NCBI RefSeq assembly: GCF_009905375.1
Contig: NW_027417080.1
Location: forward strand, 1-64,000
Source of the DNA: Apium graveolens
Taxonomy: Eukaryota; Streptophyta; Magnoliopsida; Apiales; Apiaceae
Direction: 5' to 3'
Length of the DNA: 64,000 bases
Part shown: positions 1 through 64,000 of the stretch, one piece after another
How the letters are laid out: each line of letters opens with the position of its first letter
Position numbering within the stretch: position 1 is the stretch's first letter
Made by a program: the position numbers and the translations under genes
The notes under the pieces: model-generated
What the model saw: the letters and a program-made list of their open reading frames with translations, nothing else
What the model was told of the DNA's origin: nothing
Databases searched by the model: none

Positions 1-7
1 CCCCAAA

Positions 8-27
8 ACCCCCCCCCCCCCCCCCCC
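8..27 (+). repeat. Poly-C tract at window edge
   Basis: About 20 consecutive C, preceded by CCCCAAAA. The remainder of 1-189 is intron of the HESO1-like gene. Confidence 0.9.
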
Positions 28-189
28 AAAACAGAGATGAATTAATGAAGGCCATACGAAGTTGGATGTAAATTTGAGATGTTCATTGATAATACTTAGT
101 TACTGCAGTTTCTTAATTTTTTGAATGGAGTAGCTCTTTTTTATTGGAAATGGCAATATGACCAACTCACGTTTGAACTCTGTAAACAG

Positions 190-354
190 GTGCAACGGTG
201 GAGCCGTTTGGATCATTTGTATCTAATCTCTTCACAAGGTGGGGAGATTTGGATATATCAATAGAAATATTAACTAATTCATATATTTCGAATACGGCTA
301 AGAAGCAAAAGCAAAACTTGTTAAGAGATGTTCTGAAAGCTCTTAGAAGTAAAG
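190..354 (+). CDS. HESO1: HESO1-like exon: catalytic GS...DLD motif
   Basis: Exon after acceptor aaacag (ends 189) and before donor gtaatc (355). Reads [14 protein letters not shown] then [10 protein letters not shown]: the nucleotidyltransferase GS loop and the two metal-binding Asp residues. Ends in phase 1 (AAA G), completing Gly with the next exon. Confidence 0.88.
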
Positions 355-3300
355 GTAATCCCTTTCAAGATCTTGATACTATTTATATATATGTAATTGT
401 GGTTGCCTCGCAATGTTTTACAATATGGTTTGGAAATAATAGATCTTGATACTATTTACATATATGTAATTCTGGTTGCCTTGTGATGTTTTACAATATG
501 ATTTGGAAAATGTTGTATCTGTGGAGTCTACTGATTTTTGCATTTTAGAGCATATAATCTATATTTATTGGTGTAACTTGCCTAATTATCGCTTCCTTGT
601 GTTGGTGCAAGTAATTTTTTTGCAAGTGACTGAGTGCTATCCTGGAAGGTGAAAAAACATAAGAAATCATCCTTCTTCAACATGCCAACGAAAGGCATAT
701 TTACTTTATGGACATGCACACTAAGCTTAAAAACATGATTGCATCTTTCTCATGATTTATCTTCTAGATACCTGTAACCTGTCTCATTTTCTTCACATGA
801 TCACAAAACCATATACTTTGTTGCTGTGTGCTGTGAATCAAACTCACTTCTACTACTTAAATAGTTGCACAGGTATATAACTTCGATACTAGATAATAAT
901 AATGTTTAACAGGAAAATGAACAAGATATGACTCCTATTATCGACAAGAACAATAGAGCCTCGCCAATCGTTCGAGAGGATTGGTCTCTCCTACATAAGC
1001 ACTGTAATAATACTCCACATAACCCTAATTTTCCTCTTCCCCCGAATAAGTAATCACAATTCTGATTCTATCTACTCCCCGCTGGAGTTACCAAACTGCC
1101 CCTGTCTTTTAAATTACCAAACTGCCCTGGTCTTGCTCTGTTTCTCTTTTCTTGTCCTTGGTATTTTTCCTTGAATAAGTTAACAGCACAGGTGCCTTAT
1201 GTGGGTTCCCTGCATTACCCTGGGCCCAAAAAGCCACCTTGTCCCCAAGGTGGAACTGAGGAAAATGGATGTCAACATTCGAGAAGTCCTCCCAAGTAGC
1301 TTCCCAACTAGGCAATGCTTTCCACTTCAATATACTTGAGTCACAGCTTGTCCTCCATGGTTTTGGGTGCGGACATCTAACACTAATTCTGGCTCCACAT
1401 TGAGCACCACATCTGCAGACAACTGAGGAGGAATAGTGGGGTTTGCCATGACTGAACCAATAGCACGCTTTAACTGAGATATGTGAAATACGTTGTGAAT
1501 CCTGGAAGTTGGTGGCAACTCGAGTTTGTACGCAACCTTTCCCACTCGCTCGGCTATGACAAAAGGACCATAGAAACGAGGAGAGAGCTTCTCATTGCGC
1601 CTGGTAGCCAATGACGATTGTCGATATGGCTGAAGTTTGATATAGACAGCCTCCCCCACCTGAAATTCTAATGTTAGCGTTTAGCATCTTCATAAGACTT
1701 CATGTACTGCTGGGCCTGAGAAGATGGGCCTTCAAGTCATCTAAAAGCGCATCCCTTTCTATCATTAACTCTTGTAACGTGGCTACAGTTGTGCCCCCTT
1801 GTTCAAAACGAATGAGACGTGGAGGTTCACGTCCGTAGAGAGCTTGAAAGGGTGAGTGTTTAGTCGAGGCATGAACAATGTGTTATAACAATATTCTGCC
1901 AATGGCAGCCAAGTACTCCATGTTCGGGGCTGGCCATTCACGAAACACCTAAGATACCCTTCTAGTGTTTTATTAACTACCTCTGTTGACCGTCCGACTG
2001 GGGTGGTAAGCTGAGCTGTGCCGTAATAAGGTGCCTTGCATTTTGAATAACTCTTTCCAAAAGAGGCTCATGAAGATACGGTCACGATCTGAGACTATAG
2101 TGGAGGGAAACCCGTGCAAACGCACTATCTCTTTGATAAACAGATTTGCAACTGTAACAGCAGAGAATGGGTGGCTCAAACCCAAAAAATGACTGTACTT
2201 TGTGAGACGATCAACGACTACCAGCACCGTGTTAAACCATTGGAACGGGGCAGGCCCTCAATAAAATCAAGAGACACATCTTCCCAAACTTTAGTTGGGA
2301 TTGGAAGTGGTTGGAGGAGGCCGGCTGGTCGTAGGTGGAGTATTTGTTTTCTGACATATAACACACTTTGGACATATTTTGATACTGCCTGTCGCATACC
2401 TACCCAAACCATTCACTGGACAGCCGCTTGTAGGTTTTGAACTCACCCGCATGGCCCCCAAGTGCCGAATCGTGGTATTCATGCAGCAATTTAATCACTA
2501 GAGTAGACTTGGAATGGTAAGACTAATCTTCCCTTGTATCCGTACCACATCCTTGTCCAAAGTGTAGCCCTGCATGGGCATGTTTCCAGCCTTTAATTCT
2601 CTCTGCAATTTCTGTATAAAAGGATCAACCTGAAGCTGCTGATGTAAATCTGCCCAATCCACACCACTTATAGTTACCAGAGAATTCAAAGTTGATGTGC
2701 CAACAAATTCACGAGATAACGCATCAGCCACCCTGTTTGTTGGGCCTGGTTTATAATGAATAGTAAAATTATACCCCATTAGCTTGCAAATCCAGCTTTG
2801 GTAGTCTGCTCCCACTTCCCGCTGCCCCATGATGTACTTTAGGCTTTGTTGATCAGTGCGGATCTCAAATTTATTTCCCAGGAGGTAGTGACGCCACTTT
2901 TGAACAGACAAACAATCGCCATCAACTCTTTTTCATACACTGATTTCATTCGGGCCCGAGGTCCAAGAACTTTACTAAAAATGCAATAGGGTGGTTATTT
3001 GCATTAACACCGCCCCTAAACCAACCCCTGATGCGTCCGTCTCCGAAATGAAGGGTAACTTAAAATTTGGCATGACTAAAACGGGGCCGTTGTCATAGCT
3101 TTCTTTAAGTCCTGAAAAGCTTGGTTTGCTGCTGAATTCCACGCAAAGCAATCTTTCTTTAGCTGTCCGGTTAGAGGGAATGCAATTCGGGCATAGCTTT
3201 TTATGAATTTTCTATAGTACCCGGTTAGGCCCAAGAATCCCCGTAATGCCTTGATGTTTTGGGGTACTGGCCATTTAGTCATAGCCTGCACTTAGTTGGG

Positions 3301-6300
3301 TTCTACTGCCACTCCTTCTACGGAAATAACATGCCCCAAATAAGAGATCTTATGCCTCCCGAATTCACATTTTTTCTCATCGGCATACAATTTATGTCCG
3401 CGCTAACAATTCCAGGACCTGCTGCACATGGCCCGCATGTTCTTCCTCATTCGCACTATATACCAAAATATCGTCGAAAAATACGAGGACGAATTTCCGA
3501 AGGCATGGACGGAATATATCATTCATAATGCTTTGAAACGTGGTCGAGGCATTTGTAAGGCCAAACGACATTACCAAAAATTCGTAATGGCCTTCGTGAG
3601 TCCGAAAAGCCGTTTTTGGTACATCCTCCATGCACACCCTCACTTGATGGTACCCCGATTTCAAATCTAACTTTGAATAAATTCCTGCCCCAAAAAGCTC
3701 ATCAAGAAGTTCATCAATTGCGGGAATAGGGTATTATCTGGAACGGTTACCTATTTAAGGCACGGTAATCAACACAAAATCGCCATGATCCGTCTTTTTT
3801 TTTTTACTAAAAGGACAGGGCTGGAAAATGGGCTACTCGACACTTGTATAATTTGTGCAGCCAGCATATCTCGAATTAGCTTCTCGATTTCCTCTTTTTG
3901 GTTGTGGGGGGTAACGATACTGGACGGACACTAACAGGGTTTGCCCCCTCCCGCAACATAATCTTGTGTTCCTGTGGCCTCACGGGCGGTAAACCTGCTG
4001 GCATATGAAAAACTTCATTGTATTTCTCTAGTATTGGTCTCAAAAATTCTGGTGTGTTTCTATTTTCCCCCTCGCTGTTCCTACCAGCTCCTGTCTGTTC
4101 TAACACGTTTAACTCCACCAAATACCCTGAACCTCCTTTTCTTAAGTGTCAGTATCATAGCTTTTAATGATACCCCTGTACGCCCTAGTGACGGATCCCC
4201 TTTAAGAGTGATTACATCTTTCCCAACCTGAAATTTGATCGTTTGTTGCTTCCAATTGATGGTAGTTGTGGCCTAATTTTTCTAACCATTGTACTCTTAA
4301 TATTACGTCCGAGTTGCCTAAGGGAAGCGGCAAGAAATCCTCAATTATATTAGCCCCCTGTAACTCCAGTACTACCCCCAAGCAGATTCCCTTACCTTGC
4401 ACCTCCTCCCCTGTCCCCAACGATACGCCAAATGACGTGGAAGGCGATACCCTAACCCCTAGTCTCGCAATAGCTTCCTTAGATAAAAAATTATGAGTCG
4501 CACCTGGATCAACCATCACTACAACCTTCTGGTCATTGATTGTTCCTTCCAGCTTGAAGGTCTTAGGGCTTGTAAGCCCCATTACGGAGTTTAATGAGAT
4601 CTCTGCATGGGTTGTGTCCGTGGGTAATTCTCCCAACTCCTCTTGCAACTCACTCCCTGGACTAAGTTCCCCTTCTTCATCTTCCTCTTCTTGTGTGAGG
4701 AGTACACTCAATTCTTTGCGACGACACCGATGTCCAATTGACCATTTATCATCACAACGGTAGCATAGCCCCTTTTCCCTCTTCAACTGCAACTCCTTCT
4801 CACTTAATCTCCTTATTTCACCGAGAGGTTTTGCTACTGGTAACGGACTACTGCCAGTTGTTACCGTGGAGGCTGCATAACTCGTATTGAATCTGTTGGG
4901 GGAAGAGTAAGTAGATTGATTGCTTTGGTTCGCAAAGCTGGACTGCCCACTTCCACTACTCCTGCTACTTGCACTGGACCCCATTCGCCACTCTGCCTTA
5001 TGACTTGTCCCCGACCTTATCTTATCCTCCACCATTAAGGCCAATTCCATCGCATGGTCTACGGATACAAGGTCCTAACAAGCGAACCTCAGCCCGTATC
5101 TCACTTTTTAGCCTATTAAGAAACTGACCCAACGCCAACTCCTTCGATACATTCTCTAAGGGTGCAAGTAACTCTATAAATTTTAATCTGTACTCAGAAA
5201 CCGTACCTGTTTGGTTGTGTCCCAACCATTGTTCCTGCAGCGTTCCAGTTGCCACTGACCTGAATTGACGTCGGAGAAGCAATTTCACTTGTTCCCAGCG
5301 TTCAATTGGCCTTCTACGGTGTTCCCATTGGAACCAAATTAAGGCTTGCCCCTCCAATGCTACCACTGTGGCTTCTATCTTCTCTTCTTCACTTAGGCGG
5401 TAGAAGTTGAAATACCGCTCTGCCCGCAATATCCAACAATCCGGGTTGGTACCATCAAATAGGGGTAAGTCTAACCGTTTGAACCTCCAATTTGACCCCC
5501 CTGCAAAACCTCCATTAAAACCCATTCCTCCACCAGGTCCTCCACCCGACCCGACGCCTCCATGTCCCTCTTCCCCAATAGGCGTCCCACTCGAATTACT
5601 GCTTTCCCCCACTGCTAAGCCCCCATTTTTTACAGAACCCTGTAACCCAACCTGATTGATGCTCTTCTCTAAATTCTTTGACAGACCCATGTGCGTCGAC
5701 TGAAGCCCAGTTATAGTAGACTGCATCTCTCTTTGAAATTTCACTTGATTCTCCTTTATTGATGTAATTAAAGACTCCTGGTGTTCTCTAGAGTGGCTAA
5801 TTCGTCCCTCCAAACGAATTGTAGCCTCTTCTAGCTTATTCTCCTGCCTCTTCAGTGTCTCTTCCATACAAGATAGAAACCTATTTGCCAGTGCTTGTTC
5901 CATCGCTGCCACTGCAGCTTTTAACGCCGCCGACACTTCTTCAGCCACGGTTGTACGGATCGTGTTGTGTATGGATGTAACCCCTTGTTCCAGCTCATCC
6001 AAACGTTGTTTTGTATCCTTTGGCACCATCGATCTACTGCTCTGATACCAGATTTTGCTGTGAATCAAACTCACTTCTACTACTTAAATAGTTGCACAGG
6101 TATATAACTTCGATACTAGATAATAATAATAATGTTTAACAGGAAAATGAACAAGATATGACTCCTATTATCGACAAGAACAATAGAGCCTCGCTAATCG
6201 TTCGAGATGATTGGTCTCTCCTACATAAGCACTGTAATAAAACTCCACATAACCCTAATTTTCCTCTTCCCCCGAATAAGTAATCACAATTCTGATTCTA

Positions 6301-9300
6301 TCTACTCCCCGCTGGAGTTACCAAACTGCCCCTGTCTTTTAAATTACCAAACTGCCCTGGTCTTGCTCTGTTTCTCTTTTCTTGTCCTTGGTATTTTTCC
6401 TTGAATAAGTTAACAGCACAGGTGCCTTATGTGGGTTCCCTGCACTGTGTATGATGCCTTTTTTTGAATATTGTCTATTGGCAATGTGTATTTTGCATAT
6501 TTTAGTCATTCTTTGTCATTAATACTACACGAGGATGGTTGCTTTGATGTGTTCAATTCATAGATGCTGCTAATACTTGGAAATGCCAAAGTTTTTTAAA
6601 ATATCGCAAACAACCACCAAAATATTTAGCGGAGCAGCATTTTCTGAACGGACCGAACCAACCATTTCTGCTAGATAAATGTATGACGAAGAATGATGGA
6701 GATATTTGGAATACAGATTTCCTATAAAGATTGTAGGACAGGCTTTGGACAACTAGATGGATCATATACATGCAAAGAAAGTAAATGGTTTTGTGATAAG
6801 CTTAAGAATATAAATATATAATGAAACATTTATTTGTTAGAGAAATTCATGACAAAAATGTTATATTCTTGATTTATAGAGTTAAATGCACTTTGTACCC
6901 TCAAACAAAGTTGAAAAAACAATTTTGTATCAGAACTTTCAGAAATACAACTTGCACCCCTCAACTTCGACTTGCTAAGTCAGTATGCACCCTTTTGCAG
7001 ATTATAATTAAAATGATAAGGGGTAAAACTGGAATTTCATTTTAAAATGTAAATAAATTTTAGTTAGAATTTCAAATACAAGTTAAAATATTTATAAAAA
7101 TGATTTCTTTTATATTAAATATTAATATTGACCAAAATATTTTTATTAAATGCACATGAAATAATAATGACGTCAAAGAATTAAAAATGAAACAATTAGA
7201 TTTAAATTAAGTATATAATTAAAAAAATATAAAAAGTCATTTTGAATTTACTTTTGGTAAAATTATATAATTTTTGGCATTATTATTATAACTAAAATTT
7301 GAAACTCAACTAAATAGTATTATTCGAAAATTTTAAAGTTCTTATTTTATAGCTATAATAACAAAGTTCAGTTTTTAATATAATCTGAAAAATAAGAAAT
7401 TTAGTTTAGTTAATATTTTACTGAAATTCCCATTTTACCCCTTACTTTTTTAATTATAACAGTCAAAGGGGTGCTTCCTGATTTGGTGGGTTGAAGTAGA
7501 GGGGTGCAAACTGAGTTTCCAATACTCTTGATACACATTTGTTTTTGAAACAAAATAAGAGGGTGCAAAGTGCAATTAACCTTGAATTATATGAATGTAG
7601 CCTTTGCTTGTCATGTAGAGGAAGAATGATTGCTCAAGTTTTTACAGTGCACAGAATGCACTCATAAGAAATTAACACTAATATATCATCAGGAACTGTG
7701 GACGATCTTGGATATGGATAAGAAATTAACTGATCCCATCTTAAAGTTGGGCACAACTTTCTGCATGAGCTAATTAAACGAACTATTGAATTTGATATTC
7801 TTAGACACATCTGTTTTAATATTATAACTAGGACTTTCTGCAGGTACGTGGCGTAAGCTCAAATATATTGGTAATGCTAGAGTACCCATCTTAAAGTTGG
7901 AGCACAACCTTCAAAATATCTCTTGTGATATCTCCATCAATAATTTGAACGGTCAAATGAAGTCCAAGTTGCTGTTCTGGATCAATGATATTGATGGACG
8001 CTTTCGTGATATGGTTTTGCTAGTATGTCCCCATGTCAAAGAATAAGTGCTATCTTGGGAAGTATAACTGTATAAGGACCATTTTGACCCTTTTTTATGT
8101 ACAGGTCAAGGAATGGGCCAAAGCACATGATATCAATGATTCAAAGTCTGGGTCTTTGAATTCATATTCTCTCAGTTTGCTGATTATCTTTCATTTTCAG
8201 GTATATCAGTATCTTCTATTTGTGTTAATAAATTTGCTGCACTGTAAATGGTTTCCAATCAAGTGAGTAGTTATTTTTAAAGTTTAGAAGGATAACAAGT
8301 AATGATTAAAAGACATCATAAATAATTAAAACGTGCATAAAGGGAAGACAACATAGCATAGCAAATTGTTTTTGCATCATGTAATTAGTATCCTTTTTTA
8401 GGGATTTTGCCTTGTGCATAAATAGCTTAGAATAATTTGATGCTTGTGTTTGTTTTGGATGATTTTGGTATATAACTGATTTTCCAAATGTCTTCTGGTC
8501 TATAGAAATGTTATTTTAGTATAAGAGCTTGGTTGCTTAATTAGTATCTATAATTCGACTCTTGTATTTGTTTTGGATGATTCTAGTATATAACGGATTT
8601 TCCACATGTCTTCTGGTCTATACAAAAGTTATTTTAGTATAAGAGCTTGGTTGCTTAATTTTTTTGGCTAATTTAATATTATGTTTATTATAACATGAAA
8701 GTCTGAACTTCTACATTGTTTATCTTGATCCCATTCTCCAATATTTCGCACAGACATGCGTACCTGCAATTCTACCTCCTCTTAAAGATATATATCCAGG
8801 AAATTTGTCGGATGACCTTAAAGGTACCCTTTATGATAAATTTATATATTATTGGACAACATTTAGTTACATTTTTTTTATATTTTTGCTTGTTATATTT
8901 GAAATGCAAGTCTAGCTAAACTTTCCTGCCTCACTCTCAATTGATGAACATATCTCATTGGAGTATTATGTGCCTGCCCCTGCCTAATTCAAATTCTTAA
9001 ATATGAATATCTCATCTCTCTCTCTATATATATGTAGTGGTTGTAGTGCATATCTTTGGTTTCGAGTGGGAAATGCTGGGTTTGCTTGGTTTAGTTTAGT
9101 TATATATAACTATAAGGTGTATGTTCTGAATATAAACTGACGGCAACAAGTGAAGTGATGGTACATCGGCTTACAGTGTACTGACTACTGACTACTAACT
9201 TAGCCTGTTAAAACCTAATTTAATGGGGTCAAGCTAAGAGTCTAATTGGGGGCTAAAAATCTGATTCCAAAATTACACAATATAGATACAGGATATATTG

Positions 9301-12300
9301 TACCCTCTATGGTAAATCAAGTTGTTTAAATATAATTGGGCTTTCTATTGCTGAAGTCCTCAGAGATCGTATTGCAGGCTAATTCAGTAATCTTTTTTAG
9401 ACGTAAGGGGTACAAACACTATATATATTTCATATGTGGGTACAAAAAATTTAGTCATTTTATGTATAGGGTTTAATTTAAAACATGTACTGAAAATCCT
9501 AGAGATTTATCACTGTGATTTAAACTTCATGCATTTCATGATGATTGCATGATGTAAAAATATGTGCAGAGATTAACATCCTGCAATCTGAAAATCATCT
9601 GTTTTGGTAGGAAGATTAACATCATGCGATCTGAAAATCATCTGTTTTGGTAGGGAATATCATCGTTTGAAATTTATGTCAGTTAATTAAGGTTCTAATT
9701 TATTGCACTACTACACATTTTAACTTGCATAATATTCATTTTTGAACTTGCATAGCACTTTCAAGTACTATGTAAGCCAGTGCTATGCAAGTGAAATCCA
9801 GTTACATAACACTTTTTTTTGTGCTATCCAAGTTCATTACTTAGATAACACTTCTTGAAAGAGCTATGCAAGTAAGTTCTACCTAAGCGAAACACTACAT
9901 CAGCATTTCTTCAAACACTATCTAAGACTATTAAATTGAAAACTCTACCTACTTATGTAGCTCTTTAAAATCGCTGTGCAAGTAGTCCACCATTTAAATA
10001 AAATAAATATTTCTATTGCACTTTTTCAAAATCCCAGTTTAATTGTTTTTTCAGCCACTATTATTTTTACAAAAACATTTCACAACTACAGTTATAAATA
10101 GGCTATAACCAATTCCGATATAAAAATTAGACTAGCAACTCGTATTGCTTCGCTATAACCCAAATTAATTCCAGATATCAAAATGTTACAATAAAATAGC
10201 ATACTTCAAAAAAATTCAAATATCAGCATGTTACAGTAAAACATCAAAATCTACTTCTTTAGCTATTTGTTCTTGAGAAACAATATAGCATCCAACTGTA
10301 ATCAAATTCTCAGCCAATCTTCCACTCTTAAAATTGATACATATGTGTATCTGTAGATTGTATGAATTGCAGCTGGCTTCATCTTAATCGAAGATATATT
10401 CTCTGCACCCATGGTATGTAAATATAAACATGGATTGTTGCAAGGCTGAATCAATAAAAAATGCGTCTGCATCATTTAATATTACCAAGTCAATCAATGC
10501 AGGCTTAGTCTTGGTTAAGACAAAATTGACACGTGAAATATTAATAACTAAACGTACCATTTGAATCATCTGCCACATTTTCTTTTGCATCATACATATG
10601 CGGTCTGCACCCTGCAAATATGATTAGCTCATTTCAAGATCTTTAGAATGATACATACATTAAATTCTCATAAGAGTTTTAAGAAATTGGAATTATGGAT
10701 TATTGTGAGGGTTCAATGTTATCCCCATTGCAACATCAACTAAATTTTTTATCAAGAATAGTATTAATTCAGTAATAAACTTCAAAGTTTTTAGAAACTT
10801 ACACGTTCTAGTTGCCTACTTTCCACAATATAGTATAGCCTTTGTTTGTTCTGACTGAAATATAAAAAGATAGAAAAATCAGGCATTTCCCTCAATTCTA
10901 AGTTCGTATAAAAACTAAGTTAAATCTAACCAAGAAGAAAAGTTTATTACACTGGATGGAAATCTAGGTTCCTTGCAGAATAATGACAAGACCATTTGGC
11001 AATAAAGGTCTAGCTCTCTTCTGCACGGTTTAAAGTCAATAGTGTGATAAACCATTTCTGGATTAGCACTATTAGGCTTCACCGTAGATGCCAGCACTAC
11101 TATAAAGATAAATGAAATGATGTAATGGAATAATAAAAGGGAGAAAATGCTATCAAGGCGAAATACGAAAATGTAAAACTTAGGTATGACACCGTAGTAA
11201 ACTTAAATAAACATGAAAATGTACACGCCTCTGTCAAAGTGACAAATATATCTCAATCGGTATATATAGACTATAGTATGTATTACTATGATTTTCAGAA
11301 GTATAAAAACATACCTTTACCAATATTGGTTGTCCATGCTTTAAACTACTACTACTACTACTACGTACTTACATCGAGTTTAGAGCTTTCGAGAGTATCT
11401 TGTTCTCTGAATTCTACTATAAGGCTACCAAAATCGCACTAGCTTTCAACTTCCCAGTATTTAAGCTACAAATATAAACCAGACTATACTTTGGAATTCT
11501 AAAAATGATCTTTGAGATTTCTTAGTGGGGTTCCCAAACTGGCAATAATTATGGTAAACACATATTATACTTATATAAATGGTCAGTAAAACTTGCTATT
11601 TTTGTGACAGGACTGGAAAATCAGAGAAGATCTTCACTTAAATTATAGGTAAATTTTAGAGTGTGTTTTTTTTATCAGAAGGTCCTCCCCTCTTCAAGTA
11701 TTCCTCAACCACACCTTTGCCACCCTCTTGGGGCGTCAAATTTCCAAAATCTTAAAATACAAGACTTTTGATCATTTCTTTGCAGAAATTTTACCCTCTT
11801 TTGTGCTTTTTTTAAACTCTAAAGAACATAGAGAAACGACCTACACGAATAACATCTATAGATTCTCAATCAAACTCAACATTAACCAAATAAATTTACT
11901 GAAATTTTGAAACTTATATTCTGATTTTTCCAAAGAAGATAAGAAAAACTAGGGTGACTAACAACATTGATCAAGGCCGGACCAAATTTAGATTATCTTT
12001 CAATTGCAAACTCTTACAAAGTAAATAAGTCATTATGGTAAATATAAATTATACTTATGTGTGAAACCTCTAATTTTCAATCATATCTTTTCACATCTAG
12101 AAAAATTGATGTGAATAACATGGCTAATTCCAAGTATCATGGAATCCAGGAAGACACAGTGACTACAATCAAAAAAATGTTCAGGATTAGCTCTCTTTCT
12201 GGGATAAGATCAATTCTATAAATATAAGGATGTGCATATTATCGCAACTGAGATAATATAGTTATGTCAGGTATATAAGTTGGGTTGCTCATATCAGCAT

Positions 12301-15299
12301 CAAGCACCTTCATTTGGTCTAATTATGAACAACTAAATTAAACACAAAAGATAAACCTCTAACTAAGCATGCCAGATGCAGTACTAAAACAGGGAAAACA
12401 AGTGAAGAATAACCCCTAATTAAAACCTCTAAAATTAAAAATCCATCAAGTTAAAAAAACCTAATCGAAAACCCTAAATTAGGAAACCCATAATTTGAAT
12501 ACTCACGAATTGATATGAGTGTGATATGAAGGCAGGATACTCACAAATCGTATAAGATTAACATGATGGTCAGGATTGGCTCTATGAAATTCGTTTGATT
12601 AATTTGTTCGAATTTAAGGCAGAGTGATTGATAAAGACCCAGACACCATACCTCAGAGAAGATCCGGAAAAACTTTCCGATGGAGGTTCAAAGTGCTTGC
12701 TCAATTTTCCCAGACTGGTTCTATGAATTGCCTCGATCAGTGCGGGGACGGACAGACGCATTGTGTTGAAGAAATAAAGTACTCCTTTTTGATAACTTAC
12801 AATACGTTTACTTCACTAGCGCTTCTAAAACCGTTAACTAGGTATTTAAAAATAAATTAAAAATAAAATTAATTACTTAGCATACACTATCATATATAAC
12901 ACTTGCCCAAACGCCATACAACTTAAAACTTACATAGCACTTGCCAAATAAACGCTATGTTAGTATTAATTTTTAATTTATGTATATTTTTAATTTTACT
13001 TGGTATGACCTTGCATAGCATTTTTTTGAAAAACGTTATGTAAGTTGCTTTCTTGCATAGCACATAAAAAAAAGAGCTATTTAAGTAGTGTCTCCTAAGT
13101 TCAAATTTGTAGTAGTGTTGGTTTAATTTATATATTATCTTTTTTGGTATGAAGTAAGATAGAATCCTGGTTGCATGAAAACGTGAAAGCACTTTTAGAA
13201 TTTTGCAGTTCCAAGTTCGAAAATAGATTTCACTGAATAAGATAATGATGGTTTCTATACAGGTTTGAGAACTGTTGCTGAGAAACATGTTGAAGAAATA
13301 TGTGCTGCAAACATAAACAAGTTTCGATTGGATAAGTCTAGGCAGATAAACGAAAGTTCTTTATCTACTCTGCTCATTTCTTTTTTCGCGAAGGTACTTA
13401 TCTTTTTGATCTCCAAACATATTTTGGCATATAATTTAGACAACTATGAATTTATGACCTGCCAAAAATGACAAACACAATTCAATTTATGGTTTACATG
13501 TATATAACAGTACTTAAGATAATAGCTTAAATATAGATTCACTTTATTACCACATATATATATATATATATTAGTTAATAGTATGAACCTTTTAGTGGAT
13601 ATCATAGCAAGTTCCAGAACTTTCAACTATACCGTTGCAGATTTATATATTGGACATGTTTTTGCCATTATTTTTAATCAGTAAAAGAAGTCTTGGCCAG
13701 ATTAAAATTCTCGTAAAAGCACCCATTATTTATATTGCTCGTGCATTTCTTCAGAAAGGTTATACTTTGTTAGTTTGTCACTTATAGTTCGGTCTCTGCA
13801 GCTCCTGAATTTTGATTGTCACAAATATTTAAAAAGTTTATACTTTGTAAGTGTGTCACTTATAGTTATAGTTCGGTCTCTGCAGCTCCTGAATTTTGAA
13901 TTTCACAAATATTTGGTTCATTCTCTTTACTCATTGTACTGTTCTACCAATAATAAATTGTGCATAACTCGGACTCCCTCGATTTTTTTGTTTTGATTTG
14001 GTTTTGGTATTTAGCATGAAAGATGTTTAAATCTTGTAGTTTACATGCCTACTTCATAGATTAATCGTGGCTTGTAAGGTTGTACTACGTTGTGTTTGTT
14101 TATGATATATACGAGTCATCTATGTTATCTATATTGATTAATTATTTTTTCATGATAAATATCGCTTCACTTGCAGTGCAAACTATCTTATCTATCATAT
14201 GATTTGGAACTTGGGTGTGGTTTGGAACTACAACCTAAAAAAAAAAATTAGATAGAGAGAGAACCTCAGGAAATTGCACTGATGTTGCTTTTTAGTTAGA
14301 AATTGCACCATATCACCAGCCACTAATTTTCCCTGATGATAATCTTGGAAATTTGCATATTAGCATTCTGGTATCTGTGACTTATGAGCATGATACTTTC
14401 TTTTTGTTGTCTTTTGCAGTTTTCTGACATTAATACGAGGGCTTCAATCCAAGGCATTAGCCCTTACTCTGGACAGTGGGAAGATATAGGGAGCAACATG
14501 ACATGGCTACCCAGAACGTATGCACTTTATGTATGTTACATCCCCCCATGCATCCCCTTCTGGTATTCCTTTACTTCCAGATTTTGTTACAGACGTTTTC
14601 TCCCACACACACTGATGGCATGTCTTTCTTAAATGAATCAATTATTTACCTGCTGAATACATTCTATCCCAACCTCCATATTTAACTTTATTTATAATGT
14701 ATTCTTAGGTTGAGGATCCTTTTGAGCAGCCTGTTAATACTGCAAGGAGTGTTATTGACAAACATCTAATAAGAATAGCAGATGCTTTTCGGACAACCTA
14801 CTTTAAACTTACCTCACATAATCATAATCGGAGCACTCTCCTTGCTGCGCTAATCAAGCGAGATCGATTATCATATGAGACAAGATCAGCACCAGCCAGA
14901 AATTCAAATAATCCTGGAAACTATCAGCCACAGATAGACAGGGCTTTATCATCACCTTTACAGGCACATCATTCTCGCAGCACAGTAGTTAACCTCAATC
15001 CGAACATGCACAGACCCGTTCCATCAAATCAAAACACAGTGGTTAACCTCAATCGGAACATGCACAGACCAGTTCCATCAAATCAAAACACAGTGGTTAA
15101 CCTCAATCCGAACATTTACAGACCAGTTCCATCAAATCAAAACACAGTGGTTAACCTCAATCCGAACATGCACAGACCAGTTCAATCAAATCAAAACACA
15201 GCGGCTGACATCCGCCCCCACCACGTAAACTTTAACAGAGCAGTTCAAGCAAATTACAATCGAATTCAACAGACTTGGAGGTCAAAACCCAACAGTTAA
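190..15299 (+). CDS. HESO1: HESO1-like terminal uridylyltransferase, 5'-partial, seven visible exons
   Basis: Nucleotidyltransferase of the Cid1/TUT family. HESO1 in plants adds uridines to the 3' ends of unmethylated small RNAs and cleaved mRNA fragments, triggering decay (family knowledge). Visible exons: 190-354, 7844-8022, 8105-8200, 8754-8823, 13263-13393, 14420-14530, 14709-15299, giving about 446 residues with all phases consistent and GT-AG borders. The first visible exon carries the polymerase-beta signature GSF followed by WGDLDIS, whose two Asp residues bind metal. The third Asp lies in SCDISINN (exon 7844-8022). The central PAP-associated region follows ([14 protein letters not shown], then [17 protein letters not shown]). 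The C-terminus is low-complexity with four tandem 18-residue repeats. Roughly 50 N-terminal residues must lie upstream of the window. The methionine sometimes placed at 198 is an internal GTG codon, not a start. A non-HESO1 paralogue of the same family is the main alternative. Confidence 0.82.
368..513 (+). repeat. 73-bp tandem duplication in intron
   Basis: AGATCTTGATACTATTTA at 368 recurs at 441; two imperfect copies, the first beginning just downstream of the splice donor. Confidence 0.85.
829..1214 (-). repeat. Chromovirus 3' LTR
   Basis: Starts TGCTGTGAATC after target duplicate CTGTG and ends TTCCCTGCA. The chromodomain reading frame runs into this LTR and stops at 1109. Confidence 0.93.
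1109..2482 (-). pseudogene. Chromovirus integrase and chromodomain remnants
   Basis: 2482-2218 covers the zinc-binding region and core start ([18 protein letters not shown]). 2227-1973 continues the core ([25 protein letters not shown]). 1659-1327 is the GPY/F-like C-terminal segment ([20 protein letters not shown]). 1330-1109 is a chromodomain ([26 protein letters not shown]) ending inside the 3' LTR. Order and motifs define a chromovirus; frames are broken. Confidence 0.86.
2498..4121 (-). pseudogene. Chromovirus reverse transcriptase / RNase H remnants
   Basis: Fragments in shifted frames at 4121-3876 (linker into RT), 3664-3392 ([17 protein letters not shown], catalytic [10 protein letters not shown]), 3291-3076 ([20 protein letters not shown]) and 2911-2498 (RNase [13 protein letters not shown], then VADALSRE). 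RT catalytic residues are present, but frameshifts lie between all four fragments. Confidence 0.87.
4202..5050 (-). pseudogene. Chromovirus gag zinc knuckle and protease
   Basis: Contains a gypsy-type zinc knuckle ([14 protein letters not shown]) about 100 residues in, then an acidic linker and the aspartic protease, whose active-site motif reads DPGATHNF instead of the usual DSGATHNF. The protease region continues to near 4202, where the frame breaks. The Ser-to-Pro change next to the catalytic Asp is probably damaging. Confidence 0.85.
5022..6029 (-). pseudogene. Chromovirus gag (N-terminal part)
   Basis: Capsid-type Gag. I place the start at the ATG at 6029 ([17 protein letters not shown]), just downstream of the PBS; the open frame itself extends back into the LTR. 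An N-terminal coiled-coil-like stretch and a Gly-rich linker precede the gypsy Gag core: [17 protein letters not shown] then ALIWFQWE. The frame is lost near 5022-5050, and the remaining gag/protease continues in another frame at 5050, so at least one frameshift separates them. Confidence 0.85.
6039..6050 (-). other. Primer-binding site, tRNA-iMet
   Basis: Minus strand reads TGGTATCAGAGC, the standard plant tRNA-iMet PBS, five bases inside the 5' LTR. Confidence 0.93.
6056..6444 (-). repeat. Chromovirus 5' LTR
   Basis: Nearly identical to 829-1214; followed by CTGTG at 6445-6449. On the minus strand this is the upstream (promoter) LTR. Confidence 0.93.
6450..6867. other. Intron remainder, no feature seen
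   Basis: Host intron sequence between the gypsy element and the MITE. Short open frames on both strands here have no recognisable motif. Confidence 0.6.
6878..7580. mobile_element. Mutator-like MITE with long imperfect TIRs
   Basis: About 700-bp AT-rich element. The left end (GTTAAATGCACTTTGTACCC from 6881) and the complement of the right end (GTTAATTGCACTTTGCACCC) match over about 50 bp. Flanked by CTTGATTTAT (6868-6877) and CTTGAATTAT (7581-7590), a 10-bp near-identical duplication. Non-coding. Mutator assignment rests on TSD length and TIR type. Confidence 0.8.
7844..8022 (+). CDS. HESO1: HESO1-like exon: third catalytic Asp
   Basis: Acceptor ctgcag (7838-7843), donor gtatgt (8023). Reads [19 protein letters not shown], then SCDISINN with the third catalytic Asp, then [16 protein letters not shown]. 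Phase matches the exon 7.5 kb upstream, showing that the gypsy element in between sits in one intron. Confidence 0.9.
8105..8200 (+). CDS. HESO1: HESO1-like exon: central domain
   Basis: 32 codons between acceptor tgtacag and donor gtatat: [20 protein letters not shown] then [12 protein letters not shown], the conserved central-domain segment of Cid1-type transferases. Phase 0 at both ends. Confidence 0.9.
8425..8660 (+). repeat. 118-bp tandem duplication in intron
   Basis: TTTGTTTTGGATGATT ... AAGAGCTTGGTTGCTTAATT occurs twice, offset 118 bp, with scattered substitutions. Confidence 0.88.
8754..8823 (+). CDS. HESO1: HESO1-like exon: PAP-associated region start
   Basis: 70-bp exon between acceptor gcacag and donor gtaccc: [17 protein letters not shown] then LSDDLKG, a block typical of HESO1 orthologues. 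Phase 0 in, phase 1 out. Followed by a 4.4-kb intron that contains the CACTA element. Confidence 0.88.
9571..9655 (+). repeat. 43-bp tandem duplication in intron
   Basis: GATTAACATC ... TGTTTTGGTAGG twice in tandem, two or three substitutions. Confidence 0.9.
9706..9960. repeat. CACTA left subterminal repeats
   Basis: At least six copies or inversions of CTTGCATAGCAC / GTGCTATGCAAG within 250 bp of the left end. Confidence 0.8.
12900..13117. repeat. CACTA right subterminal repeats
   Basis: Same motif family as the left end (CTTACATAGCACTTG, CTTGCATAGCA, AGCTATTTAAGTAG), mirrored around the right TIR. Confidence 0.8.
13263..13393 (+). CDS. HESO1: HESO1-like exon: PAP-associated region
   Basis: Acceptor ctatacag, donor gtactt. 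Reads [20 protein letters not shown] then [10 protein letters not shown]. The first two bases complete the Gly codon of the preceding exon. Confidence 0.88.
13394..14419 (+). other. HESO1-like intron with 13758-13915 tandem duplication
   Basis: Intron between two supported exons. It contains an imperfect tandem duplication (TATACTTTGT ... CTGCAGCTCCTGAATTTTGA, about 80-bp period) at 13758-13915 and a TA microsatellite near 13551-13571. Otherwise unremarkable. Confidence 0.8.
14420..14530 (+). CDS. HESO1: HESO1-like exon: PAP-associated region end
   Basis: 37 codons between acceptor ttttgcag and donor gtatgt: [20 protein letters not shown] then [12 protein letters not shown]. The S-x-F-x-G/W pattern before VEDPFEQ in the next exon is characteristic of the family. 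Confidence 0.88.
14709..15299 (+). CDS. HESO1: HESO1-like last exon with tandem-repeat C-terminus
   Basis: Acceptor attcttag; opens with [15 protein letters not shown], the conserved end of the catalytic core, then continues as a basic, Asn/Gln/Pro/Ser-rich tail to TAA at 15297-15299. Residues encoded by 14982-15197 form four 18-residue repeats ([17 protein letters not shown] type). The catalytic core is complete before the repeats, so repeat number probably varies without abolishing activity. Confidence 0.87.
   Translation, partial: VEDPFEQPVNTARSVIDKHLIRIADAFRTTYFKLTSHNHNRSTLLAALIKRDRLSYETRSAPARNSNNPGNYQPQIDRALSSPLQAHHSRSTVVNLNPNMHRPVPSNQNTVVNLNRNMHRPVPSNQNTVVNLNPNIYRPVPSNQNTVVNLNPNMHRPVQSNQNTAADIRPHHVNFNRAVQANYNRIQQTWRSKPNS
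14982..15197 (+). repeat. 54-bp coding tandem repeat, 4 copies
   Basis: Four in-frame 54-bp units starting ACAGTAGTTAACCTCAATC, differing by few substitutions (Pro/Arg, Met/Ile, His/Tyr, Pro/Gln). Near identity between units suggests recent expansion by slippage. Confidence 0.93.
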
Positions 15300-15652
15300 A
15301 GGCATCCTTAATTGTAAATTAGGAAGTTGTTTTTGTGCTCATTTTTGCGTCAAGTTTTCGCCTAGATTTTGCTGTACATTGATTTTTTTTTCTTTAGTCT
15401 ATGAGAAAGATTGCTTGTTCAGTGTCCGTGGACACAGAGCTGTACAATTGTGCTACAGTTTCCTTTTAAAAACTGTGTGAGTGGTGTGGGTGGGGGTGTA
15501 CTAGATAGTCCTGAAAGGAAACCATTGTTTTGGCTGCTGCATTGAAGATTTCACGGATCAACTCTGATTTTTTGAATAATAGCTTATTTCTAGTTTTTCT
15601 GACATTTAAATAATGACTTGTTGGCAGATTTTTTAGCGTTCTTGGGTACAAC
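15300..15652 (+). other. Probable 3' UTR of HESO1-like gene
   Basis: T-rich sequence directly after the TAA stop. No ORF worth calling. The transcript may end here or, before the hAT insertion, at AATAAA near 16482. Confidence 0.5.
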
Positions 15653-16436
15653 CAGTGTTCTAAAAATCGGCCGATTAACCGATTAATCGGAGTTTGGACG
15701 GGTCCTGTCTCGATTAATCGTTAATCGGGTCAAAGTACGGTTTTTTGAAAAATTGGTCAAAAGTCGGGCAGTTCGGAAAAAATCGGCCGAATCGGGTCAA
15801 AAATCGGCCGAATCGGTCAAAGTTTGAAATTAATAAAAAAAATATTTTTTTAAAAAAAATAAAGTTTTGTTAAAATAATCATTAACATTTAATAATTAAT
15901 AATGATAATAATATATTAATATCTTGACTCTATACAAATCCCTAAATCCTCTATACAAATCCCTAATGAATTATTCTCAAATCTCAATACTCAACTTGCT
16001 TACTCAATATATTCGCAATTTTGGTATTCTAAATTTATTCAATAGTTATCACTTAAATATCAAGTAGGTAGTAATTTAAAATCTTAAGATTTGAATTTGT
16101 ACATAGTAATTTCTAATTATCAAGTAATAGTAGTTAGTAGTAGATAATTAGTATAAATTACTTAAATATCATTTATGGACTCGTGATAGTAGTTTTTTTT
16201 TATTTATAAATCTTACTATTAAAACATTAATACTGAATTAATGACATGTGGTTTTAGTTTTATAAATCTTATGGAAGGGTAATAACATTTAAATAGAATT
16301 ATTTTTTATTATTTACTAAATAAATTTATTCCGATTATAACTCCGATTAATCAATCCGATTAATCACCGATTATCCGATTAATCACTGAAAAATCCCTCT
16401 ACCGAACAATTCCGATTCCCGTTTTTTAGAACACTG
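15653..16436. mobile_element. hAT-type MITE downstream of HESO1-like gene
   Basis: 784-bp element with TIRs CAGTGTTCTAAAAA / TTTTTTAGAACACTG and an 8-bp target duplication GGTACAAC (15645-15652) / GGTACGAC (16437-16444), one mismatch. Ends contain reiterated CCGATTAATCGG / AATCGGCCGAATCGG motifs. No coding capacity. Confidence 0.88.
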
Positions 16437-16665
16437 GGTACGACACATTGTTAATAGCCCTGTCATGTTTTACGTGTTCTCAATAAAGGGGCTCTCTCTC
16501 TTGTTTTCTTGACGGAGTTCAGTTTTACCAGATTTCTTAACGCAACTGATATTTATACCATAAAAAGGGAGCCACAATAAAGGAGTTGCACGTTTTTTTA
16601 ATGAAGCTACGTAGGTTATAATCTGTGGGGCTGTAGGAGGGGCCTAAATCCATACGAGGTTGTTA

Positions 16666-16942
16666 GAGCACCAGCGGCGCGATCTTAGTTGCCGTTGTAC
16701 AAAAATAAAAATAAAAATAAACATTATTTATATTATTTAAATGTAAAAGTAATGTAAAAGCATATGAAATATGCACCTTTGGTATATATATTCATCATAA
16801 GAGGTTTAAGGGGCCTATAATATGAATACAATATTAATATTATTTTGGAAAGAGTGAAAAGGAAGTAATTGACCAATTTTTGTGGTGGCTGACTTGTGGG
16901 GTCTGGAAGTTGAGAAAAGCGGTTCTGCCGCTGCGGATGCTC
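16666..16942. mobile_element. Harbinger/Tourist-type MITE
   Basis: 277-bp element with termini GAGCACCAGCGGC and GCCGCTGCGGATGCTC (inverted, imperfect), flanked by TTA on both sides (16663-16665, 16943-16945). The short minus-strand open frame across its right end is not supported as a gene. Confidence 0.7.
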
Positions 16943-16945
16943 TTA

Positions 16946-17691
16946 CCGTATCGTCCAATGAAGACGAGGACATTGGCTTTGATGCTCGAGCCGAGCCGAG
17001 CCTTGGATGAAGTCTATGCATAGTACTGCCACCTAGTATGCTTTAAGTCCCATTTCAAGAGCTCGATCATCTTAAAGCTTTCCCGGTAATTTTGTACATC
17101 TAAGTTGTTAGAAAACTAACTATTGAATTGCAGCTTCCATCTTCATCATAGTTTAGTTACAAGTTAGTGATATAATACAGAAACTAGCTGTGTATATCTG
17201 AACAACCAACAAGTAATTGTTTTTACTTTTTACTGAACTTGTAAAATGCCAATTTCTGCATCAAATGCAATACAGTATATCTTCTGCCCGTTATTTGTTT
17301 CCTTTCCATTTTCATGATTTTCTTAGGCCTTATCCCAGTTCATAACCCAAGTAAATGATTAGTATCAGTACAAGTATTGTCTATGCAATAGTTTTCGAGA
17401 CTGTGGTACAACACAAATCATAGCTGTTTATCTTCACAATCTCCTTGTTCGTCTCCTGTCATATTCCGAATCTGAAGTATAAAACTAGGCTAGATTAACT
17501 TCAAGGCGCAACTTACATGTCATAAGGCAATCCACTTGAAGAAAAATAAACAAAATGCAGCAGATATAACATCAATTTGAAAGCTAAGTGAAAAGATTGG
17601 GAAAGACTTGTTCTCAACAAGAATAATATTTAACTTCTTTATGATAATGATACAGAACTGTATGATCTACAGATACAGCGTAACTGATTAC
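16946..17691. other. Intergenic, nothing recognised
   Basis: AT-rich sequence between the Harbinger-type MITE and element A. No ORF, RNA gene or repeat terminus was recognised. Confidence 0.6.
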
Positions 17692-18716
17692 TGTTATTCC
17701 TAGTGGACTAACAATGAGATTTACAGAAGGGGGGTTGAATGTAAATCTCAAAACTTTTTCAAGTTTTGAGCAGTTTTAAAGGCTTTGTGTTCAAGATAAA
17801 CAAGTGTGTGAATTGCTTTAAGCTAATACAGACAGATATATATTCAAGCACTAATGTAAAGAACACAACAGACCTTAAAAACTTTTCTGGTGGATTGTTG
17901 TTCCACCAGAGATGGTATTTCAGAAAATCTGTGATTCAAGATGTTGATCACAGCTGCATCCTAGTACAAACTAGATAATTTTTCTCTCAAGATTTTTCTA
18001 AACAGGACTGGAAAAATTCTTATCTAATTACTAGCTGCTACTTGGTTTATATATCACCAAGTGTACAAGTGAAGACAAAGATAAAAATACAATAATAAAA
18101 TAAGTTCTCTACTTGTTTCTTCTCCATATCACTCAAGTACTTTGTTGACTATTGCCTCTTTGTACTAGAGTAGAACGGCTGCTTTTTCTGATGTTCCTGA
18201 AATTAGGCTTCCATATTTCAGTTATCTCTGTCAACCCATGTGACTCTGTCTGCTTTTACAACTACCACTTATCAACTGTTATTTAACAGAACATCCGTTG
18301 AAGCCTTCATCCGTTGATGGCTTTATCCGTTGATGTGTTAGCAGTTGAAGCTCTATCCGTTAAAACTTTGGAGACATCCGTTGAAGCTTTGTTTCTCATC
18401 CGTTGAAGGTCTTTAAGATATCCGTTGATACCACTTCATTTATACAAAATTACAAGGCATGAAATATTTACAATTGGCCTTCCTATTTGCATATCTTCTA
18501 GTAGTCAACATGACTTATATTTTCTCTCAACTTCTAAGAATTATATCTTAAATACAGAGACTGAAATGTGCTACAACACTAGACTTATTTCTAAGTAAAG
18601 CTGCACCATCAACGGATAGCCAAAGTGGTCTTATCCGTTGAGGCTACAAACACTAAACTTCTACTTAAGTGTTTTGTTAAACATATCATTAAACTAATGC
18701 ACATATATTCCTAACA
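17692..18716 (-). repeat. Element A 3' LTR
   Basis: 1,025 bp, TG...CA bounded. Carries 8 exact copies of ATCCGTTGA/TCAACGGAT, mostly in 18293-18427, and a TATA-like TATATAAA on the minus strand at 18046-18055. Confidence 0.93.
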
Positions 18717-18735
18717 ATCTCCCCCTATTTATGTC
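18717..18735 (-). other. Element A polypurine tract
   Basis: Minus strand ...AAATAGGGGGAGAT abutting the 3' LTR; the same sequence abuts the 3' LTR of element B. Confidence 0.88.
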
Positions 18736-18904
18736 TATAAGAATTGTAGACATAAATTCAGGGTTAACTTGATGATAACAAAACACTTAACAAATATATG
18801 AATTGAAACTAAGTAGAAATTTAAAAGTGCTGCAAAAGTGTATGTACTAGGAGGTAATTGAAGATTTACAGAATTTCCAAGGGTGCTCCTCTAGTCTGAG
18901 CAAA

Positions 18905-21900
18905 TCATCTTTTTCTTCTTTGTTCCCTTGTTTTCTTTCCTAGCCCTTTGTCATTTTCCTCAATTTGGAGTTGGAGTTGTCTGTAGAATTCAGCTTCATC
19001 TTCATCACTGATATCCAACTTAGATTGCATTTCCTTGAGAGTTTCATTGCTGGCAATCTTGAGTTGGTCTTCAAGTCTGAAAAATCTTCTGACTCCTTTA
19101 TCATCTCTAAATTCCATCAACCAATGAGGTGATTTGTGGATTGTAATTCCCCTTTCTTGAATGAGTAAAGTTCTGGGCAAAGCATTGGGCTCCCTCCAAG
19201 TTTTCCTTATGTTGGCAATCTTGTTGAGAATTTCAGTCTTGGCAGTCCTGGTAAAGCCAGAACCCTTTTGTATGGCTGAAAAGACTCTGATCAAGGTAGA
19301 GTAGCCTTCATTCAGAATCCTGTGGAGAGGCCATGTTCTTTCCCCAGCTCCTTTGTATCTGAACACCAATCTCTCTGGTAGCTGTCTGTAGGCAGCTATT
19401 CCCCTTACATCCTCTAGCTCATCCAGATAAAGTTCAATGTCTGAAATTTCTTTTATGTCACAGATGTGAACATAATCATCTTTAGAAATGGGTGGCTTAG
19501 GCTTAGGTTTTTGTTTTTGAGTGAATTTCTTAGAGGTTAGGGGAGGTGTAGATTTGGATTTTCTTTTCTGTTTCTTTGGTAGTGGAAGAGTGGTTAAAAA
19601 GATAGGCAATTTGATGGTGTCCCAATCAATAGGTTCCTCTCTTGGGATGATTAGTTCACCATGGATGTTTATAGTGGGATCAACAACACAAGGTTCAGGT
19701 ATGGAGGGTAGTGGTTTAGATATTGATTTAGTTTCTTCAGTGTTATCTTCACTCCTTCTATGTGCCTTGGCCTTTCTTCTGTTTCCCTTCTGCCATTCCT
19801 CTCTTTCCTCCATACTCTCACCAAATATACTCCCAAAAACCTCATCTAGGTTTGCAATCTTGTTTTCACCCCTGACTTCAATTCCTTTCTCTCCTTCAAC
19901 TTGACTTGACTTTAGCTGTTGTTCAAGCTTTGCTTGTGCTCTTTTGTCAGCCTTGAGTTTTTCAGCTTCTTTCTTCAACCTTTTGGTTTCTTCCCTCTCG
20001 GCCTTTGGGAATTTGGGATGTCCTTGCATCACACAGATCCTCTTTCTCTCTCTAAAGATAATGGCCATTTTCATTCTTTCAACTATGTCCTTGGTCTCCT
20101 TGTACTTTATGATGTTAGCACCCAAAACTTTGTCTTCATCAGGCTTTGGAAGAGGAAAGTCCACTTCTTTCATCTGAGCAAAGTCTAGGGGGTTCTTTGT
20201 GGAGTCCTTGCTGGATCTAGTGTTGGGCTTGAGAACTATAGGTTTTAGATTCTTGAAAGAAGTCTCTCCAACCTTATTCCTCCTTTCTGGCTTGTGCTCC
20301 ATAATGATTGGTTCAACCTTTATGCCATGTTTCACAGATATTGATTTATCTTGTGTTGAGCCAAACACTTGTTGCACCCTTTCATCAATTCTCCTCCTTT
20401 GCTCTTTCACTTGAATTTCAGCTGCTGCTAGCTGGATTAGGTCAATTCCATCAGGCTTTCCTTTGATTTGCATAATTGGAGAAGTAGTGATGGCAGGAAC
20501 TAGCACTTTAGATATCTGGATTTTTGTAGATGGCTCTCCTTCCCCTTCCCTTTTTCTCTCCCCCTTTTTGTTATCATCAAGGAGAGGGGTCAAGCCTTGT
20601 GCCTTTGCCAGCTGCATAAGTAGACTTGTTTGAGATTGTTGGTTGTGAAGAATGCTGGCCACAGAATTTTCAATAACTTGGACTCTGTCTTCTAACTTAG
20701 CCAGCCTCTTTTCAGTATTTGAATCCTTTTTCAATCTCAACAATAAGTCCTTCATTGTACCATAGGGCATGACTGAATCCAATTTTTCAGAATTGTAGGA
20801 TTTCAAGTCAGCAATATCCTTCTTGAGTTCATCCACACTCAGATTCTGTCTTACTTGCTGCAACTTCATGAGATGCAGTGAGTCCAGGTGAGCTGTAAGG
20901 ATTGCCTTGGTACCAGCATGTGAAGTTTTCTGAATGGCCTGTTGGATAGTACTGATTTGTTTGACTAAGGAGACATTGAATTGCCCTTGATGTAGACTCC
21001 TTTGTCAAGGCCCATTCAGGTAAATTTGGAATAAAACTAGGGCCTTCATCTCCCCCTAAGTTCATGCTTCCATCAAAAGAAACAGAGTCATCATCATCAG
21101 AATTTACTCCAAATTCTTCAGATGACTCATCAGCTGTAGAAGGCATCTTGTTAATAGCAGCTTTATCCCTTTGAAGAGATTCTGTTGTATGTACTAGATG
21201 TAGTGTCTTTTCTGCCTCCTCATTGCCCTGAGCAGCCAACAACTGATAGGCTGACACAGGATGAGTAAAAGTGTCAGCATCCAAGGAAATGTTATCAATT
21301 ACAGCTTTGTAATATTGCTGAAATTGTCTTTCCTTTTCAGCATCATCCACAATCATTGACTCACTAGCAATGGCTGGATCCACCCTTAATCTGTTGTACC
21401 TGCCTTTCTCTCTTTTTCTCTATATTCTTGCATCAGGGGCTCCCCCTGGCTCACACTCCTCACTTCCTCACCTTCACCTACTAAGGTGGTACTCCTCTCA
21501 CTTACTTTTGCCATGCTGGAAGAAATAGCATGCATATTTGAGCTCTCAATCTCTCCTTTTGCCTGGGTGCAACCCAGCCTCTCACTCAAATTGTCACTCC
21601 CTTCCCTCAGTCCTAAAAGTGATTGTACAGTAATCATGTCTTCTATACTTGGAATTGTTTCAGTTGTGTGTGTAGAGACTATCAACGGATATGAAATAGC
21701 CGTTGAAGGTGACACTGATGGTATCAACGGATAACTGCTGTTAAGCTTATCCGTTGAAGAACAACCACTTGTCAACGGATGAGTGATATCCATTGAAGAA
21801 GGAAAAGAAGTAGAAATTGAAAGTGATATAACTGTTGAATCTGTGTGGATTGATTTGAGTTTTGGTGACACAGATCCTTCAATTACATCTGAAAGAATTT

Positions 21901-23450
21901 GCGGGTGATCCAACAAATCATCTAAAAGATGATGATCACCTGTATTTGAGTGGGGCTCCTCTCTGAGTTGTAAAGAGGGAGAATCAGGAATTGATGGGAA
22001 TAACATATCCACATCCAGAGATGGTGATGAAGTGTGTGGTGATTGATGTGTGTTAATTGTGAGAGAATGGGGCTGTGACTCCACATTTGTTGGAGCCACA
22101 TCAAACTGAGTTTGAGAAGGCATAGATACAGATGGATGTATCTGTGCAGTGTGTGCACCCTGTGTAGAAGATTGGGTTCTAGCCCTCTTTCTTCTAATAA
22201 AAGCTTTTGTTGGTGAGTGTTTGGCTTCTGTAGTCCCTCCCTCGTTTGTTCTGTGTTCCTGGTTGGGAACTATTTTCAATAGTTACATCCTTTTGGGAGA
22301 ATGCAGCTAGGGATGTGCTAGTAACCTTTTCAACCACCACAGCTTTTTGAGAAACTGTGGCTTGGCTAGCTTGGGAAACACTTATCTCTCCTTCCTTATC
22401 CTGGGGGTTTCTTTGATGTTCACCCCTCCCCTCACCACTCATACCCTGTTCACTCCCCTCAGGGTTAAGGGTAGGTGTTACAACTATTGTCTTTTGAGAA
22501 ACAACAGAGGTGGTTTTCTTTGTCTTTGATTTTGAAAGTTTAGTTTTGGTGACCTTGGTAGGAATCTGTTGGGGCACTGTCACAGATTCCATGGGCACAC
22601 TAGAAGATAAAGAAATAGAGGGGTTGGAAGAAGTAGGAGTTGTAGAAACAATTACCTCACTTACCTGAGGTGCATCCATGATTGGTAAATATACCAATGG
22701 TACACTGCTGTTGAGATCCATTCTCAATAAATCTGCAAGAACTCTTTTCTCTTGTGCCCAGCACTTGAGTTTATTATTCTCATTGGTTATGACCAAACCT
22801 TCAGCAACATGGTTAGCCAATAACATAAAGAATCTAGCATAATAGATGTTATTAGGTCTATTAGCTTTGTTACCTAATCTAGTACCCAATTCTAGCATAA
22901 CATAATTGCTAAAGTTAAAATACCTATCAGAAACAAGCATATAGAGCATATTAACAAGAGATGAAGTTATGGCATCAAAATTACTAATTTTCCCAGAGAA
23001 AACCTTGATAAAGGCATCCCCAAGAAAACTCCATTCTTTCCTAAGGCATTTTCTTTTAATACTCCCTAAACTAGCAGAGTTAAGAGAATAACCTATGGAA
23101 TCTAACATGCTGGATACATCATTATCAGTGTGTGGTGTCATGACATTGTTCTCAGGCAATTTAAAACATGCTAGTAAATCATCACAGTTAATACAGTGAT
23201 TTTTACCTTTGAGAGTGAAAGAGATGGTCATATCTATGGAGTTGAACTCAGCAGTTGTCCAAATCTCCTCAACTACTTCACAGTAAATCGTTGGGGCTTC
23301 CAGCATTGCATAGCTAAGTTTACAGTTTTTGATGAAGTCCATCATTTTGTGATAATCTGAGTGGGCTTCATTCTTTGCTACCAAAGCTATGAAATTGTTC
23401 TTCTCATAGATGAACCCAGATTGAGACATAATTTTTACTACTGGTGCCAT
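18905..23450 (-). pseudogene. Element A env-like ORF (extra 3' gene)
   Basis: Extra gene between pol and 3' LTR, as in SIRE-type elements; function unknown. Start chosen at MAPVVKIMSQSG (ATG 23450), the start shared with element B. The N-terminal globular domain (to about 22700) recalls a domain common in plant transposon-derived proteins (recollection, unverified). A Ser/Thr/Pro-rich middle and a Lys/Glu-rich coiled-coil-like C-terminal half follow, with a conserved end block (FRYKGAGERTWPLHRIL, then HKSPHWLMEF). Three frameshifts (near 22230, 21385 and 20850) split it; the last 654 codons (20869-18905) are open. No convincing transmembrane segment, so 'envelope' is positional only. Confidence 0.8.
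21681..21800. repeat. Motif cluster inside element A env-like ORF
   Basis: TCAACGGATA, GCCGTTGAAG, TCAACGGATAA, TTATCCGTTGA, TCAACGGATG and a variant ATCCATTGA; read as STDKLN, YPLI and similar peptides. Confidence 0.85.
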
Positions 23451-23559
23451 TGTTGTAAGTAGAAATTGCAGAGAATAACTTGAAGGTTTTGCAGAGAGTA
23501 AATGGTAAAAGCTTTGAAGTTTCAAGAAAGCGTAAAGTAAAAATGAAAAATCAGAAGGG

Positions 23560-23568
23560 CTTATATAC
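23560..23568 (-). promoter_or_regulatory. TATA box of internal promoter, element A
   Basis: Minus strand GAAAGTATATAAGCCC, about 110 nt before the env-like ATG, followed by a pyrimidine-rich leader. The same context (GAAAGTATAAAAGCCC) is in element B at 49804-49810. Confidence 0.6.
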
Positions 23569-23700
23569 TTTCTCAAATTAAAAAGCATAAATAAAAGATT
23601 AAACAATAAATATATGTAAGTGAGTTTCAGCCGTTTAAGAATAAACTGTAAGTATTCTAAAAACTACCTTTAAAACAAATACATACAGTTGTATGTATGA

Positions 23701-23925
23701 GTATCAACGGTTAAGAAAATAGAATCAACGGCTGTAAGACACCTGAATCGACTGATGTGACATTTCAACGGATAAAGTAAATTGTCATCCGTTGAAAAGT
23801 ACTACAGTTTTATCCGTTGACGGATAAAAATTCCAGAAATGTATATGTCTTTCAACGGATAATGAACATCCGTTGATGGAACAATTTTGACTTTCAACGG
23901 ATAGGAAATATCCGTTGATGGAATA
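23701..23925. promoter_or_regulatory. ATCCGTTGA/TCAACGGAT cluster upstream of env-like ORF, element A
   Basis: Seven exact 9-mers plus two CAACGG partials in 225 bp between pol and the TATA box. Forms inverted pairs, e.g. TCAACGGATA (23894-23903) with TATCCGTTGA (23909-23918), loop of 5, and TCAACGGAT (23852-23860) with ATCCGTTGA (23868-23876), loop of 7. Confidence 0.8.
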
Positions 23926-24005
23926 ATCTGTGTTAAGAAGTCAAATTTATTCTAGCAACTAATACATTTCAGGCTTCAATTCAAATTGCAATAAGGACAT
24001 AAATT

Positions 24006-25151
24006 TTATGAGTAATTAAGCATACCTAGCTCACTTACCAATCTTGTGAATGTTGATTCATCAAGTGGCTTGGTAAATATGTCTGCAATTTGTTGTTCAC
24101 TTGGAACAAAATGTAGTTCCACTGTACCATTCATGACATGCTCCCTGATGAAGTGGTACTTGATATCAATGTGCTTGGTCCTTGAGTGCTGCACAGGAAT
24201 CTCTGTTATGGCTATGGCACTTGTGTTGTCACAAAAGATAGGAATTTTGTCAACATGAAGTCCATAATCAAGGAGTTGATTCCTCATCCATAACACTTGA
24301 GAGAACAGCCTTATTGACAAATTCTTGAACTCAGTTCCATTGTCACTCCTGATATTCCTAACCTTCAAGTCAGGATGATTATTGACTTGCCTGATGTGAT
24401 TGATAATGATTTCACCTGCTTCATCCTTTGATCCAAGAAAATAGACCCATGAAAACTTTGAGAAATCATCTACAATCACTAAGCAATATCTTTTTCTTGC
24501 AATTGACAATACATTGACTGGTCCAAACAAATCCATATGCAGCAGCTGTAATGGTTCATCAATTGTTATTTCAAGCTTCTTTTTGAATGATGCTTTCCTT
24601 TGTTTGCCTTTCTGACAAGCATCACACAAACCATCCCTTGAGAATTCAACTAGAGGAATTCCTCTAACTAAGTCCTTTTTGACTAGATCATTCATTGTCT
24701 TGAAATTCAAATGGGATAGCTTCTTGTGCCATAGCCAACTCTCAACTGAACTTGCTTTGCTGAAGAGACAAGTAATAGATTCTGCATCTGTAGAGTTGAA
24801 GTCAGCTATGTACACATTCCCTTTTCTAACTCCAGTTAGAACCACTTTGTTGTCTTTCTTGCTGGTGACAACACAGGCTTCTGAATTGAAGGAAATTGTA
24901 TTCCCTCTATCACATAGTTGACTGATACTCAGTAAGTTGTGCTTGAGACCATCAACTAATGCAACTTCATCAATGATGACATTCCTTGTTGAAATCAAGC
25001 CATATCCCATAGTAAACCCTTTGCTGTCATCTCCAAAGGTTATGCTAGGGCCAGCTCTCTCCTTAAACTCAGTGAGCAGGGAGAAATCTCCTGTCATGTG
25101 TCTTGAACAACCACTGTCCAAGTACCATAGATTTCTTCTTTTTCCCTGCAC
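24006..25151 (-). pseudogene. Element A pol with RT deleted, in-frame fusion
   Basis: 381-codon open frame. Protease motif [12 protein letters not shown] at the start, GAG-pre-integrase HHCC region ([18 protein letters not shown]), and integrase core with LHMDLFGPV and DNGTEFKN. The sequence then jumps near 24300 to the RNase H end (LWMRNQLLDY, HIDIKYHFIRE, IADIFTKPLDE). The equivalent of 50.54-52.74 kb in element B is absent, removing the integrase Glu, the IN-RT linker and the whole RT. The junction stays in frame, so a fused PR-IN-RNase H-tail protein could be made, but it could not reverse-transcribe. Confidence 0.9.
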
Positions 25152-25164
25152 ACCATAAGATCAA

Positions 25165-27578
25165 TCAAGTTGATTTTGGTACCCAAGTTTCCTTGGGTCC
25201 ATTCTTGTTAGCCTTTCTCCTAGACTTCATTCCTCCTGCATCTTTAGACTTAGGTAACTTTGAGTCAACCTTGATCTTAGATGTAGTTGGTTGAGGTGTA
25301 GGGTTAGTCACAGAATCATTTAGCACATTTGGAATTTGATAAGGCATGGATTGTGCAAGCATGTTATTCCATATTGGCATATTGTATGGCATTTGAGGCA
25401 TACTAAATGCAGCAAGATAAGGATTGTTAAAATATGGCATGTTTGCAAAATGTGCATAAGGATTCTGTTGAGACATAAAAGGCATAGCATGCAGAGGTGA
25501 TGCAGACATATTAGGCATGAAAGAGGGCACAGGTATGGGAGTTTTCTTAATAGATTTGCAATTAGCAGATAGATGATTAACAATACTATAATGCACACAG
25601 CTTTTTCTAGGAGCATACTTATCAGGTGTGTAATTGTTATGTTTGTTAACCCCTACCTTCCCATTTCTATTAGATTTCCTTTTAGTTTCCTTTTTATCCT
25701 CAACCACTTTGAGCCTATTCTTTAACTGTTCTAAGGTCATGTGTCCTATATTCACCTTACTGAAATCTTTGGATGTGCTTGCTTCTTCTTTGACAAAGTT
25801 CTTGGAAGTTGAACCAAACTTTTTGTTGAGTTTCTTTAGATTTTCACTTTTAGAAACATCTGCCTGTTTTAATTGAGGAACCTTCAACGGATGCTCCTTT
25901 TCTTCCTTCAACGGATAACTTTCATCATCCGTTGATTCCACATCCGTTGACAGCCCATCAATTAATTCCAGTTTCTTTTTGTTTTTATCCCAGGCAGTCT
26001 CACAGAATGATTCAATTCCTTGGACCTTGGAAATTTGAGCACTAACATCCCTAGATGTCTTTCAGGCTTTAATCACCTCTTGCTCTCTCTCTAATTGATT
26101 GGAAAGTATTTCTACTTTCTTAACAGATTAAGCTAGTTCATTTTCAACAGATATACAATATAGCTTAGTTTTCTCTAGGTCAATCAACTTATCTTCTAAC
26201 ACAGCATTTCTATTACTTAAAAACAGATTGTTCTCTTTAATCCTACTATTTTCTTTAGCAAGAGATTTAAGAGACACACGCAAATGATACAATTCAGTAG
26301 ACATGTCATTAAAAGCATCATTGCACTCTTCTTTAGTAAGCTGTGTTAAATCAGTAGTGATTACATGGTTGCTTGATGAACTAACTTCATTTTCCTCAGA
26401 ATCAGCCATGAGAGCCAAGTTGACATATTCCACACTTTCATCCTCTTCTTCTCCATCAGCTGCCCAGTCTTTTTCTTGAGTAATGAAAGCCCTCTCCTTT
26501 TGCTTGAGCAGATCAAAATATTTCTTTTTGTAATCTACTTGGTCAAATTTCTTCTTTTCAGAAGTTGGCTTTCTGCACTCATTTGCAAAGTGTCCACTTA
26601 TACCACAATTGAAACACTTGAACTTGGATTTGTCCACCATGTTCTTATGAGGTTTAGTGGCTCTAATGTTTTTCCTAAATTTCATCTTTGCAAATCTCCT
26701 GGACAGAAATGCAAGATGCTCATCAATACCATCAGAGTCATCTTGGCTGGAGTTGTCTTCATTCTCAGCAACTTGCTCCTTACCCTTGCTTGATTCTGAT
26801 TTGCTTGTGCCATCTTTGGAGGTTGATGTAGATCTCACAGTTTCTTGTCTGCATTCTTTCTCATTTTCAGCTACCAAGGCAACTGAACCTCCTTTCTTTC
26901 TTCCCTTCTCCAATACCTCATCCTGTTCCAGCTCTAGTTCATAAGTCTTCAAGATTCCATATAATCTTTCAAGAGTGAAGTCCTTATAATCTTGAGAGTT
27001 TCTCAAGGAGACAGTCATGGGTTTCCATTCCTTTGGCAAGGATCTTAAAAATTTAAGATTTGAATCCTTCACCTGGTACACTCTACCATACAGCTTCAGT
27101 CCATTCAACAGCTTTTGGAATCTATTAATGTGTCATTTAAAGATTCATTTTCTTCAAAATGAAAATACTCATACTGTTGAATGAGAAGCTGCATTTTGTT
27201 TTCTTTTACTTGTTATGTACCTTCACACAGTAGTTGAACTGTGTCCCAAACCTCTTTGGCAGTTGTGCAATTTATCACATTATCAAACATATCTTTGTCA
27301 AGACCATTAAACAAAATGTTTATAGCCTTCTTATCCTTGTGGACTTCTTCTGTGTCTTCCATTGTCCATTCTGCTCTAGGTTTTGGAATGGATTGACCAA
27401 CAGCAATTGTGGCCGTAGCAACTGTGGCTACTTTGTGGGGAATGTGAGGACCATTCTCAATGCAGTTTATATAACCTTCATCTTGGGAGAGTAGATGAAG
27501 GTGCATTTTCACCTTCCAATGGTGATAACTGTCTTTGTCAAGAACTGGGATTTTTACTCCAATATCCTTCTTACTCAT
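25165..27578 (-). pseudogene. Element A gag
   Basis: Capsid/nucleocapsid of a SIRE-type copia element, in pieces: 27578-27213 (start MSKKDIGVKIPVLDKD), 27108-26128 (FLRSLPKEWKPMTVSL, zinc knuckle CFNCGISGHFANEC) and 25941-25165 (second, partly degraded Cys/His cluster, end GPKETWVPKST). Compared with element B, a stop or frameshift lies near 27210 and another near 26100. Several ATCCGTTGA motifs lie in the 25883-25950 segment. Not functional as it stands. Confidence 0.88.
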
Positions 27579-27625
27579 CTTTGTTAGTTTCCAAGATCTT
27601 TAAACTCTTTGTGTGTCAAGAGCTT

Positions 27626-27637
27626 GCTCTGATACCA
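27626..27637 (-). other. Element A PBS, tRNA-iMet
   Basis: Minus strand TGGTATCAGAGC, two bases inside the 5' LTR. Confidence 0.93.
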
Positions 27638-27639
27638 AT

Positions 27640-28664
27640 TGTTATTCCTGGTGGACTAACAATGAGATTTACAGAAGGGGGGTTGAATGTAAATCTCAAA
27701 ACTTTTTCAAGTTTTGAGCAGTTTTAAAGGCTTTGTGTTCAAGATAAACAAGTGTGTGAATTGCTTTAAGCTAATACAGACAGATATATATTCAAGCACT
27801 AATGTAAAGAATACAACAGACCTTAAAAACTTTTCTGGTGGATTGTTGTTCCACCAGAGATGGTATTTCAGAAAATCTGTGATTCAAGATGTTGATCACA
27901 GCTGCATCCTAGTACAAACTAGATAATTTTTCTCTCAAGATTTTTCTAAACAGCACTGGAAAAATTCTTATCTAATTACTAGCTGCTACTTGGTTTATAT
28001 ATCACCAAGTGTACAAGTGAAGACAAAGATAAAAATATAATAATAAAATAAGTTCTCCACTTGTTTCTTCTCCATATCACTCAAGTACTTTGTTGACTAT
28101 TGCCTCTTTGTACTAGAGTAGAACGACTGCTTTTTCTGATGTTCCTGAAATTAGGCTTCCATATTTCAGTTATCTCTGTCAACCCATGTGCCTCTGTCTG
28201 CTTTTACAACTACCACTTATCAACTGCTATTTAACAGAACATCCGTTGAAGCCTTCATCCGTTGATGGCTTTATCCGTTGATGTGTTAGCAGTTGAAGCT
28301 CTATCCATTGAAGCTTTGGAGACATCCGTTGAAGCTTTGTTTCTCATCCGTTGAAGGTCTTTAAGATATCCGTTGATACCACTTCATTTATACAAAATTA
28401 CAAGGCATGAAATATTTACAATTGGCCTTCCTATTTGCTTATCTTCTAGTAGTCAACATGACTTATATTTTCTCTCAACTTCTAAGAATTATATCTTAAA
28501 TACAGAGACTGAAATGTGCTACAACACTAGACTTATTTCTAAGTAAAGCTGCACCATCAACGGATAGCCAAAGTGGTCTTATCCGTTAAGGCTACAAACA
28601 CTAAACTTCTACTTAAGTGTTTTGTTAAACATATCATCAAACTAATGCACATATATTCCTAACA
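27640..28664 (-). repeat. Element A 5' LTR
   Basis: 1,025 bp, collinear with 17692-18716. Minus-strand TATA box at 27994-28003; motif cluster upstream of it at 28241-28375. Confidence 0.93.
28241..28375. promoter_or_regulatory. ATCCGTTGA motif cluster in element A 5' LTR
   Basis: Six or so ATCCGTTGA copies in 135 bp, 240-380 bp upstream (minus-strand sense) of the LTR TATA box; an inverted TCAACGGATA ... TATCCGTTaA pair follows near 28557-28590. Core CAACGG is a MYB-type site (inference). Confidence 0.7.
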
Positions 28665-28965
28665 ATTATAGATGATGATGATAAAGAGGAGTTAGGGATT
28701 CATAGCAGATGAGTAACACCCTGCTATTCTAGCATTCCTAATCTGAAAGAGGGTCGTTCTTAGGCGATCTGCAAGGTTGAAGCAGAGCAGCTTTACAAGT
28801 TCCAACAATTCTCCTACAATTCTTGCATGTACAATCTTAATTAATTGTATACATGCAAGAAAATATTAAAATTAAAAAAAATAAAATGAAAATCTATCCA
28901 CACATCATAATTTGATAATTTCTATTACCCTCCCTCCCTGCTAGCCAACTTTTGTGCAACCTGTC
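28665..28965 (-). other. 3' flank of exonuclease-like gene
   Basis: About 300 bp between element A and the stop codon at 28966. AT-rich, probably 3' UTR and downstream sequence; nothing else is seen. Confidence 0.5.
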
Positions 28966-30060
28966 TCACTGCTTAAAGGTGACATTGCAGCCCTTGGAGT
29001 TGACACTTTTTAAAGATGGACCTCCATCTTGTTCCTTCATCGGGGAAGTAGGAGGAGATGGTGATAATGGACAATCATGCGTACGTGTAGACAAACACTT
29101 CAAGATACCTTTCAAGGGCTTTTCAGAGGGAGATAATTCATCCCTGTTGGATTCATCACTTAAACCACCATTGTTATTTGTTAAACTTGCACGACCACCC
29201 TTTTCAACACATATAAATTCATCACTGGAATCACCCCCCTTACTTTGGGTAAGGAAAGAATCATCACTAGAAAATTCCTCCTTGCTTATGGCTTGATCAG
29301 ACACATCAACTAAATCATGATTGACTTCATCACGTAGGTCATATAAACTTTCAAGAACTTGAGATGATTCCACGTTATCCTGTGTACCGTTAGCTAACTG
29401 GTACCATCCTTCATTCAGCAGTAGCAACGAGCTCAAGGTCTTGCGAAATTTTATTTTTCTAGGACCATTTCCTGAACATGTCTTGCTATTTGCAGGACAT
29501 AGAAGAGACATGGCAATCACAGTTGACATGAAGAGTTGGCAAATTGCACATTTGATTTCACGTCTCTTGAAAGAGGAACCATCAGTAAGGCCTACCATTT
29601 CCTTGACCCCTAGAACCTCTAGCGCAAGCTCTGCCAGTTCACACTGTGCATATTTGGGGTCATTTTGAATCTTGGCTGCCAGGTAACCTATGTCAGTTTT
29701 GGTTTTAGTCAATCCTAATTCTTGGAATGGAAACAGATCTTTCTTTTCAGGGATACCGAAAGCCATAAACCGAATTCTATCATCAGTAAGGAACTTAACA
29801 ATGGGTTCGGGTAAAGATTTTCCAGAACGAAAACGAAGGATAACACAACCTACTCCAAAGCACACGAGCAGCACAAGTATATTTGGATTACGAGGGTGGC
29901 GCATAACATCCAGGCCAACAACAGGAGGGCGCACCCAAACCTTTCCCTCAGGGAATAAGAAATCCAAGTTGCATAACTGCTCAAATTCTTTAGCTTTATA
30001 GTTGATGCCTTCAAGTTTAACCTCAAAACGGTTAGTTCTTAGAAATACAGTACCGGCCAT
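28966..30060 (-). CDS. 3'-5' exonuclease-like (RNase H fold) protein, degenerate active site
   Basis: Single-exon 364-residue host protein starting MAGTVFLRTNRFEVKL. Residues 40-190 resemble the Werner/DnaQ-type 3'-5' exonuclease domain: VVGLDVMRHP (motif I), then IVKFLTDDRIRFMAFGIPEK (motif II region), DIGYLAAKI, LAELALEVLGVKE and CAICQLFMSTVIAMSLL (motif III region). Of the DEDD acids only D51 is clearly kept: the Glu of motif I is Met53 and the motif III Asp is Gln. It is therefore likely a non-catalytic nucleic-acid-binding relative (inference). The C-terminal third is acidic and Ser-rich, with a Pro/Ser stretch near the end. No neighbour suggests a pathway. Family assignment is moderate. 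Confidence 0.65.
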   Translation of the reverse strand: MAGTVFLRTNRFEVKLEGINYKAKEFEQLCNLDFLFPEGKVWVRPPVVGLDVMRHPRNPNILVLLVCFGVGCVILRFRSGKSLPEPIVKFLTDDRIRFMAFGIPEKKDLFPFQELGLTKTKTDIGYLAAKIQNDPKYAQCELAELALEVLGVKEMVGLTDGSSFKRREIKCAICQLFMSTVIAMSLLCPANSKTCSGNGPRKIKFRKTLSSLLLLNEGWYQLANGTQDNVESSQVLESLYDLRDEVNHDLVDVSDQAISKEEFSSDDSFLTQSKGGDSSDEFICVEKGGRASLTNNNGGLSDESNRDELSPSEKPLKGILKCLSTRTHDCPLSPSPPTSPMKEQDGGPSLKSVNSKGCNVTFKQ

Positions 30061-31220
30061 CCCAGATAGAAAGATCTGCTAACAAAACTCTAAATAAGTT
30101 TGATCAGGCCAAAAGCGGTGAGGAGGAATGTATTGTTCTTGCTCAAGAGATGATTAAATCACAAAACAAATTGTACCCAAATTCCAAAGGCAAAACCTTC
30201 ACCCTGGATTGGGTACAAGTTATGGTTGTGAATACTCTTCGGACACACTTTATACACAAAAAACACCCAGTGGATTTCCATGCATGTAGCCTATTTTAAA
30301 GGCATATGAATTAATACTAAAAATAAAGAAACCCCCTATATTTAGAGCAAAATCTAGGAATACAAAGAGTATAATATCAAATTCTGGGATCCTACAGAGG
30401 ATCCTATAGGGAAAATATTGCCAACGCAAACACAGAAGAATAATTTAAATCAAAACACCACCTTTCTTACAAACTTATCTAATTTCTTTATTCAGATTTA
30501 TTCATATTAAAAGAACTTATTACTGCTGGTGGGTAATGTTCTGTTGCTTAACTACACAACTTCTTGTACGCATTCAGGACCTCCTACTCCTCTCAAATAT
30601 GAAATATTGATATTCTTTTTTTTCCCGGACTCTTCTCCCTTTTCTATCCAAAATTGAGCTCCGTCTATGCAAAATGAGAGTGCGAGGTTAAGCTGTAAAA
30701 TGGGCTCCTGTAAAATAGAACCCGAAAGGGGTGGCATCCCCACGAAAACTCCTCTATAAGAATAAGAAAAGGGTTCCTAAAAAGGAAGAAGAAGAGCTAT
30801 TCAAAAATGTTATATAAGTGTGTGTACGTGTATAGAAATCAAGAAAGTAGTATTAATCCCTAAAACCCCATTTTTGGGGCATTTTATACGCTCCCAATTT
30901 AGGGTTTTGGGGGTTTATATCTCTCCATTCTAACCCTTGTTAAATCTTGGTTGATGGATGATTGAATGGTGGGCAACAGGGCCCAGCTATCCCCTTGCTA
31001 CTGGGATAGTTTGTGACACATGGACGGCTGGGATGCTGTCATGTTATTATGTATAATATGGGACCGTTGCTCTCCTGTGTGAGTGTCACGTGTCTGGGAA
31101 CAACCCCTGGTTGGGTCTGGGTACTTTTCTTATTGGGCTTTTATAGTATTTCTTGGGCATAATTATATTATTGCCTATCATTTGTCTCCCTCCCTTACGA
31201 GGGTTTCCCGGATGGGGGAG
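30061..31220 (-). promoter_or_regulatory. Upstream region of exonuclease-like gene with telo-box motifs
   Basis: Presumed 5' UTR and promoter. Telo-box-like CCCTAAAACCCC (30858-) and TTTAGGGTTTTGGGG (30898-) face each other around TTTTTGGGGC, an arrangement common in promoters of housekeeping and nucleic-acid genes. The 63-codon minus-strand frame at 30743-30552 is unsupported as a gene. Confidence 0.4.
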
Positions 31221-31221
31221 C

Positions 31222-31940
31222 TCTACAAGAAAAATGTCCATACACATCGGTTTTTGGCCGATATCTATGTTATTTTTTCAACCGATGTTGATGTCAGTGA
31301 TGTATATTCTAAACATCGGCCATAACCCGATGTCTTTTACATGCTTAGACATCGCTTCTGGCAAACTGGATGATGTTCATGCATTGTTTTTCTATAAAAA
31401 AATGTTAAAAATAAATAATTTAATAAATAAGTTACACCTATTACAACAGATTAAACATATAATGAGCTATATTTTTTGCCACATAGACATCATATATTTT
31501 CCTTTAAGTGATGTAAAATCAGATATTAAATATCGATTTATTTAGTAAAAGGTGATGTATCCGCACTTAGACATCAATTTTATCCCAAACAAAGTGATGT
31601 CTATGTTCCTTTTAGACTTTAACATGTCAGTCTTTGACATCAGTTTTTTAGAAAAAAGCGATGTACATAACCTTTTTTGACATCAGTTTTTCTTCATTAA
31701 AAGTGATGTACAATTGCCTTTGAGACATCAGTATTTATATATTAAAAGTGATGTACAATTGTTTTTTGACATCGATATTTATTCATTAAAAGTGATGTAC
31801 AATTTTTTTTTGACATCAGTATTTAATCAGTAAAAGTGATGTATAAGAATTTTATAGACCAAGTGTGTAAATTTTTGACATCACTATCTTTCTAAAAAAC
31901 AATGTATTAGTTAAAATAGACATTTGTTATAAATAAAATA
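31222..31940. mobile_element. Decayed CACTA-like terminus with repeat array
   Basis: Begins CTCTACAAGAAAAATG, one or two changes from the common plant CACTA end CACTACAAGAAAA. It is followed by reiterated ACATCGG/GACATC and GTGATGT motifs. No opposite terminus was found in the window, so it is truncated or split by later insertions. Confidence 0.5.
31541..31850. repeat. About 55-bp imperfect direct repeats, ~6 units
   Basis: Each unit reads roughly TTTGACATCAG ... TTAAAAGTGATGTACAA; both boxes are short inverse matches (GACATCA/TGATGT). Confidence 0.75.
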
Positions 31941-32976
31941 GATGTCTTGTACTACATAATCAAAACTAAAAACTGGGGAATAACAAGCATCCACACAAAT
32001 CCAACCATTCGACCATTTAACCATTCAAAGTATCTACATCAACCAACACCAACTCCAGCATTTGCAAACTAGCTAACTACATCATTTTACCACCTGTTCA
32101 GACACTTAAATTCTTAATACAAACAAAAATGAAAAACTAACTGTTCATACACCGAACTGCAATCTAAATTACCAAATGTATGTTCAATACGCAAAAGAAA
32201 CACCTTGAGTACTAGAATTTGTCAGATATACTCTTGGATGAACTGGGGGCCTCAATGCGTACTTCATCTAGCTGTTCAATGCTGTAAGACGATTGAGTCT
32301 TGGCCAGCCACTACAAATTCCAAGCAAACACAATTCAGTACACATGAAAAGTGTACAACAATATCTCAATATATAGTAAACTGGAAGCGTCAAAATATAT
32401 CTTTTTAGTAAAACTCAACTTGTCATCAACGATAATTTTTTTCATGTATCGCATTATTACATAAGCACATTCAATCCCACCAGGTTTGTTGGGAGACCCA
32501 TATTTCATTAATTGAATGACAGATCATGCATGTCAAATAAATCATATATATTTACGACAACTAGGTACTCGATATATTGTACTTACACTAAGAAACCATC
32601 ATGGGTGCAATCAACATTCCATTGCCTGCACTTCCAGAAGCTGTGAGGCCTGAAACCATCAAATCAATAATCAATAATCAGATGATTCCCAGATCGGGTG
32701 GAGCATTGTCAAGAGGCGTCACTTAATAACCCTTTCTTACAGATAGAAATCTGTTGTTGACAGAATCATCCTTTCTCTCATATCGAAAATTCATATTCAA
32801 TTACGTGTTTCATAAACACAAGAATCTCATGATTGTATTCATAATATTATTATTAAGGTTATGAAACAATTTCACTATACTAGGTTGTCTAACAAACGCC
32901 TTATGTTCATTTAAGTTCACCTAAATCTATCATCGCATGATAAACTAAGCATATATCACATATATCAACATGAATA
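31941..32976. other. Non-coding sequence left of element C
   Basis: No gene recognised. 32659-32688 is a 30-bp direct repeat of 38124-38153, and 32702-32770 is an inverted copy of 38146-38214 inside element C. The right part (about 32780-32976) may be leader of element D, because it is continuous with D across the insertions of C and B. Confidence 0.5.
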
Positions 32977-34650
32977 TGTTGGATTTTAAATGCAGCGGGA
33001 CATGGCAAAACACTTTTACACATATAAAATCCAAATAAAAGCATACAGATCATGAATAAAAATTCGAGGGATCGAATCTAACCTTTAAAAAATAATTCGG
33101 AGACAACGATCAGAGATCCTTAGCAGTTGCTCCTCAAGTGTGAAGCACTCCACCGGTATCCACCAAGAAAACGATGTTAAGGAGGAGGAAGGAGGTGGAG
33201 AGAATTGGGTTTTCCAAACTTTTTGGGTTTTCTGGTTTGTTGTGGGTTAGAATAAAATTAGGGTCTATAATAGTGTATTTATAGGCAAAATTTTCAGCTG
33301 AAATTTTCCCATAAATAATATTATTATTATCCCATTTATTATTCTCATTAATAATTAAAACACCTTTTAATTATTAATCCTTTTTCTAAACACTTTAGAA
33401 ATAATTCTCTCTCTTGATTTAATTTCCAAAAATTAAATCCTTAATTAATAATATTAAGAACTTTTCTTAATTAATTTATAATCAATTAAATCTCATTTAA
33501 TCAATTATTAAATTTGCCATTTAATTATTTATTTCATAAATAAATAATTATTAGCCATTATTAATTAATTCCTCCACCATTAAATCATTCTCTTTTTATG
33601 GTGTGACCCTGTAGGTTCAATATTAAGCCGGTAGTAGATATAAATAATAATAAAACTATTTTATCATTATTTATATAAATTCTCTAATTTATTAAATATG
33701 ATTAATTAATTAATCACATTTATTCTACATCGTGAGTGATGCTTCTCAACATATCGCTACTATCCGGATAATATGAATTCACTACTTAGAATACCAAGAA
33801 CCTGTCAGTGAATAGTTACCGTACAATAAACTCCTTCTACCCTACAATGTCCTGATTAAATACAAGGCATGGATCTCGTGTCAAGCCTATCTAATTCAAT
33901 CACTTGCTTACCATTTACTATGCGTAGTTCTATGCAAATTAGAAACTCCTTTCTAATTTCATTTACTCTGGCCAGAGATTCCTGAACTAGCATAAATGGA
34001 TCAGTCTTGAACATTCGCTTCCTTCACTGGAAGGGGTAGATCCTTTATTGATCATACACTATCTTCGTGTACAAATTCCTATACCCAGAAGAGCCCTAAT
34101 AATTGTCCCTGGAGACTAAGAACTAAACCAAAGCATAGTTCAGTGTACACAAGATGACTATGATGACCTCAAGTCTAAGGATACTTGTACAACTATCACT
34201 AGGTGAACAACTGCTGACACGTGAGTGAACTCCATCAGTTGTTCAGCTGTGCGAGTCATGTTCAGCGAACTTATTCTATAATAAGCACCTACATACTAGC
34301 TATAGTGTCACCACATAAATGTCTATGAGAACAGACATCCTTCATAATGAAACAAGCATAGTATGTACCGATCTTTGCGGATTATTAATTACCAATTAGT
34401 AATCCTATGACCAGGAACTATTTAAGTTTAGAGTTATCATCTTTTTAGGTCTCACTATTATGATCTCATCATAATCCATAAAAAGCTTTACTCTAAAGTA
34501 TGGTATATCTTATTTAAACACTTAAATAGATAAAGCCCGTAATAAAAAACAAAACAAGTCTTTTATTAATATCAATGAAATCAAAATAGATTACATAAAA
34601 GTTATTCCTAAATCCTCACACATGATTGGACTTAGGACATATTCCTTTCA
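32977..34650 (-). repeat. Element C 3' LTR
   Basis: 1,674 bp, TGTTGGATTTT...ATTCCTTTCA, followed by a PPT whose minus strand reads CAAGTGGGAGAT. Confidence 0.9.
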
Positions 34651-34659
34651 ATCTCCCAC

Positions 34660-36652
34660 TTGTACTAAAGCCAATCACTCTGGTATCTAATACCCATCTT
34701 GTCTTTATGACGATCAAAGTGACTTTCATAAAGTAGCTTTGTGAGTGATTCTGCTATGTTGTTATGTGTGTCAACTCTAATTCAATACAATACAAGAAAT
34801 GTTACCGCGCTCCCACTAACCCTTTTGTAGACGCATGGTTCATCTACGTTTTTTTTGATAAAATCAAACTCTTTGATTGTCTCATCAAAATGAATGTTCC
34901 ATCTTTCGAGAAGCTTGCTTTAAATCATATATGGTTCGCAGCAGCTTACACACTAGGTTTTCATTTCCCTTGGAAAGAAAACCATCTGGCTATTTTCCAG
35001 ATCACATAGTCGTAGTAAGCAGCATTCGCAAGCAAAATCCGAACTGATTTTAACAGGGCTACAGGTAAAAGGTTTCATCAAAGTCAATCCATTGCCTTTG
35101 TTTGAATCCTTTTCCTAAAAGCCTGGCCTTAAAGGTCTCCACCTGGCCATCTGCTATAATCTATCTTTTGTATACCGTATATATAGATTCCATTCTGGAT
35201 TTCATGGCACTATGCCATTTCTCTGAGTCAACACTACTCATAGCCTCATTATAGGTCACAGGGTCGTCATCATTAATGATCGACAACTCATTGTCATTCT
35301 CAATGACAAGGCCATATTACCTCTCAGGTTGGCAAGACACTCTCCCTGATCTATGAATGGGCTGTTCCACAAAAGGTTGTTCAGTCAGAACAGGTGTTTC
35401 CACTTGATCCGTAGTAGTTTGTGCTTCTTGAACTTCATCAAGTTCAATTTTGCTCCCATTGTTTCCTTCAAGGATAAACTCCTTTTCCAAGAAGGTAGCA
35501 TGTCTGGAGACAAACACCCGATGATTGGTGTAAAAGTAATACCCTAAAGTCTCTTTAGGATATCCCACAAAACTACATTTTCCGGATCGATATTCCAGCT
35601 TATCTGGGTCAACTTTCTTGACATAAGCTGGACATCCCCAAATCTTAACGTGTTTAAGACTCGGTTTCCTTTCTTTCCATATCTCATACGAAGTTTGAGG
35701 AACAGATTTTGGAAAGCACCTTATTCAGTAAATATGCTGAGGTTTCCAATGCATAACCCCATAGGAATACTGGAAGATTTGCATAGCTCATCATGGACCG
35801 AACTATGTCTAACAAAGTTCGATTTCTCCTTTCAGATACTAATCTGGAGGAGTCCACTGGGAGACTATACCATTTACTTTGAGATAATCCAGAAACTCTC
35901 CGTTCAAGTATTCACCGCCTCGATCTAATCGAAGAGTTATAATACTATGTTTGGTTGTTTTTCCACTTCATACTTATATTCTTTGAACTTTTCAAAGGCC
36001 TCAGACTTGTGTTTCATCAAACACATATCCGAATCCAGATCTATCATCTATGAAAGTAATGAAGTATGAAAATCCACCCATGGCTTGCTTAGACATTGGT
36101 CCACATACATCTGTGTATACCATTCCTAGCAAATTTGCAGCCCTCTCTCCATGTCTACTAAATGGAGACTGCAGTGCCACTATAAAGTGAGATTTTCATC
36201 ATCCCTTTTCTTTTATTAGTTTGTTCAATCTGAAGTAAATTATGTCACATTTATACAGACCATTATTTAAAGTACCACGTCCATAAAGAATATTATCTCT
36301 AAGAATAGAACATTCATTATTCTCAATAATAAATGAAAAATCCACCCAAGTCTAACATGGGAATAATATTCCTCACAATCGAGGGAACAAAATAACAATT
36401 ATTTCAAACAATAGTCTTGCCCATAGGCCAATGTAAATGAAACGATTCTACATCTATAGCAGCAACTCTTGCTCCATTTCCATCAGTAGAATCACCTCCT
36501 CTTTCTCAAGAGTCCTACTTCTCCTTGGTCCCTGCAACAAATTGCAGATATGAGAACCACAGGCGGTATCTAATACCCAAGTAGAAATGACATATTCACT
36601 TCTATCATGAACATACCTGAATCCGAAGCGGTAGTCTCACTACCCTTCTTCT
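34660..36652 (-). pseudogene. Element C pol remnants
   Basis: Only pieces remain. 35568-35317 is the integrase C-terminal / RT-linker block (MGYPKETLGYYFYTNHRVFV, ATFLEKEFI, then RSGRVSCQPER). Near 35040-35140 the minus strand reads VETFKARLLGKGFKQRQWID, the start of RT. The rest of RT and RNase H is essentially gone before the 3' LTR. Protease and integrase core between 36.6 and 35.6 kb are shattered by stops and indels. Confidence 0.75.
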
Positions 36653-37447
36653 TCAATTCTGCAAGGTAAACCTTGCAGTTTCTCTTCTAGTGCCCCACCT
36701 TGTTACAGTGAAAGCAAACAACTTTGCTCTTGGGTCTTCAACTTTTGGTGGAACCGGCATTTTCTCACCTACTTTCTTCTTCTTGGAAGAGTTCCTCTTC
36801 CTTTTCTTAGGATTGGAACCTTCACCAATTAGAAGAATAGAACTCTTCTTAGGGGGAAAATTCGATTCCACAGTCTTCAACATGTTGTGGAGTTCAGGCA
36901 GGCTGACATCTAACTTATTCATGTGAAAGTTCACAACAAACTGCGAGAACGAACTCGGAAGCGATTGCAAGACCAAGTCTTGGCTCAGCTCCCCATCCAT
37001 GGCAAAACCAAGTTGTCCAAGACGTTCAATCAAATTGATCATCTTAAGTACATGGTCATTCACAGATGATCCCTCAGACATCCTTCAACCGAACAACTCC
37101 TTCGATATCTCATATCGAGCTGTCCTCCCCGCCACATCATACAACTCTTGTAGATGCATGAGGATAGTGTGAGCATCCATATGCTCATGTTGCTTCTGTA
37201 GCTCAATGTTCATAGAAGCTAGCATGATGCATTGAGCAACATTTGCATCATCTATCCACTTACGATACACAATATGTTCAACATTATGTGCATCACTAGC
37301 AGGTTCAGTAGGCTTAGGTGAGTCAATCACGTATTCCAGCTTCTCAATCCTGAGAACAATTCTCAAGTTTCGAAGCCAGTCAGCATAATTTGGACCAGTC
37401 AATTTGTGAGCATCTAGTATGCTCCTGAGTGATAGTGCAGAAGACAT
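36653..37447 (-). pseudogene. Element C gag
   Basis: Copia Gag (UBN2-like): MSSALSLRSILDAHKLTGPN, YADWLRNLRIVLR, then RTARYEISKELFG. An in-frame TGA at 37085-37087 interrupts it, after which the same frame continues (MSEGSSVNDHVLKMINL; LVLQSLPSSFSQFVV) into a Lys-rich tail. The zinc knuckle is degraded. The ATG at 37447 fits homologous Gag starts. Confidence 0.85.
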
Positions 37448-37650
37448 AACGTACAAAGTAAATCTGTAAATGATAAACACATAACAACACTTAGCAAATA
37501 TTCGATTTCATTTCAAAACACTATATGAATCGGGTCTTTATTCATAAGTGGCTCCCACTAGTTTTCCTAATTTATTCAACCCCCTACATGAAAAATTAAG
37601 CATTCATAATGCTAGTGGGAATAGGGATCCTACATTTCATTACACAACCC

Positions 37651-37952
37651 CGGCTGTGGCATGAAACGCCATGTAATGTTCAATAGGCAGACAACTCTTG
37701 TCAATTACATCTAATGTTATTCCCTAATCAAACTTTAGCCTCTTGAATAATTGAGTCACGGCTGTGACATGACAAACTCAATATTCTAAGTCAAGTCTAA
37801 CCCAACATTCCGTACAATTGAATCAGTCCCCAAAGGCCCACGGCTGTGGCACGTAACGACCTTTAGATTCTTATTCAATGTACACATCTCTATGTAATAG
37901 ACAAGTATTTCTTATTTCAAAATCAAAGCCCTCGGCTGTGGCACGAAACGAC
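37651..37952. repeat. Dispersed 20-bp repeats in element C leader
   Basis: CGGCTGTGGCACGAAACGAC-type sequence at about 37651, 37759, 37841 and 37933, spaced 82-108 bp, between gag start and 5' LTR. Confidence 0.85.
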
Positions 37953-38123
37953 AATGATTCAAAAATAAGAACTACTTTCTACCATGTTGGAAGGCTATGA
38001 CCGACACAAGCCCGTTGTGTCATTGGCCAATTACTACTTGATATTATTTAATTTTAGAGGGATTATATTACGTTACAATCGTAATCATATTATAAAGAGA
38101 TTCTTCCTTTTAAATTAAATATT

Positions 38124-38214
38124 TCAAATCAATAATCAATAATCAGATGATTCTGTCAACAATAGATTTCTATCTGTAAGAAAGGGTTTTTAAGTGACGC
38201 CTCTTGATAATGCT
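38124..38214. other. Rearranged junction replacing PBS and LTR edge of element C
   Basis: 30 bp identical in direct orientation to 32659-32688, overlapping (through GATGATTC) a 69-bp inverted copy of 32702-32770 with 3 mismatches. It sits exactly where the PBS and first 74 bp of the 5' LTR should be. Confidence 0.85.
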
Positions 38215-39812
38215 CATGAATAAAAATTCGAGGGATCGAATCTAACCTTTAAAAAATAATTCGGAGACAACGATCAGAGATCCTTAGCAGTTGCTCCTCA
38301 AGTGTGAAGCACTCCACCGGTATCCACCAAGAAAACGATGTTAAGGAGGAGGAAGGAGGTGGAGAGAATTGGGTTTTCCAAACTTTTTGGGTTTTCTGGT
38401 TTGTTGTGGGTTAGAATAAAATTAGGGTCTATAATAGTGTATTTATAGGCAAAATTTTCAGCTGAAATTTTCCCATAAATATTATTATTATTATCCCATT
38501 TATTATTCTCATTAATAATTAAAACACCTTTTAATTATTAATCCTTTTTCTAAACACTTTAGAAATAATTCTCTCTCTTGATTTAATTTCCAAAAATTAA
38601 ATCCTTAATTAATAATATTAAGAACTTTTCTTAATTAATTTATAATCAATTAAATCTCATTTAATCAATTATTAAATTTGCCATTTAATTATTTATTTCA
38701 TAAATAAATAATTATTAGCCATTATTAATTAATTCCTCCACCATTAAATCATTCTCTTTTTATGGTATGACCCTGTAGGTTCAATATTAAGCCGGTAGTA
38801 GAAATAAATAATAATAAAACTATTTTATCATTATTTATATAAATTCTCTAATTTATTAAATATGATTAATTAATTAATCACATTTATTCTACATCGTGAG
38901 TGATGCTTCTCAACATATCGCGACTATCCGGATAATATGAATTCACTACTTAGAATACCAAGAACCTGTCAGTTAATAGTTACCGTACAATAAACTCCTT
39001 CTACCCTACAATGTCCCGATTAAATACAAGGCATGGATCTCGTGTCAAGCCTATCTAATTCAATCACTTGCTTACCATTTACTATGCGTAGTTCTATGCA
39101 AATTAGAAACTCCTTTCTAATTTCATTTACTCTGGCCAGAGATTCCTGAACTAGCATAAGTGGATCAACCTTGAACATTCGCTTCCTTCACTGGAAGGGG
39201 TAGATCCTTTATTGATCATACACTATCTTCGTGTACAAATTCCTATACCTAGAAGAGCCCTAATAATTGTCCCTGGAGACTAAAAACTAAACCAAAGCAT
39301 AGTTCAGTGTACACAAGATGACTATGATGACCTCAAGTCTAAGGATACTTGTACAACTATCACTAGGTGAACAACTGCTGACACGTGAGTGAACTCCATC
39401 AGTTGTTCAGTTGTGCGAGTCATGTTCAGTGAACTTATTCTATAATAAGCACATACATACTAGCTATAGTGTCACCACACAAATGTCTATGAGAACAGAC
39501 ATCCTTCATAATGAAGCAAGCATAGTATGTACCGATCTTTGCGGATTATTAATTACCAGTTAGTAATCCTATGACCAGGAACTATTTAAGTTTAGAGTTA
39601 TCATCTTTTTAGGTCTCACTATTATGATCTCATCATAATCCATAAAAAGCTTTACTCTAAACTATGGTATATCTTATTTAAACACTTAAATAGATAAAGC
39701 CCGTAATAAAAATAAAACAAGTCTTTTATTAATATCAATGAAATCAAACAGATTACAAAAAAGTTATTCCTAAATCCTCATACATGATTGGACTTAGGAC
39801 ATATTCCTTTCA
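38215..39812 (-). repeat. Element C 5' LTR, truncated
   Basis: Collinear with 33051-34650; the outer end and target duplication are intact, the inner 74 bp are replaced by the rearranged segment 38124-38214. Confidence 0.9.
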
Positions 39813-39860
39813 GAATAAACATCAAGGTAGGCATGTTACATCATCTAGCACATTAGTCTA

Positions 39861-40946
39861 TGTTATTCCCAGTGGACTAACAATGAGATTTACAGAAGGG
39901 GGTTGAATGTAAATCTCAAAACTTTTTCAAGTTTTGAGCAGTTTCTAAGGCTATGTGTTTGAGTGATCAAATTTGTGTTAATTGCTTGAAGCTGATGCAG
40001 ACAGATATATATTCAAACACAAATGTAATGAGCATAAAGAACTTAAAAACTTTTCTGGTGGATTTGTTGTTCCACCAGAGATGTGTTATTTCAGAAAATC
40101 TGTGATTCAAAGAATTAAATCACAACTGCTTCCTAGTACAAACTAGATGATTTTCTCTTTTGATATTTCTAAACAGCTCAGGAAAATTCATATCTAATTA
40201 CTAGCTGCTACTTGGTTTATATATCACCAAGTTTACAAGTGAAGACAAACTGTAAAATATAATTGAAAAGATTCTTCACATGTTTCTTCTTCATTTCTCT
40301 ATCCAATGCAATCTAGGATAATCTGTAAATCTTTGAATACTTCCTTGTTTGCATCAGATTGGAAATGCTGCATTTTCTTGATTCCTCCTAGAGGCTTCCA
40401 CATTCCAGTGTGTCTCTGTCAACCCATGTGCCTCTGTCAGCTTGTAAATTGTCACTATCAACTGCTAATGAACTAAGCATCCGTTGATGCCTTATCCGTT
40501 GAGGCTTTATCCGTTGAAGTTTTATCCGTTGATGCATTATCAGTTGAAGTCTTTATCCGTTGAAGCACTTATCCGTTGATGGATATAATCCGTTGAAGCA
40601 TTAGATACATCCGTTGAAGCTTTGTTTCTTATCCGTTGAAGGTCTTCAATATCCGTTGACACTTCTTCACTTATACAAAATTACAAGGCATGAAATATTT
40701 ACAATTAGCCCTCCTACTTGTACATCCATTAGTAGTCAACATGACTGATTATTTCCTAACAACATCTAAGAATTACAGCTTAAAACCAGAGAGTGAAATG
40801 TGCTACAATACTAAACTTATTGCTAAGTAAAGCTACTCCTTCAACGGATAGCCAAGATGGTCTTATCCGTTGAGGCTACAAACACTAGATTTCTACTTAA
40901 GTATTTTGCTTAACTTATCATCAAACTAATACACATATTCCTAACA
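39861..40946 (-). repeat. Element B 3' LTR
   Basis: 1,086 bp with 12 exact ATCCGTTGA/TCAACGGAT copies (cluster 40479-40659, inverted pair 40841-40873) and a minus-strand TATA box at 40216-40225. Confidence 0.94.
40479..40659. promoter_or_regulatory. ATCCGTTGA cluster, element B 3' LTR
   Basis: Ten exact ATCCGTTGA copies in 181 bp, most followed by AGC or TG, all in the same orientation, plus one CAGTTGA degenerate copy. Confidence 0.8.
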
Positions 40947-40965
40947 ATCTCCCCCTATTTATGTC
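40947..40965 (-). other. Element B polypurine tract
   Basis: Minus strand ...AAATAGGGGGAGAT next to the 3' LTR, identical to element A. Confidence 0.88.
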
Positions 40966-43879
40966 TACTAGAACTGTAGGCATAAATTTGGGTTTAGCTT
41001 GATGATAACAAAACACTTAACAAATATATAAACTGTAATAAAGCAGAAATTTAAAAGTGCTACAAAAATGTATATGCTGAGATGGAATTGGAGAATTACA
41101 TTGTTTCCAAGGGTGCTCCTTTAGCCTGAGCAAATTACTTTCTTTTTCTTTGATCCCTGGTTTTCTTTCCTAGCCTCCTGTCATTCTCCTCTATTTGAAG
41201 TTGAAGTTGTCTGTAGAATTCAGCTTCATCTTCTTCATTGATATCTAACTTAGATTGCACATCCTTAAGAGTTTCATTACTGGCAATCTTTAGCTGATCT
41301 TCAATTCTAAAAAATCTTCTGACACCTTTGTTGTCTCTGAACTCCATCAACCAATGAGGTGATTTGTGAATTGTAATTCCTCTTTCTTGAATGAGTAAAG
41401 TTCTAGGCAAAGCATTGGGCTCCCTCCGAGTTTTCCTTATGTTGGAAATCTTGTTGAGAATCTCAGTCTTGGCAGTCCTGGTAAAGCCAGAATCCCTTTA
41501 TATGACTGAGTAGACTCTGATCAAGGTAGAGTAGCCTTCATTCAGAATTCTGTGAAGAGGCCATGTTCTTTCCCCAGCTCCCTTGTATTTGAACACTAGT
41601 CTTTCTGGTAGCTGTCTGTAGGCAGCTATTCCCCTTACTTCCTCCAGCTCATCCAGATAGAGTTCAATGTCTGAAAGTTCTTTTATGTCACAGATGTGAA
41701 CATAATCATCTTTAGAGGTTTGAGGTTTAGGCTTAGGCTTCTGTGTGAATTTGATTGAGGCTTTAGAGGGTGTTGATTTGATTCTTCTTTTCTGCTTCTT
41801 TGATGGTGGAGAAGAGGTTAGGAAGGTGGGCAATTTGATGGTGTCCCAATCAATTGGTTCCTCCTTGGGAATGATTGTTTCACCATGAATGTTCATGAAG
41901 GGGTCAGGTACAATGGGTTCAGGAATAGAGGGTAGTGGTTTGGATATTGATTGGGTTTCTTCAGTCTTATCTACCTTCTTTCTCTTTGCATTGACCTTCT
42001 TTCTTTTCCCTTTCTGCCGTTCTTCCTTACTTCTTTCCTCCATCTCAGTACCAACCTTGTCCCCCATAGCTTCATCTTCACCTTTGTCTTCAATTTCTTT
42101 CTGTTCTTCAGCCTGACTTGACTTTAGCTGTTTTTCAAGCTTTGCTTGTGCTCTTTTGTCAGCCTTTAGCTGTTTGGCTTCTTCCTTCAACCTTTTGGTT
42201 TCTTCCCTCTTGGCTATTGAGAATTTGGGATGTCCTTGCATCACACATATGCTCTTTCCCTCTCTGAAGATAATAGCCATGTTTCTCCTTACAGCCTCAT
42301 CCATGGTCTCTTTGAGATATGCAATACTTCTACCTAAAAGCTTGTCCTCATCAGCTTTTAGAAGAGGAAAATCCACCTCTTTTAGAGGATTCTTTGTAGA
42401 GTCCTTATTGGATCTGTTGTTGGGCTTGAGAACCATAGGTTGCAGATCTTTGGAAGAAGTTTCTCCATCCTTATGCCTCCCTACTGGCTTGAGTTCCATA
42501 ATAATTGATTCCACTTTTGTGCTATGCTTCACAGATTGTGATTGAGAAGTTGTAGAACCAAATATTAGTTGCATCTTTTCATCAATCTTCTTCCTTTGCT
42601 CTTTGACTTGCAATTCAGCTGCTGCTATCTGGATTAGATTAATTCCATCTAGTTTTCCTTTGACTTGAATAGTTGGAGAAGTTGTGATGACAGGAACTAG
42701 CACTTGAGAAATCTGAACTGTTGTAGATGGCTCTCCTTCCCCTTCCCCTTTATTCTCCTCCTTTTTGTTATCATCAAGGGTAGGGGTCAAGCCTTGTGCT
42801 TTTGCCAGCTGCATGAGTAGATTTGTTTGAGTTTGTTGATTCTGAAGAATGGTGACCATAGAGTCTTCAATGATGTGGACCCTATCTTCCAATCTGTCCA
42901 GCCTCTTGTCAGCATCAGATGATTTCCTCAGTCTCCCCAACAAATCTTGCATAGTACCATAGGGTATAACTGAATCCAATTTCTCAGCATTGTAGGATTT
43001 CAGATCAGCAATGTCCTGCTTGAGCTCATCCACACTGAGATTTTGCTGGTAATGCTGCAACTCCAAGAGATGCAGAGATTCCAGATGAGCTTGAAGAATT
43101 GCCTTGGCACCAGCATCTTGAGTCTCCTGAAGGGCCTTCTGAATTGTCATGACTTGTCTGACCAAAGTGACACCAAACTCTCCTGGTGTTGATGGTTTTG
43201 CCCATGCCCATTCAGGAAGATCAGGAACAGAACTTGGGCATGCTACTCCCCCTAAGTTCATGCTCTCATTCAAAGAATTAGAGTCATCATCATTAGAATT
43301 TACTCCAAATTCTTCAGATGGCTCACCAGCTTGAGAAGGCAGCCTGTTGACAGCAGCTTTGTCTCTGAGAAGAGATTCTGAAATGTGTACAATGTGTAGT
43401 GTATGTTCTGCCTCCACATTGCCCTGTGCATCCAATAATTGATAGGCTGAAACAGGGTGAGTAAAAGTGTCAGCATCCAAGGAAATGTTATCAATGACAG
43501 CTTTGTAATGTTGCTGAAATTATCTTCCCTTTTCTGCATCATCCACTTTCATTAACTCACTAGCAATGGCTGGATCCACCCTTATAGCTTCTGTACCTGC
43601 CTTTCTCTCAATTTCTCTCTGTTCTTGCATCAGGGGCTCCCCCTGGCTCACACACACCCTCACACCCTCACCCTCACCTTCTAAGGTGGCACTCCTCTCA
43701 CTCACTTTTGCCATGCTGGAAGAAATAGCATGCATATGGTGACTCTCAACCTCTCCTTTTGCCTGGGAGCAACCCAGCCTCTCACTCAAAAGATCACTCC
43801 CTTCCCTCAAACCTAAAAGTGATTGTACAGTTGCCATGTCCTCTACAGTTGGAATTGTTTCTGTTAAGTGTGTAGAGAC

Positions 43880-44000
43880 CATCAACGGATAGGGAATATC
43901 CGTTGAAGTGGAAACTGATGGTATCAACGGATAACTGATGTTAAGCTTATCCGTTGAAAAACAACCACTTGTCAACGGATGAGAGATATCCGTTAAAGAA
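43880..44000. repeat. Motif cluster inside element B env-like ORF
   Basis: ATCAACGGATA, TATCCGTTGA, ATCAACGGATAA, TTATCCGTTGA and TCAACGGATG within 120 bp, in both orientations. The homologous element A segment is 21681-21800. Confidence 0.85.
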
Positions 44001-45312
44001 GGAAAAGATGTAGATATAGAAAGTGACATAATTGTTGAATCTATGTGGATTGATTTTAAGGGTGGTGACACAGATTCTGCAACTACATCTGAAAGAATTG
44101 GCTGATGATCCAACAGATCATCTAAAAGATGATGATCACCAGGTTTTGAGTGGGGCTCCTCCCTGAGTTTTAATGAGGGAGAATCAGGAATTGATGTGAA
44201 TATCATATCCACATCCAGAGAGGGTGTTGGAGAGTTTGATGAATGGTGTGTTTCTATATTGAGAGAATGGGGTTGTGATTCCATATTTGCTGGAATCACA
44301 TCAAGCTGAATTTGAGAAGGCACAGATACAGGTGGATGTATATGTGCTGTGTGTGTCCCTTGTGTGGAAACTAGGGTATTGGCCTTCTTCTTCCTTGAAA
44401 AGGCTTTAAATGGTGAATGTGTGGCTTCAGTGTCCCTCCCTCTTTTGTTCTGTGTCCCTGGTTGGGGACTATTTTCAATAGTTACAACCTTTTGGGAGGA
44501 TGCAACTAGGGATGTGTTGGACTCCTTTTGAACCACCACAGTCTTTTGAGAGACTGTGTGGCTGGTTTGAGTACCACTCACCTCTCCCACCTTATCCTGG
44601 GGGGCTTTTTGTTGTTCACCCCTCCCCTCACCACTCACACCCTGTTCACTCCCTTCAGGGTTTATGGTAGTTGTTACAACTGTTGTCTTTTGAGAAACAA
44701 CAGAGGTAGGTTTCTTTGACTTGACTTTGGAAACTTTAGATTTGGTGGCTTTGGTAGGAGCCTGTTTGGACAAAGACACAGGTTCCATAACCACACTAGA
44801 AGGCAAAGAAACATTGGGGTTGGAAATAGTAGGAGTTATAGAAGTATTTACCTCACTTACCTGTGGTGCATTCATGATTGGCAAGTATACCAATGGCACC
44901 TGGCTGTTGAGGTTCATTCTCAAAAGGTCTGCAAGGACCCTTTTCTCTTGTGCCCAGCATTTGAGTTTATTATTCTCATTGGATATAACCAAACCTTTAG
45001 CAACATGGTTAGCCAATAACATAAAGAATCTAGCATAGTAGATGTTATGTGGTCTATTAGCTTTGTTACCTAATCTGGAACCTAATTCTAGCATAACACA
45101 GTTGCTAAAATTAAAGTACCTATCAGAAACTAGCATATAGAGCATATTAACAAGAGATGAAGTGATAGCATCAAAATTGCTAATCTTCCCAGAGAAAACC
45201 TTAATAAAGGCATCTCCAAGAAAACTCCATTCTTTCCTAAGGCCTTTCCTTCTAATACTACCTAAACTAGCAGAATCAAAAGCATAGCCTATGGAATCTA
45301 GCATAGCAGAGA

Positions 45313-48300
45313 TGTCACACCCCCAACTTAAACAGAAAAATAAATATAGCTATTACATCATTTTAATGAAGGATACACAACCAATCCAAGATCTTACAGT
45401 TTAGGGTTTGGAACAGCCCATCACTACCAGCTATTACATCTGATTACAAATACCGAATCCTCACAGCTATTATTACTTATTCTACCTGAGCTCGAACATA
45501 AGCATCAGCATCACAGGTCTTACGGGCAGTCTGCTTGAATCTAACCATAGCTGCTAGCTGTAATATCAGGGTAAAGCAAGAAGTGAGCCAAAAGCTCAAC
45601 AAGTGCTAACAGTACAACGCAAAACATAAATCGGGATATACCTTTAGGAATGACAATGGAAAGACATAATCAATGATAACGAGAGATAAAACTTATGTGA
45701 GTTGGCATCATTTTGCTTGCATCAAAACAATTTTAAAATCATTCTTAATCAAAATCATTTTATGACGCTACGGATTACAGCTGGTGATCAGCCGCGAAGT
45801 AATCCCGAACCTCGCTGGGTTCTAAAACATTATTGGGAATCCCTAGGCAACTTTTAAGCCTAATATAAGTGTGGAAAGGACTCGCGTCTCAGTCCAGATC
45901 CACCATTCAAAGAAAACATTTATCCCCCTTTGGGACTGAAAAATCCACATTTTAATCATTTTAAAAACTGATGCCGATTTATGACAAAATCTCTTTCGAC
46001 TGTAATCATTTTTATCAAGGGATTATAGATCAACTTGAAACACTGGAAATATGACACTAAATCTCAGGGCCATGATCCACTAGACTTTACTATATTAGGG
46101 TAATTGAGAGGTTTCCATAAACAAGAACTTTGACAAGGAAATTGAGCAAGGCTATTGGATAATATGAAAGAGTAATGCCAAACTAGGCTTAAAGCAATGG
46201 TTGTAGACAAGGTATAGGTATTAGAACATCAAGAAGATAAGCATCACTGGTTCCAATAGGATAGAGGTGTTAAAATATAAAGAAAGTGATCATCAGCTCA
46301 AGATATAACAGGGTATCAAGCTTTAGGGTAAGGATAGGGTTATCAAACAATCATGAATGAATTTAAGAAATGATTGGCTTTTAGGTATCAAGATAAAGTT
46401 TCTATCGAGGTTATTTCAAGAGTTGAATCAAAGCATCAGGGTGCAATATCAAGATTTCTCAGGGATCAATAGCATGATAATCAAAAGGATCAATAAAGTA
46501 TTATAACAAATCTCTATTTTCTCATGGCATTAAACTATCATGAAAGACTTTTGAACTACTTGCAATACGTACTCGAGGGTTCATGGCATCTCTATGTAAC
46601 TCAAAGATAAACAAAAGATACGCTTGATTTAAATATATCAAAATGACTCAGGATAATTGCATCGATATATATATGAACTGTTTACAGTAAATACGAAGGT
46701 CAAGTTGAATCACTTGCCTTGAGATAGACTGGTCTGGTCTGACTAGTAGGAGCAACAACTGGAGCTTCACTCGACTTTTATGGCAAGTTTTCCCTCGTCT
46801 CGAGATCCTACATAAATAATAATAATCCTCATTATAATATATTCTTACCATCTTAACCTATTTACAACCCGAAATTAAACATGGATGGCACTTAGGCCTA
46901 TACGCACTTAATTCATATCCACCATTATATTTTCAAATGTACACACGTAGCCACATAATCACATATCGTATATTAATACCAAATAACATCATATACACCA
47001 TAATGCCACACTAGGCTTGGATGATCTCGACTCACCACTTAAGTCACTTGGTCGCTAACTAAACAAAGTCTTCAAATTTGGGCTTCCTAACTCAATGTGC
47101 CTTTCCTAAATTATCCAAAACCTATTGACCCTCACTTGTGCCTTTTGCTCTAATGACCTTATACTATCTTACAACTATGGTGGTTGACCTAATACTCACT
47201 TCTAAGTGTTCTAAAGCTATGTGATAAGTGAAAGTGCTCACTGGTGCAAATTTCAGAATGGTAACTAAGGTTTCTTGAGTGCATTAGACACTCTTAAACT
47301 ACAAGTTTTTCTTCAAAATTTTTACACAAGACTCTCCTGACCTAAGGGCATCTCACAAGCTTGATGTGGCTCAAAGGCCTGGCTTGGGCCTTCTTGGGCC
47401 TAAGCTAAAAGTCCAAGGTTCCCCTGTTTTTCTGGGCAGAAAATGCCCTGACTTGAATTATCTTGTGACACATGGTTCAGCTCATATCCTATGAACTATG
47501 GTTGGAAAAACTTCTCTGACATACCCTCTAACTAAGACCCAATTGGGCCTAATGAGGGCCTACCCATGACATGGCCAAATCTCCCTATTTCTAAGTTGCA
47601 ACAAAACTGTCCCCTGCTGGACAGATTTTGTTATTCTACTTGTGCACCTAACCAAATGACATGCAAACCTCCAACCAACTCCTAAAACCTATTATATACT
47701 CCCCATACTAACTTCTGGTAGCTTGGGCCTCAAAGTGCACATCAATGACATGGTCAAAACTCACTCTAAACCTCAGGGTACTAAACTGATTTTTCTGCAG
47801 AAACTATAACTCTCATTTTTCCAAGGCTTTGACTTGACAAACCTATCTAACAACAACTCAAAACTTAAACAAAGACTTATACATGGTATTCTACTGAACT
47901 AACTCCCTTTTTCTCAAAATAACCTTGGTGAGATCATCCTTACCTAAGGTGCAACTATGGCAAAACAAAAGAGACTACTCTTTACAAATCACAAACCTTT
48001 AGGCTCTTGAAGCAACAAGATATATATATTTTTTTTATAATAGATAACCACGAATTATTACCATGCAATAAGAAGTATAAATCAATATTAATACATTATT
48101 CCTACTGAAATTAAGGCTCACTAACAACATGAATCTAAATGATCAAAACTTCCAAAAAAAATCAAAAGTGATTTACATGCATGCATGCTTTCGGATCTTT
48201 CAAGCCAAAGCAACATGATTTCCAAATAAATTTTTATCATAATTCAACATGCAAGCCTAACATGGATTACAACTAAATGATCAACTAGCATGCAAAAGGG

Positions 48301-49364
48301 TTTTATCAAGCTTTTACTATAAAATTCACGTTATCATCACAAAATACACAAAAATGTAACAAGGCAACAAAACACCATCCATTCGGCTCCTATCAAGTCA
48401 TGGCCGAATGGATTAGGGTAAGAACAACATTTCATAAGTGTAACACTCTTATGTCTAGCCATTCTTGACCCTATGATACTATATCTCATGGTGAAAGCCT
48501 TAGATTCACAAGAATCAAGGAGGTTCACTTTGAGTTTAACAAAAACATCACCATGCAAGGTCAAAACATAGGTTTTTCACTCTAAACTTTTGAAATATAT
48601 ATAAGAATAACATATAGGGAGTAAAATTACTTGGATATAAGATGATTGTTTGAGTGAGAGTTGAAGAAAGAAGGGGATGGGGCTCGGTTTTGGTGGTTGC
48701 CGAGAGGGGAGGGGAAAAACCGAGAGGTGAGGGAGGAGGGAGGGAGAAGAGAGTGAAGTGGTGGGGTGAAGTGAGGTGATGATCACTTCTTGGACTTGTT
48801 TTTATGCATTGATTTGACTATAATGTGAGTGGGTTTGAGATTTTACAAGAGTAACCCTCCAATATAGTTAGGTAGATTTGCATGCAAGGGTAAAGGGGTA
48901 AATTGGTTAGCAAAATGTGAGTTAGTGGGGTTGAGAATGTCTTCTTTGCCCTTTGATTAAATAGAAGAGAGTTTGCATGCAAGGTTATTCATGTAATTTG
49001 ATAAATATGACAACTAAAATTTATAATGATTTATTTTTATAAAATAAAATAACAAGTTCAAAAATTATAAAATTTATACCATAAATTAACTTGTATTTTT
49101 AGAGACTTTATAAAATCATTTTCAAAATTTGTGAACAAAATGCCTTTTAAAAGAAGATTTTTCCAAAGCTTAGAATATTCCTTATAAATCAAAAATAAAG
49201 AAATTAAATAAACTCTTGCTTTGAAAAATCATATACTACCCAAAGCAAATTTATAATGCAGAAATTTTCACTCACACAAACGTACAATCATTGAATATAT
49301 TTTCATTTGACTTAATATTATACCAAATTCACAAATAATATTACATAAAATGTCGGTCGTAACA
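45313..49364. mobile_element. 4.05-kb solo-LTR-like insertion in element B env-like ORF
   Basis: Bounded by TGTCACACCCCC...GGTCGTAACA and the perfect 5-bp duplication AGAGA (45308-45312, 49365-49369). No internal direct repeat of its ends, no PBS, no gag/pol. Best read as a solo LTR of a long-LTR (probably gypsy) family, with a non-autonomous element as alternative. A purine-rich block at 48640-48790 stands out. No gene was recognised inside. Confidence 0.8.
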
Positions 49365-49803
49365 AGAGACATCTTTATCAGTGTGTGGTGTCGTGGCATT
49401 ATTCTCAGGCAACTTAAAACAAGATTGTATATCATCACAATTTATGCAATAGTCCTTACCTTTGAGAGAGAAGGCAATAGTCATATCTGTGGAGTTGAAC
49501 TCTGCAGTTGTCCAAATCTCCTCAATCACCTCACAGTAGATGGTTGGGGCTTCCAGCATTGCATAGCTTAGTTTGCAGTTTTTGATGAAGTCCATCATCT
49601 TGTGATAATCAGAATGGGCTTCATTATTTTCAACCAAAGCTATGAAATTATTCTTTTCATAAACAAATCCTGTTTGAGACATAATTTTGACTACTGGTGC
49701 CATTGTTGTGAGTAGAGGTTGCAGAGAAAAACTTGAGAATTTAGAGAGAAAGAGAATAAGAATTGCAAGAAAGCGTAAAGTGAGAATAAGAGTTCAATTG
49801 GGC

Positions 49804-49810
49804 TTTTATA
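49804..49810 (-). promoter_or_regulatory. TATA box of internal promoter, element B
   Basis: Minus strand GAAAGTATAAAAGCCC, about 100 nt before the env-like ATG, followed by a C/T-rich leader without ATG. Conserved in position with element A. Confidence 0.6.
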
Positions 49811-49944
49811 CTTTCTTGAATTAAAACGTAAATAAAATGATTAAATGATACTTTTAAGTAAGTTACAGCCGTTCAAGAATAAATAAAACTGTAGAAATTC
49901 TGAAAACTACCTTAAATATAAATATATACAACACTGTATATCTG

Positions 49945-50165
49945 TATCAACGGTTGAGTAAAAGAATCAACAGTTGTGACTCACTTATAGTAACTGACGT
50001 GACACTTCAACGGATAAGGGAAATAGTTATCCGTTGATGAACAACACCATTTTATCCGTTGAAGGATAAAATTACCAGAAATGTATTTGTCTTTTAACGG
50101 ATAATGAACATCCGTTGATAGAACAATTTTGGCTTTCAACGGATAGAGAATATCCGTTGATAGGA
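49945..50165. promoter_or_regulatory. ATCCGTTGA/TCAACGGAT cluster upstream of env-like ORF, element B
   Basis: Inverted pairs TCAACGGATAA (50007-50017) / TTATCCGTTGA (50027-50037) and TCAACGGATA (50136-50145) / TATCCGTTGA (50151-50160), plus further single copies and a decayed pair near 50094-50119. Confidence 0.8.
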
Positions 50166-50244
50166 TAAGTCTTAATTAAAGCCAGCTTTGTTCTTGCAGC
50201 AAATTCATTTCAGGCTACAAGACAGATTATATAGATGACATAGA

Positions 50245-53200
50245 TTATGAATAATTAAGCATACCTAACTCACTTACTAATCTTGTGAATGTTGATTCAT
50301 CAAGTGGCTTGGTAAATATGTCTGCAATCTGCTTTTCACTTGGAACAAAATGAAGTTCCACTGTACCTTTCATCACATATTCCCTAATGAAGTGGTACTT
50401 GATATCAATGTGCTTGGTTCTTGAGTGCTGCACTGGATTTTCAGTAATGGCAATGGCACTTGTGTTGTCACAGAATATTGGAATTTTGTCAACAGTCAGA
50501 TCATAGTCAAATAGTTGATTCCTCATCCATAGTATTTGTGCACATCAACTACCAGCAGCAATGTACTCAGCTTCAGCTCTTGATGTGGAAACAGAATTCT
50601 GCTTCTTGCTTAACCATGATACAAGCTTGTTCCCTAGAAATTGACAGGTGCATGTTGTTCTTTTCATGTCTAATTTGCAACCTGCATAATCTGCATCTGA
50701 GTAGCCAATTAGATCAAAACCAGACTCTCTAGGGTACCAAATTCCTAGATTTGGAGTCCCCTTGAGATATCTGAAAATTCTTCTAATAGCCACTAAGTGA
50801 GATTCTTTAGGGTCAGCTTGAAATCTAGCACAGAGACATGTAGAAAACATTATATCAGGTCTACTAGCAGTTAAATATAAAAGTGAGCCAACCATGCCTC
50901 TATAACTTGTAATATCCACAGACTTTTCAGCCTTGTTTAATTCAAGCTTAGTGGCAGTGGCCATGGGAGTTTTTGCGGGTGAACAATCCATTAAGTCAAA
51001 CTTCTTTAAAAGATCATAAATATATTTAGTTTGACTAATGAAAATTCCACCACTAACTTGTTTAACTTGTAAACCAAGAAAGTAAGTTAGTTCTCCCATC
51101 ATGCTCATTTCATATTTACTTTGCATTAATTTATCAAACTTTTTACAAAGCTTATCATCTGTAGATCCAAATATAATATCATCTACATAAATTTGTACAA
51201 GTATCTTAGAGCCATTAACATTTCTAAAGAAGAGAGTTTTGTCAACAGTACCTCTTGTGAAGTGATTATCTAGAAGGAACTTTGACAAAGTCTCATACCA
51301 GGCTCTAGGTGCTTGCTTTAGTCCATATAGTGCCTTCAACAGATAATACACATAGTCTGGAAAATTTGGATCTTCAAAACCTGGAGGTTGGCTTACATAA
51401 ACTTCTTCCTCCAATTCCCCATTTAGAAATGCACTCTTGACATCCATTTGATAGACTTTGAAATTGGCATTAGCTGCATAGGCTAGAAAGATTCTGATGG
51501 CTTCAAGCCTGGCAACTGGAGCAAATGTTTCATCAAAATCTATTCCCTCTTGTTGAGAATAGCCTTTAGCAACCAATCTGGCTTTATTCCTTATGACAAT
51601 GCCATTTTCATCCATCTTGTTTCTGAATACCCATTTTGTGTCAATAGAACTCTTGTTCTTTGGCTTGGGTACCAACTTCCATACTTTGTTCCTCTCAAAT
51701 TGGTTTAGCTCCTCTTGTATTGCTAAAATCCAATCTGGATCCAATAGAGCTTCTTCCACTCTCTTAGGTTCCTCCTTTGATAGAAAGCTACTATACAGAC
51801 ATTCATCTTGAGTAGCCCTTCTAGTTTGTACTTTTGATGTAGCATCACCAATGATCAGTTCAAAAGGGTGATTCTTGGTCCATTTCCTTTGAGGTGGTAG
51901 ATTAGCCCTAGATGAGGTTGCCTCAGTATTGTCATGATGTGAGATAGAATGTTGATTTGTTGAAACTCCCCCTGAGTTGCTGATCCTTTGAAAGGAATTG
52001 GGAGCTCTATCAACTGATGAAGTGAATTGATTATCCGTTGACAGACTGTGATCAACGGATGCTTCATTATGAACTTCAACGGATGATGCACTTTGTCTTT
52101 CAACGGATGCTGCATTGCTTCTTTCAACGGAAGCTGAAATATGACTTTCAACGGATGCAGCATTCTGTGCATTATCCAAAGGCAGATTCTGAATTCTTCT
52201 TGAGATGCCTTCTTTATCATTCTCATCTTCACTATCATCACAGTATATCTCAATGTTGTCAAATTTGAGTCCTTCATGATGTCCCTCATCTGTTAGTCCA
52301 TCAATCTTTTTATCATCAAACACAACATGTACAGATTTCATGACAATGTTGGTTCTTAGATTGTAGACCCTATATGATTTTCCAGCAGAATAACCAACAA
52401 ATATTCCTTCATCAGTCTTTGCATCAAACTTCCCTTTGTGATCAGATTGATTCCTTAAGATGTAGCATTTGCAACCAAAGACATGTAGAAAGTTTAAAGT
52501 TGGTTTTCTTCTCTTGAATAATTGATAGGGAGTCATGCATTTTGCCTGATTGATTAGAGAAATATTCTGAATGTAACATGCACAGTTAACAGCCTCAGCC
52601 CAAAAATAAGTTGGGAGTTTTGACTCTTCAAGCATTGTCCTTGCAGTTTCAATTAGTGATCTGTTCTTCCTTTCTACCACACCATTTTGTTGTGGAGTTC
52701 TTGGAGCTGAGAACTCATGCATGATCCCACTTTCTTCACAGAACAACTTCATGGTTGAATTCTTGAACTCAGTTCCATTGTCACTCCTAATATTCCTTAC
52801 TTTGAAATTAGGATGATTGTTGACTTGCTTGATATGATTGATGATGATTTCACTAGCTTCATCCTTTGATCCAAGAAAATAAACCCATGAAAACTTTGAG
52901 AAATCATCTACAATCACTAGGCAGTATCTTTTCCTTGAAATTGACAATACATTGACTGGTCCAAAAAGATCCATGTGTAGAAGTTGTAGTGGTTCATCAA
53001 TTGTAGATTCAAGCTTCTTACTGGATGATACTTTCTTTTGCTTTCCTTTCTGACAAGCATCACACAGTCCATCCCTTGTGAATTCCACTAGAGGCATTCC
53101 TCTAACTAAGTCCTTTTTGACTAGATCATTCATTGTCTTGAAATTCAAATGGGACAGCTTCTTGTGCCATAACCAACTTTTAACTGGACTTGCTTTGCTG

Positions 53201-53589
53201 AGAAGACAAGTAATGGAATCTGCATCTGTAGAGTTGAAATCAGCTAAGTACACATTCCCTTTTCTAACTCCAGTTAGAACCACTTTATTGTCCTTTTTAC
53301 TTGTGACAATACAGGCTTCAGAATTGAAGGAAACAGTATTCCCTCTGTCACATAGTTGACTGATGCTCAATAAATTGTGTTTGAGACCATCAACCAATGT
53401 AACTTCATCAATGATGACATTTTCTTTTGAAATCAAGCCATATCCCATAGTGAATCCTTTGCTGTCATCTCCAAAGGTTATGCTAGGGCCAGCTCTCTCC
53501 TTAAACTCTGTGAGCAGGGTGAAATCTCCTGTCATGTGTCTTGAACAACCACTGTCCAAGTACCATAGATTCCTTCTTTGTCCCTGCAC
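50245..53589 (-). pseudogene. Element B pol (PR-IN-RT-RNase H), one nonsense codon
   Basis: 1,014 open codons then a single TGA (about 50542-50544), after which the same frame runs to 50245. Protease [15 protein letters not shown]-pre-integrase HHCC ([18 protein letters not shown]); integrase D,D35E ([31 protein letters not shown]); a linker rich in ASVE repeats; RT ([36 protein letters not shown]); RNase H ([21 protein letters not shown] | CAQILWMRNQ). The stop replaces the first Cys of the usual SCCAQ. All catalytic motifs are present, so this was a recent active pol. Its start lies in a different frame from the gag end. Confidence 0.93.
52031..52157. repeat. Motif cluster inside element B pol (IN-RT linker)
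   Basis: TTATCCGTTGA at 52031-52041 and TCAACGGATG-type copies at about 52052, 52075, 52097 and 52149, with one TCAACGGAAG. In the pol frame these encode repeated ASVE/ASVD and one STDN. Confidence 0.85.
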
Positions 53590-54312
53590 ACAACAAAATC
53601 AATCAAGTTGATTTTGGTACCCAAGTTTCCTTGGGTCCAGCCTTGTTAGTCTTTTTCCTAGACTTCATTCCTCCTGCATCTTTTGACTTAGGTAACTTTG
53701 GGTCAACCTTGGTCTCAGATGTGGTTGGTTGAAGTGTAGGGTTAGTCACAGAATCATTTAACACATTTGATTGAATTTGATAAGGCATAGGTTGTGCAAA
53801 CATGTTATTCCACATAGGCATATTGTATGGCATTTGAAGCATACTAAATGCAGTAAAATAAGGATTGTTAATATATGGCATGTTTGCAAAATGTGCATGA
53901 GGATTCTGGTGAGACATAACAGGCATAGCATGCAGAGGTGACATAGACATGTTAGGCATGGAGGGATTTGAAGGCATGGGAGCATTTTTAACAGATTTGC
54001 AATTATCAGATAGGTGATTAACACTTTTACAATGCACACAGCTTTTTCTAGGAGCATACCTATTAGGTGTGTAATTGTTATGTTTATTAATCCCTACCTT
54101 CCCATTTCTTTTAGATTTTCTTTTAGTTTCCTTCTTATCCTCAACCAACTTAAGCCTATCTTTTAGCTGATCGAAAGTCATGTGTCCTATATTCACCTTA
54201 CTGACATCTCTGGATGTGCTAGCTCCTTCTTTGACAAAGTTCTTGAGAGTTGAATCATTCTTTTTATTGAGATTTTTATTTTTAAAAGAACTTGCCTGTT
54301 TTAATTGATGAG

Positions 54313-54380
54313 CCTTCAACGGATGCTCCTTTTCTTCCTTCAACGGATAACTTTCATCATCCGTTGATTCCACATCCGTT
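54313..54380. repeat. Motif cluster inside element B gag
   Basis: TCAACGGATG, TCAACGGATAA, ATCCGTTGA and ATCCGTTGA within 68 bp; same arrangement in element A at 25883-25950. Confidence 0.85.
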
Positions 54381-56384
54381 GACAATCCATCAATTAATTT
54401 TAACTCCTTTTTGTTTTTCTTCCAGGCATCCTCACAGAATGATTCAATTCCCTGAATGTAACACCCCCAAATCCGGGGTCGGGGATCCGGGTTGTCACGA
54501 GTTCCATTTCCCTTAATAACACCCAATCTTAATAATTAATCAACTACTCTGTACTGTGACCCCACAATAAACACACACACCACAAGTTATAGTCTCAGAG
54601 ATGAACATCCAAAAATAATCACAAGTCATTTTATTCCACAATTATCTGCCAATACACCTTAAAAGGTTTTCTGAATAAATTTACATTTTCTTTGCCATTA
54701 TTACAATTCATAATATACATAAATCTGGTACATCGAAAGTTGAAAGCCTAGCCTATTGGTAGTTCCTACCTCAGCTACAGCGACATCAACGCCTATAGGA
54801 AACTGCGGAACGTTTCCTATCCGCTCGCGAATCGGGAGCTTGGTCATGTTCATCTTTTCTATCTGTTGTTGTGTGATGAAAGAAGAAAGTAAGGGTGAGC
54901 AACAAGCCCACCAAAATAATATGTATAATGATTTACAGTATATGAGCCTTCTCTTAGTACTCATGAAAGTCTTGGTCAAAAGAAATGAACCAAGTTTGAT
55001 ATCTTAATGCGATGAAGTCGCAAAATATTCAGTATATATACATATATACTTTTCAAAATCTTGGAAGTCCTCTTCCATGCATAATATACACAGAGTTCCA
55101 GTTTATAACTGTATAAAACTATCGTTGCAAGGTGATCTCATATATCTAACCTTGTCTCAACGTTTTTCTGAAAATCTTTGACATGCATAAGATAATCATT
55201 TACTAGATATAAGTTTAAAAGATGAAGTTACAAGATACTCCAATATACTTATATCTTTTCCAAATATTACTTGAACTACCACGGTTCAAGTTATAATTAG
55301 TTTCAAAAGTTCATCACATAGATGAGACTACAAGACCAGATTTGAATAGATTAAATCTTTAAAATATCATCAAAATAAAATGAAGTTACGAGATACTTCA
55401 TTTAATGCAAACATCATTTTGAAAACTTGACCCTGCCAACACTCAACAATCGCCCAACCGTAGCCTTTCTATCGAAGTGCTCTGGGTAGTGTTGCAGAAA
55501 TATCCAATTGGATGATGAACTCATTACGGGAGTTTGCCGCGCCAGGAAGACCACTTACGATGATCAGTCGTAGTAGTACAACCCCACCATTTTCTACATG
55601 TGGAGGAGAACCTGTCGGATTTACTTGTCAACCGAACACTGAACTCCTAAGGAATGGACCGCCTTAGCGGAACTTCCGGGCCATTTGGGCCAATATAATA
55701 AGGCTGGGCCGACGCTACTCGACCACTTACGCCACTCCTAGTTCAGATGAAATCCATGACTCTGAAACGTAAAGCTCGTCCCCCCTTTCCCCAAGTAGAA
55801 ACTTGTTGGTACGGCTCCACCAAGAAGTCGTATCTAGTTGAAAAGGAAAACTCACCAATATTTCCCAGGCGATGCCTGTTAATGGATTAACTTGTTCCAA
55901 GAATTTTACTTCCCGAGTGTTGGGTAAGTAATCAAAAACTCTTTTATCAGAATAACAACCTTGTTGCGAATATAAAATACACCACAGAGCCGGATCCCTC
56001 AGGTTTTGAGCGAGTATTTAAATCCCCTTCGAAAGGAGGATCTTAAATATAAAAATGAGTTTTGGGATCCGCTCTAACTTTTAAAAATTATTTTGAAGAC
56101 TCGAAAACATTTTTAAGAATGTTTGGAGTGATGCTGATTTAATAAAATAAATCAGTCCCAATATATAAAAATATCTGAATATTATTATTTAAATAATATT
56201 CCCATAAAGAATAATCTTTATAAAAATAATTGAAGTAGATGTTGTAAAACTTATACTTGAAATGACTCTTAAATAACCAAAGATATACTTATACGAAAGT
56301 AATATCTTTATTTGAATAATCAAAAGTAAGTTTGATTATCGACACATTATTCTTTAATAAAATAAAGAATATTATTAAATAATA

Positions 56385-56660
56385 AGCGGAGTTATAATAC
56401 CTCGAATGAATATTATAAATAATATTCATTAAATAAAATAACGGAGTCATACATCCTCAAATGAATATTTAAATAATATTCATCAAATAATATGAACTGA
56501 GTCATAAGCCCTCGAATAAATATTCAAATAATATTCAATAAATAATATAAAGGAGTCATAAGTCCTCGAATGAATATTCAAGTAATATTCAATAAATAAT
56601 ATAAATGAGTCATTAGTCCTCGAATGAATATTCAAGTAATATTCAATAAATAATATAAAG
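56385..56660. repeat. About 54-57-bp tandem repeats in solo LTR
   Basis: Five units of the form CCTCGAATGAATATTCAA ... ATAATATAAAGGAGTCATAAG, the last units nearly identical. Confidence 0.85.
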
Positions 56661-56705
56661 TTATCGAATAAACCTTATTCGAATAATAGTTTTGAAAACT
56701 ATAAC

Positions 56706-56741
56706 CATACATATATATAAATATATATATATATATATAAT
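56706..56741. repeat. TA microsatellite
   Basis: Runs of ATATATAT interrupted once by AAAT. Confidence 0.85.
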
Positions 56742-59700
56742 CTACTCGGGATCCTCGACTCCCGGTTTTAGAAAATGTTTTCACCTTTGGGTCCCTATAC
56801 TAAGGGTATATGCAAATTGTCGCTATTTTCTAGCATAGGTATTATCAACTGAACTAACAGATATATATTTCAAGAATATGAAATAGGCATACATATATAC
56901 CATATCACATGCTACAATATATCGCAAGAATTTGCTAAATAACCATTATGCATCTATCACAAGATAATGCATGTACAAATGTATACATCACAACAACAAT
57001 ATAACGGATAGAAAACTTGCCTGAGTGCTCCCGGATAGACTTAAGCTTAGAGTGGGTCCGATAACCTATGAACAACAACATAAGTCGGAATTAAACCCCG
57101 GTCGCTTAAGAAACTAGACTTTAACCATTTAGAGTCCTAGCGTTCGCTTTCGCGCTTAACGATTTACTTAAGTCGCTCGAGTACCCTCGGCTCCCCCATT
57201 TTTAATAAATTAACCATTACGAGTTTTAAGGCGATTCTTTCGCAAGTATATTACCAATTGCCTAATCCACTTTACATAATTGTTTCTTACCCCAATTAGT
57301 CATTTAAGGTCCTTAACCAAGGTTTCAAAGTAAGGAGAGGGGTAATGATTCGTTCGCGAAACGTCGTTACTTAAAACGGCTGTTTCTCCTAAACCGTACA
57401 TCGGAATCAAACGAACTACATATCAAAACGAAGCTCGTAACATGAACTATCTAAAAATGGCAATGGTCAAAACCTAGCAGGGAGTTCTCGGGTCCTAATG
57501 TTATGAAAAAAAGCAGTCTAAAGTAAATCGGACATTATGACGGCTATGTTTACGCGATTTCCCAAATTTATACCATTCCAAATCCACCACAATTCAACCC
57601 CAATTCATAACCAAATCAAAACTCCATCCATACTACATCATAACAGCCCCAACAACTCAACATTAATAATTTATACTTATTCCCCACATGAACTAAAAGC
57701 TTTACTTAAGTTCTTTAACTAATTATCAAGATTTACAACTCCAAAAACACCACAAAACCAACTAATCTCTACAAACTCAACCAAACTTTAAACAAACAAG
57801 CATCATGCTTCCCATATATCATATCAATCATTCATTCCTAATTACTCAAAACTAAAGCTAGGATTTGGAGTTTATACCTTCTTGAAGCTTCTTAATCAAT
57901 GAAAGATCCTTGGAATGCCCATGGAAGCCTTGATCTATGCTTAAGCTACCTTGAACTTTCATAAAAATCAAGAAAACCAAAGTTATTTCTTGAAGGTTAC
58001 TATTCACCATCTTCTTCCTTAATTTATTGGAAGAGATTGTGAAGGAATTAGAAGTTTAAACTTATAGGATATCCATATCTATGTACAAGGAACCTTAGAT
58101 AATTACCTTGTGATTTAACAATGCTTGGAACTTGATTTTTGATTTTTCTTCCTTTGAAAAAGAAGAAAAGCCGAGAGCAAGATGATGAGAATGAAATGAT
58201 TTTGTGTTTTTTGATTTTTTTGGCTTAGCTTGGTTGTTTTTTGTTTTGTTTTTGGTTAATTACCTTAATAACCTTATATTTGTGTGGTTATAAACCAACT
58301 ACACCTCCTCCTTCCCTATGTCATGCTTGCATCACCTTATTATGTCATCATCCCTAACTTGTCCTCTCCTTATTGGTTGGATGACCTCATCATCCCTAAC
58401 CTCCTTGATTAACTTCCTAATTGTTTGCCTAATGACCGCTGATCTGTTATACGGTTCGCTTAACTTTCGTTTTCGTTTATCGTTTGAGGGATCATACCCA
58501 GGATCTTATTACTTGGGTTTCCTTAACCTTTCTCAATGCATTATATTCCTTTTATGATCCTCTCTTATAATCCTTTAATTTAAATCCTTTTTATCCTGTT
58601 ACCTTATACTCAATTCTTTCCGTATCTAGTGGATTTCCGGGAAAAATCAAAGTGTTCGGAATTGGATTCTGACGATCTTTACATACACTTATATACCACA
58701 TAGAGTACTAATAATATCCCAGAAGATCAATAACAGAACCCCTATAGTGTGACATGAAAAGTTTTCTTATTCAGCATAATCTGCAAAATCACTATTCATA
58801 AGGGTTTCAAAAATTTCCAAAAATTGGGGTTATTACACTGAACCTTTGCAATCTGAACACTAACATCCCTAGATGTTTTCCAGGCCTTGATTACCTCTTG
58901 CTCACTTTCTAACTGTGTAGAAAGAATTTCTACTTTTTTAACAGCTTCTGCTAGTTCACTCTCAACAGTCAAGCATTTAAGTTTTATCTTTTCAAGCTCA
59001 ATTACCTGATCCTCTAACACAGCATTCCTATCACTTAAAAACACATTATTCTCCTTGATCCTAGTATTTTCTTTTGCTAGTGATTTAAGGGAAACACGCA
59101 AATGATATAATTCATTGGTCATATCATTTATGGCTTCATTGCATTCATGTTTAGAGAGCTGAGAGAGATCAGTAGTAATTACCTGGTTGCTTGATGAACT
59201 AGTTTCATTTTCATCAGAATTAGCCATCAGGGCTAGGTTGACATATTCCACATCATCATCTTCATTTACCCCATCTGCTGCCCAATCATCTTGAGTGAGA
59301 AAAGCTCTTTCCTTTTGTTTGAGCAAATCAAAATACTTCTTTTTGTAATCAACTTGCTCAAATTTCTTTTTCTCAGAATTTGGCTTCCTACACTCACTTG
59401 CAAAGTGTCCACTAATGCCACAGTTGTAACATTTGAACTTTGATTTGTCCACCATGTTTTTGTTTGGCTTAGTGAACTTTGTGTTTTTCCTGAACTTCAT
59501 TTTTGCAAACTTCCTGGACAGAAAGGCCAAATGTTCTTCAATATCATCAGATTCATCCTGACTGGAATTGTCTTCATCCTCAGCAACTTGCTCTTTACCC
59601 TTGCTTGATTCTAATTTGCTTGTGCCAATTTTGAGACTTGGCATTGTCTTCTCCTCATTCCTGGCTTCCATCTTCTCACTGTCAGCTACAAGAGCAACTA

Positions 59701-60473
59701 TTCCTCCTTTTCTCTTTCCCTTTTCCAACAGCTCATCCTGCTCCATTTCAAGTTCATAAGTCTTCAGAATTCCATTTAATCTTTCAAGTGTGAAGTTCTT
59801 ATAATCTTGAGAATTTCTCAAAGAGACAGTCATGGGCTTCCATTCCTTTGGCAGAGACCTAAGAAATTTTAAGTTGGAAACCTTGACTTGGTACACTCTA
59901 CCATACAGCTTCAATCCATTCAACAGTTTCTGAAACCTGTTGAAGGTATCATTTAATGATTCACCTTCTTCAAAGTGAAAATATTCATACTGTTGAATAA
60001 GAAGTTGCATCTTGTTCTCTCTGACCTGCTCATTACCTTCACAGATGATTTGTACAGTATCCCAAACTTCCTTTGCAGTTTGGCTATTGATGACATTGTC
60101 AAACATATCTTGATCTAAGCCATTAAACAAAATGTTCATGGCTCTCTTATCCTTGCGGATTTCTTCCATGTCTTCAATAGTCCATTCTGCTTTTGGCTTG
60201 GGAATGGACTGTCCAACAGCAACTGTTGCAGTAGCAGCTGTGGCTACTTTGTGAGGGATGTGAGGACCATTTTCAATACAGTTGATGTAGCTTTCATCTT
60301 GAGAAAGAAGATGTAAATGCATCTTCACTTTCCAGTGATGATAATTATCTTTTTCCAGGACTGGGATCTTTACACCAATATCCTTCCTACTCATGATGGT
60401 AGCAGGAGGATTCTTCTGTGCACTCATGATGTTAGCAGAATAGATCTTTAAACTCTTTGTATGTTAAGAGCTT

Positions 60474-60485
60474 GCTCTGATACCA
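60474..60485 (-). other. Element B PBS, tRNA-iMet
   Basis: Minus strand TGGTATCAGAGC two bases inside the 5' LTR. Confidence 0.93.
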
Positions 60486-60487
60486 AT

Positions 60488-61589
60488 TGTTATTCCCAGT
60501 GGACTAACAATGAGATTTACAGAAGGGGGTTGAATGTAAATCTCAAAACTTTTTCAAGTTTTGAGCAGTTTCTAAGGCTATGTGTTTGAGTGATCAAATG
60601 TGTGTGAATTGCTTGAAGCTGATGCAGACAGATATATATTCAAACACAAATGTAATGAGCACAAAGAACTTAAAAACTTTTCTGGTGGATTTGTTGTTCC
60701 ACCAGAGATGTGTTATTTCAGAAAATCTGTGATTCAAAGAATTAAATCACAGCTGCTTCCTAGTACAAACTAGATGATTTTCTCTTTTGATATTTCTAAA
60801 CAGCTCAGGAAAATTCATATCTAATTACTAGCTGCTACTTGGTTTCTATATCACCAAGTTTACAAGTGAAGACAAACTGTAAAATACAATTGAAAAGATT
60901 CTTCACATGTTTCTTCTTCATTTCTCTATCCAATGCAATCTAGGATAATCTGTAAATCTTTGAATACTTCCTTGTTTGCATCAGAATGGAAATGCTGCAT
61001 TTTCTTGATTCCTCCTAGAGGCTTCCACATTCCAGTGTGTCTCTGTCAACCCATGTGCCTCTGTCAGCTTGTGAATTGTCACTATCAACTGCTAATGAAC
61101 TAAGCATCCGTTGAAGCTTTCATCCGTTGATGCCTTATCCGTTGAGGCTTTATCCGTTGAAGCTTTATCCGTTGATGCATTATCAGTTGAAGTCTTTATC
61201 CATTGAAGCACTTATCCGTTGATGGATATTATCCGTTGAAGCATTAGAGACATACGTTGAAGCTTTGTTTCTTATCCGTTGAAGGTCTTCAATATCCATT
61301 GACACTTCTTCACTTATACAAAATTACAAGGCATGAAATATTTACAATTAGCCCTCCTATTTGTACATCCATTAGTAGTCAACATGACTGATTATTTCCT
61401 AACAACATCTAAGAATTACAGCTTGAAACCAGAGAGTGAAATGTGCTACAATACTAAACTTATTGCTAAGTAAAGCTACTCCTTCAACGGATAGCCAAGA
61501 TGGTCTTATCCGTTGAGGCTACAAACACTAGATTTCTACTTAAGTATTTTGCTTAACTTATCATCAAACTAATACACATATTCCTAACA
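60488..61589 (-). repeat. Element B 5' LTR
   Basis: 1,102 bp with 10 exact motif copies (cluster 61106-61305, inverted pair 61484-61516), one extra repeat unit compared with the 3' LTR. The TATA box is altered (minus strand GATATAGAAA at 60843-60852). Confidence 0.94.
61106..61305. promoter_or_regulatory. ATCCGTTGA cluster, element B 5' LTR
   Basis: Eight exact copies plus three single-base variants (ATCCATTGA twice, ATACGTTGA) in 200 bp; one unit more than the 3' LTR. Confidence 0.8.
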
Positions 61590-61769
61590 GTCTAAGCATT
61601 ATACATCTCTATGTATCACATGAAGCATTTAAAAGCAGTTAAAACAGTCAAACACAGCTTTAAAACACTTCTGTTAGCTATAAACAGTTCGAAACAATTT
61701 CATAAAATATCATATAATATACCATTAGAAGCGTCTCGAAAAGACGAATCCAACGACACCAAAATCGCC

Positions 61770-61980
61770 CAAATCTGAGCTAGCACGCGCCCGCACGCGC
61801 CGAAAGAAGATCTCCCACGCGCCCCCACGCGCGTCACGCGCCTAACCCCCTATGCTGACGTCAGCATGACGTCATCTGATGACGTCGGCATGACGTCATC
61901 ATCGCGTGTCTTCCACACGCCGCGCGTGGCACGCCAGCGCGTGAGCCCCACGCGCGCGTGGTCGACGCGCGGTCCTTCGT
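61770..61980. promoter_or_regulatory. CpG-rich block with CGCG boxes and TGACGTCA palindromes
   Basis: About 200 bp of strongly GC-rich sequence in an AT-rich region: many CACGCGC/ACGCGC motifs, and TGACGTCA or TGACGTCG at 61856, 61867, 61880 and 61891. 61852-61867 is a perfect 16-bp palindrome. TGACGTCA is the bZIP/CRE type and CGCG the CAMTA type binding core (family knowledge); role here inferred. Confidence 0.7.
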
Positions 61981-62404
61981 TCTGTTTTCAGCAGTCGCCA
62001 TTTTCCTCCTCGATTGTTGTGCCGCCGTACTTGTACTCTGTACCTTTGCTTTGCTTTTCTCCGTGCAGAACAACACAACAGTACAGCAGTCCACAGCAGA
62101 TGCAGATGTACAAATATATATACATACTTACAATATCATATATATACTTATTAAATTACGAATTTAATTGTAAGAACTTCAAAAATTCATAATAAAAAAT
62201 CTATACATCATAAAATTATGAAAAAAATATCCAGACGATCTACAACACTTGTAAAACCCAGATTAACATTCAAAATTATTCTGAGAAACGATTTCTCATC
62301 AGACAAAATTAATCCATGATATAACTTGTAAAAATCATAATTAATTCATACAAGCACATAAAATTCTGAAATTTTTACCACAGATCTATATGCATACAAC
62401 CTAT

Positions 62405-62416
62405 GCTCTGATACCA
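62405..62416 (-). other. Element D PBS, tRNA-iMet
   Basis: Minus strand TGGTATCAGAGC, one base from the LTR. Confidence 0.9.
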
Positions 62417-62601
62417 TTGTTGGATTTTAATCGCAGCGGAGGCATGGTAAAACACTTTTACATATATAAATTCTAAATAATAGCATATAAATCGTGGTAA
62501 AAACATAGGGATCGATTACTAACCTTTAATATGCGATCCAAGAGCAACGATCGGAGATCCTTAGCAGCTGCTCCTTAAACGTGAATCACTCCACCGGTAC
62601 C

Positions 62602-62680
<79 letters not shown>
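62602..62680. repeat. (TAA)n microsatellite, about 26 units
   Basis: Uninterrupted TAA/AAT run exactly where element D's LTR loses homology to element C. Confidence 0.97.
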
Positions 62681-64000
62681 TTTAGCAAGACACAACACGC
62701 GCTTAAAGTTAATAAGCCCTGGGATTACATTCGTTGACTCAATTACTCACACTTCACAGCCTCCGTTGATTTGGCTGAGGTTTATACTCGATACTCTCAT
62801 TTACTCCTCTATGTTAATTTCATGTTCTAATATTACCTTGACTTGATTGTTTATATGTTTCATAGAACTGCCTATTGTAATTTTATTAAGTTCAGCTTAA
62901 TTACATGAATATTGTTTTTTTTACTAGAATTATATTGTATTTGTTTCGTAAAAACAGTGCTTAAGTAGTGGTGCTGACCTGGCGATTAATTGTTTTGATA
63001 TAATAAGGTTTTGAGGCTGTTATAATGATTTTGGTTAGTTAAACGCTTTGAAATGTCTGTGTGCTTTCGATGAATTTCGATGTTAAGAAGCTGCCTTGGT
63101 TTTAGTAGGACGGTTGACTTGTAATTTCTTGTTTTCGAGCTTTGGCTGATTTACGAGGTTATTATTGTATGCGTGGATTGTATAAGAATATCAGAGATTA
63201 AAATTTGTTGACAAATAGGATTCGGAACTAGCGGAGTTCTAATTTAGTGGTAAGTGTAGAGTGTAATGTATGCATATGGAAGGTGCTAAGTTGGGGTCAG
63301 AATTCTGTATTTGTGTCGGAATTTGTAGCGCTTAAGAATTTTGTATTCGGATTATCTTGTTGATTTAAATGATGTCATGGAGACCGGAAATGATTAACAA
63401 TTAATGTATTAGTTCGTATCTAGGACTAAAGGTATATAATCTAATTGGATTCTTTCGTGCAAAGTTTTGGTTTGATCTAGTATATGTGAATTGAGAATAG
63501 TTGTATATTCTAATCGCTTCTCATGATAGATACAATTTAGGTCTAGCTGTCGCACAATTATCGTTATTGTAATTTACATAATAGCCGCGGTGTTTGGCAA
63601 CCTAGCATCTGAATTATAATCTTGTTGTTACCTACGGAGTTAAGAAACTGTTTGGCATTTGCAACGTATTGGTTTTGCTTGCATAACAATGCTCCTGGTC
63701 ATTGAGTTTGAGAGTGCTATTAGTCGGTTTTAGTTTGGTAATAAGGCGGGTTTGCTGCATCTAATCTTCTGCTAATGTTTGATGCATCTTGAATAATTCT
63801 TGATATATCTTTTTTGTGCTGTTTTAGTTAATGTTGTTTTAATACAATATGTTTTCAGTACGAAAATCTGTAACTTTTGGTATAATACATTGTCAATGTG
63901 ATTGTTCTTCACTTGCTTTTTTTTTGAAGTTTTATGAAGTTGGGACTCTTGTGCTCGATTCAGGCACTATGTACCGAACTTGTCGACCCTACTATACCAA
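62681..64000 (+). other. Possible 5' region of a host gene; nothing firm
   Basis: T-rich, intron-like sequence with no long ORF. A possible donor (GGCTGAG|GTTTAT near 62786) and an acceptor-like GATTCAG|GCACTATG at 63957-63963 could bracket an intron, but no protein motif supports an exon. Confidence 0.2.

Follow-up and report, generated by a model that had tools for sequence, protein, structure and literature searches.

The question raised by this locus is why one short DNA word, the 9-mer ATCCGTTGA, recurs throughout a pair of related retrotransposons in celery (Apium graveolens). The window analysed here is a stretch of 64,000 nucleotides (contig NW_027417080.1, positions 1 to 64,000). On the whole, 72 exact sites are counted on both strands against 0.29 expected, and none of 100 shuffles matches that count, which rules out chance or base composition as the cause of the density. 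All 72 lie within two elements, A (17692-28664) and B (39861-61589). No exact word is found in the two later insertions carried by B (about 45305-49365 and 54455-58838) or in five other stretches of the window that were counted, in agreement with the initial annotation, which had limited the clusters to this family. Allowing one mismatch adds 28 sites, 18 of them in existing clusters and five outside A and B or in a B insertion. The motif is slightly longer than nine bases: among 60 distinct flanks, 98% have T or C immediately before the word and 96% have A or G two bases after it. The word occurs in coding and non-coding DNA, on both strands and in three codon registers.

Element A, on the minus strand like element B and the LTRs and clusters given below, is recognised as a Sirevirus-type Ty1/copia element by its LTR ends, PBS, PPT, polyC signal, blocks shared with B, and gag and integrase domains; of the copia-type domains it has these two only, with Retrotran_gag_2 just under the cut-off. 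Element B belongs to the same family by its A-shared blocks, is flanked by a 5-bp target-site duplication (GTCTA), and holds Retrotran_gag_2, zf-CCHC, rve and RVT_2, that is, gag, integrase and RT of the copia type. The accessible part of PMC2829016 gives as a rule for Sireviruses that the PPT octamer AGGGGGAG begins 10 bp ahead of the 3' LTR. In agreement with this rule, the element strand of both A and B reads AGGGGGAGAT directly 5' of TGTTAGG. The octamer is present on that strand at 18719, 20558, 21050 and 21440 in A and at 40949, 43246 and 43637 in B, with one more at 51966 in pol. These copy numbers fit Sireviruses and the positions are off, as the upstream copies never come within 0.5 kb of the LTR in either element and are sited in or near the env-like ORFs. 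In addition, all four LTRs carry the Sirevirus polyC signal AGAAGGGGG on the plus strand, 33 bp short of their 3' end.

The words form clusters in and between the genes as well as in the LTRs. The 3' LTR of A (17692-18716) holds eight exact words, at 18293-18428 and 18609-18641, and the 3' and 5' LTRs of B (39861-40946 and 60488-61589) hold 12 and 10, so a recount returns the LTR figures given initially; the A 5' LTR (27640-28664), with seven exact words, was missing from those figures. The spacer between pol and the env-like ORF carries seven exact and two one-mismatch words in A (23704-23918), the seven reported ahead of the env-like ORF being found at 23765-23918, and six exact and two one-mismatch words in B (49947-50160). 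Within genes, each gag cluster (A, 25884-25950; B, 54316-54382) has four exact words, read as STD, STD, YPL and HPL in A and in B alike. The env-like cluster has four exact and two one-mismatch words in A (21682-21796; HPL, STD, YPL, YPL), and five exact and one one-mismatch word in B (43882-43996; HPL, STD, YPL, STD, YPL). A further cluster in the integrase-RT linker of B pol (51983-52156) has five exact words (52033-52156) and three one-mismatch words, encodes SVE/SVD and STD, and is largely a 24-bp tandem unit. Element A has no equivalent of B 50532-52733, the stretch holding the RT domain and this cluster in B. The statement that gag, pol and env-like sequence of both elements carry the word thus stands for all three genes in B and for gag and env-like sequence in A, while A pol has none. 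Within the LTRs the words mostly share one orientation (7/8 and 6/7 in A, 11/12 and 9/10 in B), and inverted pairs of this non-palindromic unit occur mainly in the internal clusters. In the A LTR the word offsets run from 77 to 417 of 1027, with TATA-like sequences at 665 and 876 and another at 274 between two word groups; in the B LTR they run from 75 to 461 of 1088, with TATA-like sequences at 725 and 937.

Part of this arrangement is already known. Sireviruses carry family-specific repeated motifs (RM boxes) in the LTR and ahead of the env-like gene (Bousios 2010, PMC2829016); from the portion of that paper available, these motifs bear CGG/CCG, lie upstream of the TATA box, define CpG islands where clustered and number 8-32 copies per element (Table 3), with extra copies at the ENV start in Osr10 and HOPIE. 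The words of A and B likewise are short, family-specific, of high copy number and built on CGG/CCG, and their clusters occupy the spacers before the env-like ORF and, ahead of the TATA-like sequences, the upper half of the LTR; the LTR and pre-env part of the array is therefore not new. That source places its motifs in the LTR and linker, plus the copies at the ENV start; in A and B the word in addition lies inside genes, namely in gag, in pol at the integrase-RT linker and in the env-like ORF, where it uses both strands and three registers. The unit may differ too: a repeated motif is expected to be palindromic with a CGG-CCG core, and here it is a non-palindromic 9-mer, with inverted pairs in the internal clusters and LTR arrays mostly in one orientation. 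CpG islands predicted in pol of Osr9 and Osr8 in the same source might hint at coding words as in A and B. Among the matches listed in our literature searches, titles and abstracts are silent about motifs within the genes of Sireviruses, which does not prove absence, and those from a full-text search for ATCCGTTGA with retrotransposon look unrelated.

The presence of the word in genes raises the question whether DNA or peptide is conserved. Comparison of the two copies shows that ATCCGTTGA is conserved as DNA, not merely as peptide. Among the A sites, 22/23 are exact in B, against 258/1192 of the remaining 9-mers in the stretches so aligned (Fisher p 9e-14, a nominal value, the control 9-mers overlapping); conversely 22/27 B sites are matched exactly by A, and the five that are not comprise four in the LTR and one in env-like sequence. 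Aligned columns within words are identical in 62/63 cases in the spacer, 72/72 in the LTR and 72/72 in coding sequence, against 221/305, 387/478 and 507/596 elsewhere. The same word is translated as STD, xPL or SVE/SVD, so the constraint does not lie on one peptide. In A and B together, which share ancestry, the proline codon CCG makes up 10/10 inside words, against 1/250 outside, and the threonine codon ACG 8/8 against 2/316, where the inside figures follow from the selection of exact words. Overall, the element-wide cis code proposed initially is well supported by its spread over coding and non-coding DNA, both strands and three registers, by conservation at the DNA level and by these rare codons. 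The CpGs are concentrated as well: of the 105 present in A and B, 72 fall within exact words and 85 within words of up to two mismatches, and outside the latter the observed/expected ratio is 0.03 in A against 0.33-0.92 in seven other stretches of the window. Del elements reportedly have CpG islands too, as treated in PMC4029996.

Could the words have spread without function, as a minisatellite does, or as a by-product of protein repeats? The B LTR arrays, which partly repeat a 15-bp unit in the 3' LTR, and the 24-bp repeats of the B pol cluster are tandem repeats and agree with such an origin. However, both strands and different codon registers occur together in the clusters of gag, spacer and env-like sequence, and the layout is the same in A and B with near-perfectly conserved words, which makes an origin without function very improbable. 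Protein repeats in particular are ruled out for the gag and env-like clusters by the mixed registers and strands, and may have contributed in pol.

A role in RNA is improbable as well, if less so. Inverted words would form hairpins in the transcript, serving packaging or export, or giving rise to siRNA, as discussed for the maize Sirevirus palindromes. Four internal stretches are predicted to fold far better than shuffles (z -6.94, -5.83, -7.21, -4.53), and PMC10760457, in its accessible part, relates that Bousios 2016 found an excess of small RNA at palindromic Sirevirus clusters. Two LTR stretches, however, fold no better than shuffles (z -0.31, 0.19), by which hairpins as the sole reason for the words are ruled out; the LTR words mostly point one way, and hairpins need no identical word in every cluster. 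Since the internal clusters fold as strong predicted hairpins, an RNA role keeps a small probability.

We consider it probable, on the strength of the sequence patterns, that ATCCGTTGA is the Sirevirus repeated motif of this family, a DNA-level array of putative sites for a sequence-specific DNA-binding protein. We infer the binding, the activation that it would cause, and the identity of the protein. The dense clusters, whether in the LTR, in the pre-env-like spacer or within genes (gag, env-like, and pol at its integrase-RT linker), would act as docking sites for a regulator, through which activation or chromatin opening would reach the LTR promoter as well as the body of the element. The most likely protein for ATCCGTTGA would be a host MYB-type factor, the leading candidate, with a co-evolving reader encoded by the element as the bold alternative. 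With its three coding registers and most of the few CpGs, the word offers a handle for asking what binds one 9-mer.

The MYB candidate comes from the core of the word, since CCGTTG/CAACGG matches the MYB consensus (CNGTTR / YAACKG). A reading by host MYB proteins only, either a stress-related R2R3-MYB or a cell-cycle MYB3R activating the LTR, with the internal copies as extra enhancers or as a promoter of the env-like gene, seems to us a serious contender, if somewhat short of an even chance. There is precedent: MYB sites are treated in the LTR of Rider in the available part of PMC6762207, which also cites activation of Tto1 by NtMYB2. The likeness is a MYB-type core in a Ty1/copia LTR; unlike what is described there, the A/B family has dozens of copies per element, genes included, and sites in gag are odd for a plain promoter element.

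Relatives' proteins bear further on what reads the word. Proteins from celery, carrot and hogweed carry word-coded peptides at homologous positions, which at the protein level rules out that the word is confined to these two copies. Back-translation of the B gag, env-like and pol stretches together ranks ATCCGTTG first of 32896 8-mers (taken separately, third in gag, ninth in pol and 51st in env-like). The proteins of relatives suggest that other lineages use other words, ATCCGTCG and ATCAGTTGA, and give a hint that such a change may affect several sites at once. Within one celery group ATCCGTCG comes third of 32896 (fifth in env-like, third in gag), and in celery pol alone it ranks 649. In a carrot-type group TCAGTTGA ranks ninth (gag 6, env-like 35). 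The named words are not the top ones, which are TCATCCGT and CATCCGTC for celery, both overlapping the same site, ATCCATCG for celery env-like alone and ATTGATGC for the carrot type. These group ranks are not independent of selection, because both sets were picked by eye after the peptides had been seen: for celery 8/31 env-like stretches, the 31 including fragments and at least one false entry (P0046), 6/39 gag and 4/103 pol; for the carrot type env-like P0008 with gag P0187 and P0184, the last filed under a fungus. One hogweed gag group appears to keep ATCCGTTG, at rank 2; other hogweed groups are without the word, which ranks 3988 in gag group b and 21584 in env-like sequence, though TCCGTTGA ranks 47 in the latter.

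A multi-register test on 18 sets gives CGTTGAAA as best for the window, followed by TCCGTTGA and ATCCGTTG, with 2/100 shuffles reaching the score, and no shuffle of 100 does so for carrot-type TCAGTTGA. Celery fails this stricter test (13/100 and 6/100), and the single sets P0056, P0058, P0059 and P0192 are not significant (43, 34, 23 and 30 of 100). The test has uninformative positives, as the serine-rich linkers P0065, P0101 and P0062 reach 0-5/100 with the palindrome CGAGCTCG. In the residue that follows, PL has 25 A-start and 2 G-start cases and PS has 12 and 19 (p 2e-5, with identical contexts counted once, 17 ambiguous rows dropped and related sequences taken as independent). Two cases run counter to full switching of the word: PTD stands with PL in hogweed gag P0196, and celery gag has STD beside PS.

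For a host MYB reader these words cut both ways. The carrot word, with a CAACTG core, would also fit YAACKG; the celery word, with CGACGG, would fall outside it, which counts against one conserved MYB reader. Neither ATCCGTCG nor ATCAGTTGA, as derived from protein, would keep the MSA core AACGG, and the M-phase MSA reading of ATCCGTTGA would thereby be weakened, while the hogweed gag group with ATCCGTTG at rank 2 points the other way.

The other candidate is a reader encoded by the element itself or by a partner element, which would co-evolve with its word, each lineage changing protein and word together, and which would bind the dispersed words and strip silencing marks along the whole element, as the VANC proteins of Arabidopsis VANDAL transposons do; we regard this as possible and rather unlikely. 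It would suit words spread beyond the promoter over the element body, the concentration of CpG in them, the ranks of ATCCGTCG and TCAGTTGA, and words that seem to differ between lineages within one host, where celery gag occurs both in STD/YPLK and in YPSD/YPSN forms. Precedent is given by VANC21, which binds a 9-base motif whose targets form tandem repeats, while VANC6 targets carry another motif (PMC5735166, accessible part). VANDAL elements share with A and B the arrays of a short motif along the element, tandem expansion and a different motif in related families (PMC5735166, PMC10398659, as far as these sources are available). There, however, the motifs lie only in non-coding DNA and the VANC protein is known, whereas A and B are LTR retrotransposons that have the word in coding sequence too (gag, pol, env-like), with a putative reader. 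Searches of the env-like ORFs against Pfam yield only weak, implausible matches at E up to 1, with no credible domain and no candidate DNA-binding domain; the AlphaFold model made for relative P0001, with a mean pLDDT of 42.8, is too poor to judge by, and no PDB structure matches it at E <0.001. The celery evidence also tells against an element-encoded reader, through groups picked by eye, the low pol rank and the stricter test; RT identity did not place the pol and env-like proteins of celery in a single lineage, the fragments being too short, and celery gag retains STD where full switching would predict PTD. That an LTR retrotransposon has its own element-wide code with a co-evolving reader, one word being written over promoter, spacer and genes in any register that the protein can bear, and lineages in the same plant differing in words swapped at many sites together, is a tentative proposal, a shade less likely still. 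If true, this retrotransposon family would possess a counterpart of VANC, serving self-recognition or anti-silencing. Should the word changes prove real, a comparison of lineages within a single celery genome would separate a host from an element factor, and activation or silencing escape of these plant elements would become directly testable. A related-locus search of viral_contigs with B pol returned no relative, nor did alignment A3; as pattern matches only, paired-word patterns occur in 78 and 49 stretches of viral_contigs and in at least 118 of genome_contigs.

With its complement counted as well, the 9-mer ATCCGTTGA (the family word) is present at 72 sites in the window, where 0.29 would be expected, and it tops all 9-mers of the window by frequency, with microsatellite words ranking behind. 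The enrichment is real and strong, and all 72 exact sites lie inside two related minus-strand Sirevirus-type Ty1/copia elements, A (17692-28664) and B (39861-61589). A further 28 sites match with one mismatch, and 18 of them fall in the clusters formed by the exact words. The LTRs hold 8 and 7 exact words in A and 12 and 10 in B, the spacer before the env-like ORF 7 and 6, gag 4 in each, and the env-like ORF 4 and 5, respectively; the integrase-RT linker of pol has 5 in B, and this stretch is missing from A. The initial annotation had given 8 words for the A 3' LTR, 12 and 10 for the B LTRs and seven for the A spacer, all of which our recount reproduces, and its claim of words in gag, pol and env-like coding sequence of both elements stands except for pol of A. 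It had also described the host genes and other elements of the window as free of such clusters, and no exact word is found in the two B insertions (45305-49365 and 54455-58838, about 4 kb each) or in the five other window stretches counted. The second insertion carries a 54-bp tandem repeat at 56364-56658. Words in the LTRs are largely in a single orientation, and the main LTR array precedes TATA-like matches; further clusters follow along the element, and these internal ones use both orientations, frequently as inverted pairs.

Both elements have LTRs bounded by TGTTA..TAACA, a polyC signal close to the LTR end, and a PBS containing TGGTATCAGAGC, which we take to be an initiator Met tRNA match. 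Copia-type gag and integrase domains are present in A and B, the RT domain solely in B; at 24292-24296 A is without about 2.2 kb that B has, RT domain included. The target-site duplication is a perfect 5 bp in B (GTCTA) and matches at 4 of 5 positions in A (ATTAC/ATTAT). The aligned LTR pairs show 14 differences over 1025 positions in A and 16 over 1086 in B, which at a substitution rate of 1.3e-8 puts their age at roughly half a million years, and blocks shared by A and B have about 79-89% identity. The Sirevirus PPT octamer AGGGGGAG directly adjoins the 3' LTR in both, with extra upstream octamers more distant from the LTR than in the published Sirevirus description (PMC2829016). Elsewhere in the window, LTR-type elements at 829-6444, with Retrotrans_gag and retroviral protease domains, and at 33050-39812 have repeat pairs about 98.5% identical, and a 19-C run lies at 9-27, almost at the window start.

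The words hold most of the few CpGs of the elements. Of the 47 CpGs of A, exact words account for 30, and words with no more than two mismatches for 37; for the examined parts of B the numbers are 42 and 48 of 58, giving 72 and 85 of 105 together. Away from words and near-words, CpG observed/expected falls to 0.03 in A and 0.00-0.04 in B; it is 0.33 and about 0.84-0.87 in the first and second B insertions, and 0.47-0.92 in five other window stretches. Either the words are shielded from methylation and deamination, or they are restored by selection, or both. Clusters of the Sirevirus repeated motif define CpG islands according to Bousios 2010 (PMC2829016), a feature common to A and B. The words are Sirevirus repeated motifs, a known kind of feature, in a form that reaches into coding sequence.

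The constraint on the word evidently acts at the DNA level, because it is read in several registers, is conserved between A and B, and dictates CCG and ACG codon use. It is read as STD antisense and as HPL/YPL and SVE/SVD in the second and third sense registers, the sense register yielding a stop being unused in coding clusters. From A to B, two DNA copies, 22 of 23 word sites are kept exactly, compared with 258 of 1192 control 9-mers taken from those aligned stretches (p 9e-14, nominal since the controls overlap). From B to A the figures are 22 of 27 against 269 of 1206, the five misses comprising one env-like site and four LTR sites, the latter mostly in units absent from A. Across the non-coding spacer, identical columns number 62/63 in words and 221/305 elsewhere. 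Inside exact words Pro is CCG in 10/10 and Thr is ACG in 8/8, as forced by the choice of exact words; away from words and near-words the counts are 1/250 and 2/316 (stop-to-stop frames, some overlapping). In addition, the internal clusters may have a separate RNA role, as four internal stretches give strong predicted hairpins (z -4.5 to -7.2), whereas neither of the two LTR stretches folded does so.

Protein searches return 49 env-like, 538 pol and 49 gag relatives. The closest named ones are Apiaceae (Apium graveolens, Heracleum sosnowskyi and Daucus carota), with more distant families also found for pol, as seen among the best 120 of 538 pol hits; the window is thus probably from Apiaceae. 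One gag relative, P0184 (41 members), carries the name of a fungus, Rhizophagus irregularis, probably through plant DNA from root cultures within fungal assemblies. Homologous stretches were taken from 31 env-like, 39 gag and 103 of 121 pol proteins (48 of the pol stretches listed); at least one counted peptide form occurs in 17/31 env-like and 33/39 gag stretches, although short single peptides can arise by chance. We then ranked all 32896 8-mers by back-translation on both strands in three registers against residue shuffles. For B, the 8-mer form ATCCGTTG ranks 1 with the three genes joined, and 3, 9 and 51 for gag, pol and env-like apart. In the celery group (PTD/PMD and HPS/YPS peptides) ATCCGTCG ranks 3 (env-like 5, gag 3, pol 649) and ATCCGTTG just 298; in the carrot-type group TCAGTTGA ranks 9 (gag 6, env-like 35). 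ATCCGTTG ranks 2 in hogweed gag group a, and is not prominent by this count in hogweed gag group b (3988) or hogweed env-like (21584). Under a stricter multi-register test, which also gives uninformative positives, 2/100 shuffles reach the score for the window, where CGTTGAAA comes first and the family word follows, and 0/100 for the carrot-type group, and the celery group fails (13/100 and 6/100). The residue after PL is A-start in 25/27 and that after PS G-start in 19/31 (rows related to each other, 17 ambiguous ones dropped), as predicted if word bases 7 and 9 change jointly. At the protein level, this is a hint that the word may change in concert at several sites within a lineage; since the groups were formed by eye, the lineage-specific words would serve as protein-based leads. 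Celery gag proteins have both peptide forms, which would mean two words inside one host if the word inference holds. Two more distant relatives, P0067 and P0071, have integrase-RT linkers rich in NPD repeats, with top multi-register word ATCCGGAT (0/100 and 3/100 shuffles), a palindrome and so counted double. Among contig loci matching paired-word patterns, L199 to L244 include many viral contigs, mostly about 53-61 kb, with an inverted word pair of 35 bp total, and on L098, from a contig whose title reads candidate division WOR-3 bacterium, five paired matches lie within about 800 bases, among the matches listed.

The simplest account of the pattern would be an array of putative sites bound by a sequence-specific DNA-binding protein, the chief LTR block lying before the TATA-like matches and extra clusters being spread along the element body. 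We take the core of ATCCGTTGA to fit the MYB consensus. Given this core, and since the literature discusses control of Ty1/copia LTRs by MYB factors (PMC6762207), a host MYB would be the leading candidate reader. A reader co-evolving with the element would also fit the word changes inferred from relatives' proteins, the spread of the word into genes and the CpG pattern; it could be likened to Arabidopsis VANC, which co-evolves with VANDAL motifs (PMC5735166, PMC10398659). However, no such protein was found, and a domain search of the A and B env-like ORFs gave no credible domain. Features of the env-like relatives do not in themselves establish DNA binding. In the predicted model of the env-like relative P0001, the cluster stretch falls within a long very-low-confidence region, possibly disordered, followed by a C-terminal helical stretch. 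Hydropathy windows never exceed 1.6 in P0001 and in 5 of 8 other env-like relatives, and a basic NLS-like stretch is present in 7 of the 9 examined.
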